Shown here in pieces: positions 1-64,000 of a stretch of 64,000 bases of DNA (its first letter is position 1; every line of letters starts with the position of its first letter). The position numbers and the translations under genes are program-made. The notes under the pieces were generated by a model. That model saw only the letters and a list, made by a program, of their open reading frames with translations, did not search any database and had not been told where the DNA came from. The stretch is from contig NW_008705561.1 of the NCBI RefSeq assembly GCF_000186865.1, positions 2,917,494 to 2,981,493 on the forward strand. Direction: 5' to 3'. The stretch is from Aureococcus anophagefferens. Taxonomy: Eukaryota; Sar; Pelagophyceae; Pelagomonadales; Pelagomonadaceae.

Positions 1-3000
1 CCGCCGCGCGTCGAGGCGGGCCTGGGCGTCGGCCGGGCGCCGCCCCACGTCGCCGCGGCCCTCGAGGAGACGACGCTGCGCCTGCGCGCGCGCGAGGCCG
101 AGGCCGCCGGCCCCGAGAACGCGCCGTCGCCCCTCGAGGCGCGCTTCGTGCGCGACGACCGGGGGCAGCTCTGGCTCAGCGACGTGTCGCGCGCGCGGGG
201 CGAGGCGCCCCGCGCGCCGACGTCGACGCCGGGCACGCGGTCCGCGAGCCGCGCGGCGTCGCGGTCGAACCCGTCCGCCGCCGCGTCGCGGCCGGGCACG
301 GGCGCGTCCGGCAGCCGCCCGCGGGGAGGCCGGACGCCGCCGGGTTCGTCGGGCCGGCCGCTCCAGCTGCGGCCGCTGAGCGACGGCGGCGGCATGGCCG
401 GCCCGCCGCGGGCCGCCGACTTCGTGGCGCCGCGGAGCGCCGGCGCCGAGCCCATCTTCGGCGGCGGCGCGCCAGACCGGTCGGACGCGATGGCGGCGGC
501 GACGCCCCGGGGCCGCGCCCAACTCGCGCTGCCGACGCCCTGGGAGGCGGAGCTCATGGCGCGGAGGAAGGCCCAGCTCGAGTCCCTCGCGTCCTTCGAC
601 TCCCTCGGCGCGCCGCCCCAGAACGACGGGCTGGGCCTCCCCGGGGACCTCTTCGCGCCGGCCGTCGACGGCGAGCCGTCGGCCGTCGAGACGCTCGACG
701 GCTTCCGCGTGCCGCCGGACGCGGCCGTGGAATCCGGCGCGCCGCCGGGCTCGGCCGCGACCTTCGCCATGGACGCGTTGCGGGAGCGCATCGAGGCCCT
801 CGAGGCCCAGGTCGAGGTGGAACGGCGGAAGGCGTCCGCGGCGGAGGCGTCGCGCGACAAGACCGTCGCCAAGTGCCGCGACCTCGGCCGCGAGCTCGCC
901 AAAGTCAAGGAGGAGGCCGACGACCTCGTCCGCGACCGCGACGCCCAGCTCGAGCTCCTGCGGCTCGAGCTCGACACCGCTCGAAACCAGGCCGCGGTCG
1001 CGCCGCGCCCCCCGAAGCCCGCCGCGGACGAGCCCTCCCAAAAACGCGCGGTCGACGACCTGCTCGAGCAGCTCCAGAGGAAGGAGGCGGCCCTCGTCGA
1101 CGCCGAGGTCAACGCGGCGAAGCAGAAGACGGCCCTCGAGGCGGCCTTCGCGAAGAAGGCCACGCAGGCCGCGTACCAGCAGCACGTCGCGATGAACGGG
1201 TTGCGGGGCGCGGTCTGCGAGGCCCAGGACGAGGCGACGGCCCTCGCGTCCGAGAACGCGGCCCTCAAGGCGAAGCTGACCATCGCCGACGGCGAGGCCG
1301 GCGAGCTCCGGCAGCAGGTCGCGGGGCTGCGCGCGGCGACGGCGTCCGGCGCCGCGGAGTCGTCGACGCTCGGCCAGACGACGCGCGCGGCCATGAGCCT
1401 GGAGTTCGGCGCCGTCAAGCAGGCCGTGGACCCGGAGACGGCGCACCCGTCCGGGTCGCTGTCGGCGTCGTCGCTCCTGAGCCGCGCGCACACGTCCGCG
1501 TCCGAGGCGTCGGCCGCGGCCGCGCAGTCCGAGAACGAAGCCAAGGCCAGGGCAGCAAAAGGGTGATTCAACGTCGCTTCAACGTGAGTTTTGCGCGCGC
1601 GCGCGTTTCGGAAACAGCACCCACGCTTCGAGAGCGCTCCGAGAGATGATCGCTCGTCCAAAAATCAGCGGAAACGAGCGGCAAACGGCCGAGAGAGGAG
1701 CCTTTGAAGTTGGGAATTTCGCACCCTTTCGCTGCCCAGGCCAAGGCGCGCCAGCTCCACAACAAGGTCGTCTTCCTCAAGTCGAGCCTCGAGATGGAGC
1801 TCGAGGCCAAGGTCGCGCTGGAGAAGGACCTCGTCAAGGTGCGCCAGGTGCTCGGCCAGGAGCGCGCGGAGTACGAGCAGCGGCTCGCGGAGGCCGCGCG
1901 CGACCGCGACGAGCCGCGTGGAACTCAAATCTTCAACCCGACTTCAATGTGAGCGTAATCGAACGGTTTGGACCAGACTCTTCAAGAACTCGACGAGAGC
2001 CATCGATCCGTCCAAGAATCAGCCGAATCGACTTCGATTGGACCGAGCTAGAGAGTTCTGAAGTTTGGCGGGGACCCCCCAAACCAGTGGTTGATTTCCA
2101 CGCAGGCGACGAGCTCGTCGCCGCGGCCGAGGGCCGCGCGCGCCTCGCCGTCGACGAGGCCCAGGAGCGGAGCTCCCATTTGGAATCGAAGCTCGTCGCC
2201 GCCCAGTCGGCCTACGGCGACGCGATCCACGACGCGGGCGTCGCGAGGAGGCGCGAGGAGGCCGCGCGCGCGGACGCGGCGCGCGAGGGGTCGCGCGCGG
2301 AGACGCTCCAGCGCGTCGCCGACGAGGAGCGGGCCAAGCTCCTCGAGGCGCGGTCGGCGCTGGGTTTGGGCGACGGGTCCACGGCGGCGCCGTCCGAGGG
2401 GTCCGTCGCGTCGCACGAGTCCGCCGCGACGCTCCGGCGCCTCGAGAACGAGAAGCAGTACCTCTCCGCGCAGCTCAAGTCCGAGGTCCAGTGCCGCGGC
2501 GAGCTCCAGGCGGCCCTCGACGCGGCGAGCGACCAGCTCCGCGAGGCCCAGGCCGCGGGCCACGGCGCCGCGCAGAAGGCGTTGGATAGTTGCCGCGTCG
2601 CGCAGGAGCGCGCGGACGGCGCGGAGCGCGACCTCCGCAACGCGACCGTGGAGAAGGAGGCGACGGAGGCGGCGCTGAAGAAGCAGGTCGACATGCTCAA
2701 GGACGGCTACGTGAAGACGCGCGACGCGCTCCGCGTCGAGCAGCACGAGAAGGGGCGGCTCAAGATCCAGGTCGGCGAGCTCGTCGACGCCGCAAGAAGA
2801 CGCGGCGAGGAGGTCGACGGCCTCAAGGCCGCGCGCCAGGAGGCGTTGGACCGCGCGGCGAAGGACGCGGACGCCGCGCGCGAGGCGCTCCGCGACAACG
2901 ACGACCGCGCGCGCGACCGCGAGCGCGCGCTCGAGGAGGACCTGCGCCGCGCGTTCTCCAGGGTCCAGGAGGTCCGCGCGACGGAGCTCGCGTTGCGGTC

Positions 3001-6000
3001 CCAGCTCGTCGACGTCGAGCGCAACGGCGTCCGCGCCGCGAAGATGGGCCTGGCGCTGGGCGGTCTCGGCGTCGGCGCCGCGAAAAGGCTGAGCTCGCGG
3101 ATGGCCGTCGAGCGGTCCATCGCCGTCGACGACGACGAGGCGAACCTGCTCTCGGGGGGCCGCTTCCAGGTGCCCTGGCTCCGCCGCGAGGGCGCGCGGT
3201 TCTTCGCGCGCTGGGTCCTCGCGACGCGGCGCCTCGCGGGCGAGGACGAGGCGCTCCGGCGGACGCGGGAAGCGCTCGAGCGCGCGATGGCCGACGTGAA
3301 GCGGCAGCACGAGGCGCGCGAGCTGTCCATCTACGAGCTCACGAACGACCAGCAGGCCGCGGCCGTCGCCGCCGCGCGCGCGGACGTCTACCTCGCGCAC
3401 CTCGACGAGCTCGCGCGCTACGGCGCGGCCCGCGACGCCGACGCCGAAGACGCGGCGGCCGCGCGCGGCGCCGAGGTCGACGCGCTGGCGAAGAAGCTGC
3501 GGGACGCCGTCGCCGCGACGGCGCGGTCCGAGGACGAGCGCGTCCAGATCAAGCTCGAGCTCAAGGACGAGCAGGACCGGCGCGCGCGGGACCGCGGCGC
3601 CGCGGAGGCCGCCGCGGACGCGGCGGCCAAGCTCGCGACGGTCCGCGCGGCCCTCGCCGCGGACGACCTCGGCCACCGCGTCGCGCGGTGCGCGGCGACG
3701 GCCGCCGCGCTCGCGGAGGACCTCCGCGGCGGCGACGGGGCCCCGCGGCTCCAGGTCCTCGAGGCCGCCGCGCGCGTCGCCGCGGCAGCCGCCGCCGCGC
3801 GCGGCGCCGTCGACGGCGCGAGGCTCGCCGCGGACCGCGCGGGCTACGCCGCGGAGACGCTCGAGTCCGCGACGGGCGACGGCGCGGGCCACCGGCGGCG
3901 CCTCGCCGCGGCCCTCGACGCGGCCGCGGCCGCCGCGGCCGCGGCCGCCGCGGCGACGGCCGCGGCGGAGCGGAAGTGCTCGTCGAGCGGCAACGGCGTG
4001 CGCCGCGAGGGCCTCGAGGACGAGCGCGCCTACTACCGCGCCGAGGCGGCGCGCGCGCTCGCGGAGCGCCGCGCCGGCGAGGCGGCGAACGCCGCCGCCG
4101 TCGACGCGCTGCGAGCGGACCGCGACGGCCTCCGGCGCAAGTCCGCCGCGGGCGACGCGGCCGGCCGGGCCGCGGGCGAAATGCTCGAAACGCGCGATGC
4201 CACCATCGCGACGCTCACGGACGCCTTCGCCGCCTACCGCGGCGGGGCCGAGGCGAGCGAGGCGATCCACGCGGACCGCCACGCGGCCGCGGAGGCCGCC
4301 GCCGTAGCCAAAAACGACCTCTTCGCGCGCGCGGAGATCGCGGGCCGCGCGCGCGCCTACGAGGCCGACGAGGCCGCGGGCGCGTGCCGCGACGCCGCCG
4401 TCGCGCTCCAGGCCCTCGAGGACGAGACCTACTGGCGCGAGAGCCTGCGCGCGTCGGAGTCGCGCGCCGAGGACCGCGAGGCCGCGGCGTGGAAGGGCGG
4501 CATGGAGGAGCGCGACAAGCTCGCGCGCAAGGAGGCGTCGGACCTCCGGGCCGCCGCGGAGCGCGCGCTCGCGGACGTCAAGGCCGCCGCGGCCGCGTCG
4601 CTCACGGAGGTCCGCGTGAACACCAAGGCCGCGCTCGAGAAGGCCGCGGCCGCCGCGACGCAGCGCGAGCGGGACGCCGTCGCGCGCGCGGACGAGGCCG
4701 CGCGCGGCGACGAGCGGGGGCTCCGCTTCGCCGCCGAGGCCGCGGCGGCGGCCGCGGGCGCGGCCCAGCTCGACAACACGACGCGCGCGCTCGAGCGCGA
4801 CGCGCGGCGCGAGAAGCGCGTCGCGGAGGAGCACGCGCGGCGCGAGGCGGACCGCGCGGAGGCGGAGCGGCTGCGGCTGTCGACGGAGCTGGGCGCCGTG
4901 CGCGAGCACGCGATCCTGGAGTTCGACCGCGCGCAGCAGCTCCGGAGCGAGCACGCGCTCGCGCTCGAGGGCCAGGCGGACGCGGCGGAGCGCGCGCTCA
5001 AGCACGCGCTCCGCGACGCCGCAGACGCGTCCGACGCCGCCGAGGCGGGCCGCGTCGCCGGCGCCGCGGAGGCCGCGGAAAACGCGCGCGAGTCGCGCGA
5101 CGCGGACCACCACGAGGCGCTCACGCTCGCCGTCGCGCGCGCGACGGCCGCGGCCGAGGTCCACTGCCGCGACACCTTGCTCGCGCCCGTGCGCCTCGCG
5201 CTCCTCGGCGCGGACGCGGCGCGCGCCGCGGACGGCGCCATGCTCGCGGAGGCCGCGCGCGCGTGGGACGACGAGCACGACAAGGTCGTGGACCTCCGCG
5301 GCGAGCTCCACTACATCCGGCGGTCCTGCGCGATCCGCGAGTGGCGCATCGGCGTGCGCGCCGTCGCGACGAACGCCAAGGCCATCGCCGCGCGCGAACG
5401 CGCGGAGAAGGACCGCGACGCGTCCGAGGCGAAGCTCGTCGACGACCTCGACCGCGCGAAGCGCAAGGCCGCGTCGGTGCGGCGCCAGCTCGACGCGAAG
5501 CTCGACGAGGGCGAGGGCTTCCGGCGGCGCATGCACGACACGCTGGTCAACCACGAGCGGGCCACGCTCGTCGCGCACAAGCGCCGGTCCACGGAGCTCG
5601 GCCAGGAGCTGGAGATCATCGTCCGCGACCGCGACGACCTCGAGACGGAGCGCGACAAGCTGTTGGAGTACATCGACGAGATGCAGGAGTCCGTGCGCGC
5701 CATCGAGCAGTCCATCCACGCGCACTCGAAGTCGTCGGCGATCTCGTCCGACGGCCGCATCAACATCGCGCACGCGAAGAAGAAGAAGCGCATGGACGAC
5801 GACCACGAGATGCTGCTCCTCGGCGTCGAGAAGCAGCGGGGCGCCCTCGCGGACACGGACAAGAAGCTCGCGAACCTCAACGACGCGCGCGAGAACAAGG
5901 AGGACGAGATGAAGGCGCTCGAGCGGCGGCTCGTGGAGCTCCTCGTGAGCCAGCAGAAGAAGCTCCTCGCCATCCTCCAGGAGGCGGCGAACGCGTCCCG

Positions 6001-6118
6001 CGCCGTCGACGAGGCGACGCCGCGCAAGCCGGGCGAGGAGAAGCGCGACGAGCTCGAGCTCGCGGAGGCGCGCGCCGCGGCCATGGGCGGCATGGGCGAC
6101 TTCGCGAGCCCGTGGTAA
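1..6118 (+). CDS. Giant coiled-coil protein, 5'-partial, three exons split by two introners
   Basis: The reading frame is open from the first base, so the start lies outside the window. Exons are <1..1539, 1740..1905 and 2106..6118 (TAA). Removing both introns gives 1906 in-frame codons, which supports the model. The protein (at least 1905 aa) has a Pro/Ser/Ala-rich N-terminal part, then about 1600 residues rich in Ala, Glu, Arg and Lys with heptad-like spacing, ending near GDFASPW. No catalytic motif is visible. Such proteins are usually cytoskeletal, ciliary or centrosomal scaffolds, but no family is recognised. The middle exon is only 166 nt and exists because two introners of different families landed close together. 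Very long antisense ORFs over this gene are products of high GC. Confidence 0.8.
1548..1739 (+). mobile_element. Introner element A, family 1
   Basis: A 192-bp element flanked by the 8-bp duplication GCCAAGGC at 1540-1547 and 1740-1747. Terminal inverted repeats GGGCAGCAAAAGGGTG (1550-1565) and its complement at 1722-1737 differ at one base. The intron is 1540..1739 (200 nt): donor GC comes from the upstream duplication and acceptor AG from the element end. Splicing joins NE to AKARQLHNK in frame. Confidence 0.9.
1914..2105 (+). mobile_element. Introner element B, family 2
   Basis: A 192-bp element between copies of GCGACGAG at 1906-1913 and 2106-2113. The ends CCGCGTGGAACTCAA and the complement of CTGCGTGGAAATCAA form an imperfect inverted repeat. 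The intron 1906..2105 is 200 nt with GC-AG ends, and splicing restores RDRDELVAAA. The core GTCCAAGAATCAGCCGAATC resembles the family 1 core. Confidence 0.9.
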
Positions 6119-6147
6119 TTGTCTGGTGTGGTCCTGTCTTACGCACC

Positions 6148-7005
6148 CTAGGAGCCGCCCGGGGGGGTCCAGAACCCCACGACGAGGCGCGCGGCGTCGT
6201 CGGGGATGGGGGCGCACTTGGTCACGAGGCCGACGAGGATGCGCTCGTGCTGCTTCGCGTGCTTCTCCCAGCCGCCGGCGGACCTGACGGAATCGATCGC
6301 GTCCAGGGCAGCTGCTGTCCACATTGTGCGATCAGTAATATCTTCCTTCGGGATCTCGGCGCCAGCGCAGAGCAGGATTTTCACGACGTCGCGGTCGCCC
6401 TGATCAGCGGCTACATACAAGGCTTCATTCACCAAGGCGCCGGCTCGGATCAACAGTTTGATACACGACACGCAGCCCTCGCGCAACTCGCTACGGCAGC
6501 GTACAACGAGGCGTTCCCCGCGCAAGCCGACGTGCGTCGGCTCCCCCCGGGAAGATCTGACCGCGTCGCTGAGAGCGGTGTCTCCAACACAATCTACCGC
6601 GTTGACGTCCGCGCCTGCGGCCAGCAGAAGAGCGACGTTGCTCGCGCATCCGCGATTGGCTGCTTCACCGAGCGGAGGGCCTCTGCCGCTCCCTGTCGAG
6701 TCGTTTGGCGACGCGCCGCACCCCAGCAAAAATTCGACCGCCTCGGGGTGATTCGCCTCGCTTGTCGTGTAGCACAAGGCTTCGTACATGTAGCGAGCAT
6801 CGTAGTGCACATCCTCGAGGAGGGCGCGAAGGGGCTCGAAGTCGCCAGTCCGTTTCGCTTCACGCAAAACCGGCTGGTAGCGGGTGTCGGCCGACGCCCT
6901 GGCGAGGATGTAGGTGACGTCTTCGGCTGACAACATCTCGACTGCTGACACTCGACGACGACCCACCAGAATCAGCCGGGCCGAGTTGGTTGGCATGGGC
7001 TGCAT
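6148..7005 (-). CDS. Ankyrin-repeat protein with C-terminal FWTPPGG module
   Basis: 285 aa from the ATG at 7005; an upstream GTG at 7041 is unlikely to be the start. Ankyrin-like units include AVEFLLGCGASPNDS, NVALLLAAGADVNAVD, CIKLLIRAGALVNEA and VVKILLCAGAEI. The last 40 residues (HERILVGLVTKCAP to VVGFWTPPGGS) match the end of the ankyrin gene at 45580-46338. GC content is visibly lower than in the neighbours. It overlaps nothing and is convergent with the coiled-coil gene, 29 bp away. Ankyrin proteins bind partners; the partner is unknown. Function of the shared tail is unknown. Confidence 0.75.
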   Translation of the reverse strand: MQPMPTNSARLILVGRRRVSAVEMLSAEDVTYILARASADTRYQPVLREAKRTGDFEPLRALLEDVHYDARYMYEALCYTTSEANHPEAVEFLLGCGASPNDSTGSGRGPPLGEAANRGCASNVALLLAAGADVNAVDCVGDTALSDAVRSSRGEPTHVGLRGERLVVRCRSELREGCVSCIKLLIRAGALVNEALYVAADQGDRDVVKILLCAGAEIPKEDITDRTMWTAAALDAIDSVRSAGGWEKHAKQHERILVGLVTKCAPIPDDAARLVVGFWTPPGGS

Positions 7006-7122
7006 CGTCGGCTCGATCGGTGCATCAGCGGTGCGCCTCACGAGGAAGCGAGCTGTGGCAGCCAGGAAAGTCGACTAGTGCGGCGTCCTCCGGCGCCAGC
7101 GCGCGCGACTGCAACACTCCCC

Positions 7123-8304
7123 ATGGCGAACCGCTACGGCTACGACTACCCGGACCTCACGTCCGACGACAGCAACGACATCAAGCGCGTGCTCGCGGAG
7201 CGCGAGGCGAACCCGGGCGCCGCGCCCCCGCGGGCCCGGCCCGGCCGCGCGCGGCCCGGCCACGTCGGCGTCAATCTCTATGGGTATGCCTACCCGGAGC
7301 TCACGGCGTCCGACGGGCCCGACGTGCTGCAGCTGCTCAACGACCGGGACCGCGAGTTCCGGCTCAAGGAGGCCGGCGGGAAGATCGAGGTCTTCGGCGA
7401 CGGCGCGTCGTCGGCCCTGGAAGCGCGGCAGAAGGAGAACGAGGCCGCGCGGCAGAACGAGCAGGACGCGGAGCCCGCGCACTGGTGCTTCCTCGACCCG
7501 CAGGGCGCGGTGCAGGGCCCGTACCACCGGCTGCAGATGCGCTTCTGGTTCGAGAAGGGCTTCTTCGAGATGAAGACGCCCGTGCGGTTCGGGCTGAGCG
7601 GCCCCTTCACCATGCTCGGCGACGCGTTCGGCGCCGCGGCCGCGGGCGAGTACGTCTGGGCGTTCCTCGACGACGCGGCGATCGCGAAGAAGCGGGACCA
7701 GGCCGAGGAGCTCAAGAACCGGCCGACGCAGAACCCGCACGGCACCTGGAAGCAGAAGCACCTCAAGGTGCCGGCGACGCGCGAGAACCCCTTCCCCAAC
7801 GAGGACTTCGAGTCGCCGGGCCAGGAATTGTACTGGTGCGCGCACGCGGGCGAGACGCGGGCCGCGCTCAAGCTCATCGAGGAGGGCGCGGACGTGCTCT
7901 GGCGGAACCACAACGAGCAGTGCATCCTTTCCGCGGCGGCCAAGGCCGGGGACGTGGAGATCATCCGGGCCCTCGTCAAGTGCGGCGCGCCGCCGAGCCA
8001 CGAGAACATCTGGCACATGACGCCGCTGCACGAGGCCGCGCGCGCGAACCGCGGGCCGGCGATCCGCGCGCTCGTCGACCTCGGCGCGGACATGGAGGTC
8101 CGCGACCTGGACGGCTACAAGCCCATCCACACGGCCTGCACGACGAACGCGGTCGACGCGATCCGCGAGCTCGTGCTGCTCGGGTCGACGACGACGATCC
8201 GCGACAACCACAACTGGACGCCCATCATGCACGTCCTCAACCACGGCATGGACGCGCGCAAGAAGGCCCAGATCATCCAGCTCATCCGCAAGGAGTGCGA
8301 GTAG
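7123..8304 (+). CDS. GYF-domain protein with C-terminal ankyrin repeats
   Basis: 393 aa; the start ATG sits in CCCCATGGCG. Two short N-terminal repeats (RYGYDYPDLTSDDSNDI and LYGYAYPELTASDGPDV) are each followed by helical sequence. A GYF domain lies at about residues 120-170: WCFLDPQGAVQGPYHRLQ, then MRFWFEKGFFEMKTPVRF, which fits W-x-Y/F-x-D-x-x-G-x-x-QGP followed by M-x-x-W-x-x-x-GYF. Ankyrin repeats follow to the C-terminus (MTPLHEAARA, YKPIHTACTT, WTPIMHVL). GYF domains bind proline-rich peptides in splicing and translational-repression factors. The combination with ankyrin repeats is unusual. Function inferred only as a protein-interaction adaptor. Confidence 0.75.
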   Translation: MANRYGYDYPDLTSDDSNDIKRVLAEREANPGAAPPRARPGRARPGHVGVNLYGYAYPELTASDGPDVLQLLNDRDREFRLKEAGGKIEVFGDGASSALEARQKENEAARQNEQDAEPAHWCFLDPQGAVQGPYHRLQMRFWFEKGFFEMKTPVRFGLSGPFTMLGDAFGAAAAGEYVWAFLDDAAIAKKRDQAEELKNRPTQNPHGTWKQKHLKVPATRENPFPNEDFESPGQELYWCAHAGETRAALKLIEEGADVLWRNHNEQCILSAAAKAGDVEIIRALVKCGAPPSHENIWHMTPLHEAARANRGPAIRALVDLGADMEVRDLDGYKPIHTACTTNAVDAIRELVLLGSTTTIRDNHNWTPIMHVLNHGMDARKKAQIIQLIRKECE

Positions 8305-8318
8305 TTTTTCTAAATTTG

Positions 8319-9308
8319 TTACGCCGGCGGCACGAAGCCCGCGTTGAGGAACCACTCGAGCGCGTCGTAGTCCTCGGTTTTGTAGTTGGCCATGACCTCG
8401 TCGCCCGCCTTGAGCTCGAGGGGCCGGCCGTCGTCCGTGAAGCTCCAGTAGCACCAGTCGTCGCCGTCGTGCTCCCGGTTCTTCGCGTTCACGGCCGCCC
8501 GTCCGGAGCCGACCGTCGCGCCCCCGCGCACGCCGCGCGCCGCGAGGCGCGTCTCCACGGTCGCGGCGACGGCGTCGAAGGACGTGAACGGCGACCGGCC
8601 CGCGTCGTGGTTGAGCAAATCCAGCAGCGGCACGAGCTTGGGCGCCGCGCCGCCGCCCATGGCCCGGCTCGAGACGACGCCGAGCGCCCACGCGACGTCG
8701 GCCGCGTCGACGCGCAGCGCCGCGCCGAAGTCGCCCGCGAGGCCGTTGGCGACGCGCTCCGCGTAGGCCGCGGCCCGCCGCGCCTCGTCGCGCCAGAGGC
8801 CGCGGTCCGCCGGGTCCGCGGCGTCGAGGAGCGCCTCGAAGGCGCCCGCGTCGCCCGCGAGGAGCGGCGCCCACGCGTTGGGCAGCGCCGCGACGTCGCG
8901 CGGCAGCGACTCGAGGTAGGGCGCCCAGAAGACGTCGCCGCCGCGGCGCCGCTCGCCGTCGAGCGACGCGAGCCAGAGCACGAGGAGCGACCCGTCGTCG
9001 AGGTCGTCGCCGCCCGCGCCGCGGTCCTCGAGGAACGCGCGCGCGCGCCGGCCGGACATCTCCAGCGACGCCGGCACGACGACGAGCGGCGCCGCGCTCA
9101 CGGCGTCGACGCCGACGTCGCGCGCGGCGACGAGGCCGCGCGCCCCGCAGGGCGCCGGGTCCGCGAGGGCCAGCGACGCGTGCACGCTGCCGCCCGCCCG
9201 CCGCACGAACGACGCGAGCGCGTTGAAGTCGAAGGCCGTCGCGCGCGAGGCGAGCAGCAGGAGCGTTGCGACGCGGCGCTGCGTGCATGCATGGCGCCGC
9301 GGTAGCAT
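8319..9308 (-). CDS. SET-domain protein methyltransferase (SETD3/Rubisco-LSMT-like)
   Basis: 329 aa. The start at 9308 gives a plausible N-terminal signal sequence (MLPRRHACTQRRVATLLLLA); the frame is open further upstream. The SET core motif KLVPLLDLLNHDAG (P-x-x-D-x-x-NH) and the C-terminal pattern GDEVMANYKTEDYDALEWF, then NAGFVPP, match the SETD3/LSMT class, which methylates Lys or His of Rubisco, actin and other non-histone proteins. The preceding region (FDFNALASFVRRAGG, GARGLVAARDV) matches the typical SET N-terminus. The N-terminal signal suggests plastid or ER routing, which is inference. Confidence 0.65.
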   Translation of the reverse strand: MLPRRHACTQRRVATLLLLASRATAFDFNALASFVRRAGGSVHASLALADPAPCGARGLVAARDVGVDAVSAAPLVVVPASLEMSGRRARAFLEDRGAGGDDLDDGSLLVLWLASLDGERRRGGDVFWAPYLESLPRDVAALPNAWAPLLAGDAGAFEALLDAADPADRGLWRDEARRAAAYAERVANGLAGDFGAALRVDAADVAWALGVVSSRAMGGGAAPKLVPLLDLLNHDAGRSPFTSFDAVAATVETRLAARGVRGGATVGSGRAAVNAKNREHDGDDWCYWSFTDDGRPLELKAGDEVMANYKTEDYDALEWFLNAGFVPPA

Positions 9309-9492
9309 CGAGGGCGACCTCAGCTTCGACCTTGCATGGCGTCGCGGCAGCGTCATTGGCTGCGACGTCGCGTCCATCGATGATGCGCTTGTGGATTCGC
9401 TTGTGGGTGCAACCCACTTCAGCATCAACACGTTGACTTTCGCCCTGCCCTTCTATGCCCTGATGGGGCAGCTAGCCTGCTCGAGATCTGTC

Positions 9493-10596
9493 ATGGGGCT
9501 CCTCGTCCGCTGCCTCGCGCTCGTCGCGACGACGACGCCGCTCCAGTTCACGGTGGAGTTCGACGGCCGGTCCCACACGACCGAAGGCGACGACGCGGCG
9601 GCCATGGCGCGCTACTACGTCGACGAGATCTTCGGCGCCGACTTCGTCGGCGAGGGCTGCGCGACGCGGGCCTGCAGCGTGGACCTCCTCGAGCGCGCGA
9701 TCCTCGTGGCGAACGCGGACGAGGGCCTCGAGACGCCGGACAGCGGCTTCCAGCTGGTCGCGGCGCGGGACCCGGAAGCGCCGCTGCTCGTGCTCTGCGC
9801 GTCGCTGGGCGCGACGATGGGGCCGGACGCGGCGGAATCGACGTTGGACGCGCGGCTCGCGAGCCGCATGACCATGGAGTTCGAGTTCCGCCGTTTTGTG
9901 AATCGGACCTTTGGCGACTCCGTGTCCGTGCTCTTCGTGCGGGACGGCGCGCGGGAGTGGTACCTCGGCGGCGTCGCGGGCCTCGGCGGCGACCCGGCGG
10001 CGGCGGCGGACGGCGTCCGGCGGCTCTTGGACGCGCGGGGGCTGCGGCCGAACGCGACCCTCGTCGCGGGGAGCTCCATGGGCGGCTTCGGGGCCATCCT
10101 GCTGGGCGCGCTGCTCGGCGCGGACGACGTCGTCGCGTTCGTGCCGCAGACGTTCGTGGACCCGCCGGGGCTCGCGCGCGCCGGCGACGCGCGCTTCCCC
10201 CACTACGCGGCCGTCGCGGCCCTCGTCGCGGCGGGGCGCGCCGGCGCGGCGTACGCGGACCTCGGCGGGCTCGTCGCGCGCGAGCGCGCGCGCGGCGGGC
10301 CCTGCGCGACGAAGTACCTCCTCGTGTCGCGGCTCCCGGGCGACGGCGGCGACGGCGGCCACGCGGCCATGGACGCGGTCCACGCGGCCCACCTCCGGCG
10401 CCGGAGCGGCTGCGTCGACGTCGTCCGCTGCCCGGCGGCCGCGGCGCACACGACGTGCGCCAAGGTCATGCGCGACACGGGCGCGCTCGAGCGCGCGCTC
10501 CGGGACCGCGCCTTCGCGCCGCCGGGCCGCGACCGGTCGCCGGCGCCGGTCTCCTGGCGGGACCTGCTCCTGGAGCGCGCGCCGTCGCCGTCGTAA
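9493..10596 (+). CDS. Secreted alpha/beta-hydrolase-like protein
   Basis: 367 aa from the ATG at 9493, which begins a hydrophobic signal-like stretch (MGLLVRCLALVATTTPLQF). The frame is open further upstream, so the start is uncertain. The motif VAGSSMGGFGAILLGALL has the G-x-S-x-G nucleophile elbow of alpha/beta hydrolases, followed by VVAFVPQTFVDP. A late histidine (AAAHTTCAK) could complete the triad. Substrate is unknown. Divergent from the SET gene, with 184 bp between the start codons. Confidence 0.55.
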   Translation: MGLLVRCLALVATTTPLQFTVEFDGRSHTTEGDDAAAMARYYVDEIFGADFVGEGCATRACSVDLLERAILVANADEGLETPDSGFQLVAARDPEAPLLVLCASLGATMGPDAAESTLDARLASRMTMEFEFRRFVNRTFGDSVSVLFVRDGAREWYLGGVAGLGGDPAAAADGVRRLLDARGLRPNATLVAGSSMGGFGAILLGALLGADDVVAFVPQTFVDPPGLARAGDARFPHYAAVAALVAAGRAGAAYADLGGLVARERARGGPCATKYLLVSRLPGDGGDGGHAAMDAVHAAHLRRRSGCVDVVRCPAAAAHTTCAKVMRDTGALERALRDRAFAPPGRDRSPAPVSWRDLLLERAPSPS

Positions 10597-10604
10597 GAAA
10601 CGTG

Positions 10605-12590
10605 TTAGAACTCCCCCCGGTCCCGCGCGCGCTCGCGCTCGGCGACCTGCTCCTTGTAGAGGACGCGGTCGGCTTCGGAGAGGTGGCACAGGTCCGGCAA
10701 CTCGAACTTGACGTCCGCCGCCTCGCCGACCCAGCGCATCATGGGCTGGACCTTGGCGACGCCCGAGTAGAACTTGTAGGGCGGCCGCTTGTCGTGCGCG
10801 GGCAGGAGGACGAGCGTCGGCAGCTCCGCGGCGGAGACCGCGCCGTCGAGGGGCGGCGCCTCGCGCGTCACGTCGAAGCGCGCGACGACCAAACTCTCGA
10901 CGGCCATGTCGTGGAACCGCTCGGCGAGCTTCTTGTAGTAGACGGCCATGTGCGCGCACGGCGCGCACCCCTCCTCGTGGAACATGACGAGGACGTCGCG
11001 GTCCGGCCGGTCGGCGACGCTCGAGAAGTTCCGCGCGTCGAGGACGACGACGTGGTCCGCGAAGCCCCGGCGCGCGACGCCCGCGGAGGCGGCGCCGAAC
11101 TGCTCCGAGACGCCGACGGTCTCCGCGGGCGCGGCCTTGCGGGGCTTGCGCTTCGCGTCGAAGGCCGGCGCGACGACGTTGTTTACGTTCGCCACGGCGA
11201 AGGCGTCGCTGTCGGCCCGGGAGCGCAGCTTCCGCCCGAGGAACGCCGCGCAGAATTCGCGGATCGCGCGGCGCTCGAGCGGCAAGGCTTCCGGGAACGG
11301 CGCGACGACGCCCCGCTCGTTCGTGTTGAAGGCCAGCGCCGGCAGCTTCTCCTTCCCGCCGAACAGGCCCAGCCCGCGCATGCGGTCCGCGTGGGCGACG
11401 CCGTCGATGTACGCGAACGCGACGCGGTCGCGGAACGACTCGTCCTTCTGCGCCGCGCGCAGCTCCTCGACGAGGTCGTTGTTGAAGAGGCCGCCGGACC
11501 GGCCGCCGACGAAGGGCGCGCCGTCGTCGTCGCTCGCGTGGCCCGAGAGGTCGAGGAAGAGGAGCAGCATGGGCCGCAGCAGCTTCTCGTAGCGCGCGAA
11601 GTTTAGCGCCGTGAGCCGGCCGACGGCGGGCAGCGACCGCGCGTCGACCCAGCCGCCGAGGGGCTCGTCCATGGCGTCGAGGACGGCCGACGACGGGGCG
11701 TCGCGCCCCTTGGCGAGGACGACGCCCGGCGCGCGGTCCACGAGCTTCGCGTCCACCAGCGCGCGCGAGATGCGAGAGTCGGCGACGGCGCCGAAGTAGA
11801 CGTCGTGGCGGTGCTGCTGCGCCGCGGCGACGTCGGCGAAGTCGGCGTACTCGTCCTCCTCGACGCCGTCGGCGTCGCTGAAGACGCCCAGGACGAACGC
11901 GGACGTCGCGGGCCGAAATCCGAGGTCCGTCGCGTCGTCGTTCGGCGCCGCGCCCTCCTCGGCCGCGTAGGCGTCGCGCGCCGCCGCCGCGGCGTCGTCG
12001 GCGAGGCCCAGGAAGGCGACGACGTCCTCGAGCGTCTCGAGGGCCGCGACGGGCGGCCCCTTGAGCTTCCGCGCGAACGCGACGAGGCCGTCCTCGGAAT
12101 GGACGCCCTGGTACGGCCGCGGCGCGTCGCCCCGGCGGTACGCGACGACCTGCGGGAGCGTCGACAGGCCGAGCTCGCCGAGGCGCTCGCGCAGGGCCGG
12201 CTCGTCGCCGTCGGCGCGCAGCAGGGGCACCTTGAGCCGCCGGAGCTCCGCCGCGGCCGCCGCGTACGCGGTCTCCGCGGCGATGCACTTGTGGCAGGAC
12301 CGGCTCGAGAAGCCGACGAGCACGAGGGGCAGTTTCTTCAGCGCCTTCGTCCAGTTCTTGCCCGTGACGTTGAAGTGGCCGCCGCTGAGGATCGGGAGGA
12401 ACGACGCGCCGGCGGCCAGGGCGTGGCCGCAGTCGTCGCCGTGGTAGCCGGGCTCGCAGGTGCACATGAAGTCGCGGCACGTGCCGTGGCCGCTGCACCC
12501 GTTGAAGCAGATCGAGCCCTCCTCGAGCTCGCTGCGCGTGGCGACGAGCATCAGCGCCAGCGTCGCGAGGCGCGTTCGCCGCCGCGCCAT
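10605..12590 (-). CDS. PDI-like secretory protein with EGF-like module and two thioredoxin-type CxxC sites
   Basis: 661 aa. Signal peptide about residues 1-20 (RLATLALMLVATRS). An EGF-like module follows (CFNGCSGHGTC, then CTCEPGYHGDDC). The first thioredoxin-like domain has CHKC at 99-102 (LVGFSSRSCHKC). A long middle region holds probable redox-inactive thioredoxin folds. A last domain carries CAPC near residue 541 (MFHEEGCAPCAHM) with PTLVLLPAHDK as the cis-Pro region. This suits thiol-disulfide exchange in the ER lumen or secretory pathway. The C-terminus is RGEF, not KDEL/HDEL, so ER retention is not evident. Confidence 0.75.
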   Translation of the reverse strand: MARRRTRLATLALMLVATRSELEEGSICFNGCSGHGTCRDFMCTCEPGYHGDDCGHALAAGASFLPILSGGHFNVTGKNWTKALKKLPLVLVGFSSRSCHKCIAAETAYAAAAAELRRLKVPLLRADGDEPALRERLGELGLSTLPQVVAYRRGDAPRPYQGVHSEDGLVAFARKLKGPPVAALETLEDVVAFLGLADDAAAAARDAYAAEEGAAPNDDATDLGFRPATSAFVLGVFSDADGVEEDEYADFADVAAAQQHRHDVYFGAVADSRISRALVDAKLVDRAPGVVLAKGRDAPSSAVLDAMDEPLGGWVDARSLPAVGRLTALNFARYEKLLRPMLLLFLDLSGHASDDDGAPFVGGRSGGLFNNDLVEELRAAQKDESFRDRVAFAYIDGVAHADRMRGLGLFGGKEKLPALAFNTNERGVVAPFPEALPLERRAIREFCAAFLGRKLRSRADSDAFAVANVNNVVAPAFDAKRKPRKAAPAETVGVSEQFGAASAGVARRGFADHVVVLDARNFSSVADRPDRDVLVMFHEEGCAPCAHMAVYYKKLAERFHDMAVESLVVARFDVTREAPPLDGAVSAAELPTLVLLPAHDKRPPYKFYSGVAKVQPMMRWVGEAADVKFELPDLCHLSEADRVLYKEQVAERERARDRGEF

Positions 12591-12912
12591 CTCGTCCTTG
12601 TGGCAAAGACGATGTTGCCGCCTCCCTAACTGCGACGGTGATGTTGTATCTTGTGTTGCATGCGAGGTTACGGCCCGCGGCAGCGCCCTCTCTGAGAGAG
12701 CTCTCTGGTCTGGGCGGCCTTGCCGTCCTTCGGGGCCGCCGCCGGGCTCGTCGTCGTGGAGGCGCGGACGGTCGCCGCGCCGGTCCTCGTCCGAGGGGCA
12801 GCGTCGCGGCGCGCGCGCCGGCGCCGCGCGGGCCTCGCACGCGTGCTCCTCGACCGACACACCCCCGCCGCCGCCTAGCGCGCCGGGCCGCGGCGTCCAA
12901 GAAAGACCCGAC
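12591..12912. promoter_or_regulatory. Intergenic region between divergent PDI-like and K+ channel genes
   Basis: 322 bp lie between the start codons of two divergent genes, so both promoters should be here. I see no TATA box, no conserved repeat, no RNA gene and no coding remnant. The half nearest the PDI gene is less GC-rich than the other half. Confidence 0.35.
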
Positions 12913-15467
12913 ATGGTGCTCTCGCCGGACTATTCGAACCGCGCCCTCGCGGCGGGCCTGCGGCGGGAGCAGAAGATGGCGCGGCGGCCGACGAATCCCA
13001 TGGAGCTGTCCGTGAGCGACGCCGCCTCGCTCGGCCGGATCAGCCACGCGCAGACGCAGGCGCGGCGCCAGCAGAGCAACGTGATCCGGCCGACGTCCTT
13101 GAACCGGAAGACGGAGCGGCGCTACAGTAAGGTGCACCACCACGCGGCGCCGAAGGCGAGCCAGCGGACCATGGTCAACAGCCTGCGCGCGATGCACGAG
13201 GAGAAGAGCGAGCTCGAGCACCAGGAGACCGCGTCCTTCAGCCGGGAGACCCTCAAGCAGATCTCCGTGATCCGCACGCGGCTGCGCCACGACACGTCCC
13301 ACGTCCTCGACCCTTCGGGCCCCTACATGCGCCGCTGGGATCTGGTGACGACGTTCTGCCTCGTCTTCACGGCGATCGTGACGCCCGTGGAGGTGGGCTT
13401 CGTCGTCCAGGCGCGGCCGAACCCGCGCACGCCCCTCTTCTGGATCAACCGGGCCATCGACTGTGTGTTCCTCAAGGACATCGTGCTGAACTTCAACCTG
13501 GCGTACGTCGACGACACGAAGGGCAACATGCTCGTGAAGAGTCGGCGCACGATCGCGAAAAGGTACGTGCGGTCCTGGTTCGCCGTCGACTTCATCTCGA
13601 CGCTGCCCTTCGAGGTCGTGACCATGCTCGCGGGGGACACGGAGCGGCTCAAGGGGCTGAAGATGATCCGCATGATCCGATTGTTGCGGTTGTTGAAGCT
13701 CGCGCGCGTGATCCGCGCGTCGCGCATCGTGAGCCGCTGGGAGAGCTCCTTCTCCGTGTCCTACGCCCACCTGACGGTCATGCGCCTCGGGCTCCTGTTG
13801 ACGACGGTCGCCCACTGGATGGCCTGCCTCTGGGGGCTCAGCGCGACGTCCGCGGTCCGCGACGACCAGTGGACGTGGATCAAGGGGCAGGAAAAGGGTG
13901 ATTCAAGGTCGCTTCAACATGAGTGTTCCGCGCGCGCGCGTTCCGGAAAAAGCATCCATGCTTCGAGACCGTTCCGAGAGATGATCGCTCGTCCAAAAAT
14001 TAGCCGAAACGAGAGGAAAACGACCGAGATAGGAGCCTTTGAAGTTGGAAATTTCGCACTCTTTTCCTGCCCAGGTGGATCAAGCAGCTCGAGCACAGCA
14101 AGCGCGACGCGGACGGCAACAAGCAGTTCCACGGCGCGTCGGTGGCCGACTGCTACTTCGCGTCGCTCTACTTCACGGTCTACACGATCACGTCCGTGGG
14201 CTACGGCGACATCAACCCCGTGAACCGCACGGAGATGGTCGTGAACACCCTTTTTATAGTGACGGGAGCGATCATCTGGGCCTACATCATCGGCAACTTC
14301 GCGTCGCTGCTGTCGACCGTGGACGTCTACGGCGCCCAGTTCCGCCAGTCCATGGACGAGCTCAACGTGATGATGGCGGAGCGCAACTTCCCCGTGTCGC
14401 TGCGGAAGCGGTGCCGCACGTTCTTCCGCCAGTCGCGGAACATGGCGCGCGTCGCCAACTACCGCAAGCTCGAGGGCATGATGTCCTACGCGCTGCGGGG
14501 CGAGGCGGCCGCGGCGAACAACCTGATGTGGCTGAAGCGCGTGTGGTACCTCTCGAGCGCGACGACGTCGTGCGTCGTCGAGATCTCGCAGTGTTTAGGC
14601 CAGATGACCTTCGCGCCGTTGGAGGTCGTCGACATCGCCCACACGCTCTTCGTGCTCCGGCGGGGCATCGCGTCGAAGCGGGGCATCCCCTTCTCCAAGG
14701 GCACGGTCTGGGGCGAGGACTTCGTGCTGAAGCGGCTGGATTTGGCGGACTCGGCGTGCGCGTGCGCGCTGACCTACATCGAGGTGCTGAGCCTCGCCGC
14801 CGCGGACCTGTACCGCATCTTGCGGTATTTCCCCGCGGAGCTCGCGCGCGTGCGCTTCGCCGTCGCCTTCTACACGGTCAAGAGCTGCCTCATCCGCCTC
14901 GGCCGGGAGCACCACCGCCGCGCGATGGTCGAGGCGGGCCTGGACCCGGACGAGGAGGACAGCAAGAAGGTCAGCGCCTTCGAGCACCTCTACATGCGCA
15001 AGGGCCACAAGATCGCCGCGCACACGTCGTCCATGGCCGAGGTCCGCCCGTCCGTGATCCTGAATCCCGTCAAGGTCGCGCCCGGCCGCCAGTCGGACGC
15101 GCCGCCGCCCGCGTCGAACTTCGAGATCGCCAAGCTCGCCCAGACCGTCGAGAGCCTCGACGCCAAGCTCGACGCGCTCGTGGCCCGGCTCGACGGAGCC
15201 GCGCCCGCGGCGCCCGCGGCCGGCGGCGGCGGCGGCGGCGACGCGGGCCCCGCCGTCGGGGCCCAGGACCTCGACCGCCACGCGCAGGAGACCTTCGGCT
15301 TCGGCGCCTTCACCAACCAGGCGGCCCTCGGCGAGGGGCGCGTCGTCCGGCGATTCACGGGCCGGGGATCCATGGTCGCGAGCCGGCCCGCGATCAAGGC
15401 CATCGAGGAGACCAAGGCCGCGGAGAAGCGCCGGCGCACGCGGCGGTCCTCCTTCCTGCCCTCGTAA
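12913..15467 (+). CDS. Voltage-gated K+ channel of the EAG/KCNH-HCN type with degenerate CNBD
   Basis: 784 aa from exons 12913..13874 and 14075..15467. The six-segment core starts near residue 142 (RWDLVTTFCLVFTAIVTPVE). S4 is at 251-270 (MIRMIRLLRLLKLARVIRAS) with regularly spaced Arg/Lys. S5 is near 290-310 and the selectivity filter SVGYGD is at 361-366, indicating K+ selectivity. After S6 and a C-linker there is a cyclic-nucleotide-binding-like fold (FAPLEVVDIAHTLF, then WGEDFVL near the phosphate-binding cassette), which may not bind ligand. The C-terminal tail is coiled-coil plus a poly-Gly run. The introner lies between S5 and the pore helix; splicing restores DDQWTWIKQLEHS. Located at plasma or internal membrane. 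Confidence 0.85.
13883..14074 (+). mobile_element. Introner element C, family 1
   Basis: A 192-bp element between copies of GTGGATCA at 13875-13882 and 14075-14082. Inverted ends are GGGCAGGAAAAGGGTG and the complement of CTCTTTTCCTGCCC. The intron 13875..14074 is 200 nt. Here the duplication begins with GT, giving a canonical GT-AG intron. Confidence 0.92.
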
Positions 15468-15608
15468 AAGTCTGTGTGCTCTAACAAGAGTGGGGAGCAG
15501 CGCACGCGGGCGAGGACGTCTTCGCGGTGGACGAGCCGAGGGGACCTTAGAATGGAGTAACCTTACCGTGCAGGTGCCCCTGCCCCGGCGGAAGCGCCGT
15601 CCCGGAAC

Positions 15609-16877
15609 TCAAGACGTAAAGTCGCCGACCGTCGGCCGCTCGAGGTCCGCGAAGCTCGCAAAGGGCATGGACACGCTCCGCGTGCGGAGGCCGCAGTTGA
15701 AGTTGATCTGGCCCGCGAGCGACGCGTCGACGTGCGTGGGCATGGGCGTCGGGAACGCGCTACCAAAGGGCGGGACCGCGCCCGGGAGGCACCGCGTCGC
15801 GGCCCAGACCTCGGCCTCCGTCGCGAGGCGCGTGTCCTTGGCGACGGCCTTCTTGACCTTCTTCCAGTCGACCTTCCTGTCCGCCGGGAGCACGAGCAGG
15901 TAGAAGGCGCCGGCCTTGGTGAGGACCATGGCCTTGGCGCCGGACGCGAGCGTCGCGTCCGCCCAGCCGCCCGCGAGCCGTGCGTCGACGGACTCCTGGG
16001 ACGTGAGCGTCGGCGCGTGGACGAGGTGCTTGAAGGGCACGCGCTTCGCCTCGAAGAGCGCCAGGAGTCGCGCGTACGTTGCGGCGTCGCCCTCGTCGGC
16101 CGCGACGGGCGCGCGCGCGGCCGGCGGCGCCGCGGCGCCCCCGGCGGCCCCGACGGCGATGGCCGGCGCCGGGCGGCTGAAGACAACGCCGTTGGCCGCG
16201 CGCTCCGTCGCGACGCCGCCGCGCGCGGCGCCGACGTCGACCGGCGCGAACGCGGCCCGCGTGCCGGACGGGAAGCCGGCGAAGGCGACGGTGCCGCCGT
16301 ACTGCGCGCGGAGCGCGGGCGCGCGGGCCGAGGCGCCCGCCGCGGACCCGAGGGGCGCCGCGCCGTCGCCGCTCGCGCGGCCCGGCGGACGCGAAAACGT
16401 CGCGCGCGTCGTGTACTCGAGGGCCGCGCCGGAGAAGCGCAGCGCGGAGAACTTGGCCGTCGCGCCGACGACGATCGCCGCGGCCTTGGGCGGCGGCGCG
16501 GCTTTGGGCGCCGGCGCGGCGGCGGCCGTCGCCGCCGCGGCGTCGGCGTCGGCGGCGGCGGCCGCGGCCTCGGCCGCACGGGCCCGGAGGCTCTCGAGGC
16601 AGGCGACGACGAGGGCCTCGTCCTGGAGGTCGTGGGCGCGCTTCGCGTCGAAGAGCTCCGTCACGCCGAGCGCCGCGGCGCCCTCGAGGAAGTGGGAAAG
16701 GTTCTCGACCTGCTTCGTGTGCATGGAGCCCTTGTTGATTTTTTTCACCGTGTGGGGCCGGAGCGCGTTGATGAGCTGGCAGAGCGCGCTGCCGTCTCGC
16801 AGGCACTCCAGCAGGGGCTTCGACGCGTCGAGGTCGTGCTTCGACATCGACGCAATCCACACCTTGAGGTCGTCCAT
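15609..16877 (-). CDS. Calponin-homology domain fused to YbaK/prolyl-tRNA deacylase-type domain
   Basis: 422 aa. The start is MDDLKVWIASMSKHD at 16877, facing the divergent EF-hand gene 117 bp away. Residues 1-100 look like a CH domain (LLECLRDGSALCQLINALRP, then NLSHFLEGAAALGV). An Ala/Pro-rich linker follows. Residues about 245-415 match the YbaK/aminoacyl-tRNA deacylase fold: LLALFEAKRVPFKHLVHAPT, AKAMVLTKAGAFYLLVLPAD, then LATEAEVWAATRCLPGAVPP and FGSAFP. In that family the domain hydrolyses mischarged aminoacyl-tRNA; a CH domain binds actin or microtubules. The two together suggest a cytoskeleton-tethered editing or regulatory factor, which is inference. Confidence 0.7.
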   Translation of the reverse strand: MDDLKVWIASMSKHDLDASKPLLECLRDGSALCQLINALRPHTVKKINKGSMHTKQVENLSHFLEGAAALGVTELFDAKRAHDLQDEALVVACLESLRARAAEAAAAAADADAAAATAAAAPAPKAAPPPKAAAIVVGATAKFSALRFSGAALEYTTRATFSRPPGRASGDGAAPLGSAAGASARAPALRAQYGGTVAFAGFPSGTRAAFAPVDVGAARGGVATERAANGVVFSRPAPAIAVGAAGGAAAPPAARAPVAADEGDAATYARLLALFEAKRVPFKHLVHAPTLTSQESVDARLAGGWADATLASGAKAMVLTKAGAFYLLVLPADRKVDWKKVKKAVAKDTRLATEAEVWAATRCLPGAVPPFGSAFPTPMPTHVDASLAGQINFNCGLRTRSVSMPFASFADLERPTVGDFTS

Positions 16878-16994
16878 CGCGCCGAGAATCCCCTCGCGAT
16901 GGGGGCAGCCCGGCGTCACCGTCGGCTCGTTTCCCCCGCCTCCGAAGATTGGCCGACGAGGTGGGCAGCCCCGCCGGGCCGCCGCCGGGCCACC

Positions 16995-18316
16995 ATGGTC
17001 ATCGGCGAGTTCAAGGGCGAGTTCAAGTCGATGACGGACTACCACAACCGGTTCTGGCAGCGCAAGGACCGGGGCAAGGAGTTCGTCGGCGGCCTGCGGC
17101 GCACGATCAACCTGCCGCTGGCCGCCGACGACGACCCGGAGAACGAGGCCCACGACAAGAAGTACAAGCCGTCCGACGCGCTGCGCGAGCGCTTCCACGA
17201 GGCGAAGATCGACGCCGACGAGCGCCTCGACAACCAGTGCCGCGTGCGCTTCACGAAGCTGCGGGAGTGCCTCACCGAGGAGGCGCACTCTCATCCCAAC
17301 GGCACGGAGGTGTCCGACGACCTCAAGAACATGCGCAACGAGGGCCGCGTCGACGAGGCGGTCGAGTCGCGCATACGGAGCTACTTCGAGGTCGTCGACG
17401 ACGGCGACACGGGCTACATCGGCGCGAAGCTCCTCTTCGAGGAGCTCGAACGGTTCGGGTGCACGACGCCCGAGCACGACTTCGAGAAGCTCTTCATGCA
17501 CGAGGTCCGGAAGAAGCGGCTGTCCGTCGACGACTTCATCATCGTCGTCGCGCGGAACCCGGCCCTCGGCGACGCGCTCCAGGAGGCGCGGCTCCACGAG
17601 CGCGCGGCGGGCTACGTCGACGACGCGAAGGAGCAGGACGCTGGGCCGAAATCAAATCTTCAACCCGACTTCAATGTGAGCTTATGCAAGAGTTCTGACG
17701 CGAGTCTTTCTGTGCCTCGAGAGCTCGACGAGAGCGATCGATTCGTCCAAAAATCAGCCGAATCGACTTCGATTTGACCGAGCTAGAGAGGTTTAAGTTT
17801 GGCTGGAATAACCCAACCAGTGGTTGATTTCGGCACAGGCAGGACGCGTGCTCGCTGTGCGTGCAGCGCCACGCGCGCGTCGACGTCGAGCTCGGCAAGA
17901 AGCGCGCCCGGGCGTGGTGGAACGAGACGCTCGACGACGCCCTCGGCGAGTACGCCTGCGAGGAGGACGCCGAGGCCGTCGCGGACCGCGAGCGCCACTT
18001 CATCTCCGAGTCGACGGACGAGCGCCTCAAGGCCGCGATCAAGAAGAAGGTCGGCCTCGAGCCCGGGGCGAACCGGTTCCACGCCCTCGTGGACGAGATG
18101 AACCTCACCCACGTCACCAAGAAGCCCAAGGACATCTTCGACTGGAAGGAGGAGGTCAAGTTCATGTTCTGCGGCGTCGACGTCGACGAGGTCGCCGCGA
18201 TGACCGTGGAGGACTACCAGCGCATGGTCGACTTCCGGACCCTCGACGCCTACCGCGACCCGTCGAAGGAGTGGAAGAAGGTCAACGCGCCGGAGCAGAT
18301 GCAGGTCAACTTTTAA
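16995..18316 (+). CDS. Unrecognised protein with degenerate EF-hand, two exons
   Basis: 371 aa from exons 16995..17632 and 17839..18316. The ATG is in the strong context GCCACCATGG. The N-terminus is MVIGEFKGEFKSMTDYHNRF. Around residue 130, YFEVVDDGDTGYIGAKLLFE resembles an EF-hand loop but lacks the acidic residue at position 12. A CSLC pair occurs just after the intron. No enzyme motif is seen. The protein is acidic and basic in blocks and lacks a signal peptide, so it is probably cytosolic. It shares a short bidirectional promoter region with the CH-YbaK gene. Confidence 0.75.
17641..17838 (+). mobile_element. Introner element D, family 2
   Basis: A 198-bp element between copies of GCAGGACG at 17633-17640 and 17839-17846. 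Ends CTGGGCCGAAATCAA and the complement of CTGTGCCGAAATCAA form a 15-bp inverted repeat with one mismatch. The intron 17633..17838 is 206 nt, GC-AG. Splicing restores AKEQDACSLCV. Confidence 0.92.
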
Positions 18317-18426
18317 GCGTGTCGTGTTGAACTGCATGGTGCAGCTCAATGTGGGTTGTTCGACGCCTGACTGCGCCTGCAAAAAAATCGCTGCGCACTG
18401 CCGCGAAGATCGCGCCGGCCCTTGCG

Positions 18427-20103
18427 ATGCTCCGAAGCGTGGTCGCCCTCGCCATCGTGGCAGCGTGCGCCTCCTTCGACGCGCCCGTCGTCGACCTCGA
18501 CGCGCTCGACGGCGCCCAGGCGCGCCAGGCGCTGGCCTCCGTGGGCGCCCTCGCCGTGCGCGTCGAGGGCCTCGCGGCGGCCCGCGCGGCGGCCTTCGAG
18601 GGCCTCGACGCGTGCCTCGCGGCCGCGCCGGCCGCGCGCGAGATCGCGCTCGCCGACGGGCGCACGCGGCGGTCCGCGGGCGCGGGCTTCGAGAACGGCG
18701 TCCCTCGCGAGGACCTCGCGCCGTGCGGCGGCCGCGCGGCGCCGCTGCGGGCCGCGGTCCTCGCCGCGAGCCGCGGCGTCGCGGCGGCGCTCGACGGCGG
18801 GCCGACGGGCTTCGGCGGCGCGCTGAAGCGCGACGCCGCGCGCGCGCCCGCGTACCGCACGCTCGCCGCCGTCGTCGACGGAGGCCAGCACCTCGAGCAC
18901 CTCCACGCCTACTACGGCGCCGGGGCGCCGGCGGCGGCCCCCGCGCTCGCGGCCCACCTCGATGGCGGCGTCTTCGTCGCCATGGTCACCGGCGACGGCG
19001 CCGCGGCGCTGACCTTGGAGCTCCCGAACGGCGAGGCCGCGCCTTTAAAGTGGGACGCGGCGTCGTGCGTCCTCGTCCTCGCCGGCGGCGGCTCCGACTG
19101 GTTCGACTGGGGCGGCGCCGCCCCGGCGCTCAAGCCCGCGGCGCACGGCCTCGCGCTCGGGCTGAAAGAGGGCGCGTCGCGCGCGTGGTACGGGCTGATG
19201 GTGCTGCCGCCGAACGACGCTCTGGTCGCGGGCCGGCGCTACGACGCGTTCCGCGCGGGCGCGGGCGCCGCCGTCGCCGCGGGCGACGGCGCGGGCTGCG
19301 GCTCGACGGGCCGCCGCCTCGCGTCGCCGGACGCGGAGAGCTGCGAGACGCAGGACGGCGCGTCGGGAGTCATGTGCTGGCTCCAGTGCATGGCCGTGTC
19401 CTGCGGCGACGCCGAGGCCGCCGCCTGCGTCGACGGCGACACGCTCGAGGTCGTCGCCGGCGACGAGCACTGCCCGAACCACGGCGCCTGCGAGCCCGTG
19501 TGCCTCGACGCCGCCGGCGCCGTGCCCGCGAATTTCACGGCCCGAGACGACGGCGGCGGCTTCTGCGTCGGCGACGGCCAGGACATGCACATGGACGGCT
19601 TCCGGAGCTCCTTCGAGAAGCACGCGCCGGCCTGCGTGAACCTCTACGTGACGGACTGGACGCTCAATTCCGCGGGCAAGTACGCGGCCGGCGCGCTCGC
19701 GGCGTTTTCCGTGGGGCTCGCGGTCGAGGCGCTCTCGCGCTACCGCAAGAAGCTCTACGCGGCGCGGGCCGCCGCGGCGTCGAAGACCCAAGTCACGGCG
19801 CTCCTCGTCGCGGCCCACTTCCTCCAGGTCGTGCTCGGCTACCTCGCCATGTTCGCCGCGATGACCTACGCCGTGGAATTGTTCGCGGCCGTCTGCGTCG
19901 GCGCGACGGCGGGCTACGCGCTCTTCCACCTCGACGCCGAGCCGGGGCCCACGGACCCCTGCTGCCAGGCGCAGACCCTCGAGCTCGCGGCCGCGCCGGA
20001 GAACCACGACAGACTCGGCGACAAGGGCAACGCCGCGGCCGCCGTCGCGCCCGACGAGCCCGCGCCCTGCTGCTGCGACGACTTCGGCCTCGAGGAGGCG
20101 TGA
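18427..20103 (+). CDS. Oxygenase-like ectodomain fused to Ctr-type copper transporter
   Basis: 558 aa with an N-terminal signal (MLRSVVALAIVAACASF). Residues about 20-275 resemble the isopenicillin-N-synthase/2-oxoglutarate oxygenase fold: DLDALDGAQARQALASVGAL at the start, AAHLDGGVFVAMVTGD as a possible H-x-D, and a late RAWYGLMVLPPNDAL. A Cys-rich linker follows (SCETQDGASGVMCWLQCMA). From residue 385 there is a Ctr domain: the Met-rich start GQDMHMDGFRSSF, a first membrane segment near YAAGALAAFSVGLAVEAL, then LVAAHFLQVVLGYLAMFAAM and a third segment ending in GATAGYALFHL. Ctr proteins import Cu(I). The C-terminus holds Cys pairs (PCCCDDF) that may bind copper. Confidence 0.7.
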   Translation: MLRSVVALAIVAACASFDAPVVDLDALDGAQARQALASVGALAVRVEGLAAARAAAFEGLDACLAAAPAAREIALADGRTRRSAGAGFENGVPREDLAPCGGRAAPLRAAVLAASRGVAAALDGGPTGFGGALKRDAARAPAYRTLAAVVDGGQHLEHLHAYYGAGAPAAAPALAAHLDGGVFVAMVTGDGAAALTLELPNGEAAPLKWDAASCVLVLAGGGSDWFDWGGAAPALKPAAHGLALGLKEGASRAWYGLMVLPPNDALVAGRRYDAFRAGAGAAVAAGDGAGCGSTGRRLASPDAESCETQDGASGVMCWLQCMAVSCGDAEAAACVDGDTLEVVAGDEHCPNHGACEPVCLDAAGAVPANFTARDDGGGFCVGDGQDMHMDGFRSSFEKHAPACVNLYVTDWTLNSAGKYAAGALAAFSVGLAVEALSRYRKKLYAARAAAASKTQVTALLVAAHFLQVVLGYLAMFAAMTYAVELFAAVCVGATAGYALFHLDAEPGPTDPCCQAQTLELAAAPENHDRLGDKGNAAAAVAPDEPAPCCCDDFGLEEA

Positions 20104-20274
20104 TCGTTCGGCGATTTAAGGGGAGTTGTGTGCTCTCTGCGGTTGTTCCTGGGCGGGCGACGAGGCGTGCGGCGGCGCAGGCGCGTCGAGCCTCGAGGAC
20201 GTCGTCGAGGATCGTCGAGTATTTTGCCTCTGGCCGAGCCGCTGAGTGATCTGATCGAACGAATAAGCGTGAGC

Positions 20275-21300
20275 ATGCCGCGACGGGGTGTCGCCGAGCG
20301 CCTTCGGCGCACCCTCGCCGACCGGGGTCGGACTCCTGCGACGGACGAGTTTGACTCGGACGATTCCGATGTCGAGTGGAAGCGGGCAACGATGGAGGAG
20401 CTCCAACAGGAGACGACAGGCGGAATGAAGATCCGCGCGGTCCCGCATAGCGACACCCCGACGGCGCCGTTCTTTGTGTATACCGTTGGAGCGACGACGT
20501 CTGGGCACCCCGAAGTTATCGTCCGCGGGCTTCATCGGACGCTCGTTTCTAGCGTCGCGTCCACGCTGAACTTTCTCCTCGATAACCACAAAGAAGGCAA
20601 ACCACTCGAAGTGCACCACAATGTGCAGTCTAGTGGGTTCATTTACAAAGCGATTCGGCCAGAGGACGAGGCGACGGTGCGCGAGGAGCTCATGACTGTG
20701 ACCACGCGCCTCTTCGGCTCCGACTACGAGTTGCTCGAACTCGTCGTCCTCGGCCAGGTCGACGACGACGATAATGTGCGAACGCTCGACCGGCAGCCGG
20801 AGAAGCTCAAAGTCTGCGCCAATTGCAACGCCACCGCGCCCCCGGGCGGCAAGCTCCGCGCCTGCGCCGGTTGCAACGCCGTGCGGTATTGTTCTCGCGA
20901 GTGCCAAAAAAATGCGTGGAAGGACCACAAAAAGGTCTGCGCTACCTTAGCGGCCCTTGCCGCTGAGGCCGTGTTGGAAGACGACGAGGCCATCCGAATC
21001 GGTCTCGAGCGTACCGCCATTGAAGAGCCCCGCGGCCGCTCGGACGCGCCGCCGAAGACCTCCGATCCGGCCGTGCGCCGCATCTTGCTGGCGTTCTCCT
21101 CGAAGAAAACTGCCTACATCCGCTTCATCGATGGCGACGTCGGAAACTGCGCTTCCCGGAACCTTGAGTACGTCACGCTCCGAGACGCGCTGTTCCACGC
21201 CGCGGAGTGGAAGGTCGATTGGGACGCGGAACTGTCGGACGAAGACGCGGCCCTGGTCCGCGCGAACGGCCCCTGGTTCGCGGGCCTCGTAGGGGCCTAA
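20275..21300 (+). CDS. DUF4262-like domain plus MYND zinc finger
   Basis: 341 aa from MPRRGVAERLRRTLADRGRT. Residues about 60-150 resemble DUF4262: FFVYTVGATTSGHPEVIVRG, then a helical stretch. A MYND zinc finger is at about 182-225 with Cys/His in order: KVCANCNAT, LRACAGCNAVRYCSRECQ, then WKDHKKVC. The C-terminal 80 residues (AYIRFIDGDVGNCASRNLEY) are unassigned. GC is lower than in the flanking genes. MYND fingers bind proline-containing peptides; DUF4262 has no known biochemical role. Confidence 0.7.
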   Translation: MPRRGVAERLRRTLADRGRTPATDEFDSDDSDVEWKRATMEELQQETTGGMKIRAVPHSDTPTAPFFVYTVGATTSGHPEVIVRGLHRTLVSSVASTLNFLLDNHKEGKPLEVHHNVQSSGFIYKAIRPEDEATVREELMTVTTRLFGSDYELLELVVLGQVDDDDNVRTLDRQPEKLKVCANCNATAPPGGKLRACAGCNAVRYCSRECQKNAWKDHKKVCATLAALAAEAVLEDDEAIRIGLERTAIEEPRGRSDAPPKTSDPAVRRILLAFSSKKTAYIRFIDGDVGNCASRNLEYVTLRDALFHAAEWKVDWDAELSDEDAALVRANGPWFAGLVGA

Positions 21301-21472
21301 GGTTATGAGTCAGAGCCCGCCGCTCGGGAGGTCGTCCTGGTAGGCTATAGAGGGCTGCATGCCTGGCATAGGACGCCCAGAAGGGGGTGGATTTTGCGCC
21401 CAGCGAGGTCCGGCCGAGCTCCGATCTCGGAGAACGCATCACGCCAAGCCGAGCTTAGATCAGAGACGCTAG

Positions 21473-21949
21473 ATGGCGGGCGACTCGAGCGCCCCTTCCC
21501 GTTTCCGCTTCGCGGAGCAAAAAGCGAAGGCTCAAGTCGAAGCCGGGCGACGGGACAGCGCCAAAGGCCGCAAGGGCTCGATCTTGGGGAAAGTCATCCG
21601 GTCGGCCTCGTTCGATAGCGCGCAGAAACGGGTGCGGCCTTCGCGCGAACCCTCCGCGCGCGGACCCTCCGCGCGCGACCCCCGCCACCCCGACCCACCC
21701 CCCGACGCCTTCGCGCCGCGCGATCGACGCTCGCGCTGACCGCCGTTCGACGTGTCCGACGCGCCGCCGTCCGCAGGAGGAGGAGTCGCGGCGCGCTCGC
21801 GCGAACTGGAAGCGCTCCATCAACACGGTACGCGCGCCGGCGTCCCGCCCGGTACCCGCGCGGCGCGCGAGCCGAGCCCCTGGGTTCCCCCGCAGGTCAT
21901 CGCGTCGATTCGGTGGAAGAAGATCATCGAGGAGAAGCGAGAGGAGTGA
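21473..21949 (+). CDS. Small basic protein, three exons (87 aa)
   Basis: Exons 21473..21631, 21777..21827 and 21896..21949 (TGA). Introns of 145 and 68 nt have GTGCGG...CCGCAG and GTACGC...CCGCAG ends, both phase 0. Joined, they give 264 nt encoding an 87-aa Lys/Arg-rich protein that begins MAGDSSAPSRFRFAEQKA and ends VIASIRWKKIIEEKREE. The middle exon encodes EEESRRARANWKRSINT. No family recognised. The last intron is convincing because the pyrimidine-rich tract precedes the acceptor; the first is less certain. Confidence 0.5.
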
Positions 21950-22064
21950 GAGCCACCCCCCCCCCCCCGCGCCGCGCCACTCTCGCCGAGGGGAGCGCCG
22001 CGCCGAGCAGTGCCGCCATCCGCGCGCGCACTGTCGCGTCTACTTCTGCCTCGCGACGTGGAAA

Positions 22065-22175
22065 GGGCGTTCGACCTACGTCAACAGCGTCGCGGTGTTC
22101 CCAGCGGGCGACCGCGTCGTGTCCGGGTCTGCGGACAATACGCTCAAGTTATGGGGCGCGGCCAGCCAGACGTAA
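22065..22175 (+). pseudogene. WD40-repeat fragment
   Basis: The frame has no start codon. It reads STYVNSVAVFPAGDRVVSGS followed by ADNTLKLWGAASQT and TAA at 22173. This is one complete WD40 blade (V-x-S-G-S-x-D-x-T-L-K-L-W). No further blades are found upstream, so it is probably a relic of a WD40 gene. Confidence 0.5.
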
Positions 22176-22219
22176 ATCCGGGCGAGTAGGCGAGATCCGC
22201 CACTCTGGGGAAGGACCCA

Positions 22220-22378
22220 ATGCCGATGAGCGCCGGCTACTTCGCGGGCGGGCCGCCGAAGAGGTCCGCGGCCGCGGGGTCCGAGGCGGCCGGCGCCGCC
22301 GATCGCGACGGCGCCGGCGCGAGGCCCGCCGCAGAGGCGCGCCAGGTGCCGAGTTCAGCGGAGAGAGACTTGTCGTAA
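22220..22378 (+). CDS. Possible 52-aa ORF
   Basis: ATG at 22220 to TAA at 22378, beginning MPMSAGYFAGGPPKRSAAAG. No domain is recognised and GC richness makes chance ORFs common here, so this may not be a gene. It is convergent with the EF-hand gene. Confidence 0.2.
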   Translation: MPMSAGYFAGGPPKRSAAAGSEAAGAADRDGAGARPAAEARQVPSSAERDLS

Positions 22379-22471
22379 GGAAGCACAGGGGGGAGCGGGG
22401 GAAGACAGGCGAGCGACGACGGGGCCGGGGCCGGCGCGCGGTGGGCCGCGGCCGGCGGCCGATCCGCGCGC

Positions 22472-24018
22472 TCAGAGGTCGCCGAGGGACGGGCGGCGGC
22501 CGTAGTTCCGCTTCTTCGCGGCCTGCTCGGCGAGCATGGCCTTGTAGACCTTGGAGTGGTTGAGGCGGTGCGTGACCTTGTTGACCATGTGCTTGAAGGA
22601 GAAGCGGACGAGGAGGAACTTGAGCTTCTCCGTGTTGTCCATGTCGCGGAAGGGCTTCGCGTGCTTGATCGTGAACGCGTCCAGCGACTTGCGGAGGCGC
22701 TCCATGGCCGCGGACCCCGCGGCGCGCTCGACGGCCGCGGCCTCGCGGGCCTCGCCGACCTCCGCGGTCATCGCGTTGAAGTCCTCCATCGACGGGCGCC
22801 GCGACGTCGCGGGCGCGACCTGGAGCGCGTGGACGCCCGGGTTCTTGCGGTAGACGACGTCGCTCGCCTTGAGCTCGCCGTCGCTGGACAGCATGGCGAG
22901 CACGAGCGTCGACGCGTCGCCCGCGGCCGTGCCGACGCGGCGGATCACGAAATTCGCGAGCTCCTGCGCGACGACCTCGTCGCCGGCGGCCTGCTTCTCG
23001 GGCTTCCCGGGGGACGCGCCGCCCTGCTTCTTCGACCGGGCCTCGAGCTCCGCCGCCACGAGGCCGTCGAAGTGGTCCCGCTTCGCCTCGAGCACGCGCG
23101 TCGCGTCGACGAAGAGCGGCGCGAAGACCGTGTCGTCGGCGTCCTTGGCGCTCACGGCTAAAACCTTGAGCGTCTTCTCGTAGCCGATCTTGAGCGTGAG
23201 GAACTGCTTCGACTTCCAAAGGGGCTTCTGGCCCGCGTAGATCTGGTCGGGCGAGAGCCGCGACCGCTTCGGCGAGCTCGGCGGCTTCTTGATCCCGGGC
23301 GACCCGTCGGCGTCGACGAGCGGCGCGGCGAGCGCCTCGGGGGACGCGCCGTCCTCGGGCGCGTCGTCGCCCTCGTCGTCCTCGGGCGCGAGCCGGTCCT
23401 CGAGCGACGGCTTCGGCGCGCGCGCGGCGGCCTCGCGCTCGCGGCGGAGCTTCTCGGCCTTCCAGGCGAGGGTCGGGATGTGGAGGCAGTAGTGCAGGAA
23501 CTCCTCCATGGACACGGTGCCGTTCTTGTCCTCGTCGAAGTGGTCGATCAACGCCGCGAGCTCGCCGGCCGAGATGGACCAGCCCAGCTTCTTCATGGCC
23601 GCCTCGAAGTCGTCGGGCGTGATGTCGTCGTCGTCGCCCGCGCCCTCGGACTTGAAGTACTTGAAGATCTGGTCCACGCGGAGGCCCTTCTCCTTGGCGT
23701 TCGACATGACCTGCGGGCGGCGGCGCGGCGGTCCGACGCGGCGCGGCCCTCCCGAGGGCGGGGGCGCCGCGGCCGCGCCTGCTGCAGCTTCTTCTCCGGC
23801 GACAGGTTCTGGTCCACGTTGGCGAACTCGGCGAGGTCCACCATGCCCGTCAGCGAGAAGCGGCGCGCGGCGTCGTTGCGGCGCTCCTCCTTGGCCTTGG
23901 CCTGGGCCTGGGCGAGCACGATCTGCTCGCTCGGCGGCGTGTTGTCCTCCTTCGACCGCGAGAAGGACCGGCGGCGCATGGAGGCCATCGGGGGGGCGGC
24001 GGCGGCTGCCATTGTCAT
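22472..24018 (-). CDS. EF-hand calcium-binding protein, two exons
   Basis: 492 aa. Exon 1 is complement 23779..24018 and exon 2 complement 22472..23710, separated by a 68-nt GC-AG intron (donor CAG/GCGCGG, acceptor CCCGCAG/GTC), phase 0. Exon 1 encodes a basic, Ala-rich N-terminus (RRRSFSRSKEDNTPPSEQIV). Exon 2 starts VMSNAKEKGLRVDQIFKYF and has a canonical EF-hand loop DEDKNGTVSMEE preceded by a weaker partner (DDDDITPDDFEAAM). The rest is Lys-rich and acidic with unassigned sequence (FLLVRFSFKHMVNKVTHRL). Start 24012 is an alternative ATG. Likely a calcium sensor; target unknown. Confidence 0.7.
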
Positions 24019-24212
24019 GCGCTACACAACGTTCCTGGCGGAGTTCTGACAATCTGGGCAGCCCCAAACAAAACAACCGGTAGGCGATCGCTCTTTCTCT
24101 TGAAGAAGCACGAGTCCAATGATTCGACAAAAAAGTCAACTCTTGTCCTTGAAACACGACGAATTTGCCGCAGGAATGGAGCCGCTCCAGGCAGAGCCCT
24201 GAGCCGGCCGCG

Positions 24213-25802
24213 ATGGCGGACGACTGGCCCCTGGCGATCGCCCACGGTCGCGTGGCCTACTGCGCGTTCCGCGCCACGTCGGTGACCGTCGCCGCGGTCG
24301 ACGGGGACGAGGTTCGCGTCGTCGCGCTCGGCGCGGTGCCCGAGGTGCCCTGCGCGTCCGTCGAGGCCTGCGACGTCGCCTGGGTCGGGCGGCGGCTCGT
24401 CGTCTGCGCGAGCGACGGCACCGTGCGGTGCTTCGACGGCGACGCCTGCAACCCGACGGCCTGCGTCCGCGTCGCGGCGTCCGCCGGGCGCCTGTCGGCC
24501 GCGCCGGGCGCGTCCGAGGCCGTCTTCCGCGCGCGGCCGGGGCTGGCGACGTTCCTGGCCTTCGACGGCGGCGGCGCGCCGCGCGTGAGCCACCACAAGG
24601 TCGCGGCGCCGGAGCCGGCGGCCCTCGCGGCGTCGCGCGGCGGCAAAGCTTTAGGAGTCGGCTCTCGGCCGACGGTCGCCGAGTACGCGCTGGCGGACCC
24701 GCCGCCGTCGGGCCTGCTGCGCGCCGCCGCCGGCGCCCTCCTCGGCTGGCTCGCGCCGGGCGCGCGGGCGCCCCGGGGCGACGGGAACGCGCGCGACGGC
24801 TTCGCGGACCGGCGGCCCTACGAGGACCGCGAGGGCCCGCGTGCGAATCAAATCTTCAACCCGACTTCAATGTGCGCGTATTCGAATGATTTAACACGAG
24901 CACTTCCGCTGTGCTTCGAGAATTCGATGAGAGCACTAGATTCATCCAAAAATCAGCCGAATCGACTTTGATTTGACCGAGCTCGAGAATTTCAAAGTTT
25001 GGTCGGGACGTCCCAGCTCACCGGTTGATTCGCACACAGGCGAGGGCGCGCGGCGCGAGGGCGAGCGCCACGGCCGCGCGGCGCGGTCGCGCGTCTTCTT
25101 CGACGACGCGGGCCGCGAGGCCCACGGCGTCGCCGTGTCGCCGCGCGGCGACCTCGCGGCCGTGAGCGACAACCTCGGCCGCGTGCTCCTCGTCGACGTC
25201 GCGGCGGGGCGACTCGTGCGGCTCTTCAAGGGCGCGCGCCGCGCCCAGGTCGCCTGGGTCGAGGTCGACGACGGCGACGGCGCGAAAACGCCGGGCCTCT
25301 ACCTCGCGATTTTAGCGCCGCAGCGGGCCCTCGCGCGCGTCTGGCGGTGCCGCTTCGGCCCGTGCGTCGCGGCGTTCCGCGTCCCGCCGGAGCTGACGCG
25401 CCTCGTCGAGGCGCGGGGCGCGGACGGCCGCGCCGTCGCCTACGTCGCCGGCGGGCCGGCGGACCTCGTCCTCGAGCCGCTCGCCGTGGACGCGGCGCGG
25501 TGCGCGGCGGTGGCCGCCGCCGCGCGGCGCGACCTCGCGACGGCGGGCGCCGAGGCGCGCGCGAAGCGCGCGCTCGCGGCCGCGGACAAACGCGGCGACG
25601 CGTCGGACGCCGCGGCGCAGCTCGGCCGCCTCGACGGCGACGACGGCGCTTTGGCGCGCGTCGTGGACGACGCGTGCCGGTCCTGCGGCTCGCCGGCGGT
25701 CGTCGCGTCGCTCCTGGCGCACCTCGCGCGGCGCGGCGACGCCCTGGGCGCCAAGGCCGCGGCGCTCGCGGCGACGGAGCGCGTGCGCGCGTCCCTCGCG
25801 GG
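24213..25802 (+). CDS. RAB3GAP2-like (Rab3GAP regulatory subunit) N-terminal part, truncated by gap
   Basis: Exon 1 is 24213..24828 and exon 2 25040..25802, running into N. The protein has a degenerate beta-propeller (MADDWPLAIAHGRVAYCAF, then VVCASDGTVRCFDG). After the introner it reads FFDDAGREAHGVAVSPRGDL, then AAVSDNLGRVLLVDVAAGRL, VRLFKGARRAQVAWVEV and LAILAPQRALARVWRCRFG. The order D-D-x-R, S-P-x-G-D-L-A-A-V-x-D-N-x-G-R-V, V-R-x-x-K-G-x-R-x-A-Q and R-x-x-x-x-V-W matches the RAB3GAP2 N-terminal family, the regulatory half of the Rab3/Rab18 GAP/GEF complex. The C-terminus is missing. Confidence 0.6.
24837..25039 (+). mobile_element. Introner element E, family 2
   Basis: A 203-bp element between copies of GCGAGGGC at 24829-24836 and 25040-25047. 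Ends CCGCGTGCGAATCAA and the complement of CTGTGTGCGAATCAA form the inverted repeat. The intron 24829..25039 is 211 nt, GC-AG. Splicing restores YEDREGARREGE. Confidence 0.92.
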
Positions 25803-26057
25803 NNNNNNNNNNNNNNNNNNNNNNNNNNNNNNNNNNNNNNNNNNNNNNNNNNNNNNNNNNNNNNNNNNNNNNNNNNNNNNNNNNNNNNNNNNNNNNNNNN
25901 NNNNNNNNNNNNNNNNNNNNNNNNNNNNNNNNNNNNNNNNNNNNNNNNNNNNNNNNNNNNNNNNNNNNNNNNNNNNNNNNNNNNNNNNNNNNNNNNNNNN
26001 NNNNNNNNNNNNNNNNNNNNNNNNNNNNNNNNNNNNNNNNNNNNNNNNNNNNNNNNN
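25803..26057. other. Assembly gap (255 N)
   Basis: A run of 255 N. The reading frame before it (exon 2 of the RAB3GAP2-like gene) and after it are not in register at this length, so its length is an estimate, or it hides an intron or another gene boundary. Confidence 0.99.
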
Positions 26058-26132
26058 AAGGACGACGGCGAGCCCCAGGTCCTCTTCGACTTCAAGCCCA
26101 AGGATGACGCGGCGGACGACGACGACTGGTGA
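26058..26132 (+). CDS. C-terminal coding tail after the gap
   Basis: The frame reads KDDGEPQVLFDFKPKDDAAD and ends DDDW with TGA at 26130-26132. It could be the end of the RAB3GAP2-like gene or of a separate gene hidden in the gap. Acidic tails of this kind are non-diagnostic. Confidence 0.45.
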   Translation, partial: KDDGEPQVLFDFKPKDDAADDDDW

Positions 26133-26218
26133 GGGCAACGTTTGAGATGGTGTAGTGCAAGATCTGTGCAACAGAGCAGTTTTGGGAGAGCCGATGTGTC
26201 GCAGCTTGCGCTGACCTC

Positions 26219-28897
26219 ATGAACCCGGAGGCGGTCGCCTTCGTGCCGGCGGCATCATTGCCGCCAGCGCCTGCGCAGAAGCGGCGCGCGCGCACGAGGC
26301 GAAAGCCGCCACCGAGCGCCGCCGAGCCCGAGGAGCCGCGGCGCAGGAGCCGGCGCAAGCCCCGCGCCCAGGACGCGGCGCCGGAGCCGGAGACACGGCG
26401 CAGGCACCGGCGGAAGCCGAAGGGCGCGGCTCCGCCGGCGGCCGCCCAGGACGCGCCGCTCCCGGCGTGGCCCGCGCGCGACGCGCCGCCGCTGCGGCCG
26501 GCGCCGGCGCCGGCCGCGGCGGCGCCCGAGGCGCCCGCGTGCCGGACCGTGCGCCCGTCGGGCCGGCGCCTCGCCGCGGGCCGGGAGCGCTGGCGGCGCG
26601 AGGAGGCGGACTGGCGCCGCGCCGAGGCCGAGCGGCGCCGCGCCGAGGCGGAGCGGCGGGGCATGGCCGCGGAGGAACGGCGGACGCCGCCGCCGGCGCC
26701 GCCGCCGGCGCCGGACTACTCCTCCGACTCGTCGGCGACGTCCGTGTCCTCGCTCGGCTCCGCGGACCTCGAGGCCGCCGTGTCGCGCGGCGACGCGGCG
26801 GCGATCGCGGCGCGGCGCCGGCCGCCGCGCGCGGCGCTCTTCGTCGCCGCCGCGCGCCGCGGCGACGCGCGCGTCCTCCGCGCGCTGCTCCGGGCGCCGC
26901 GCGGCGGCGCCGTCGGCGCGACCGTCGACGGCGCGACGGCGCTGCACGCGGCGGCGGGCGCGCGCTGCGCCGAGTGCGTCGCCGCGCTGCTCGGCGCCGG
27001 CGCGGACGTTTTCGCGCGCGACCGCCGCAACGAGACGCCGCTCCACCGCTGCTGCGCGGGCCCGCCGGACGACGACGCCGCGGACGTCGCGCGGCTCCTG
27101 AGCCGCCATCCGCCGCGAGGCGCGCGCCGCTGGCGGCTCCTCGACGCGCGCGAGAAGGCCGGGGGCTGGACGGCGCTCCGCGTCGCCGTCGAGGCGCGGC
27201 GCGCGCGTTTAGACGGCGACGCGGGCCTCGAGGTCGTCGACGCGCTGATCGAGGCCGGCGCGTCGCCCGCGGTACCGGACGCGCGGGGCCGGTCGCCGCT
27301 CGCCGTCGCCGCGGCCGAGGGCGACGCGGCCCTCGCGGTCGCGCTCTGCGACGGCTCGCTGCGGCCCTTCGCCAGGGCCGAGGAGAGCCCCGCGGGGCCG
27401 CTGCCGCTCCAGGAGGCCGTGCGGTCCGGCGACGCCGCGACCGTGGACGCGCTCGCGGCGAGCGGCCGCGTCGACCTCGACGCGCGCGAGCGCGGCGGCG
27501 ACATGGACACGGCCCTCACGGCGGCCGCGCGCGCGGGCCGCGACGAAGCGGTGCGCGTTTTGGTCGACCGCGGCGCGGACGTCTTCCGCGCGAACGGCCG
27601 CCAGCGGACGCCGCTCTTCCTCGCGCTCTCGCTCCTGCCCGAGGGCGACGGCCCCGCGCCGACCGTCGAGGTCCTCGCGCGCGCGGCCCTCGCGAAGCGC
27701 GCGGCCCGCCCGCGGGCCGGGGGCGCGTCCTTCTTCGCGACGCCGCTCTGCCCGGCGTCGTCGCGGACGCCGCTGCAGCACGCGCTCCGCTGCGGCCGCG
27801 CGCGAGCGGCCGCGCTCTTCGTGGGCCTCGGCGCGCCCGTCGACGTCCGCGCGGTCCTCGCGGGCGCCGACGCGGCCGAGGTCGAGTGGGATCGGCTGTC
27901 GGCCGACGGCGTCCTGAGCGGGAGCGCGCGCGACCTCCGGGCGACCATGGCCGCGCTCCTCGCGGCCACGGACGCCGGCGACGGCGACGTCGACGTCGAG
28001 CTCGACGGCGGCGCGGACCTGCCGGCGCACGCCTTCGTGCTCGAGGCGCGGTCCATGGGCGGCCCCTGGCGCGGCGTCGGCCGCGAGGCCGCGGTCGCCG
28101 CGCGCGAGTACGCGTACACGGACGCCGTCGACGGCGTCGACGTCGTCAACGCGGATCAGATCCACGCGCGGCCGTGCAAATACGGCGACGCCGCGCTCCT
28201 CGAACTGCTGTCGCTCGCGCGGCGCCTCGGCCGCGAGCGCGAGGACCTCGCCTACGTCGCGTGGGCGCGCCTCGTCGCCCGGGGCGTCGGGGCGGCGAAG
28301 CTCGGGAAGCGGCCGTGCTCTCACGGGTCGCCCCTCCTCCAGGACCTGTGGAGGCACGCGAGGCGGCACGGCATTCCCGTGTCGAGCCGCGGCGACGTCG
28401 TCGGCCGCGCGCACGCGCCGATCCTCGCGGAGTGCCTACCCTTCGTCGGCGGCCTGCTGCGCTTCGGGGCGGGCGACGCCGTCGACGTCGGCGTCGACGC
28501 CGTGTCGCTCAAGCAGGCCCTGCAGTACGCCTACGGCTGGGGCCCGGTGCCCCAGCTGGGCCCGGCCGCGCTCCTCAAACTTGTCAGAGCCGCCGACCTC
28601 TTTTGCTGCGCGGGTCTCCGGGACGAGGCCGCGGCGCTCCTCGCGCGATGGGTCGCCGGCCTCGAGACGGAGCACGGAGCCCGGGACAAGTTCGGGCCGC
28701 GGATTCCGGACGTCGACCTCGCCGTGCGCTGCCTCGACGTCGCCGCGACGTTCGACCTGCCCCTCCTGCGGCGCACCTGCGCCCGCGTCGTCCTCGAGAG
28801 CCTCGACCGGCTCGGCGACGTCGACCTCGGCGGCGTCTCGCGGGCCGACCTCGTCTGCCTGGCGCTCACGGGGATCAGCGCGGTTGCAGCACGTTAG
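26219..28897 (+). CDS. Ankyrin-repeat protein with C-terminal BTB-like domain
   Basis: 892 aa. The first 165 residues are Arg/Pro/Ala-rich with coiled-coil (WRREEADWRRAEAERRRAEA). Ankyrin repeats span about 190-560 (TALHAAAGARCAECVAALLG, TPLHRCCAGPP, SPLAVAAAEGDAALAVAL, TALTAAARAGRDEAVRVLVD, TPLQHALRCGRARAAALF). The last 280 residues contain two diverged BTB/POZ-like parts: ADLPAHAFVLEARS near residue 600 and HAPILAECLPFVGGLLRF near 730, followed by SLKQALQYAYGWGP and LLKLVRAADLFCCAGLRDEA. Ankyrin-BTB proteins are commonly Cullin-3 adaptors; that role is inferred. Confidence 0.7.
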   Translation: MNPEAVAFVPAASLPPAPAQKRRARTRRKPPPSAAEPEEPRRRSRRKPRAQDAAPEPETRRRHRRKPKGAAPPAAAQDAPLPAWPARDAPPLRPAPAPAAAAPEAPACRTVRPSGRRLAAGRERWRREEADWRRAEAERRRAEAERRGMAAEERRTPPPAPPPAPDYSSDSSATSVSSLGSADLEAAVSRGDAAAIAARRRPPRAALFVAAARRGDARVLRALLRAPRGGAVGATVDGATALHAAAGARCAECVAALLGAGADVFARDRRNETPLHRCCAGPPDDDAADVARLLSRHPPRGARRWRLLDAREKAGGWTALRVAVEARRARLDGDAGLEVVDALIEAGASPAVPDARGRSPLAVAAAEGDAALAVALCDGSLRPFARAEESPAGPLPLQEAVRSGDAATVDALAASGRVDLDARERGGDMDTALTAAARAGRDEAVRVLVDRGADVFRANGRQRTPLFLALSLLPEGDGPAPTVEVLARAALAKRAARPRAGGASFFATPLCPASSRTPLQHALRCGRARAAALFVGLGAPVDVRAVLAGADAAEVEWDRLSADGVLSGSARDLRATMAALLAATDAGDGDVDVELDGGADLPAHAFVLEARSMGGPWRGVGREAAVAAREYAYTDAVDGVDVVNADQIHARPCKYGDAALLELLSLARRLGREREDLAYVAWARLVARGVGAAKLGKRPCSHGSPLLQDLWRHARRHGIPVSSRGDVVGRAHAPILAECLPFVGGLLRFGAGDAVDVGVDAVSLKQALQYAYGWGPVPQLGPAALLKLVRAADLFCCAGLRDEAAALLARWVAGLETEHGARDKFGPRIPDVDLAVRCLDVAATFDLPLLRRTCARVVLESLDRLGDVDLGGVSRADLVCLALTGISAVAAR

Positions 28898-28941
28898 AGA
28901 GCTAGTTTAGTATGTCCCATCGCTGGTGGGAGCGGGAAGAC

Positions 28942-30240
28942 CTAAGAAGAAGTCGAGATTCTCCGAGTCGGCCGCCGCAAGAAGCAGTCCGAGAGAGCGG
29001 AGCACAAGCTCCTGGGCCGCGAAACTAGCGCGGCTTCCCAGGCCTTGATGTCGGCGATGTTTTGTGTGGACTTGACGAAGTCATCAAGGTATTTGGTCTC
29101 GGCCCCACGCAGCTCAGCGGCCCGTGCCGAGTCGCGCGCCACCTCCTCCGCCTTCTTCGCTGCCGCCACCGCGTACTTGGAAAGATTTTCCGAAGCCTTG
29201 GCAGCTTCGCGTGCCGACGTCACATGCCGCTTACTCTTCAGCATCGTGACCAAGGCCTTGGCGCTTTCATGCGCATCCTCGGCACATCGCGACGCTCGCT
29301 CGGCATGACCCACGGCCGTCGCCATGTCCTCAAGAGCTGCCGCCTCCTTTTCTGCCGCCGCCGTCGCCTCCTCCGTTGCCTTCGCCGCCAGCGACGTGGC
29401 ACGGGAAATCAAGTTCTCATCCGCAGTTTTTGCCGCGTTCACCGCATTCTGCGCGTTAACCGCCGCCTCGCGCGCGGCGATCAAGACCGCGACGGCCCCT
29501 TTAAACGCCGCGGCCTCTGGGGGGCCGCTCGCCGCCGCGTCGCGCCAAAGCGCCTTTTGCCACTCGTCCCGCCGCGCGACAGAACTCGACTTCAAAAATT
29601 CGTGCGCGGCCGCCGAGACGCGGTCCGCCGCAGCCACGGCCGCCTACGAGAACGTCCGTCGGGGCACTGAGGCTTCAGGATCAAGACGCGGGAAGGACAC
29701 CTTCTCAAACGCAGAGTCGAGGACGTCGAAGAACTCGCTGAAGAGTTCCGATTTGATGCCATGCGACTCGATGGCGAACCACTCAGTTTCTATATCGATC
29801 TTCTCCTTACCGAACGCGGATTTGAATTCCTTGACGCGAATTTCTTGGAGACGAGGCAAATTCTTGAGCACGTTGTCGACTCCCATTTTCCCCGGTGCCT
29901 TGCCCTTGTTTTGCTGCTTATCTTTTTTAGGATCCGAACGGCCAACTTGCCACGGCCCACAAACGACGACGAGCCCGACGACCTCGAGACCCGGCGTGTG
30001 CGTCGTGTAAGCTTTGAAGCGGCCCTGTTGGCCACCATGACGAAAGAACCCCTTAACGCTGTCTTTGGCATGCCCGACTTTCAAGTAGCCCCCGTCGCGG
30101 ATCATGTAGAACTTGTCGATGACGACGTCCTCGCTCTGGGAGGAAGCAGTAAAAGTCACATCGTCCTCGGCGCCGCCCAACACCTGGTCGCCAGTGAAGA
30201 CGACGCATTGACCCGAACGGAGGGTGATTTCTCGCGCCAT
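28942..30240 (-). CDS. Unrecognised protein with C-terminal coiled-coil, two exons, lower GC
   Basis: Exon 1 is complement 29701..30240 and exon 2 complement 28942..29643. The 57-nt intron runs GTGTCC...TCGTAG, phase 0, joining LDSAFEK to AAVAAADRVSAAAH and giving 413 aa. Without splicing, exon 1 would stop at 29644 and exon 2 would lack any ATG start. The N-terminus (MAREITLRSGQCVVFTGDQV) is beta-rich and globular; an ATG at 30363 is also possible. Exon 2 is a long amphipathic helix rich in Ala/Lys/Glu (ATSLAAKATEEATAAAEKEA). No family recognised. GC is clearly below that of flanking genes. Confidence 0.55.
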
Positions 30241-30386
30241 CGCCGACGATTTACGATGTCGAGCGTCCTCACTTACCCCGCCTCTTGAGCGCTTGCGCTG
30301 CGACCAAGTGCCCGCACGCACAGCTGTACAGTGGCGATTCTTGGCGACATCGGCGACATCCATATGTCCGTCCAGAGACGTTCCAA

Positions 30387-32172
30387 CTAACCGCTATTAC
30401 ACCGCCGGAGGCTCGCCGAGTAGGCGCGGAGGAGCGCGGCGCCGAACTCGTCCGGGCTGATCTCGCCGTTGTGGTCGCTGTCCGCGCGCTCGAGGATGTC
30501 GTCGACCGTGGCGTCGGAGATGCCCGGCCGGATGCGCTTGAGCGTGTCCCGCAGCTCCCCGGGCTGGATCGCGCCGTCGCCGTCGACGTCGAAGAAGGCG
30601 AAGGCGCAGGCCATCGACTCCCGGAAGGGGGCCTCCAAGAGGTATCGCCTTCCGTAGGCCTCCGCGAAGTCCTCCGCCGTGAGTTCGCGGCCGCGCTCGA
30701 AGAGCGCCTCGAAGGCCTCGCGCTCGCCGTCGCCGAGGAGGCCCGAAGCGCGGTCCGCGGCCTCGCGCGGCGTCGGCGCGCCGATGGCCTCGAAGGCCGC
30801 GGCGATGCCCGGCGCCTGGAGGGGCTTCGAGAAGTCGCCGCGGAGCGCGCCGCGGACGAAGCGGTCCGCGATGTGGCGACGCCGGCCCTCCCGCGACCGG
30901 AATTCGAACTCGGCGGCGATGGGCACGTGGTCGGAGGGGTGCTGCTCGTCGGGGATGCAGCCGGCCGCGCGCGGCGCGTCGGGCACGGCGACGAGGCGCA
31001 GCGCCGCTTCGGAGTGCATGATGTAGTCCTACCGAGCACGACGGTGACGATTTTCCCCCCACCCCAAATCTCTCGAGACTCGTCACGGCCACGGGACGCT
31101 GGTCGACGCGATCCTATTTCGCCTGAGCAACGTCGACGACGTGCTCCGCGTGGGCACGTCGACGGAGAAAAACAGGAGCGGGTGCACGGGCGCCGCCTCC
31201 AGGCGGCACGTCGCCTGCGCGACGGCGCGGATCTCCTCGAGCGACTCGGAGTTCCAGTCGCCGCCGACGATCGTCGCCTCGAGGGGGTCGACGCCTACCG
31301 AGCACGACGGTGACGATTTTCCCCCCACCCCAAATCTCTCGAAGTTCGTCACGACCACAGGACGCCGGTCGACGCGGAAGTCGACGGCGAAAGCGCTGGA
31401 GCTCGTCCATGAGCTGGGCCACCTGGCAGAGCCGCACCGCGTGCTGCTCCCGGCTCTCCGGGTTCCTCGCCAGATGCGTCGAGATGAAGAGGCAGCGGTC
31501 GCCCGAGGGTTCGTAGCGGAGCAGACAGAGCAGCGCGCCGCGGTCGCGCGTCCGGCAGCCGTCGTCGTCGTAGTGGATGCCCCGGTGCGCCTCGAGGCTC
31601 CAGTCGTCCCTTCGCCACGCGACGCAGCAGCCGTCCGGCGAGCTCGACCGCGGCCGCTTGAAGAAGAGGCTCCCGTAGCCCTGGGCCTCGAGCGCGGGCC
31701 GCCAGAACGCGTCGTACTCGTCGACCTCGACGAGCGAGAGCAGCCCCGCGTCGAGGCGCCGGATCGTCTCCACGAGCTTGGGCCCGCGGACCTCGAACGG
31801 AAAGTGCCGGCGGTCGATGTCCTCGACGCGGCGCACCTCGTCGTCGGTGAGGATGCCCCGGACGTAGTTCGGCCACCCGGCGTGCAGGAAGTTCCCGGCC
31901 TCGTCGCGCGCGCTGTGTTTTTTTGCAATTGCCACAGCTCTCGGGTCCTCGGAGCCCTGCAAAGCGCCGTAGAGGAACCAGGGCTCCGTGTTCGCCGCGT
32001 AGCGCTTCGCAAGGACATTGTATTGCGCTACTCTGAACGTCGAAAGGAGGCGCCGCGCCGGGACCGGCGGAGGCCACCGAGCGTGCCGCGCCAGGCAGCC
32101 CCTGTAGACCATCGTGTACGCAAGAAGCAAACGTTGGCTTCGCGCGCCAAAGCTGCCCCTCGCAAAGCGCAT
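30387..32172 (-). CDS. CCR4/nocturnin-type exonuclease (EEP family) with C-terminal EF-hands
   Basis: Three exons: about 31374..32172, 31098..31294 and 30387..31028. The EEP motifs are in order: FRVAQYNVLAKRY, LDAGLLSLVEVDEYDAFW with the catalytic Glu, FISTHLARNP, VGGDWNSESL (GD-x-N) and, in exon 3, DYIMHSEAAL then HPSDHVPIAAEF (SDH). These metal-dependent nucleases deadenylate mRNA or remove phosphate. Exon 3 adds EF-hand loops (DVDGDGAIQPGE and DSDHNGEISPDE), suggesting calcium control. The N-terminus (MRFARGSFGARSQRLLLAYT) looks like an organelle or signal sequence; ATG 32112 is an alternative start. Exact intron donors are uncertain because the homologous donors would give different phases. 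Confidence 0.75.
31029..31097 (-). repeat. CCR4-like intron 2, near-identical copy of intron 1
   Basis: A 69-bp sequence from GTCCCGTGG to CTCGGTAG on the minus strand. It differs from 31295-31363 at only 5 positions. It is followed directly by the exon starting GACTACATC (DYI). With donor at 31097 the joint is in phase 0. Confidence 0.75.
31295..31363 (-). repeat. CCR4-like intron 1 core, near-identical copy of intron 2
   Basis: A 69-bp copy (GTCCTGTGG to CTCGGTAG). It is followed by the exon with VDPLEATIVGGDWNSE. The identity extends about 12 bp upstream (GCGTCGACC). The 9-mer GCGTCGACC also occurs immediately after this copy, as a possible target duplication. For frame, the working donor is probably at 31373, so the intron would be 79 nt. 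Confidence 0.7.
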
Positions 32173-32214
32173 GATGGCAGCCCAACGATTGTTGTATATA
32201 CCCTGAAAAAAACG
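32173..32214. promoter_or_regulatory. Very short divergent intergenic region with TATATA
   Basis: Only 42 bp separate the first ATG of the CCR4-like gene (minus) and the ATG of the O-fucosyltransferase-like gene (plus). The AT-rich stretch TTGTATATACCCTGAAAAAA stands out in this GC-rich sequence and may act as a core promoter element. If ATG 32112 is the true minus start, the interval is 102 bp. Confidence 0.35.
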
Positions 32215-35200
32215 ATGTACAAAGCCGTGGTGTTCGTGCTTGTTCTCGCCGCGCTCGTCGCGTTCGTCGCCTTCGAGTCGCACGTGGCGGCGATCTCGAA
32301 ACCACGCGCCGCCGGCGACGCCGGCCCCTGGCTCGCGGCGCGCGAGGCGTCGGACGCCGTCGCGGCGTCCGAGGGCGGCGACGCGCCGCCGGCGGCGGTC
32401 GCCGCGTCGTCCGCGGCGCTCGACGACGACGAGGACGACCGGCCGCCCCTCGTCGCCGGCGCGCCGCCGCCCGAGGGCCCGCCGTGCGACGCGGCGCGCG
32501 TCCGCTACTGGGCCGGCGGCCTCCCGGGCGACGCGGCGCTCGTCGCGTCGGGCCGCGTGCCGCCGGCGACGGCGCCCGAAGCACCGCGCTACCTCACCTT
32601 CGTGCCGGACCTCGGCGGCTGGAACAACGTGCGCCTCGGGCTCGAGAACGCGCTGGTCATCGCGCGGTCGTCGGGCCGGATTCTGGTCCTGCCGCCGCCC
32701 CAGACCTACTACCTCCTCGACGCGAGCGAGCGCCTGGGCCTCGAGGACCTGCTGCCCGCGCTCGTCGGCAGCCCGGACCGCGCGGCCGTCATCGCGGCCG
32801 CGGCCTTCGTCGAGGACGCGGTGCCGCGGCTGCGGCGCGAGGGCCGCTACGCGCGGCCCGCGGCGCGCGGCGGCGGTGCGCCCGGCCCGCCGCCGGCGAA
32901 CGCGACGGCCTTTGTGCGCGGCTGCCACCCGACGCGCAAGGCGCCGGACAGCTGCTTCGGCTTCTACGATTGGCTCGAGGACGCGTTCGGCGACGGGGCA
33001 CGAAAAGGGCGCGAAATTCCCAACTTCAAAGGCTCCTATCTCGGCCGGTTCCCACTCGTTTCGGCTGATTTTTCGACGAGCGATCATCCCTCGGAGAGTT
33101 CTCGAAGCGTGGATGTTTTCCTTTGAAACGCGCGCGCGCGGAACGCTCACGTTGAAGCGACGTTGAATCACCCGCCCAGGTTCGGGAACGGCTTCGCGCC
33201 GAACGTCGGCCGCGAGTGCCTCGCCTTCGGCGATCCGCCGGAGGCGCGCCTCGCCGCGGCCTGCGGGCCGCGGACGGCCGTCGACGGCACCCCGCGGGCG
33301 CGCATCGACGGCGACGCGCTCTTCGGCGGCCCGGACGCCGTGTTGCACGTCCGGTCGTCGGGCGCCGCGACGCACCACGCGGCGGCCGTGCGCGCGAACC
33401 GCGCGGCGGCGCTGCGCGGCGAGGCCGTCAAGCCCATCGAGCAGAACGCCCTGGGCCGCCTCCTCGCGCCGCCCTGCGCCTACGTCGTCCACGGCGACGC
33501 GGCGACGGCGAACTTCTACAAGCGTCTCGTCCGCGACTTGGTCCGGCCCTCGGAGCGCGCGACGTGCGCGGCGCTGCGCGTCGTCCGCTGGCTGCGGGGC
33601 GTGCGAAAGCGCGGGGGCACGTTCTCGTCGGTCCACGTGCGGTCGACGGACTTCCAGTACGCCGAGGGCCGCGCGGACTGGGCCGTCGTGTCCCGCGCGC
33701 TGGCGCCGCGCGAGCCCGTCTTCGTGGCCACGGACGACGACACCGGCGCCGTCGCCGCGCCGCTGGAGCGCGCGGGCCACGCCGTCTTCACGCTGGCGCC
33801 GCTCGTGCGGGCGGCCCTCGGCGGGACGCGGCCGAAGCGCGCGACGCACTGGCCGGACAAGAAGGTCCTCGACGCGCTCAAAGCCGTCAAGCGCGCGGAG
33901 GTCGGCGTCGTCGACGCGCTGATCGCGGCCGAGGGGCGCACCTTCACGGGGGCCTGGTTCTCGACGTTCACGGGCTTCATCCACCGCGTCCGGGGCTACC
34001 GGGGCTACGCGGACAACAGCTCCTTCTTTAGCGCCGCGGGCCGCTGGGCCGCGTTCCAGGGCTTTGAGGCGCCGCGGACGCCGCTCTACATGCGCGAGTG
34101 GCCCGCGGCCTGGCGGAATATCGACTCCGACGGCGACGCGGCGCCCTATCCCGGCGAGCGCGTCTTCGACGAAATCGACCCGGCGGAGGGCTACCCGACG
34201 GACGCCGTGCCGGAGGGGTTGTTGGCGCCGAAGCTCGAGGCCTGCGTTTTACCACAATCCATGCGCTACTGGCGTGCGCCCGGGTCGGGCGCCGCGGATG
34301 CGCGCCTGCTCCGGGACCCGGAGGCCGTGCCGCGCCTCGCCGGCGACCGCTTCTTGACGTTCGTGCCGGACCTCGGCGGCTGGAACAACGTGCGCCTCTC
34401 CTTCGAGAACGTGCTCGTGCTGGCGCGGTCCACGGGGCGCACGCTCGTGCTGCCGCCGCCCCAGACCTACTACCTGCTGACGAACTGCAAGCGGAACTGC
34501 GTCTTCGGCTTCGACGACTTCCTCCCGGCGCTCCTCGACGTCGACGATTTGGTGATCACCGCGGCGGCCTTCTTCAAAGACGCGCTCCCGGCGCTCCACG
34601 CCGCGGGGCGGCTCCGAAGGCCCGCGCGGCGCGACGACGGCGGGTCGCCCGTCGCCTGGCCGCCCGAGGACGCGCGGGTCGTCGACTACGCCGACGGCTG
34701 CACGCCGACGCATCTGGCGCCCGACTCGTGCTTCCCGGCCTACTTCTGGCTCGAGGACGCCTTCGGCCTGCCGGACCACATCCCGGACGTGGGCCAGCAG
34801 TGCGTCGTCTTCGGGGAGGCAAGGGCGCGGCGCCTCCGCGGCGACGGCTTCGTCGACGAAAGGCTCGACGACTTCTGCGCCGTCCGCACGTCCATCGCGC
34901 CCGGCGTCGAGCGGAGCCGCGTCGACGGCGACGCCCTCTGGGGCGACGCCGAGTCCGCCGTGCTCCACGTGCGGAGCTCCGGCGTCGCGACGCACGAGCA
35001 CGACAAGTGGCGCGACAAGAAGGTCGGCCAGGGGGGACCGCAATTGGAGCCCGCGCGCATGGGAAGATTGCTGGCCCCCTGGTACGCCTACGTCGTCCAC
35101 GCGGACCCGGCCGTGGCCAACTTCTACAAGCGCCTCGTGCGGGACGTCGTGCGCCTCGACGAGCCCCGCGTGACCTGCGCGGCCGCGGGCGTCGTCGCGT

Positions 35201-35871
35201 GGCTGAGGTCGGCCTACGGCGGCGCGTTCGCGTCCGCGCACGCGCGGCGCAACGAGTTCCAGTTCAAGGAGACGAACGCCCAGCTCGGGGCCGTGGGTTT
35301 GCGGGACGTGCTCCTGCGCGTCGCGCGGCCCGGCCAGGCGCTTTTTTTGGCGACGGACGAGAAGAACGCGTCGTTCTTCGACCCCGTGCGCGCGGCCGGG
35401 CGGCCCGTGGTGCTCCTGAGCGAGCTCCTGGCCTACGGGTCGAGCCGGCAAGACGGCGGCCGGCGGCCCGACGGCGCGCCCTGGCCGCCGCGGGACCTCG
35501 CGGAGCGGCTGCTGGAGCTGAACGGCAACGAGCTCGGCTTCGTCGACGTGCTCGTCGCCTCGCAGGGCGCGACGTTCACGGGCTCCTGGTTCTCGACCTT
35601 CACGTCCTTCATCCACCGCCTCCGGGGCTACGGCGGCTTCCGGGACGCCGACTCCTACTTCACGGCGCCGGACCGGTGGGCCGCGTTCCAGGGCTTCGAG
35701 AGGATCCGCTCGCCGCTCTACATGCGCGAGTGGCCGATGGCCTGGCGCGGCATCGACGGCGACGAGGAGGCGGCGCCCCTCCCCGGGGAGCGCGTCTTCG
35801 AGCCCGGCGTCGCCAAGGACGGCTACCCGACGGACCACCTCCCGCCGGCCGCGCTCTTGGCCGCCACTTGA
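32215..35871 (+). CDS. Tandem O-fucosyltransferase-like protein, type II membrane, two exons
   Basis: 1153 aa from exons 32215..32984 and 33180..35871. An N-terminal anchor (AVVFVLVLAALVAFVAFES) places it in the Golgi or ER lumen. Two homologous modules follow, the first about residues 125-620 and the second about 645-1150. Each has TFVPDLGGWNNVRL near its start, then LVLPPPQTYYLL, a CxPT/S-type segment with APDSCF, VHVRSTDFQ or AHARRNEFQ, FVATDDDT or FLATDEKN, and FTG(A/S)WFSTFTxFIHR. This layout matches the GDP-fucose protein O-fucosyltransferase superfamily (GG-x-x-N at the start, a His-Arg-x-Asp-like motif and a C-terminal T-x-S/F region). Acceptor unknown. The introner interrupts only the first module. 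Confidence 0.7.
32993..33179 (-). mobile_element. Introner element F, family 1, reverse
   Basis: A 187-bp element in reverse orientation to the host gene, between GTTCGGCG (32985-32992) and GTTCGGGA (33180-33187), an 8-bp duplication with two differences. The right terminus has lost a few bases (GATTCAAC ends in GGGC rather than the full repeat). The intron 32985..33179 is 195 nt, GT-AG. Splicing restores WLEDAFGNGFAPNVG. Confidence 0.85.
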
Positions 35872-35951
35872 GGTAGATGTTTGAGCAAGTTTGCTGGCTT
35901 CTTGCCGTTTTTTGCTGGCGTCGTCACCCTGGTGAAGAGCCCCGTGCTTCG

Positions 35952-37727
35952 ATGGAAGCCCCCATTGTGGAAGACCCGTCGGCGGCCGCGGCCACGTCGC
36001 GGCGGCCGCGCGCCGCGCTCGCCGCCGCGTGCGTGTGCACGCTGCTCGTTTTCTGCGCGCGCATCGACGGGCTGCCCCGGGCGGCCCTCGCCAGCGGCAC
36101 CAACGCGCTCACCTTCGACTGCGAGTCGCCCGCGGCCGAGCTCGTCTGCGCCGCGGCGCTCTCCGGCGCCGAGCCGGGCGCGACCTACGAGCTGACCTTC
36201 GTCTACCGGCGCAAAGGCGCGCCGGCCGCGCTGCGGAGCCGCCCACTGAACGCGACGGCGGACGCGGCCGGGTCGCTCTCCGGCCACCTCTTCCGGCTCC
36301 GCGCGCGCGCCGCCTACCGCGTCGAGGCGACGGCGCTGCGCGGCGCGCGCGACATCCGCGCGTCGTCCACGCTCGTCGCGCCGGCGTTCCGCGGCGGCGC
36401 GACGTTCGACGGCACCGACCGCTTCGCGACGAAAGTCGACGGCAACGCGTCGGCCCTCGAGCTCGTGCTCATGGGCGCGACCGTCGGGGACGTGGCGTCC
36501 GACGGCTGGCGCGGCCTCGTCGCGGTGGACGCCGAGGGGTACGTGGTCTGGGGCCTCGCGAAGAACGCGTTGTGCGCGTTCGCGAAGCTCGAGGACCACC
36601 GCTTCGTCGTCAGCTCCGTGCCCGCGATGGCGGGCGCGCAGCCCGAGTGCGCGTCGCAGAGCGTCTTTCGGGACGGGCGGTCCCTCACTTCCCGCCTCGA
36701 GGTCTTCGCGCCGTCGGGCGGCCTCGCCGGCGGCGTCTTCGCCGAGGCGTGCGTCGGCGAGCCGAAGAATTATAGAAGCCTGTCCCACCTCGTCGCGCCG
36801 TCCGTCGCCCTGAAGGAGGAGTCGATACTCACGGTCGAGAGCCGCGTCGAGCTCTACGAGTCCGGCGTCGTCGTCCAGAAGGCCGCGACGAGGGCCGCGC
36901 GCGTCGACCGCGTCGTCCGCTGGGTCCCCGGCAATGACGCCGTCGCGACGGTCGTCGACCTCGCGTCGACCTTCCCCGCGGGCGCGACGCGCGACTACGA
37001 GCCGGCGACGATCTTCGAGGAGAACGACCTCACCTGCGACGGCGGCGAGCTCAGCCGCCACGTGCCCTACTGGATGCACGCGGACGGCGTCTACGAGACC
37101 GCGGCCGGCGGCGTGCTCGTGTCCGTCCGCAACTTCAACGCCGTCGCGCTCTTCGACGCAAACGGCGGGCTCGCGTGGACCCTCGCGGCGCCCCACGGCG
37201 GCTCGGGCGGCGTCGCGTCGAACTTCACGTTCGCCGACGATGCCGAGGCCTTCTACGCGCCGCACGCGCCCGTGCTCTCGGCGGACGGAAACCGCCTCTA
37301 CGCCGTCGACGACGGCACGGCGCGGCCGGGCTGCGCGAAGCAACGGGACCACGTCTTCGTCCAGTGCTGGTCGCGCGCGGTCGCCTACGACCTCGACTTC
37401 GACTCGATGACGGCGGCGCTCGCCTGGGAGGTGGAGCTGCCCGAGGGCTTCGGCGAGGACGGTTTCGCGGCGGCGGACGCCTACAACCCCGACGGCGGCC
37501 GCGTCGTGCCGCTGGCGACGCCGGGCTACGTGCTCGTCGCCTTCGGCAACCTCCACGACAACGCGCGCGACGCGGCCTTCGGCCAGGACTCCGTCGTGCT
37601 CGTCTACGACGAGGTCGCGGCGCGCGTCGTCTTCGAGCTCCGGGCGCCGCGGAGCCACTGGCTCGCGGGCGACTTCACCTTCGAGGCCGTCGGCAGCATC
37701 GCGGGGGAGGCGAGGCACCGCGTGTAA
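35952..37727 (+). CDS. Membrane-anchored arylsulfotransferase-like protein
   Basis: 591 aa from ATG 35952; ATG 35877 is an alternative in-frame start. A type II anchor follows (ALAAACVCTLLVFCARI). A beta-propeller of the arylsulfate sulfotransferase (ASST) type is suggested by WMHADGVYETAAGGVLVSVR, then NFNAVALFDANGGLAWTL, and YWMHADG as the probable catalytic-His region. Other blades include LVAVDAEGYVVWGLAKNA and LVYDEVAARVVFELRAP. ASSTs move sulfate between phenolic compounds without PAPS. The 80-bp gap after the O-fucosyltransferase-like gene suggests a compact same-strand pair. Confidence 0.6.
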   Translation: MEAPIVEDPSAAAATSRRPRAALAAACVCTLLVFCARIDGLPRAALASGTNALTFDCESPAAELVCAAALSGAEPGATYELTFVYRRKGAPAALRSRPLNATADAAGSLSGHLFRLRARAAYRVEATALRGARDIRASSTLVAPAFRGGATFDGTDRFATKVDGNASALELVLMGATVGDVASDGWRGLVAVDAEGYVVWGLAKNALCAFAKLEDHRFVVSSVPAMAGAQPECASQSVFRDGRSLTSRLEVFAPSGGLAGGVFAEACVGEPKNYRSLSHLVAPSVALKEESILTVESRVELYESGVVVQKAATRAARVDRVVRWVPGNDAVATVVDLASTFPAGATRDYEPATIFEENDLTCDGGELSRHVPYWMHADGVYETAAGGVLVSVRNFNAVALFDANGGLAWTLAAPHGGSGGVASNFTFADDAEAFYAPHAPVLSADGNRLYAVDDGTARPGCAKQRDHVFVQCWSRAVAYDLDFDSMTAALAWEVELPEGFGEDGFAAADAYNPDGGRVVPLATPGYVLVAFGNLHDNARDAAFGQDSVVLVYDEVAARVVFELRAPRSHWLAGDFTFEAVGSIAGEARHRV

Positions 37728-37741
37728 CGTTTTTTGCCGGG

Positions 37742-38656
37742 TTACCCGTCCGGCGTCGCGCCCGCGGCGACCTGCCCCAGGAGCCACTGGACGAACCAGG
37801 CGCGCGCGGCCAACGCGGCGACCCTCGCGCGCCGGTCGCGCCGGCGGCAGACGCGGGCGACGGCGTCGACGAGGCCGTCGAAGGACGACGAGTCCAGGTT
37901 CGTCTCCGCCACGCCGAGCCCGGCCCGGCGGATCCCGAGCGCCGTCACCGGCCCGTGGGCGACGACGTCGACGCCCGCGAACGCGTCGAGGTCGCAGGCC
38001 GCCGCCAGGGCGTCGATCTCCGCCGTGCTCGTCACGGCGACGACGTCGACGGTCCCCGCGCGGATCGCGCCCGCGGCGACGCCGTCGGCCGTCGCCCGCG
38101 TCTCGTAGGCGTCGACGCGCGCGACGCGAAAGCCCGCGGCGGCCAGCGCGTCGCAGAACTCGGGGACGACGGGCGGCTCGACGAGCGGCGGGACGACGCG
38201 CGGCACGGGCGCGCAGACGACCGTCGCCGCGCGCGCTTCCGGAGGCACGCGCGCCGCGAGCGCCGCGACGAGCCCCTTCGGCGACGGGTCCTCCGGCGAC
38301 ACGACGTCGCCGACGCCCGCGGCGTCGAGCGCCTCGCGGTCCGCGCCGAGCGCGTAGCACGGCAACGCCCGGACGCGCTCGGGGGCCGCGGCGAGCGCCG
38401 CCTCGACGCCGCGGCGCGACGTGAACGCCACGATATCGACCGGCCCGCGCAGCGCCGCGCCGAGCGCCGCGAGGTCCGCGCCCTCCAAGTGGCTCGTGGC
38501 GATCGTCGCGCCGCGGCGCACGTCCACGTCATCGAGTCGCGCCAGCTTCGCCGCGAGGCGCTCGGCGTACGCCGGCGGCGACGTGATCAGCACCCGTTGC
38601 CGCTGCCTCGCGCACGCGCTTGTCGCGAGCAGCGCGAGCAAGAGCCGCTTTCGCAT
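37742..38656 (-). CDS. hemD: Uroporphyrinogen-III synthase-like, probably plastid-targeted
   Basis: 304 aa from ATG 38656; ATG 38710 is an alternative that adds 18 residues. The N-terminus is signal-like (RKRLLLALLATSACA), consistent with a bipartite plastid signal of heterokont type. The body fits HemD: VLITSPPAYAERLAAKLARL, DIVAFTSRRGVEAAL, RVARVDAYETRATADG, VDVVAVTSTAEIDALAAA and VVAHGPVTALGIRRAGLGVA, i.e. T/F-x-S-x-x-x-V followed by V-A-x-G-P-x-T-A. HemD closes hydroxymethylbilane to uroporphyrinogen III for heme and chlorophyll. Identification is by motif order; HemD is poorly conserved. Confidence 0.65.
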   Translation of the reverse strand: MRKRLLLALLATSACARQRQRVLITSPPAYAERLAAKLARLDDVDVRRGATIATSHLEGADLAALGAALRGPVDIVAFTSRRGVEAALAAAPERVRALPCYALGADREALDAAGVGDVVSPEDPSPKGLVAALAARVPPEARAATVVCAPVPRVVPPLVEPPVVPEFCDALAAAGFRVARVDAYETRATADGVAAGAIRAGTVDVVAVTSTAEIDALAAACDLDAFAGVDVVAHGPVTALGIRRAGLGVAETNLDSSSFDGLVDAVARVCRRRDRRARVAALAARAWFVQWLLGQVAAGATPDG

Positions 38657-38969
38657 GCGCGAGACGCGCCGTGGCGAGGACGAGGCGACTTTCGGCAAGT
38701 TCGATGTCATGGTCGATGAGGGCCGCCTCCTCGGCGAGCACGATGTCGGTCAACGCTTCTTCCTCGTACGCGAGGGCGTCCAGGTCCATAAGACGACGGT
38801 TGATTACGCAGGGTTGTGGTTCTTCACGAATTCAAGCGACGACGGTGATTGCGCAGGGGCGCCCGGGATTCAGCGGCAGAATTCAAGCCCATGCGCTTCG
38901 AATTGCCTTCTCGTGTTGAAGGTCAACTAAAGTTCAACCGAGACGCATGGGCAGCCCAAACACCGCCTG

Positions 38970-39998
38970 ATGGACGACGACGGCCTCGCGGCGCCGCCGG
39001 CGAACGCGAGCGCCTACGCCACCTTCGTGCAGTACGGCGACGTGCGCTCCGCGTCGACGTTCCAGTTCATGGCCGTCTGCCTCCTGGCCCACCTCGCCCA
39101 CGGCCTCGGCACGTCCTCCCGGCGGCGCGTGGCCTGCCGCTTCGCCGGCGACGTCACGGCGGCGTCCCTCGCGACGCTGCGGCGCGGCGAAACCGCCGGC
39201 GACGACGTCGTCGTCGTGAAGACGCACCGGCTCAACGGCGTCGGGCGGACGTGCGTCGACGGCTGCGATCCGCGGGCGCCGCGGTGGGGCCGCGCGGCGC
39301 CGGCGCCGGCGCCGGCCGGCTACGCCGTGCCCGCGTCGCTCCTCTTCGTCTCCGTCCGCGCCGGGTCCGCGCGGGCCCAGCTCGCGGCCGCGGGGCCGCT
39401 GCCTCCCGCCATGCGGCTCGCGGCCGTGCAGCGCTACGAGACGCTCGAGCGCGGCGGCCTCGCGGCGCTCGACGCCTACGCGCCGCTCTTCCCCGCCGTG
39501 GCGCCGGCGCGCTTCGCGCTCCTGCGCGAGTACCTCGGCCACTGGCAGATTTTGAGACGGTGCTGCGGCGTCCAGGCGTCCAAGGCGCGGACGGACGCGC
39601 TCCACGGCCTCCCGCCGCGGCGGCCCGACGCCTGCGCCGGCCGCGACCTCGACGCCGTCGAGGAGGCGCTCTTCAACACGTCGCTCTGGCGCTGGCGCTT
39701 CGCGGACGCGGGCGGCGACTTCTTCCCGGACGAGCGCGCGAGAGTGCGCCGCGGCGTCTGCTGCTACTCGACCGTCGCCCTCCGCAACGGCGCGGGCTTC
39801 CGGGGGAAGTGGCGGCCCGACGCCGACGCCGCGGCCTACCTCCGGGCCCACGGCGACCCGCGCGACGCGCCCGCGGACGCGGACGCCGCGTGCCGCCACC
39901 GCAACTTCCAGTCGACCCACGCCGACCCCGTCAAGTGCCTCGGCGCCGACGGGCGCGTCGCGGCGTGCCCCAGGCGGGAGCGCGCTAAGGTGTCATGA
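38970..39998 (+). CDS. Sulfotransferase-like protein
   Basis: 342 aa from MDDDGLAAPPANASAYATFV. YGDVRSASTFQFMAVCLLAH resembles a PAPS 5'-phosphosulfate-binding loop (R-S-x-S/T-T), and DDVVVVKTHRLNGVG resembles the downstream K-T-H motif. The C-terminal half carries several Cys (RRCCGVQASKARTDAL). No signal peptide is seen from this ATG, so an upstream exon in 38711-38969 is possible. Sulfates an unknown acceptor, if active. Confidence 0.5.
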   Translation: MDDDGLAAPPANASAYATFVQYGDVRSASTFQFMAVCLLAHLAHGLGTSSRRRVACRFAGDVTAASLATLRRGETAGDDVVVVKTHRLNGVGRTCVDGCDPRAPRWGRAAPAPAPAGYAVPASLLFVSVRAGSARAQLAAAGPLPPAMRLAAVQRYETLERGGLAALDAYAPLFPAVAPARFALLREYLGHWQILRRCCGVQASKARTDALHGLPPRRPDACAGRDLDAVEEALFNTSLWRWRFADAGGDFFPDERARVRRGVCCYSTVALRNGAGFRGKWRPDADAAAYLRAHGDPRDAPADADAACRHRNFQSTHADPVKCLGADGRVAACPRRERAKVS

Positions 39999-40638
39999 CG
40001 AGCGCGCCCCGCGCGCGGCGCTAGACCACACCCGTCCGTCCCTCGAGAGGAAAAGGCCGCGCACGCGCGCGCGCGATCGGCTGGGCGGCGGACCACGGTC
40101 GCTAGACCTTTTTGACGTTTGCGACCATGTTATCCTTCACCTCATAGTAAGCCCCTCTTGGCGAAAGTCCCCCAGCCTTTGAGCATGACGGACGTGCCAT
40201 CGTCCGCCGTGACGTCATCGTGCAGTACTCGGGCGTCACCTACCAAACGTGTCGGTGACGATGTGCCATTGTCTTACCGCCGGAATTCTCTCATAATCGT
40301 CACGACCGCGCTGGGCGCCGCGTAGGTGATCGTGCCATAAGCCATGTCGCTTCAAGGAATGCACTCGCCTGCTGACTTCGTTCGTTTTCAAACCGTTGGC
40401 GCGTCAAGATCGGCGGCGTGTTGCACTGAACTTGCAGCTGAGCGAACATAAACGGGGCCGATGAACCGTCCCTCGGCGCCAACGTGCTAGCGTGCTGCCC
40501 GGCATCCCGTCGCGCGCGTCGCAGTCGCGTCGCCGTCGCACCCGGCGCTCCATCCGGCACCGCGACGCGACGCGCGCGCGCGTCGCGCGCGCTCGACGAC
40601 CGCGACCGGGGCTGCCCCGCGCGCAACGGTTTAACGCC
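39999..40638. other. Intergenic region with small pseudogene
   Basis: 640 bp. Positions 40102-40345 contain a broken coding relic on the minus strand. The rest shows no ORF, RNA gene or repeat. The 40115-40460 part is visibly lower in GC. Confidence 0.5.
40102..40345 (-). pseudogene. Small relic gene with in-frame stop and frameshift
   Basis: From ATG 40345 the frame reads MAYGTITYAAPSAVVTIMRE, then FRR and TAA at 40274-40276. It continues in the same frame as DNGTSSPTRLVGDARVLHDD, VTADDGTSVMLKGWGTFAK, after which a one-base shift gives GAYYEVKDNMVANVKKV and TAG at 40102. The stop and shift break an otherwise protein-like sequence of about 80 residues. A GTAAGA donor at the stop offers an intron model, but that does not restore the frame. 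Family unknown. Confidence 0.5.
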
Positions 40639-43007
40639 ATGGCGCTCGAGGCCGTCTGCGGCGAGCTCTGCTGCCCGATGACCGGCGAGCTCTTCGTCGA
40701 GCCCGTCATCTTCCTCGACGACGGCGCGACCTACGAGAAGAGCGCCGTCGAGCAGTGGCTCGCGTCGCTGCCGTGCCTCGGCCTCGGCGGCGCGGACGTC
40801 GCCGCGCGGCTCGTCGCGGTCAAATGCGTGCGCCGCGCCGTCGAGCGCGCCGTCGCCCGCGGCGCGTCGCTGCCGCCGGGCGCCCGCGGCGCCTGGTGCG
40901 TCGCCGCCGTCGCCGCGGCCGCGCGGACCTTCGCGCGCGGCGCCGAGCCCGCGGAGCTCGACCGCGTCGTCGCCATCGTCCGGAACGTCGGCGGCGACGA
41001 GCGCCTCTCCTACGGCACGGCCTGCGACTTGTTCGGCGACGCCCTGCCGACGCACCGGCGCGTGCGCCTCGCGGCGGCGCTCGCGCTCCAGGACCCGCGG
41101 TCGACGCGAGCGGCGCTCGCGCGCGGCGTCCGCCGGTTCCAGGCGGCCGCGCGCGCGGCGGCGTCGCGCCGGCGCCGCCCGCGCACGCCGCGGCGGACGA
41201 GGCGCGCGGCGCCGCCGGCGTTCCCCGCGCGGCTCGCGGCCGAGGCGGCGCCGGGGACGGCGGACGGGACGCCGCCGCGGCCCGCGGAGACGCCCGTCCG
41301 CGCGCCGGAGCCCGTAGACGAGACGCCGCGGCGCGCGCGGCGGTCCGTGTCCTGGGCCGACAGCGACACGTGCTCGTCGCCCTGCTCGTCGCCGGAGCTC
41401 ACGCCCCACCGGCCGCGGTCCGTGTCCTGGGCCGACTCGCCCCCGGCCCACTCGCCGGAGACGACGCCCGTCCGCGACCGGAGGCCCGCGAAGCCCGCGC
41501 CGCGCGACGAGCCCGCGGCGCGCGAGGAGCCCGCGCCGCGCGACGAGCCGGCGCACGACGAGCCGCCGGAAGAGCCGTCGCCGCCGCGCGAGGAGCCGTC
41601 GCCGCCGCGCGAGGAGCCGTCGCCGCCGCGCGACGAGCCGTCGCCGCCGCGCGACGAGCCGTCGCCGCCGCGCGAGGAGCCGCCGCCGCCGCGCGACGAG
41701 CCGCGGCCGCCTCCGCCGGCGCCGCGCGCGGTCCCGCCGGCGCGGCGCCCGCCGTCGGAGGCGCCGCCGGCGCGGCGCCCGCCGCCCGAGGCGCCGCCGG
41801 CGCGCGAAGACCGCGAGCGCGCGGCCCCGCGGCGCCGGCCGCGGCCGAGGGCCGCGGCGCCGGCCGCGGCGCTCGACGTCAGCATCGACGTGCCCGCCGA
41901 GGAAGCCTACGCGGCCGCGGCGGCGCCCGCGGCCGCGGCGCCGTCGCCCCGGGGCGCGCCGTCGCCGCGGGGCGCCGCGTCGCCGCGGACGAGCCTCCGC
42001 GACGCCGTGCGCCTCGCGCGGCGCCGCGCGGCGGACGGTGAGCGCGCCGCGGCGACGGTGCAGCGCGCGTGGCGCCGCGGCCGCGTCCCCGAGGCCTTCG
42101 AGACGCTCTCGGAGCGGACGGAGGCCGCGTCCGACGCGGAGCGGACCGTCGCCGACGCGCCGGCGCCGCGGCCCGCGTCGTCGCCGCGCGTGCCGTCGCC
42201 GGCCGTCGCGGCGGCCGAGGCGAAGCGCGCCGCGGGCCGCGCGCGCCGCGCGTCGCGGACGGCGCGGCCCGCGCAGCCGCCGCCGCCGCCGCCGAAGCGC
42301 AAGGCGCGGACGGCGGCGCCGCAGAGCGTGTGGATCCCGCCGGAGACGCCGCTCCCGGCCAAGTCCGCGGCGGCGCCGGCCCCGGAGGCGGCGAAGGCGC
42401 GCCCGGTCGGCCCGATCGCCGCGAGCCCGGCCATGGACGAGTCCATCGACCTCGCGGGNNNNNNNNNNNNNNNNNNNNNNNNNNNNNNNNNNNNNNNNNN
42501 NNNNNNNNCTCCGCGTCGCCGCGGAACGCCGCCGCCCGCGCCGACGTGTCGCCCCCCGGGACGGCGCCGCCGCGCGCGCGGGGCCCGGCGCGCCGCGCGC
42601 GGTCCGCGTCGCCCGCGGGCCCCCCGGCGCCAGAGGCGGAGAACGCGAGGCCCCCTCGCGCGGAGACCGCGAAGCCCGCGGAGCCCCCGGCGCCCGCGGC
42701 GACGACGCCGGCGCGCAACGCGGGCGCCAAGCTCGCCGGCGGCGAGCGGCTGCCCATGGCCGCGCCGCGGCGGCCGCTCCGCTGCGTCACCGAGCCCGGC
42801 GAGCCCGCGGCGGCCGCGGCGCCGCGCGGCGCGCGGCGCAAGATCAGCCCGCGGTGCATCTCCGACTTCGACGAGTCGCGCACGCCGCCGCCGCCGCCGC
42901 CGAAGCCCGGGAGCCCGTCGACGCGCCTCTGCGACCTGCCCGCGCTCTCGATGCCCCACCAGGTCGAGTCGACGCCCTTCCTGGACCGCCTCGCCCACGC
43001 GTCTTAA
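40639..43007 (+). CDS. U-box protein with Pro/Arg-rich repeats and IQ motif, spans gap
   Basis: Start ATG 40639 (CGCCATGG). U-box at about residues 8-70: ELCCPMTGELFVEPVIFLDD, then GATYEKSAVEQWLASLPCL. U-boxes recruit E2 enzymes, so this is probably an E3 ubiquitin ligase. Then a helical region, a basic region, repeated SWADS motifs, a run of PSPPREE/DE repeats, and an IQ-like motif (AAATVQRAWRRGR) that could bind calmodulin. A 50-N gap interrupts it at 42459-42508; frames on either side do not match at that length. The C-terminus ends TPFLDRLAHAS, TAA at 43005-43007. Confidence 0.7.
41572..41700 (+). repeat. 21-bp coding tandem repeat, about six copies
   Basis: Unit GAGCCGTCGCCGCCGCGCGA plus one base, encoding EPSPPRE/D. 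Six consecutive copies within the U-box gene with few substitutions. Confidence 0.9.
42459..42508. other. Assembly gap (50 N)
   Basis: Fifty N inside the U-box gene. The frames before and after differ, so the true missing length is not 50 or an intron is included. Confidence 0.99.
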
Positions 43008-43876
43008 GTGCCGTGGCACGTCGCGTCGAAGGCCGCGCGGTCGCGTTCGAAGCGCGCGCGGGCCGCGGCGTAGACCGCGGCGTCCGCGGCCGTGAGGTTC
43101 GCGACCGCGGCCGCGACGCGGTCGCTCGGCCGGTTCGCGGAGGAGTGGGTATGGTGCGTCGCCTTCTCCCCCCAGCTCGACGTCGGCGACGCGCAGGCGC
43201 AGTGCTTGTGGGGCTTGCCGTTCTTGCGCAGCCCCAGCACGCACAGGCCCGCGTCGTAGGCCTCGAGCACGCCCACGTGCCACGCGGCCGCGACGGTTCC
43301 GAGCGCGTCGCGCAGACACGCGTCGTCGTCGATGGGCCGCTTGGCGCCGCCGAAGGCCGACTCGTGGTCGTAGCGGTCGCAGAGCTTGCGGGCTTGCATG
43401 TTTATGGGATTGAAGTGGCAGATCGACTTGGCGGCTTCGAAGGCCTTCGCCCGCGCCCGCGCCGAGTCGCCGTAGGCCGCGCCGCGCCACGCCTCCACCC
43501 AGTCCTCGAGGCTGGCCCTTTTATGGCCCCACTTCTTCAGGTCGCTGGCGAGCTGGCAGTGGCTGAACTGGCTGACGACGTGCGCGAGGGGCTCGCGCGC
43601 GAGGAGCAGCGGCCGCGGCGGCCGCGGGAAGACCCGCGTCCGCGCCGCGTAGCCGCCCTCGGTGTTGCCGAAGTCGCACTTGCCGTGGAGCATGGCCCAG
43701 GTCGTATTGTCGTAGGCCTTCTTCACCTGGCGGCCGAAGCAGGACACGAGGCCGAACTGGTTGACGAGGTCGCCGCTGAACGACACGCCGCCGGTCTTGG
43801 GCACGTGCCAGTAGTAGTAGAGCGGCGGGTCCGTCGCAAGCGCAGCGGCGGCCAGGGCCCAGAGCCGTCGCAGCAT
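43004..43876 (-). CDS. Sulfotransferase (carbohydrate-type, P-loop)
   Basis: 290 aa from ATG 43876 with a signal-like N-terminus (MLRRLWALAAAALA). The 5'-phosphosulfate loop is YYYWHVPKTGGVSFSGDL, and LLLAREPLAHVVSQFSHCQL carries the 3'-phosphate-binding R-x-P-x-x-x-x-x-S pattern. A cluster of His/Cys follows (HKHCACASPTSSWG). This matches the Sulfotransfer-2/3 type that uses PAPS in the Golgi to sulfate sugars. Its stop codon overlaps that of the U-box gene: TTAA at 43004-43007 serves both strands. Confidence 0.75.
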   Translation of the reverse strand: MLRRLWALAAAALATDPPLYYYWHVPKTGGVSFSGDLVNQFGLVSCFGRQVKKAYDNTTWAMLHGKCDFGNTEGGYAARTRVFPRPPRPLLLAREPLAHVVSQFSHCQLASDLKKWGHKRASLEDWVEAWRGAAYGDSARARAKAFEAAKSICHFNPINMQARKLCDRYDHESAFGGAKRPIDDDACLRDALGTVAAAWHVGVLEAYDAGLCVLGLRKNGKPHKHCACASPTSSWGEKATHHTHSSANRPSDRVAAAVANLTAADAAVYAAARARFERDRAAFDATCHGT

Positions 43877-44096
43877 GCGTTCAGCCCGTCGCAACGAGCG
43901 ATCGAGGCCCGCGGCCGCGCATTTTTAGCTCATCATGCTCGGCAGCCCCTTCAACCAAGCCAGTGAGCTGCACAGATGCTGCACGACCGACCCCTCGCTC
44001 GGCTCTTGCCACCACGCATCGACGACGCCGCGCCCACCAAAACGTCGCGCCTCTTGCTGCTCGCTGCCGCGACGAGCGCGCTGCTCCGCCCGGACC

Positions 44097-45547
44097 ATGG
44101 TGACGACGCGGTCGAAGAACGGCGTCGCCGGCGGCGCGAGCCCCATCTCGCCGAACTCGAGCCCGCTGCAGATCGCGGCGTCGAAGCGGTCCTACCCGCC
44201 GGTGCCCAAGACCTGCGTCGTCACGGGCGGCACGGGCTTCGTCGGCCAGCGCCTCGTGGAGATGCTCGTCGAGCGCGGCGCGGCGAAGGTCATCTCGCTG
44301 GACATCGTGCCGGCCCCGAAGGACGCGTGGCGCCACCCGAACATCGAGTGGCGCGTCTGCGACATCACGGATGAGGCCAAGGTCGCCGCCGCGCTCGAGG
44401 GCGCCGACTGCGTCTGGCACAACGCCGCCGCCGTCGGGCCCTTCCACCCGAAGCCGCTCTACACGCGCGTGACAGGGCAGGACAAGAGAGCGAAATTCCC
44501 AACTTCAAAGGCTCCTTTCTAGGCCGTTTTCCACTCGTTTCGGCTGATTTTTGGACGAGCGATCATCTCTCGGAACGGTCTCGAAGCGTGGATGTGTTTT
44601 CCGTAACGCGCGCGCGCGGAACACTCACGTTGAAGCGACGTTGAATCACCCTTGTCCTGCCCAGGCGCGTGAACTACGAGGGCACGCTCAACGTGCTCCG
44701 CGCGTGCAAGAAGCACGGCGTGCCCAAGCTCGTCTTCTCGTCGTCGCCGTCGACGCGCTTCACGGGCGCCGACGTCGACGGGCTGCGCGAGGACGAGATG
44801 CCGTCCCTGCCCCTGCCCAGCTACCTCCAGGAGTACGCGGGCACGAAGGCCGCCGCGGAGCTCGAGGTCTCGAAGGCGTGCTGCGACGACCTGCTGACGG
44901 TGTCCGTGGCGCCGCACCAGGTCTACGGCCCCCGCGACAACCTCTTCCTGCCGAATTTGCTGGAGAACGCGGGCAACGGCCGCCTCCGCGTCTTCGGCCC
45001 GGGCTACAACCGCATCTGCTTCACGCACGTCGACAACTACTGCCACGGCCTCATCATCGCCGAGCGCGCGCTCGTGCCCAAGTCGCCGGCGCTGGGCAAC
45101 TTCTACATCTGCACGGACGGCACGACGCACCCCGGCGGCGAGCAGTACCTCCTCTTCTGGAAGGAGCTCGACCGCGCGGTCGTCGGCATGGGCTTCTCGT
45201 CGCTCTGGGCCAAGTTCCACTACCCGACCTGGTTCCTCACGCCCATCGCCGCCGTCTGCGAGGTCATCGGCTGGATCTTGGGCACGACGCTCAAGCTCAA
45301 CCTCTTCAACGTCCGCGTGCTGGTCATGCACCGCTGGTTCGACATCGCGAACGCGGAGCGCGACCTCAAGTTCAAGCCCATCATCGCCTACGAGGAGGGC
45401 TGGACGGAGACCATCGCCTGGTTCCGGGAGCACTGGCTCCCGACCTACGCCAAGTCCGCGTCCCTCTTCGGCATCGCGAAGCAGTCCCAGGCGAAGATCG
45501 ACATCCAGGAGGCGTCCCGCCAGGCGGACCTGAAGAAGACGAAGTGA
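44097..45547 (+). CDS. 3-beta-hydroxysteroid/sterol-4-carboxylate dehydrogenase-type SDR, two exons
   Basis: 416 aa from exons 44097..44464 and 44665..45547; ATG 43935 is an alternative upstream start. Rossmann motif TCVVTGGTGFVGQRLVEMLV, then VWHNAAAVGPFH, the active-site Y-x-x-x-K in LQEYAGTKAAAELEV, and VYGPRDNLFLPNLL. This is the extended SDR family of 3-beta-HSD/NSDHL (ERG26), which decarboxylates 4-carboxysterols in sterol synthesis. A hydrophobic stretch (FLTPIAAVCEVIGWILGTTL) would anchor it to the ER. Splicing out the introner restores LYTRVNYEGTLNVL. Confidence 0.85.
44473..44664 (-). mobile_element. Introner element G, family 1, reverse
   Basis: A 192-bp element in reverse orientation to the host gene, between copies of GCGCGTGA at 44465-44472 and 44665-44672. 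Ends GGGCAGGACAAG and CTTGTCCTGCCC are perfect inverted repeats of 12 bp. The intron 44465..44664 is 200 nt with GC-AG ends. A GT inside the duplication (44469) would give a canonical donor but breaks the frame. Confidence 0.92.
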
Positions 45548-45579
45548 CTTTCTGTGGGGCGTGGCCGTCTAACTCTTAG

Positions 45580-46338
45580 TTAGCACATGTAGTAGCCGCC
45601 GGGCGGGGTCCAGAAGCCCACGACGTGGCGCGCGGCGTCGTCGGGGAGCCGCTGCGCGCACTTGCGCACGAGGCCGGTGAGGACGCGCTGGTGCTTCCGC
45701 GCGTAGGCCTTCCAGTCGCCGGCGGCTTTGACGCGATCGTATACAGCGAGGGTGGCTTCGTTCTTGGGCCTGCGCACTGGAGGAAACTCCGTGGGATTCT
45801 TTGCGCCAGCGCGGAGCAGGATTTTGACGGCTTCGCGGAGGCCATGACCAAGAGCAATGTCGAGGGCGCTCAGCCTCGCGTTGGTGACTGCGTCGACGTC
45901 GGCTCCTGCTTCGATGAGAAGGTTGAGATTTGATAAGAATCGCCGTTTTATTTCAATAGGTGAAACAGTCCTGAGTCCAAGGCATACCAAATGTAATGGA
46001 GTGCGTCCAAACCTGGACTTCGCGTTGACATCAATGTCCGGCGCCGCCAGCAGAAGCTCGAGAGTTTTAGTATCAGCATGACGCATCGCTGCTGTGTGCA
46101 GCGGCAGATGACCATCTTGGTCGAAAACGCTTGTCGACGCTCCATTTTGTAGCAAGCACTCAACCATTGTTGGATGGTATGGTACAGCGAGATGTAAGGC
46201 GGTTCGGCCCCCATGGCCGGGTCTAGGATCACGACTGTTGACGTCCGCGCCGCGCGCGACGAGCCTGCGAACCTCCGAAAGGTCTCCGCTGTAGGCGGCA
46301 TTGCACAAGAGTCTCTCTAAGTCATCGACATCGTCCAT
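45580..46338 (-). CDS. Ankyrin-repeat protein with C-terminal FWTPPGG module
   Basis: 252 aa from ATG 46338 (MDDVDDLERLL); upstream TTG is not used. Ankyrin repeats: YSGDLSEVRRLVARGADVNS, TALHLAVPYHPTMVECLLQN, LPLHTAAMRHADTKTLELLL, TPLHLVCLGLRTVSP and ALDIALGHGLREAVKILLRA. The C-terminal 40 residues (WKAYARKHQRVLTGLV to VVGFWTPPGG) repeat the end of the ankyrin gene at 6148-7005. GC is lower than in both neighbours. Likely a protein-binding adaptor; target unknown. Confidence 0.8.
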   Translation of the reverse strand: MDDVDDLERLLCNAAYSGDLSEVRRLVARGADVNSRDPRPGHGGRTALHLAVPYHPTMVECLLQNGASTSVFDQDGHLPLHTAAMRHADTKTLELLLAAPDIDVNAKSRFGRTPLHLVCLGLRTVSPIEIKRRFLSNLNLLIEAGADVDAVTNARLSALDIALGHGLREAVKILLRAGAKNPTEFPPVRRPKNEATLAVYDRVKAAGDWKAYARKHQRVLTGLVRKCAQRLPDDAARHVVGFWTPPGGYYMC

Positions 46339-46508
46339 GCCGACCCGCAGCCCCTTCAACGAAGCAGCAAGTTAGCCGCACTGGACGCCCCCAAAAAGCT
46401 CGAGGAGCCCGCCTCGACCAAGCGCCTCCGCCGCGCGCGCCCGCACGGCTCGAACCGAGCCGCCGCCGCATTAGCGCCACACCGCTTTCGACAGCTCTCT
46501 ACGCGACC

Positions 46509-47447
46509 ATGGTCTTCGGCCTCTTCGGCGGCGGCAACGACCGCGAGGCCCAGTCCAAGGAGTTATTGAGCGCCCTGGGCAACAGCGCGCGCGTCGCCGC
46601 GAGCGACGGGTCCATGATCGACGTGAGCGTCAAGGGCCTGGGCATGATGCGCGTCTTCCTGCCGCCCAAGTTCCCCGGCGAGCGGCCCGTGCTCCAGCTC
46701 ATGCAGCCCTACGAGCACGAGCTCGTCGACAAGTACAGCCAGGTCCGGAGCCCCGCGCTCGCGCACTGGGGCGCCAAGTCGAAGCTCGCGGACGTCGTCG
46801 TCGCCGTCGTCGACGCGCTCGAGAGCCACGCGTCGCTCGTCGCCAACGAGCGCACCGTCGCCGACCTCGCGGCGCAGCGGTCGCTCGCGAGCGCGCCGGC
46901 GCCGGCGCGCGACGGGCCGCGCGACCACGCGCCCGTGCCCGAGATCCCCGGCGACTTCCCCGAGCTCTTCGACGGCCTGGACGACGCGCAGCTCGACGCG
47001 CTCGTCGCGGACCCGGAGGCCCTCGAGGCGGCCGTGGACCGCGTGGCCGTGCTGGCGTCGATGGTGGGCCTCCGCGGCGAGCTCCGCGCGTCGAACCTCG
47101 CGGCGGCCCGCGCGGCGCTGGCCGCCGCCGACGACGCCGACGCGGCGCAAAGGGACGCACAAACCGCCGCCGACGACCTCCGGGACGCGCTCGCGGCCTA
47201 CGACGCCGCGAGGGCGGACGCGGCCCGCTTCGCGTCGTCGGATCCGGCGGGCGACGCGGCCGCGGGCGCCGCCGCGCGGTCGAAAGCCGCGGACGCCACA
47301 TCGCTCGCGCTCCTCGACGCCTGGACCGGCGGCGACCGGGCCCAGTTCATCGAGGCCTACATCGCCGCGCGCAAGGAGCACCACCTCGAGGCCGCGCTCG
47401 CGGCCCAGTGCGGGAGGCCCGACGTCGCCGTCGAGGACGTCGCCTAA
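46509..47447 (+). CDS. VPS37: VPS37-like ESCRT-I subunit
   Basis: 312 aa from MVFGLFGGGNDREAQSKELL. The N-terminal part is a diverged UEV-like fold (MMRVFLPPKFPGERPVLQLM, then SPALAHWGAKSKLADVVVAV). The C-terminal half fits the VPS37 Mod(r) domain: DFPELFDGLDDAQLDALVAD, then helices rich in Ala/Asp, and an end WTGGDRAQFIEAYIAARKEH, like the (E/D)-F-(I/L)-x-x-(Y/F)-x-x-x-R-x-x-H close of that domain. ESCRT-I sorts ubiquitinated cargo into multivesicular bodies. Confidence 0.65.
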   Translation: MVFGLFGGGNDREAQSKELLSALGNSARVAASDGSMIDVSVKGLGMMRVFLPPKFPGERPVLQLMQPYEHELVDKYSQVRSPALAHWGAKSKLADVVVAVVDALESHASLVANERTVADLAAQRSLASAPAPARDGPRDHAPVPEIPGDFPELFDGLDDAQLDALVADPEALEAAVDRVAVLASMVGLRGELRASNLAAARAALAAADDADAAQRDAQTAADDLRDALAAYDAARADAARFASSDPAGDAAAGAAARSKAADATSLALLDAWTGGDRAQFIEAYIAARKEHHLEAALAAQCGRPDVAVEDVA

Positions 47448-47528
47448 AGTTTTTTGTGTGCACAGAGGCCTGCACAACCGATGCAGAGGCGGTGTCCTCT
47501 CTAGGCGCAGGCAATGTTCCTCCTCGCG

Positions 47529-50500
47529 TTACGGAAACGACGCGCGCATGAGCGACCGGCAGTCGCCGCGCTTCGCGGCGAGGCCGCCGTCGAAGGCGCG
47601 CCGGAGCGCGCCGACGAGGCTCTCCGCGTCGGCATCGTCGCGGCTCCGCGGCGTCGCCGGCGGCGGCGCCTCGCAGGCCAGGGGCGGCGGGTCCGAGAAC
47701 AGGTCCCCCAAAGGCCCCGCGGCGCCCGACCACGGCGCGCGGCTCTCGAGGTCCTTCGCCGCCGCGAGCGCCGCGAGCGCCGCGTCGCGCCAGGCCGTCG
47801 CGTTGCAGTAGGCCGCCGCCGCCGCGGGCGCGAAGCGCGCGGCCGCCGCCGCGTCGAGCTTGCCGCCGTCGACGTCCAGCGGAACGAACGGCGCCGCGCG
47901 GCGCCGGAACGCGGCGAGCGCGTCGCTCCCGAGCCCGCGCGCGCCGTCGCGCGTCGTCGCCACGGGCAACCCGTGCTCCAGCGCGAGCCAGACCTTCGTC
48001 GAGATGCCCGACGCGACGACGGCCGGCGCGACGAAGAGCCTCGACCGCCGGAGCGCGGCCGACACGTCGTCGACGCGCCCCGGCGCCGACACGCCCGGCG
48101 ACGCGTGGGGCGGCCGCTTGCGCATGTTGCCGCCCGCGGGGCGCCCGCTCGCGAAGACGTCGGGCGCGCACAAAAGCCGCGCGGCGCCGCTCCGCTTCGC
48201 TAAGGCATCATCACACGCCGCGCGCGCCTCGTCGGCCCACTGCGCGGAGCCGATCAAGAGCAGCTTCGCCGCCCGCAGGTCCGCACAGCCGCCGTCGGCG
48301 TCGCTCAGCGCGTGGAGCGCCGGGAGCGCGTGGCGCAGGAGCCACTGGACGGCCAAACGATTCGCGAAGGTGCCCCCGCCGACGAACGCCACGTCCGCGC
48401 GGCGCCCGAAGCTATCGCCGTGGGCCGTCCAGCCGTCCTTGGCCGTGCCGCCGTCGATCTTCGCGCGGTAGGGCAGCACGCCGAGGTCCGGCGCGCCGCG
48501 GCGCGCGGACCGCACGAAGTCGCCGCCGGGGAACTTGTCGCAGACGGCGTCCGCGTCCGCGTCGCGCGGCGCGGCCCGCAGCGCCGCGAAGGCGTCGCGG
48601 TCCTCGTCGGAGATGGCCAACACGGCCGCGACGTCCGCGTGGCCGTAGAAGGCCCGCTCGGCCTCGCGCACGAAGCGCCAGTAGGCCGCGTCGTCGCCGC
48701 GCGCGGCGCCGACGGCGCGCGCGCGCTCGTGCTGGACGTCGTCGGACGTCAGCACGACGGGGATCTTGCGCCGCCGGATGTCGCCGAGCTGCTTCGCCAG
48801 CGGGATGACGAGGGCGGGGATGGGCGGCGCGGACAGGCGGTAGAACCACGTCGTCGCGACCACGATATCGACGCGCTGCCGCGCGAGCTTTTGCGCCGAC
48901 ACGCCTTCCATCGTCTCGTCGAGGGCAAACACAGCAAAGTTGCTGTCGTCGCAGTGGGCGATGTTCAGGTCCTTGACGACGGCCGCGGGCTCGGGGTCGA
49001 ACTTGGCGACGCGTTTCTTGACGTCGCGGTGCGCCAGTAAGACCCGGTGCCCCGCGGCGCAGAGCCACGATAGCAGCTGGCGCGTGCGCACGTGGCCGCC
49101 CTCGTAGGGCGTCGGCAGCTTTTCGTAGGCCACGAAGACGGTGAGCGCGGCGCCGTTCGTCCGCGCGTCCTCGCGCGATTCGCGCTCGAAGTCGGGCCGC
49201 GCGGCCGCGCGCGCGCAGTCGCTGTTGTTCCGGCGCGCGGGGCAGGTCACGTTATTGGTCGCGCACCAGCCGTCGACGGCGGCCTTGATCTGCGCCGGGG
49301 GCAGCACCTGGATGCCCGGGAGCGCCGCGCACCGCGAGAGGCCGACGTCCGCTCCGAGCCGGTCCCACAGGTACTGGTAGGACTGGATGCCCAACGCCTT
49401 GATCTTGGGCTTCTTCGGCCCGCTGAAGAAGTCCAACGCGTAGGACGACGACGGCGCCGGGAGCTTGATCGTGCCGTGGGGCGCCGCGGCCGTTTCGACG
49501 CCGCAGCAGCACCGGGAAGTCACGGGCTCGCCGAGCGTGCGGCTCAGGGCCTTGGCGCTCTCGAGGGCGTTGTAGAACGTGCCCGGCGCGTTCTCGCAGA
49601 CCTCCGTGCGCTTCTGGAGGAGCGCCTCCCTGGCGAGTTTCTTCGCCTCGGCCTTTTTGGCGCCGTCGGGCGCGCCGTCGCCCGCGAGGTGGAACGTCCA
49701 CCGCTTGTCCCCCAACACGACGGCGCGGCCGACGTGGGCGAGCATGGCCATGAAGGCGCCGCCCCAGGGCGAGAAGCCGGGCACCAATTGGCTCGCGTCG
49801 AGGCGGTCGAGCCAGTCGCGGGGAAATATCAACGCGTCGTGCCCCAGGTGCGCCTCGCCGGCCTGCTTGAAGATGGCGTCGACGTCGGCGAAGTCGCGGG
49901 GCGCGACCTGGCGCCGCGTCACGGACCAGGCCGTGCGCAACGGCAGCCGCTCGTCCAAAACCAGCTGCTGGAGGTGCACGTAAAAGTGCGGGTGCACGAG
50001 GATGTCGGGGTTCGTCAAAACGACGTAGTGCGCGTCCGTCGGCGTGAGCCGCGCGCACTCGAGCAGGTCACCGAGGAGCGGCAGGCGCATGCCGTTCTCG
50101 ACGTCGAGGCCGTTGCGCAGCACGCACGCGCGCCGCGTCGGCCACCGGCCCGTGAGCGCCTCCAGCTCGCGGTCGCCCTCGCGCGCGGCCGCGGCGATCT
50201 CGACGCCGATGCCGCACCAGCGCGCGACGCGCCAGGCCTTGGACAGCGCCAGGTGGCTCAGCGCGTCCTCGTCGACGGCCGCGCCGCCGATCGTCGTCGC
50301 GCCGTGCGGCTTCGACCGCGCGAACGGGTTCACGACGTGGACGAAGCGCGGGAAGCCCACGGGCGTGCCGCCCGTCGGCGGGGCGCCCGAGGCGTCCATG
50401 ACGGCGTCGCGCTCCGGCAACGAGTCGACGAAGGCGTTGCCCCAGCGGGGCCGCGCCGCGCGCGGCGCCGCGAGGAGCCGGCGGCGCCGCGCGGGCGCGT

Positions 50501-51938
50501 CGTCGCCGTCCGCGTCCGTCGTGTTGACGACCTCGAGGGACGCGTCCCGCAGGGCCAGCTCCGCGGCGGCGTCGCGCTCCTCGAGGCCGTCGTTTCCGTC
50601 GTCGTAGCCGTGGGCCGCGAGCCACCCGCCGAAGCCCTCGGTGACGCGCCGGAGCGCGAGGAAGACGTCGCAGCGCGGCACGCGGCGCTGCACCTCGTCG
50701 AGGACGACCTTCTTCGCGTAGGCGCGGGGCGCCGACGTCGCCGCGTGGACGTGCTTCGCCGCGAAGCCGCTCTTGGCGTCCCAGCACTCCCGCGGCTTGG
50801 ACCCGCGGCCCTGGCGCTTGCCGACGGCGCATTTCGACGGCTTCGCCCTCGAGAGGGCGTCGACGGCGTCGACGACGGCGCCGGCGTCGACGGACGCGTC
50901 GGGGAAGCCGCGCAGCGCGACGGCCGCGAGGCGCTCGACCTCGGCCGTGTAGTTGGCCTTCATGCGCTCGTACTTCCCGTCGTAGCAGACGTAGGGCGCC
51001 CAGTGCGCGTACTGCTGGAACCGCAGGGCGACGCCGTGGGCGCGCTGCGTGCGCGTCGCGCCCGTCGGCGCGAAGCAGGCGCCGAACATGAGCATGGAGC
51101 TCAGGACGACGTCGCGGACGTCGCGATGGCTGCTAGAGCACGACGTCGACGCGCGCCAAGAGCCGCGGCACGAAGATGTGGGTCTTGAGCACGCAGACGC
51201 GGGCCGCGAGGCAGCCGTCGAAGGCCGCGGAGTCGCCGTCGGCGTGGGCGCCGACGACGGCCCAGTCGTCGTCGGCGCCGGCCTCCGCGCGGCCCGCCGA
51301 CCGCGCGGCCGCGACGCCCCGCTCGAGGATCTGCTTGACGGCGTTGTACTGCCACGTCGACCCGCTCCGGCTCAGGCCCGTGACGAGGACGTGCACGCCG
51401 GCGAAGAGGCCGCCGGCCGCCGTCTTCGCGGCGCAGCGCACGCTGCCGCCGGCCGCCTGCGCGTTGGCCTCGGCGTGGCGCGCGTCGATCGTCGAGTTGA
51501 CGGCGTGGCCCGTCTCGAGCCGCGAGATCTCGCGCCGCGGCCGCGGCTTCGGCGCCGCCGACGGCGCCGCCGACGGCGCGGGCGTCCTCGACGGCGCGGT
51601 CGGCGCGGGCGTCGGCGCGGGCGCGGCGCGGGCGTCGGCGCGGGCGTCGGCGCGGGCGTCTCGGGCGTCGCCGTCGGCGCGGGCGTCGCGCGCGCGGGCG
51701 TCGCGCGGCGCGGCGCCGCCGGCGTCGTGGCTTCCATTGGCGCCGCGGCCGCGGGCGCCGCCGCCGGCGGATCGTGTTTGACGACGACGTCGACGACCGC
51801 CTGGCGCTTCGAGTGCAGCCGGAATAGCACGAAACAGTTGACGCCGAGGACGGCGACGAACGCGAGCCGGAACGCGCTGCGCCAGCACGGGCTCCGCTGC
51901 GCCAGCCCGCCGCTCCGCGGTGGCCTCGGCCGCATCAT
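47529..51938 (-). CDS. Multidomain sulfotransferase-glycosyltransferase, type II membrane, with two compensating frameshifts
   Basis: About 1469 aa if two one-base indels are corrected. A membrane anchor (AFRLAFVAVLGVNCFVLF) and a Pro/Ala/Thr stalk open the protein. A PAPS sulfotransferase domain follows: VLVTGLSRSGSTWQYNAVKQ (5'-PSB loop), VCVLKTHIF, and HRDVRDVVLSSMLMFG (3'-phosphate motif). Next is a GT-A-like part (YVVLTNPDILVHPHFY, WGGAFMAMLAH), then a GT-B/GT4-like domain (LPTPYEGGHVRTRQLLSWL, DIVVATTWFYRL, VAFVGGGTFANRLAVQWL, SGISTKVWLALEHGLPVATT). The frame from the anchor and the final frame are the same, but the PSB-loop segment is in another frame. One base is missing at about 51623 in a 12-bp repeat, and one extra T lies at 51135. 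Either errors or real breaks. Confidence 0.7.
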
Positions 51939-52075
51939 CGTCGACAATAATATTTTTGCGGCAGCCCGAAGCGCGCTTTGTAAAATCTCACTTTGCATTT
52001 ATTTCCGTGCTCCGCGGTCCGGGAAGAGCGCAGGAATGATGTGCGATTCCGCAACCAACAACGCATTACGCGACA

Positions 52076-52564
52076 ATGCAATTCGGCAAGGCCTTCATCC
52101 TCGTCGTCGTCGGCCGCGCCGTCGACCGCGCGTCGGCTGCGGCGCTCCTCGACGACCCGGCCGACGATGCGATAGCGGCGCCCACGACGGGGCCGACGTC
52201 ACTGGGGCTGCCCGTCACGGGATACACGCCGACTCGGACGTACGCGACGTACGCTCCATCGTACGCGCCCACGCCGCTGGACGATCATCCGTACGGCGGC
52301 GACGGGCCGCAGTCCTCGTCGTCGTCGTCGTCGGACAGGCCGCGCAAATGCGACACGTGCGTCTCCAAGGTCGTCGCGACGTCCGTCATCGTCTTCGTGG
52401 CGTCGCTCGCTGTTATCGGCTGCCTCCTCAACCGAGCGCAGAAGCCCGAGATCCTCCCGCACCACCATTATTTCTCCCCGGAGAAGGACGGCTTCGACGC
52501 CAAGCGGGAGCTCTGCCTCGAGTCGCCGGCCGCGGAGTCGGAGGTCAAGCCCGGGTTTTTCTAG
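52076..52564 (+). CDS. Small single-pass membrane protein
   Basis: 162 aa from MQFGKAFILVVVGRAVDRAS. The N-terminus looks like a weak signal peptide. A Thr/Pro/Tyr-rich extracellular part follows (TGYTPTRTYATYAPSYAPTP), then a Ser run, CDTC, and one membrane segment (VVATSVIVFVASLAVIGCLL). The C-terminal tail is short. No family recognised. Confidence 0.5.
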   Translation: MQFGKAFILVVVGRAVDRASAAALLDDPADDAIAAPTTGPTSLGLPVTGYTPTRTYATYAPSYAPTPLDDHPYGGDGPQSSSSSSSDRPRKCDTCVSKVVATSVIVFVASLAVIGCLLNRAQKPEILPHHHYFSPEKDGFDAKRELCLESPAAESEVKPGFF

Positions 52565-52649
52565 GCAGCGTGGTGCTGCCATGTCTCTCCGTCACTCGAG
52601 ATTAGGAGCTCTCCCATAACCATGCTATTTGAGATCAGCACCCTGTCAT

Positions 52650-54710
52650 TCAACTTAGGTCGGCAAGAGGCGGAGGCGGCCGGCGGCGGAGCACGAGGTG
52701 GAACGTCGACTTGTTTGGGATATTGCAGTCGCTGAGCGTGAGGCCGTCCTCGAACTGCTTGCCCTTGAAGATCAAGCGCTGCTGGTCCGGCGGGATGCCC
52801 TCCTTGTCCTGGATCTTCTGCTTCACGTTGCCGATCGTGTCGCTGGGCTCGACGACGAGCGTGATGGTCTTGCCCGTGAGCGTCTTGACGACGATCTGCT
52901 CGAGCTCAGACTCAGGTTCGGGTTCCGATTCCGGTTCGCGCTCGGGTTCCTTCAACAAGCGGAGCACGAGGTGGAGCGTCGAGTAATTCAGGATACTGCA
53001 GTCGCTGAGCGTGCGACCGTCCTCGAACTGCTTGCCCTTGAAGATCAAGCGCTGCTGGTCCGACGGGATGCCCTCCTTGTCCTGGATCTTCTGCTTCACG
53101 TTGCCGATCGTGTCGGACGGCTCGACGTCGAGCGTGATCGTCTTGCCCGTGAGGGTCTTGACGAAAATCTGCGGGGGGCCGCCGAGGCGGAGGACGAGGT
53201 GGAGCGTCGACTGCTTCTGGATGTTGTAGTCGATGAGCGTGGGGCCGTCCTCGAGCTGCCTGCCACAGAAGATCAAGCGCTGCCGGTCCGGCGGGATGCC
53301 CTCCTTGTCCTCGATCTTCTGCTTCACGTTGGCGATCGTGTCGGGCGGGTCGACGTCGAGCGTGATGATCTTGCCCGTGAGCGTCTTGATGAAGATCTGC
53401 ATCTGGCCACGCCGAGGCCAACGCTGTCGGTGGGGCGACCACGACGCCTCGCCGTCGACCGCGCAGCACGTCGCGGCCACGCCGAGCGCGTCGAGCTGGT
53501 CCCGCGTGAAGTACTCGGGCGCCGCGCGCGCGCGCGCCTGCTCCGCGGAGTCGGCGCCGGGCTCGGGTTCGGGCCCAGGTTCGGGCGCGTCGAGGCGCGT
53601 TAGATCGTCCAAAGCGAGGTCGCCTCGGTCCAGCAGGAGGAACCGGGCGATCTTGTCGATCTGCGCGTCGAGCATGCGCGCGCCGTCGTGGACGGCGCAG
53701 CCGTTCGCCGCCGCGGCTGCGAGGAACGGCGTCACGCGCGGCGTGTGGATGACCTCGGCGCAGATGAGCGGCGGTCGCAGGAGCTCGAAGGGGACGGGCC
53801 GGTCGTCGTCCGGCTCGTGGCCGCAGTTCGTGCACTGGACGACGACGTCGAAGCCGGCGAACGACTCCGGCATGTTGCCGACCGCGACGCCCTCGATGTC
53901 CGCCGCGAGCGCCTCGGCGCGCCGGCGCGTCCGATTGACGACCATGACGCGGGCGGAGGCCCGCGCGAGGCTGTGCGCGACGGCCCGCGCGGCGCCGCCC
54001 GCGCCGACGACGAGGCAGCTCTTGCCGTCGACCGCGCCGTGCGCGGCCTCGAAGCCGTCGAGGAACCCCGGACCGTCCATGTTCGTGCCGACGATTTGGA
54101 CGGCCGCCCCCTCGCGCAGCCGAAGCACGCGCACGACGTTCGCGCAGCCGACGGCGCGCGCCTCCGGCGTGACGTGCGTGCAGCTCCGCAGGATCGCCTC
54201 CTTGTGCGGCTTCGTGACGATGAAGCCGTCGACGTTGCGCGCGGCGACGAGGCCGGCGACGAGCGCGTCGAGGGCGTCGCCGGGCACGTCGAGCGGCAGC
54301 AGGACGGCGTCGCCGACGTCGGCGCCGCTGGCGCGGAGCCGCTGGACGGCGAGCGGAAAGATGATCGGGCTGCGCGTGACGCCGACGGGATCGCCGAGCA
54401 TGAACAGCGCGCGGCATTTCGGATCGACGCGGCGCACGTCGCTGCCGTCGCCCGCGGCGGACGCCGTGGCCGTCGTCAGCCGCGCGACCTCCGCTTCGAG
54501 GCCGGCGACGCGTAACCCGAGGGCCTCCTCGACGTCGTTCGCCTCCCGCGGCGCCTCGCAGAGCGCGGCGGCGGATCGATGGTAGGCGACCTTTTTCAAG
54601 CAGGTGTCGCTCTCGAAGCACTCGGGCCCGCAGTAGCGGACGCCAAAGCAGCGGTCACATTTAAACGGAGCCTCCTCAGCGCCGCACACGGCACACGGTG
54701 CGCGCACCAT
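52650..54710 (-). CDS. MYND finger + shikimate dehydrogenase-like domain + three ubiquitin-like repeats
   Basis: 686 aa, continuous ORF. MYND zinc finger at 6-50 ([32 protein letters not shown]). Residues about 100-390 fit shikimate dehydrogenase: [36 protein letters not shown] with the catalytic Lys, [13 protein letters not shown] with the catalytic Asp, and [20 protein letters not shown] as the NADP Rossmann loop, then [16 protein letters not shown] linker rich in Glu/Pro leads to three ubiquitin-like units starting near 437, 514 and 605. Unit 1 ends RLGG, not RLRGG; unit 3 ends in Pro-rich sequence without GG. Enzyme activity looks possible; the role of the ubiquitins is unknown. Confidence 0.85.
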
Positions 54711-54801
54711 GAGCTAGCCGACCTGCGCAGGCCCCTGTAAGCCGCTCTCAGAGACCGGACAGGGTGCTGAGTGGAGGGCACCGTTTTTGTTGAGTTTCAA
54801 C

Positions 54802-57201
54802 ATGCAGCCCCAAAGCAGGCTGGGCTGCCAAGGCTGTTGCTCCCGTCCAAACGCCATGGCGTCCTGGGCCCACCCCAGCTCCTGCGCCGACATCGCCGTG
54901 GACACGGACGACGAGAGCGTGGAGCCCTGCGAGCCCCACGCGGCGCTGGACCTCGGCGACGACGCCAGCCCGCGGATGTACGAGAGCGCCGACTTCGGGG
55001 ACCTCGAGCAGGTCGGCGGCCGGGACCCCGTGCCCATCTTCAACGCGAGCAGCCAGTGGCGGCGCCAGGTGACGTCGGCGAAATTGGCCGAGGGCGGCCG
55101 AAGGCCCGAGCGGCGCGGGAGCGACCCCTTCCACTTCATGGGCGAGGACAGCGACGACGGCGAGAGCGAGGGCGGCGGCGACCCGGCGCTCCAGTCCACG
55201 GAGGCGATGATGCGTTTCATGATGTGCGTCGGCGGCGAGGAGGGCAAGACCTACGACGAGGTCGTGTCCCACCACTACCGGCCCTGCGAACTGACGCCCG
55301 CGGACGCTTTCTACGACGAGATCGAGGAACTGAAGAAGCAGGTCGCGGCGCTCGACGAGCCGCGGCGGCGGGGCGACGCGCTGCCCTGGCAGCAGGGCGA
55401 CGACCACTGCGCCGTGCCGGGCTGCACGGGGGCGAGCCCCGACGAGGGCCGCAGGAAGCGCGGGCCGCCGCACGTCTGCGAGGACTTCGAGGAGGACGAC
55501 TTCCCGGAGCCGCCCGCGCGCGACGCCGCGCCCGCGGCGAACCGCGGCGGCGACCGGCTCTTCGCGCTGAGCGAGGTGCTCGAGCTCCACGTCTACGCCT
55601 TCCTCGACGGCGCGTCGCTCGCGCGCTTCGAAATATCGTTCCGCGGCGCGCGCGCGCGGTGCGCGCCGCGGTGGCCGCGGCTCTTCGCGGCGCGCTTCGG
55701 CGGCGACGCCGTCGCGGGCGGCCGCACGGCCTACGGCGCGGGGTGTCGCGACCTCGGAAACGCGTTGGCCTGGGCGCCGCTGGACGTGGACTGCGACGGC
55801 GTATCGCTCGGTAGGGGGTCCGCGGCGGTCGCGTTCCGCTGGTCCGACGGTCAGCCCTTCGGGTGCGCGATCCACGGCGGCGGCGACGGCATCTTGGTGC
55901 TCGAGGACTGCTTCCGCGCGGGCGCGGAGACGCTCCGCGGCGGCAAGCTCGCGCGGGGCTCCATGGGCCCGCGGTCGCACGTCGACCTGCGGTCGCTCCG
56001 CCGCGGCGGCTCGTCGACGCACGCGCTGCTCGTCCACGGGGGGTTGGTGGATTTGGCGCGCACGGCGCTCGCCTACGTCGTCTGCCGCGACGAGCTCGAG
56101 GGCGAGGTCTACGTGACCGCGCGGGAAGTGAGGCCCCACGCGGACATGTGGCCGACCGTGCACCATTCGTTGGACGTGCTCGGGGGGCCGCGCGGCGAGG
56201 TCGCCGTGAAGCTCGGGGGCCAGCGCTTCGACGGCGAGCCCGTGCCCGACTGCTTCGCGCTCGCCCTCGACGGGTTGGGCCACCCGGCGGCGGGCGACGG
56301 CTGGGTCGCGGTCGGCGACGGCGGCCCCGTGCCGCCCGCGCGCGCGTGCCACTGCACCTGCGCCGCGGGCGCCTCGCTCGTCGTCGCCGGCGGCTTGCGC
56401 CTCGACGCGCCGGGCGGCACGCTCACGGACGTCTGGGTCCTCGACGCCGGCTCGCTGAGCGAGCCCGCGGCCTGGGCCTGGTCGCGCTGCGCCGTGGACC
56501 CCGCGGCCGTGCGGCGGCCGCCGGCGTGGCGCGACGACGACGGCTCGTCGAACGGGCCCTGGGTCTTCGGCGTCGGCTACGGCGCCGCGCTCGCCGGGCC
56601 GCCCGTCGCCGTGTCGCAGCGCGTGCCGACGCGGGGCACGGCCTTCGCGCTCTGGCGCTGCTCCTTGCTCGAGGCCGCGCGGCGGGACAACGGCCTGGAT
56701 TTGTACCTCGCGGGCGACGGCGGCGTCGCGGCGGTGTCGCTCGATTTATCGGACGGCGGCGGCCGGCCCGCGCCGGCGATCGCGCGCGCGCGGTCCCTCG
56801 TCGACGCGCCGCCGGCGCCCGAGGCCGGCGACGAGCGCCACGCGAAGCGGCGCTTCGACGCGGCCTTCTTCCGCGCGGGCAAGGTGCTCCTCTGCTTCGG
56901 GGGCAACGACGGCGAGCGCGACCGCGCGTGGTACGATCTGGCGGGCCACTGCTGGCTCGACTGCCACGCCCTCGACGCGGCGGCGGGACAGTGGCGCCGC
57001 GTCGACGCGCCGAGGCGGCGCGGCGACGTCGCGCTGCCCCTCGCGTCGCCCGCGGGCGACGGGTGCCTCCTCTTCTCGAACGGCGACGGCGACGGCGCGC
57101 TCCGGGCGGAGCGCCTCGCCTGGAAGCGCGAGCCCGAGGGCGACGGCGCCGGCGTCGCGCAGGACGCCGCGGCGGCCGTCGCGCGGAGCCTCCTCGGGTA
57201 A
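54802..57201 (+). CDS. F-box protein with kelch-like C-terminal region
   Basis: 799 aa from MQPQSRLGCQGCCSRPNAMA; ATG 54856 is an alternative. An acidic N-terminal region contains a coiled-coil segment (AFYDEIEELKKQVAALDEPR). Residues about 255-305 are F-box-like: RLFALSEVLELHVYAFLDGA, then SLARFEISFRGARARCAPRW. The rest has kelch-like blades: ASLVVAGGLRLDAPGGTLTD, VWVLDAGSLSEPAAWAWSRC, VLLCFGGNDGERDRAWYDLA and CHALDAAAGQWRRVDAPRRR. F-box/kelch proteins are SCF ubiquitin-ligase substrate receptors; that role is inferred. It is the next gene after the ubiquitin-fusion gene, transcribed divergently. Confidence 0.65.
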   Translation: MQPQSRLGCQGCCSRPNAMASWAHPSSCADIAVDTDDESVEPCEPHAALDLGDDASPRMYESADFGDLEQVGGRDPVPIFNASSQWRRQVTSAKLAEGGRRPERRGSDPFHFMGEDSDDGESEGGGDPALQSTEAMMRFMMCVGGEEGKTYDEVVSHHYRPCELTPADAFYDEIEELKKQVAALDEPRRRGDALPWQQGDDHCAVPGCTGASPDEGRRKRGPPHVCEDFEEDDFPEPPARDAAPAANRGGDRLFALSEVLELHVYAFLDGASLARFEISFRGARARCAPRWPRLFAARFGGDAVAGGRTAYGAGCRDLGNALAWAPLDVDCDGVSLGRGSAAVAFRWSDGQPFGCAIHGGGDGILVLEDCFRAGAETLRGGKLARGSMGPRSHVDLRSLRRGGSSTHALLVHGGLVDLARTALAYVVCRDELEGEVYVTAREVRPHADMWPTVHHSLDVLGGPRGEVAVKLGGQRFDGEPVPDCFALALDGLGHPAAGDGWVAVGDGGPVPPARACHCTCAAGASLVVAGGLRLDAPGGTLTDVWVLDAGSLSEPAAWAWSRCAVDPAAVRRPPAWRDDDGSSNGPWVFGVGYGAALAGPPVAVSQRVPTRGTAFALWRCSLLEAARRDNGLDLYLAGDGGVAAVSLDLSDGGGRPAPAIARARSLVDAPPAPEAGDERHAKRRFDAAFFRAGKVLLCFGGNDGERDRAWYDLAGHCWLDCHALDAAAGQWRRVDAPRRRGDVALPLASPAGDGCLLFSNGDGDGALRAERLAWKREPEGDGAGVAQDAAAAVARSLLG

Positions 57202-57268
57202 AATTCTCTTTACTGACGGAGTCCTCCTCTGCTTGAAGGGCAACCTGCACACAGTGTGGCGAATCGAT

Positions 57269-57729
57269 ATGGAGCTGAACCGGAAGGAGCGGCGCCGACT
57301 GGCCGCCGAGGCCGCCAAGGCCGCAGCGGCTGAGGAGGCTGCAGCGGAGGCCAAAGCCGCCGCCGACGCCAAAGCCGCGGAAGCGAAGGCCGCGGCCGAC
57401 GCCAAAGCCGAGGCCACAGCGGCCGCCAAGGCCGCCAAGGCCGCAGCGCCAGCGCCCGCAGCGCCAGCGCCCGAGGCGCCGGCGCCCGAGGCGCGCGCGC
57501 TCGCCGCCGCGAGCAAGCCCGCGATCGCCGGGCCGGAGTGCACCTCGAGAATCGTGATGGAGCTGAACCGGAAGGAGCGGCGGAAATTGGCCGCCGAGGC
57601 CGCCAAGGCCGCAGCGGCGGAGGAGGCCGCAGCGGTGGAGGAGGCCGCCGAGGCCGCCAAGGCCGCAGCGCCGGCGCCCGAGGCGCGCACTGCCGCGAGC
57701 AAGCCCGCGATCGCCGGGCCGGAGTGCAC
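57269..57729 (+). repeat. Duplicated N-terminal coding segment of the FAD oxidoreductase
   Basis: Copy 1 is about 57269-57543 and copy 2 about 57557-57729. Both start ATGGAGCTGAACCGGAAGGA and end GGGCCGGAGTGCAC. Copy 2 is shorter because it has fewer AAKA/ADAKA units. Each carries an in-frame ATG. Confidence 0.85.
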
Positions 57730-59050
57730 AACCGCGGAGATCGTGACCAGGACCCGCCGGCTCAGCACGGTCACGGAATGCGACACCCTCGGCGCCGTCT
57801 GCGTGGTCGGCGCGGGCCCTTTGGGCTCGGCCGCGGCGCGCCACCTGCTCGAGCTCGGCGCGGCGTCGGTCGTCGTGCTCGACGGCGCGGCGAGCGCGGC
57901 GACGCGGCGGCGGGGCTCGCACCACGACGGCGCGCGCCTCATCCGCGCCGCGGACGCCGAGGGCGACGAGGTCTGGAGCCGGCGCAACGCCGCGGCCCTC
58001 GCGGCGTTCCCGGCCCTCGAGGCCGCGAGCGGCGTGCCGTTCTTCACGAACAGCGGCGCGCTCGTGCTGGGGCCGGAGGCCTTCGTCGCGCGCGCCGCGC
58101 GCGCCGCGGAGCGCGCGGGCGCCGCGCTCGAGCGGCTCGGCGACGCGGCGTCGCGGTACCCGTTCCTCGCGCCGCGCGAGGGCTGCGGCGCCGCGTGCGT
58201 GGACGGCGCGGCGGGCTGGATCGACCCCGACGCGATGATCCGCGCGCAGCTCGCGGCGGCGGCGCGGGCGCACCCGGGGAAGCTCGAGGTTTTGGCGGGC
58301 GTCGCGGTCGAGGTGTCGCAGACCTGGGAGGGCGTGCGCGTGGCGACGGACGCGGGCGAGGACGTGCTGGCGGACCGGTGCGTGATCTGCGCGGGCGCGC
58401 ACACGCGGACCCTCGCGGGCGGTTTGGACGGCGTGGTGGTGTCGCGGCGGACCGTCGCGCTGCTGGAGGTGTCCGAGGCGACGGCGGCCGAGCTGTCGCG
58501 CTCCATGCCGACGATCAAGTACTGCTTCGAGCTGGCGTCTGCGGACGGCGGCGGTGCGGACGAGCAGAGCCGCGTCGAGGCCGCGAGCGTTTATGTTTTG
58601 CCGCCCGTGCGATACGAGGACCTCGGCGGCGGCTGGTTCGTCAAGATCGGCGGCGGGCCGAACGACCCCATGGCCGAGGACCCCGGGTCCGAGGCCATCG
58701 ACGCGTGGCTCGCGACGGAGGGCGACGCCGCGACCGCCGACTGGCTCGCGGGCGTCGGCCGGGAACTGTTGGCGGGCGTGGCCTTCGTCGGCGACGGCCA
58801 CCGGTCCAAGGCGTGCGTGACGACGATCGGCGGCACCGACGTCCGCGTCGCCTTCGCCGTGCCCCGCCGGCGGGTCGCCGCCGTCTCGCTCTGCTGCGGC
58901 AAGGCCGCGGGCCCCGCGGACGCCATCGGCCGCGAGATCGCCGCCGCCGTCGCCGTCGCGAGCCGGCTCGAGGACGCGGGCGTCTCGAAGCCCGCGCCCG
59001 CGGCCGCGAGCCGCGTGCCGGACGAGGGCGCCTCGAAGCCGGCCGAGTGA
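57269..59050 (+). CDS. FAD-dependent oxidoreductase (DAO/sarcosine-oxidase-like) with duplicated N-terminal segment
   Basis: 593 aa from ATG 57269. Residues 1-155 are two diverged copies of a segment that starts MELNRKERRRLAAEAAKAAA and ends ASKPAIAGPECT; the Ala/Lys/Glu core differs in copy number. From residue 170, VCVVGAGPLGSAAARHLLEL has the G-x-G-x-x-G FAD-binding motif, then VVVLDGAASAATRRRGSHHD, GWIDPDAMIRAQLAAAARAH, DRCVICAGAHTRTLAG and a late DGHRSKACVTTIGGTD. This matches the DAO family (monomeric sarcosine oxidase type), which oxidises N-methyl or other amines. Substrate unknown. An internal ATG begins the second copy at 57557. Confidence 0.75.
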   Translation: MELNRKERRRLAAEAAKAAAAEEAAAEAKAAADAKAAEAKAAADAKAEATAAAKAAKAAAPAPAAPAPEAPAPEARALAAASKPAIAGPECTSRIVMELNRKERRKLAAEAAKAAAAEEAAAVEEAAEAAKAAAPAPEARTAASKPAIAGPECTTAEIVTRTRRLSTVTECDTLGAVCVVGAGPLGSAAARHLLELGAASVVVLDGAASAATRRRGSHHDGARLIRAADAEGDEVWSRRNAAALAAFPALEAASGVPFFTNSGALVLGPEAFVARAARAAERAGAALERLGDAASRYPFLAPREGCGAACVDGAAGWIDPDAMIRAQLAAAARAHPGKLEVLAGVAVEVSQTWEGVRVATDAGEDVLADRCVICAGAHTRTLAGGLDGVVVSRRTVALLEVSEATAAELSRSMPTIKYCFELASADGGGADEQSRVEAASVYVLPPVRYEDLGGGWFVKIGGGPNDPMAEDPGSEAIDAWLATEGDAATADWLAGVGRELLAGVAFVGDGHRSKACVTTIGGTDVRVAFAVPRRRVAAVSLCCGKAAGPADAIGREIAAAVAVASRLEDAGVSKPAPAAASRVPDEGASKPAE

Positions 59051-59220
59051 ACGGAGCCCTGGGGTGACATAACGGTGCATAGGGCTTTTGACGAAATTTT
59101 TGTGGCGATTTCTGAGATTCGGCGACGCTCGTCGTGCGAGGGCGGGTCGCCCGTGCGGAGAGCGCGCCCAATCGAGCCGCGCGACCTGCGGCGGTCAGGG
59201 CACAAAATATACAACACCCC

Positions 59221-60789
59221 ATGTCGGCCAGTGGCGCAGGCGAGTGGCCCAGTGATGTCCAGCTGTTGCTCGGTCAACTCAGCGATGATCCAGCTGGTAC
59301 GATGCACGATCTCCTCGACACGAGCGCTTTCGCTAGCGACGCCACCGAGAGCGAGCGGCTCGGCGCGCGACAACACATTATTGCACGTCTTGCCGACATC
59401 ATGGAGCACGTGTCGAGCTACGACCGTAAGGACCGCGCGGCGGCTCAGCGGCTGGTCGACGCGCTTTGGCCTGCGGGGACGGGAGCGGCGTCGGAGTTGT
59501 GCGCGCCGTATATGGATTCGATCTTGGGTAGCCTCAGCCACGAAAGCGTGCCAGCCACACCCGGCCCCGAGGCGCCGTTGAGCACATGGGTCAAGTTCGT
59601 CGTCGGTGCCGCTGGACCGGAAGGGATCGTTGAGTGCCTTGGATCACCGAATCCTCACGGATTCGAGTATCCTTTCGAGGCGTCCAAAATTTTGAAGCAT
59701 CTCGGCCCGGCTGTATTGGAAGAGCACGCGGGCACGCTCATCATGTACCTCGGCGATCCCGATATGAACTACGAGGATCACTACGACAGCCACGATAGAA
59801 TCACTCGGCTTCTACAGTCACTCGACCCTGACGTGCTGGCGTCGCATGCGTCCGATCTGATGGCTAATCTGTGCACTGCGCAACGCTGGGCCGCTCGCGA
59901 TTGCTTTGTAGAGGTCCTCGGGGAGCTCGAGCTTCAGACGCAGGAGATGGTTGTCGTTCCGATGCTCTCGGTCATGGGTACGCACGATCACCCGAACATT
60001 CGCGGCAACGCACTTTGTGTGCTCGAGGCCTTAGACCCGGTTTTGCGTGACAGGACGTGTAGAAAGATCGTCTTAGACGGCATCAATGATCCAATTGCGA
60101 GCGTTCGTGCGTGCGCGATGTGCGCGCTTCAGAATTTTGAGACGCCTCTGTTGTTAGCGCACGCACGAAAGATCTCAATGCTTCTCATGGATTCGGATCT
60201 AGAAGTGCGTTTGGCAGCCATCGAAACGCTCTCACGGCTCGAGCCGCACTCCCTTGAACCTTATGCAGCGGCGATCGCGGGTTGCGTCGCGGACCCGTTC
60301 GAACGGGAGAGTGCCTGGGCCCTGCAGGTGAGGGCGTTAGGTACGCTTCGCCGAATTGGGCCACACATGCTCGAGAGACACTTACCGCTCATCGTGATGG
60401 CACTCAAGGAGACACTCAACAAACCCTGTGACGAATATTATCTGAGGGTCAGAAGCTGCTGTCTGGAATGTATGCAGGAACTGCCCGGGTCGCAAGTTTT
60501 AGCGCCGCACGCGGCGCTCATCGCCAAGCTTTGTCGAGACGACCAGAGCCTCGCCACGATATGGGAAGCGCTCAAGCTCTTCGAAAAGCTCCCCCTTTCG
60601 CTTCAATTGGAACAGGTCCACGCGATCCAAGCCGTTTTGCAGCTGGACGTCCGCGCGCTCAGCCATATGCTGCATCAACAATACGCCGACGGCGTTCCAA
60701 AGCGAGCCGAAAGAATCATGGAGCAACTGTTCGCCCCCGGCGGCCCCGGCTTCCTCCAGGCGCAAGCCGACTTCCAGTCGCATGCCTAG
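59221..60789 (+). CDS. HEAT-repeat protein, lower GC
   Basis: 522 aa from MSASGAGEWPSDVQLLLGQL. Alpha-helical repeats of about 38 residues: HPNIRGNALCVLEALDP, IASVRACAMCALQNFETPLL, LEVRLAAIETLSRLEPHSLE and ESAWALQVRALGTLRRIGPH. These are HEAT/armadillo-type units with hydrophobic spacing. No enzyme motif. It is AT-richer than its neighbours and preceded by an AT-rich stretch (about 59078-59103). Scaffold role inferred. Confidence 0.7.
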   Translation: MSASGAGEWPSDVQLLLGQLSDDPAGTMHDLLDTSAFASDATESERLGARQHIIARLADIMEHVSSYDRKDRAAAQRLVDALWPAGTGAASELCAPYMDSILGSLSHESVPATPGPEAPLSTWVKFVVGAAGPEGIVECLGSPNPHGFEYPFEASKILKHLGPAVLEEHAGTLIMYLGDPDMNYEDHYDSHDRITRLLQSLDPDVLASHASDLMANLCTAQRWAARDCFVEVLGELELQTQEMVVVPMLSVMGTHDHPNIRGNALCVLEALDPVLRDRTCRKIVLDGINDPIASVRACAMCALQNFETPLLLAHARKISMLLMDSDLEVRLAAIETLSRLEPHSLEPYAAAIAGCVADPFERESAWALQVRALGTLRRIGPHMLERHLPLIVMALKETLNKPCDEYYLRVRSCCLECMQELPGSQVLAPHAALIAKLCRDDQSLATIWEALKLFEKLPLSLQLEQVHAIQAVLQLDVRALSHMLHQQYADGVPKRAERIMEQLFAPGGPGFLQAQADFQSHA

Positions 60790-60820
60790 CGTAACACATA
60801 AACACCGACTTTAGAAGACA

Positions 60821-62176
60821 TCAGAGCCGCGCGAGGCCCGGCGCGGCGTGCTTCCGGGTGTCCGGTACGCAGCGGTAGGCGACGGTCGTGTTCGAGAGGA
60901 TCTTGTGGGGATCCTCCCACGCGTAGGCCACCGTCGCGTTCGTGCCGTTGGGCCCCGCGACGGCGAAGGACAGCGCCCAGTCCGCGGCGTCGAAGTAGTC
61001 CTTCGACTGCGACGGCACCGCGGAGTTGCCCTTGTCGAAGCGGAAGAGGACGTAGCGGCCGTTGAGGCGCACGTCGCGCACGGTCACCGTCGCGCTGAGC
61101 TCCAGCGCCGCGACGTCGCCGACGTCCGTGTCCGGCTCGTAGTCCTTGTCCAGCGCGAGGGACACGGGCAGCGACGGGCCCGCGGCGTTGCCCGAGATCG
61201 CCACGCCGAAGTCGTAGGCGACGTCGAGGCAGGGGTAGGCCTCGCCGCGCTTGTCGTCGGCTTTGGAGCAGTTGCCCCGCAGGTAGAGGGTGTCCACGAG
61301 CGTGTCGAAGCGGCGGTAGTAGCCGAGGTTCGCGGACCCGTCGGGCGCCTTGCCCGAGCCTGGGCAGGACAAGAGAGATTAAACGTCGCTTCAACGTGAG
61401 TGTTCCGCGCGCGCGCGTCACGAGAAAAAACATCCACGCTTCGAGACCGTTCCGAGAGATGATCGCTCGTCCAAAAATCAGCCGAAACGAGTGGAAAACG
61501 GCCGAGAAAGGAGCCTTTGAAGTTGGGAATTTCGCTCTCTTGTCCTGCCCTTGCCCGAGCCGTGCGCGAGCACGTCGTCGTCGAAGACCTCCGACGCGTC
61601 GGCCAGGGGGTACTGGGAATAGATACCGAAAACGGGCTGGACGACGTCGTAGGTCGCGTTCGCGAGGCCGTAGGCGTCGTGCTCGCCGCCCGCGCGCATC
61701 GGGAACCACAGCACGGGCGCGCCGGCGGCGAGGCGCCGCTTGAGCCAGAGGAGGTAGGACCGCCACTGGGGGTAGGTAGGACCATCATACACCTCGTATT
61801 GAAACCTTAACTTGTCGAGCGCGCCCGCGACGTTCGTGTGCAGGATCTCGTAGCCGAGTTTGGGGCTCCCGTGGCCGCCGCCGTCGGCCGCGGCCCGCCG
61901 CGCGACGCCCTGGGACACGTAGACGCCGTAGGAGAGCGCGATGGCCTGGATCGCCGACGCGCCGCCGAAGACGCCCTCGGCGTCGACCCACTGGCGCCGC
62001 GGCGACACGGGCGCGACGCGCGCGTGGGCGTAGCCCGCGGGCGGCGTGCAGGTGCCCGGGGCGGCGCAGGCGCCGTTGCGGTCGGGCCGCCGCCGCGACG
62101 GGTCGTCCGGCGGCGGCCGCGCGTCCTCGGCGAGCGCGCAGGCGCAAAGGACCCCCCACGCGAGGCGCGAAGCCAT
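60821..62176 (-). CDS. Secreted protein, C39-like cysteine-peptidase fold without the usual Cys, two exons
   Basis: 384 aa. Exon 1 is complement 61561..62176 and exon 2 complement 60821..61359. A signal peptide starts at MASRLAWGVLCACALAEDAR; ATG 62203 is an upstream alternative. The region EGVFGGASAIQAIALSYGVY resembles the active-site segment of C39-like peptidases, but Cys is replaced. Then come DGPTYPQWRSYLLWLKRRLA, PVLWFPMRAGGEHDAYG and YDVVQPVFGIYSQYPLADAS, which look like the His region. The C-terminal half is beta-rich with N-glycosylation sequons. Splicing restores LAHGSGKAPDGSANLG. Family assignment is tentative. Confidence 0.5.
61360..61552 (+). mobile_element. Introner element H, family 1, reverse to the host gene
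   Basis: A 193-bp element on + sense, inside a minus-strand gene, between copies of GCCCGAGC at 61352-61359 and 61553-61560. Inverted ends GGGCAGGACAAGAGAG at 61362-61377 and its complement at 61535-61550 are perfect over 16 bp. The intron complement 61360..61560 is 201 nt, GC-AG. Confidence 0.92.
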
Positions 62177-62420
62177 CGTCGACCGCAGCCCGCCTATCAG
62201 CATAAAAGGCACATAAAAGGCACGGGTCGACTCGGTTCAAATTGCAGTCGCAGTAAAAAATCTTTAAAAAAAAGCAAAGCTCCGTTGCTCGTCGCGGTGG
62301 ACCCCTGAACGACACCGTCGCCGCGACTCGCGTGCGTCGACGCGGCGGCGTCCCCCGGGCGGCGTCCGCGGAGGAGCGTAGTACAGTGGGGGGGAGGGCG
62401 CCGCGCGCCGCGCGTCGGGT

Positions 62421-64000
62421 CTAGAGCTTGCGCTGGGGCACGGTCGTCGCGGTCGTCGCGGAGGACGCGTCCGTCGAGGATGAGGACGCGTCCTCCGGGT
62501 CGTCGGTGGAGTCGCCCGGCGAGTAGTTCTCGGATTTCCAGGAGCACTTGCCCTGGGAGCACATGTGGAAGAGCACGTTGGAGACGTTGTAGCAGCCGAG
62601 GTTGAGCATGTAGTCGATGCCCGGGTCCGTGAGGTAGCCGTCGAGCTGGATGACGTCGCCGGAGGGCTTGGTCGCGTAGATGTCGAGGGAGCCGAAGCCG
62701 ACGCGGTTGCAGTGCCACTTGTAGCCGTAGTCCGAGAGGCGCGTCGTCCACTCGTCGACGGGGTAGTCGTACTGCGTGAGGTCGAAGTGGTTGTCCATGT
62801 ACTGGTCGAAGCCGCAGATGGGCGACTCGTAGGACTCCTTGTGGGCGCTGTTCTTGGCGACCTCGAGCTCCGTGACGCCGAACGCGTAGTTCGACTCGAC
62901 GTGGCGCTGGACGACCTTGACGGGCATGGGCGCGCCCGGGAGGCGGAAGATCTTCATCGTGTAGCCGTCGATGGTGTCGTCGGAGTCCTCCGAGTCGTAG
63001 TCGACGTCCGCGGACAAAATCGTCGTGTAGTACTCCGTCACCGTCGCCATGTCGGACGTCGCCTCGGAGATGGCCAGCGGCACGAGGTCGTCGGACCCCG
63101 GCGGCGCGGACCCGGCGAAGCTCAACGCGATGTGGGACATGCGCACCGTCGGGTCCTCGAAGATGGGCCGCTCCGACGCGCCGTTGCGCTCCTTCGCGTC
63201 CGTGACGTTCGCGTTGCCGCCCGCCGTCTCCGGCGCGAGCGACGACACGAGCTCGAAGTTGATCTGCGTGTGGGGCACGTGGACGATCAAGGAGAAGAAG
63301 ACGGAGCCCTCCGTGCAGTCCGACGACACGCTGGACGCGGACGTCGCCGTGTCCGCGCAGTCGTCGATGATATTGGAACCGGAGTTGTCGCGCCACTTCA
63401 GCAGCATGTAGGGGATGCCGTCGCGCTCGAAGGCCTCGACGTAGGTCTGGAGGGAGTTCGCGTAGAACATCATGGAGATGTCCATGAAGGGGTCGTAGGT
63501 CGACATGTCCGTCAACCGCGCGTCGAAGTGCGTCTCGACCTCGGAGACGCTGACGTTGCCCGCGGGGCGGTCCTTGGCGTTGACCATGTGGAGGCCGAAG
63601 CAGGGCACGTGCTCGCCCTCGTTCGTGCCGTTGAGGGCGAGGCGCACGTAGGAGCCGCACTCGCCCTGGCTGTGGTGGCAGAGGCTGTAGTCCGTGAAGC
63701 CGCCGTCCGTCTCGCACTCCACGGGGAAGTACTTGTACAAAAAGTCGGCGGCGGACGTCGGGTCGCTCACGGACCAGGTCTGCTTGCTGATCGTCAAATT
63801 GCAATACGCCGACTTGAGCGACCCCAGCTCCGTCGTCGCGTCCACGCTCAAGGTCGACCCGCGCGCGACGGCGCCGGACGCGAGCAGCGCGCCGGCGACG
63901 AGCACGCCCGCGGCGGCGGCGCGGCGGGCGTAGGACGGCCGCGACGCGACGTCGACGCCCTCGTCCGGGGAGGCCGGGGCCCGCTGGTAGCCTCCTTCGA
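62421..64000 (-). CDS. Membrane-anchored secreted protein, 5'-partial
   Basis: The frame is open to the window edge without an ATG, so the N-terminus lies outside. A cytosolic tail (GYQRAPASPDEGVDVASRPS) is followed by a membrane segment (AAAAGVLVAGALLASGAVA) and a 480-aa lumenal or extracellular part with many N-glycosylation sequons and about a dozen Cys, ending in a Ser/Thr-rich tail. Segments such as FFSLIVHVPHTQINFELVSS and NVLFHMCSQGKCSWKSENYS show no known enzyme motif. Family not recognised. TAG at 62421-62423. Confidence 0.65.
   Translation of the reverse strand, partial: EGGYQRAPASPDEGVDVASRPSYARRAAAAGVLVAGALLASGAVARGSTLSVDATTELGSLKSAYCNLTISKQTWSVSDPTSAADFLYKYFPVECETDGGFTDYSLCHHSQGECGSYVRLALNGTNEGEHVPCFGLHMVNAKDRPAGNVSVSEVETHFDARLTDMSTYDPFMDISMMFYANSLQTYVEAFERDGIPYMLLKWRDNSGSNIIDDCADTATSASSVSSDCTEGSVFFSLIVHVPHTQINFELVSSLAPETAGGNANVTDAKERNGASERPIFEDPTVRMSHIALSFAGSAPPGSDDLVPLAISEATSDMATVTEYYTTILSADVDYDSEDSDDTIDGYTMKIFRLPGAPMPVKVVQRHVESNYAFGVTELEVAKNSAHKESYESPICGFDQYMDNHFDLTQYDYPVDEWTTRLSDYGYKWHCNRVGFGSLDIYATKPSGDVIQLDGYLTDPGIDYMLNLGCYNVSNVLFHMCSQGKCSWKSENYSPGDSTDDPEDASSSSTDASSATTATTVPQRKL

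Follow-up and report, generated by a model that had tools for sequence, protein, structure and literature searches.

Eight sequences of about 200 bp lie inside genes of a 64-kb stretch of the Aureococcus anophagefferens genome, and they raise the question of how coding sequence can take up such insertions and still be read. That stretch, called the window here (G000:C1:2917494-2981493; G+C content 72%), was analysed together with searches of the genome, 49 Mb in 86 contigs. Transposon introners were reportedly found in this alga by Huff, Zilberman and Roy in 2016, and the target duplication (TSD) of A. anophagefferens introners is 8 bp long. We consider it nearly certain, judging from the sequence, that the eight elements are such introners, each combining a donor from the TSD with a CAG acceptor from the element, with the reading frame restored on excision. 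Both the kind of element and the host were thus known already; what seems worth carrying forward is a majority of predicted GC donors, the division into one-way and two-way families, a cousin that is not an intron, and paired variation in the terminal inverted repeats (TIRs).

The mechanism that we favour begins with a non-autonomous TIR DNA transposon of ∼190–205 bp, which would insert with an 8-bp target duplication. The upstream TSD copy would then supply the donor dinucleotide, GC or GT, the downstream end of the element would supply the acceptor ...CAG, and splicing out one TSD together with the element would give the original frame back, such insertions thereby becoming spliceosomal introns. 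A transposase acting in trans presumably moves the elements, and RNA is presumably spliced at the predicted junctions. The interest of the arrangement is that introns would be born in bulk, with an acceptor from the transposon, a donor from duplicated host bases, and the protein untouched.

Elements and reading frames in the window

Element borders were defined by the 8-bp direct repeats that lie outside the inverted ends. A search for TSDs and inverted ends located all eight elements that the first-pass annotation had placed in the window; they are 187–203 bp long and occupy seven genes, as it had claimed, because a single gene contains both 1548 and 1914. It had also described inverted ends with 8-bp repeats throughout, one pair being imperfect, and this proved accurate: the TSDs are identical in seven of the eight elements, and the copies flanking element 32993, GTTCGGCG and GTTCGGGA, differ by two mismatches, its ends also being the least alike of the eight. 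Read in gene sense, the TSD starts with GC or GT and the element ends in CAG in all eight cases, and the intron is predicted to consist of one TSD copy plus the element (Table 1). The resulting exon junctions agree with those listed in the first-pass annotation. Rfam gave no match in the window at gathering thresholds.

Table 1. Predicted introns in the window, and an empty paralogous site
Feature	Positions	Strand	Composition
Predicted intron 1	1540..1739	+	TSD GCCAAGGC + family-A element 1548-1739; the exon keeps TSD copy 2, 1740-1747
Predicted intron 2, same gene as intron 1	1906..2105	+	TSD GCGACGAG + family-B element 1914-2105
Predicted intron 3, ion-channel gene (PF00520/PF07885)	13875..14074	+	TSD GTGGATCA + family-A element 13883-14074
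Predicted intron 4	17633..17838	+	TSD GCAGGACG + family-B element 17641-17838
Predicted intron 5	24829..25039	+	TSD GCGAGGGC + family-B element 24837-25039
Predicted intron 6, tandemly duplicated O-fucosyltransferase-like gene	32985..33179	+	TSD GTTCGGCG (exon copy GTTCGGGA) + reversed family-A element 32993-33179
Paralogous empty site, repeat 2 of the intron-6 gene	34759..34766	+	GCCTTCGG; without element
Predicted intron 7, 3-beta-HSD-like gene	44465..44664	+	TSD GCGCGTGA + reversed family-A element 44473-44664
Predicted intron 8	61360..61560	-	gene-sense TSD GCTCGGGC at 61553-61560 + family-A element 61360-61552

We also ran a detector of TSD plus TIR structures spanning 60 bp to 6 kb. It returned two, zero and one structures in three triplet-shuffled windows; in the real window it recovered four of the eight elements (1548, 13883, 44473 and 61360), missed the three family-B elements and, at the cut-off used, 32993, and returned many unrelated G+C-rich chance pairs. 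Because of these chance pairs and the missed half, the detector alone is little proof, and the proof lies in the sequence that the elements share.

When TSD plus element was excised, an open reading frame (ORF) of 404–1542 codons in the chosen frame spanned the junction at all eight sites, the elements at 1548 and 1914 being removed singly in this test; removed together, with 3 kb of flank per side, they left a frame of 1568 codons. With the element retained, one to four in-frame stops appeared at seven of the eight sites; element 13883 has no in-frame stop, but the frame ends at 116 codons rather than 464. At site 1540 a different frame is longer (1971 versus 583 codons), and here the longest ORF fails to choose the frame. 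Chance long frames are common in this G+C-rich genome. Because the longest ORF alone does not always pick the frame, we scored codon usage at each site with the tested gene excluded from training. The best frame upstream was the same as the best frame downstream, and the same as the predicted frame, at all eight sites and by wide margins, so that the earlier claim of a frame restored at every site is upheld by both tests.

Protein comparisons bear on several of these junctions. Pfam domains cross those at 13875 and 44465; in the protein of the 32985 gene the only match is to O-FucT, over 46 residues and off the junction, and two of the five window proteins scanned with Pfam were without a domain. 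The 32985 gene is a tandem duplication; its second copy lacks the element, and the alignment of the two copies has no gap exactly at the junction. For the 44465 protein, all seven aligned relatives span the junction with zero extra residues. Its best named match, from A. anophagefferens, is 88% identical over the whole query and 95% in the alignment, the differences being concentrated in a few segments that resemble another gene model; an environmental protein reaches 99% identity, and further near matches come from Aureoumbra lagunensis, Pelagophyceae sp. CCMP2097 and Chrysophaeum taylorii. The 17633 junction is spanned, with an exact match, by an environmental protein of 98% identity, while two of three relatives of that gene, the more distant ones, have one residue fewer there.

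Two families in a genome-wide sample

The window elements fall into family A (1548, 13883, 32993, 44473 and 61360; 85–96% identical) and family B (1914, 17641 and 24837; 77–80% identical). The high identity noted at first thus holds within family A but neither within family B nor between the families, which are only 50–59% identical. The genome contains the 16-base core of the family-A TIR 1457 times on one strand and 1478 times on the other, against one and zero occurrences of its reversed control; the search for inverted ends that had been proposed therefore yields 2,935 cores against one. By this exact count family A has about 1,470 copies.

In order to survey copies in a way blind to their outermost dinucleotides, we combined the window with ten 10-kb loci and 55 short loci, all on contig C1 and selected because one end matched the TIR core exactly, and with ten further stretches of 10 kb, taken from other contigs at fixed coordinates. 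Over all loci, 97 of 115 BLAST hits passed the TSD/TIR rule and 18 failed, the failures including the long copies L014:8835 and L027:7705 as well as element 32993 of the window. The dinucleotide-blind part of the survey accounts for 85 of the passing hits (80 of family A and five of family B) and 15 of the failing ones. In the fixed-coordinate stretches there are 8–13 elements per 100 kb, the lower figure counting resolved elements and the higher one BLAST hits including fragments and unresolved copies. The window, with eight per 64 kb, resembles these stretches, and its description as very dense does not stand.

Family-A copies in the sample are on average 91% identical, with a nearest-neighbour median of 96%. 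One terminus carries CT, which read from the other side gives an acceptor ...AG, in 79 of 80 copies, L085 being the exception; the opposite terminus of these 79 is CA in 58, CG in 12, CC in five, GC in two, AG in one and AA in one, and none of the 79 has CT at both ends or CA at both ends. Oriented by the CT end, the TSD is perfect in 67 of the 79 copies and starts with GY in 78, the exception being L012:24, against a background of 20%. Pattern searches across the genome gave 28 cases of CA...AG and none of CA...TG or CT...AG; their gap of 152–158 covers only elements of 184–190 bp and misses the common length of 192 bp, and the main claim accordingly rests on the locus sample.

The frame test was extended to the 75 one-orientation elements outside the window, all of family A; five window genes served to train the codon-usage score. 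Sixty-seven had flanks long enough to be tested. Among the 63 loci with two flanks that were clearly coding on the strand predicted, removal of TSD plus element left the frame continuous in 62; the overall figure was 65 of 67, where about one-third would be expected by chance; L025 is strongly coding yet discordant in frame. Nearly all sampled copies, mostly on contig C1, thus look like introns in coding sequence. Together with the TIRs, the 8-bp TSDs and the pairing of TSD donor with CAG, these results agree with the original identification of the elements as matching Aureococcus introners.

Family B was examined mostly through best matches to one interior, 44 copies being resolved from 47 BLAST hits. 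Most carry CT at both ends, hence CAG read either way, and would be capable of forming an intron in both directions; at least one spliceable orientation is present in 44 of 44 and both in 11 of 44, the register of L009 and L026 being doubtful. Family A is therefore predicted to splice one way, and family B mostly two ways.

These counts bear on the idea that the elements are ordinary, unspliced MITEs in genes that are dead or that tolerate the insert. A TIR and a TSD are plain MITE features, but TSD starts should be random if splicing played no part, and the polarity of GY and CAG is held by 78 of 79 family-A copies, with all 44 family-B copies offering a spliceable orientation. The flanks, moreover, remain coding, and seven of the eight window elements bring in-frame stops. 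We regard this explanation as very unlikely.

It could also be argued that the elements are introners whose true donor is an internal GTGAG motif ∼36 bases in, with part of the element staying in the mRNA. The sequence TTCAACGTGAGT is near-constant in family A (0–10% variation per base), TTCAATGTGAG occurs in two of the three window copies of family B, and an element with both splice sites is described in the legend of Fig. 2F of Gozashti et al. (2022; PMC9860276). Use of this motif at 1548 would, however, leave 44 bases over and break the frame, and the motif is antisense in 50 of the 79 family-A copies. Set against the frame continuity obtained with the TSD as donor, an internal donor is highly improbable.

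Least credible is copying at the RNA level by reverse splicing, as proposed for fungal introners, instead of DNA transposition: the sampled copies do lie almost all in coding sequence with a single end polarity relative to the gene, but they have exact 8-bp TSDs and TIRs, and the family-A interior runs opposite to the gene in 50 copies and with it in 29, a mixture that copying from sense-strand RNA would not give.

The two interior orientations of family A are not scattered among its copies. On a tree of the interiors they cluster, requiring six changes against 23.6 when shuffled, which argues that the end bearing the acceptor is inherited by subfamilies and is not reset at each insertion.

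Donors, relatives and published introners

Of the 79 family-A copies, 49 have GC as the predicted donor and 29 have GT; among the 33 family-B copies with a single orientation the numbers are 21 for GC and 12 for GT. Because GC is three times as frequent as GT in the background, GT is favoured relative to chance. C or G predominates immediately before the donor, and no strong consensus is seen at TSD positions 3–8. We infer that purifying selection, and not target preference, eliminated unspliceable insertions. If GC is indeed the usual donor, gene-prediction software built around GT would overlook most such introns in Aureococcus.

Aureococcus introners have been described as having direct repeats and TIRs (PMC7789003) and a characteristic length of ∼210 bp (PMC9481584). 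The elements here share their host, a length of ∼200 bp, TIRs and direct repeats, and in both the element contributes one splice site and the duplicated target contributes the second; the likeness is one of description, and by it there is no difference of kind. Where those introners are summarised as having canonical splice motifs (PMC7789003), most predicted donors here are GC, and this share, derived from DNA geometry, exceeds the range of 0–50% GC donors per introner family given by Gozashti et al. (2022; PMC9860276). The same study describes introner family 4 of Aureococcus sp. TARA_AOS_82_MAG_00129, which shares the genus and the 8-bp TSD; that example, however, has both splice sites within the element and lengthens the mRNA by 12 bp, whereas here the frame is exactly restored. 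Symbiodinium introners (PMC9860276, Fig. 2B legend) likewise have TIRs, carry the acceptor and take the donor from the TSD, which is 4 bp long in their case and 8 bp here. The introner elements of Amoebophrya (PMC7789003) also have inverted repeats that pair the intron ends and direct repeats at the borders; these repeats are of 3–5 nt and the borders mostly non-canonical, in contrast to the predicted GY...AG.

A relative of 0.5 kb with the same TIR was found at C1:618576-619054 and C32:77547-78048. It ends in CAGGG...CCCTG and has an acceptor AG on neither side; the C32 copy is flanked by a perfect duplication, CGCGCGAC, and no recognisable duplication was seen at the C1 copy. On the simplest reading, the introners would derive from a MITE with ends of the CAGGG...CCCTG type through a one-base change of ...CCCTG to ...CCCAG.

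Searches of the genome linked no autonomous partner to the introners. The idea of an autonomous element that carries the TIR core unchanged is not supported: at only two of the 2,935 TIR ends do the adjoining bases differ, at each of the two positions tested, from both family-A flanks, and the strings matched there suggest mutated copies of family A. An unrelated interior would pass the flank filter in a quarter of cases or somewhat more, and so a few autonomous elements could hide. Among transposase domains, hAT dimerisation (PF05699; four candidates) and KDZ (PF18758) had no match in the genome, with control genomes equally silent; MULE (PF10551) had none in a six-frame search that may miss an intron-split domain, the controls being positive in 3 of 14. 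The P-type RNase H transposase (PF21787) left one fragment, at C25:178372-178818, with three in-frame stops; because P elements generate 8-bp duplications, we take this fragment as a lead to the mobiliser. Viral spread was considered as well. One viral contig contains a 19-base core word, which sits in a phage-like ORF, but it shows no similarity to the elements past ∼20 bases, and the match was therefore taken as chance.

Covariation between the inverted ends

Positions 9 and 11 of the family-A TIR are each polymorphic, yet the two ends match in 71 and 67 of the 79 copies respectively, over a partner distance of ∼170–175 nt. The end-to-end coupling amounts to a normalised mutual information of 0.52 and 0.43 (Fisher p 3e-13 and 6e-11), against 0.00 between the two positions and a weak ≤ 0.24 between either of them and the interior, although some pairs of interior columns are coupled equally or more (up to 0.89, in adjacent columns). 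At the left end the two positions follow the interior tree in part (21 versus 25.5 and 17 versus 26.8 changes, observed and shuffled). Position 15 is mismatched in 35 of the 79 copies, so pairing is not kept over the whole TIR. In family B, positions 6 and 7 match end to end in 40 and 39 of 44 copies, where ∼26 would be expected.

This covariation fits an RNA stem or a process that homogenises the repeat pair within source copies, and the two may have acted together. Conversion that copies one TIR onto the other would be expected to give the same covariation. In predicted RNA folds of three introns the TIRs pair with each other and the AG is left at the foot of the stem (z-scores of only −1.4 to −1.9). 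That the TIRs double as an RNA stem joining the intron ends, and so let a donor defined by GY alone be spliced, is a speculative reading of these folds and counts that we think rather unlikely. If the covariation did reflect a stem, it would tie transposon introners to introns defined by structure. For the nonconventional introns of euglenids, too, RNA structure has been proposed to join the ends; their borders are variable and the mechanism of their removal is unknown (PMC4770533), whereas the borders predicted here are of spliceosomal type. The available portions of PMC9860276, PMC9481584, PMC12768974, PMC7789003 and PMC4770533 contain no mention of TIR covariation that we could find, and we do not claim that it is unpublished.

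A related idea was that family A needs the A/T mismatch at its second base from the end to hold the acceptor AG outside the stem. It was rejected, because in 33 of the 44 family-B copies this base is T at either end, and because A-to-T changes are rare: of 114 changes counted at A sites within the interior of family A, 2 were of this kind.

Termini of family A and its longer relatives

Among the 79 family-A introner copies that passed the rule on target-site duplications (TSDs) and terminal inverted repeats (TIRs) with one CT terminus, and were picked blind to end dinucleotides, 20 carried a second TIR base other than A at the gene-upstream end. The end dinucleotide did not track the interior tree (20 changes, versus 20.2 when shuffled), whereas most interior sites do. 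Two long family-A copies, at 93–96% identity, fail the rule; in the L014 copy, the repeat matches at 5/8 bases at best.

Two longer, non-intron relatives end in CAGGG...CCCTG and lack an acceptor, although their TIR is that of family A. A perfect 8-bp TSD surrounds the C32 copy; none was recognisable around the C1 copy.

Coordinates of features (G000, host genome; C, contigs; L, sampled loci; runs of N, either gaps or withheld sequence)
Feature	Position	Detail
Family-A-TIR relative	G000:C1:618576-619054	479 bp, in L017
Family-A-TIR relative	G000:C32:77547-78048	502 bp, in L089
Long family-A copy failing rule	L014:8835-9026	
Long family-A copy failing rule	L027:7705-7890	
PF21787 match	G000:C25:178372-178818	E 1.4e-9
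O-fucosyltransferase-like domain, tandem duplication inside one gene	window 32384-36200	33898-34169 repeated at 35530-35801
Run of N	window 25803-26057	
Run of N	window 42459-42508	

A candidate mobiliser

The match to PF21787, the P-type transposase RNase H domain, is interrupted by three in-frame TAG stops, and this fragment is possibly a remnant of the mobiliser.

Common motifs and a duplicated host domain

Outside their common motifs, families A and B are just 50–59% identical in the window. The donor-like motif TTCAA(C/T)GTG is present in most window copies of both families alike, as is a second motif, CGTCCAA(A/G)AATCAGC. At the compared site of the duplicated O-fucosyltransferase-like domain, the first copy alone carries an introner.
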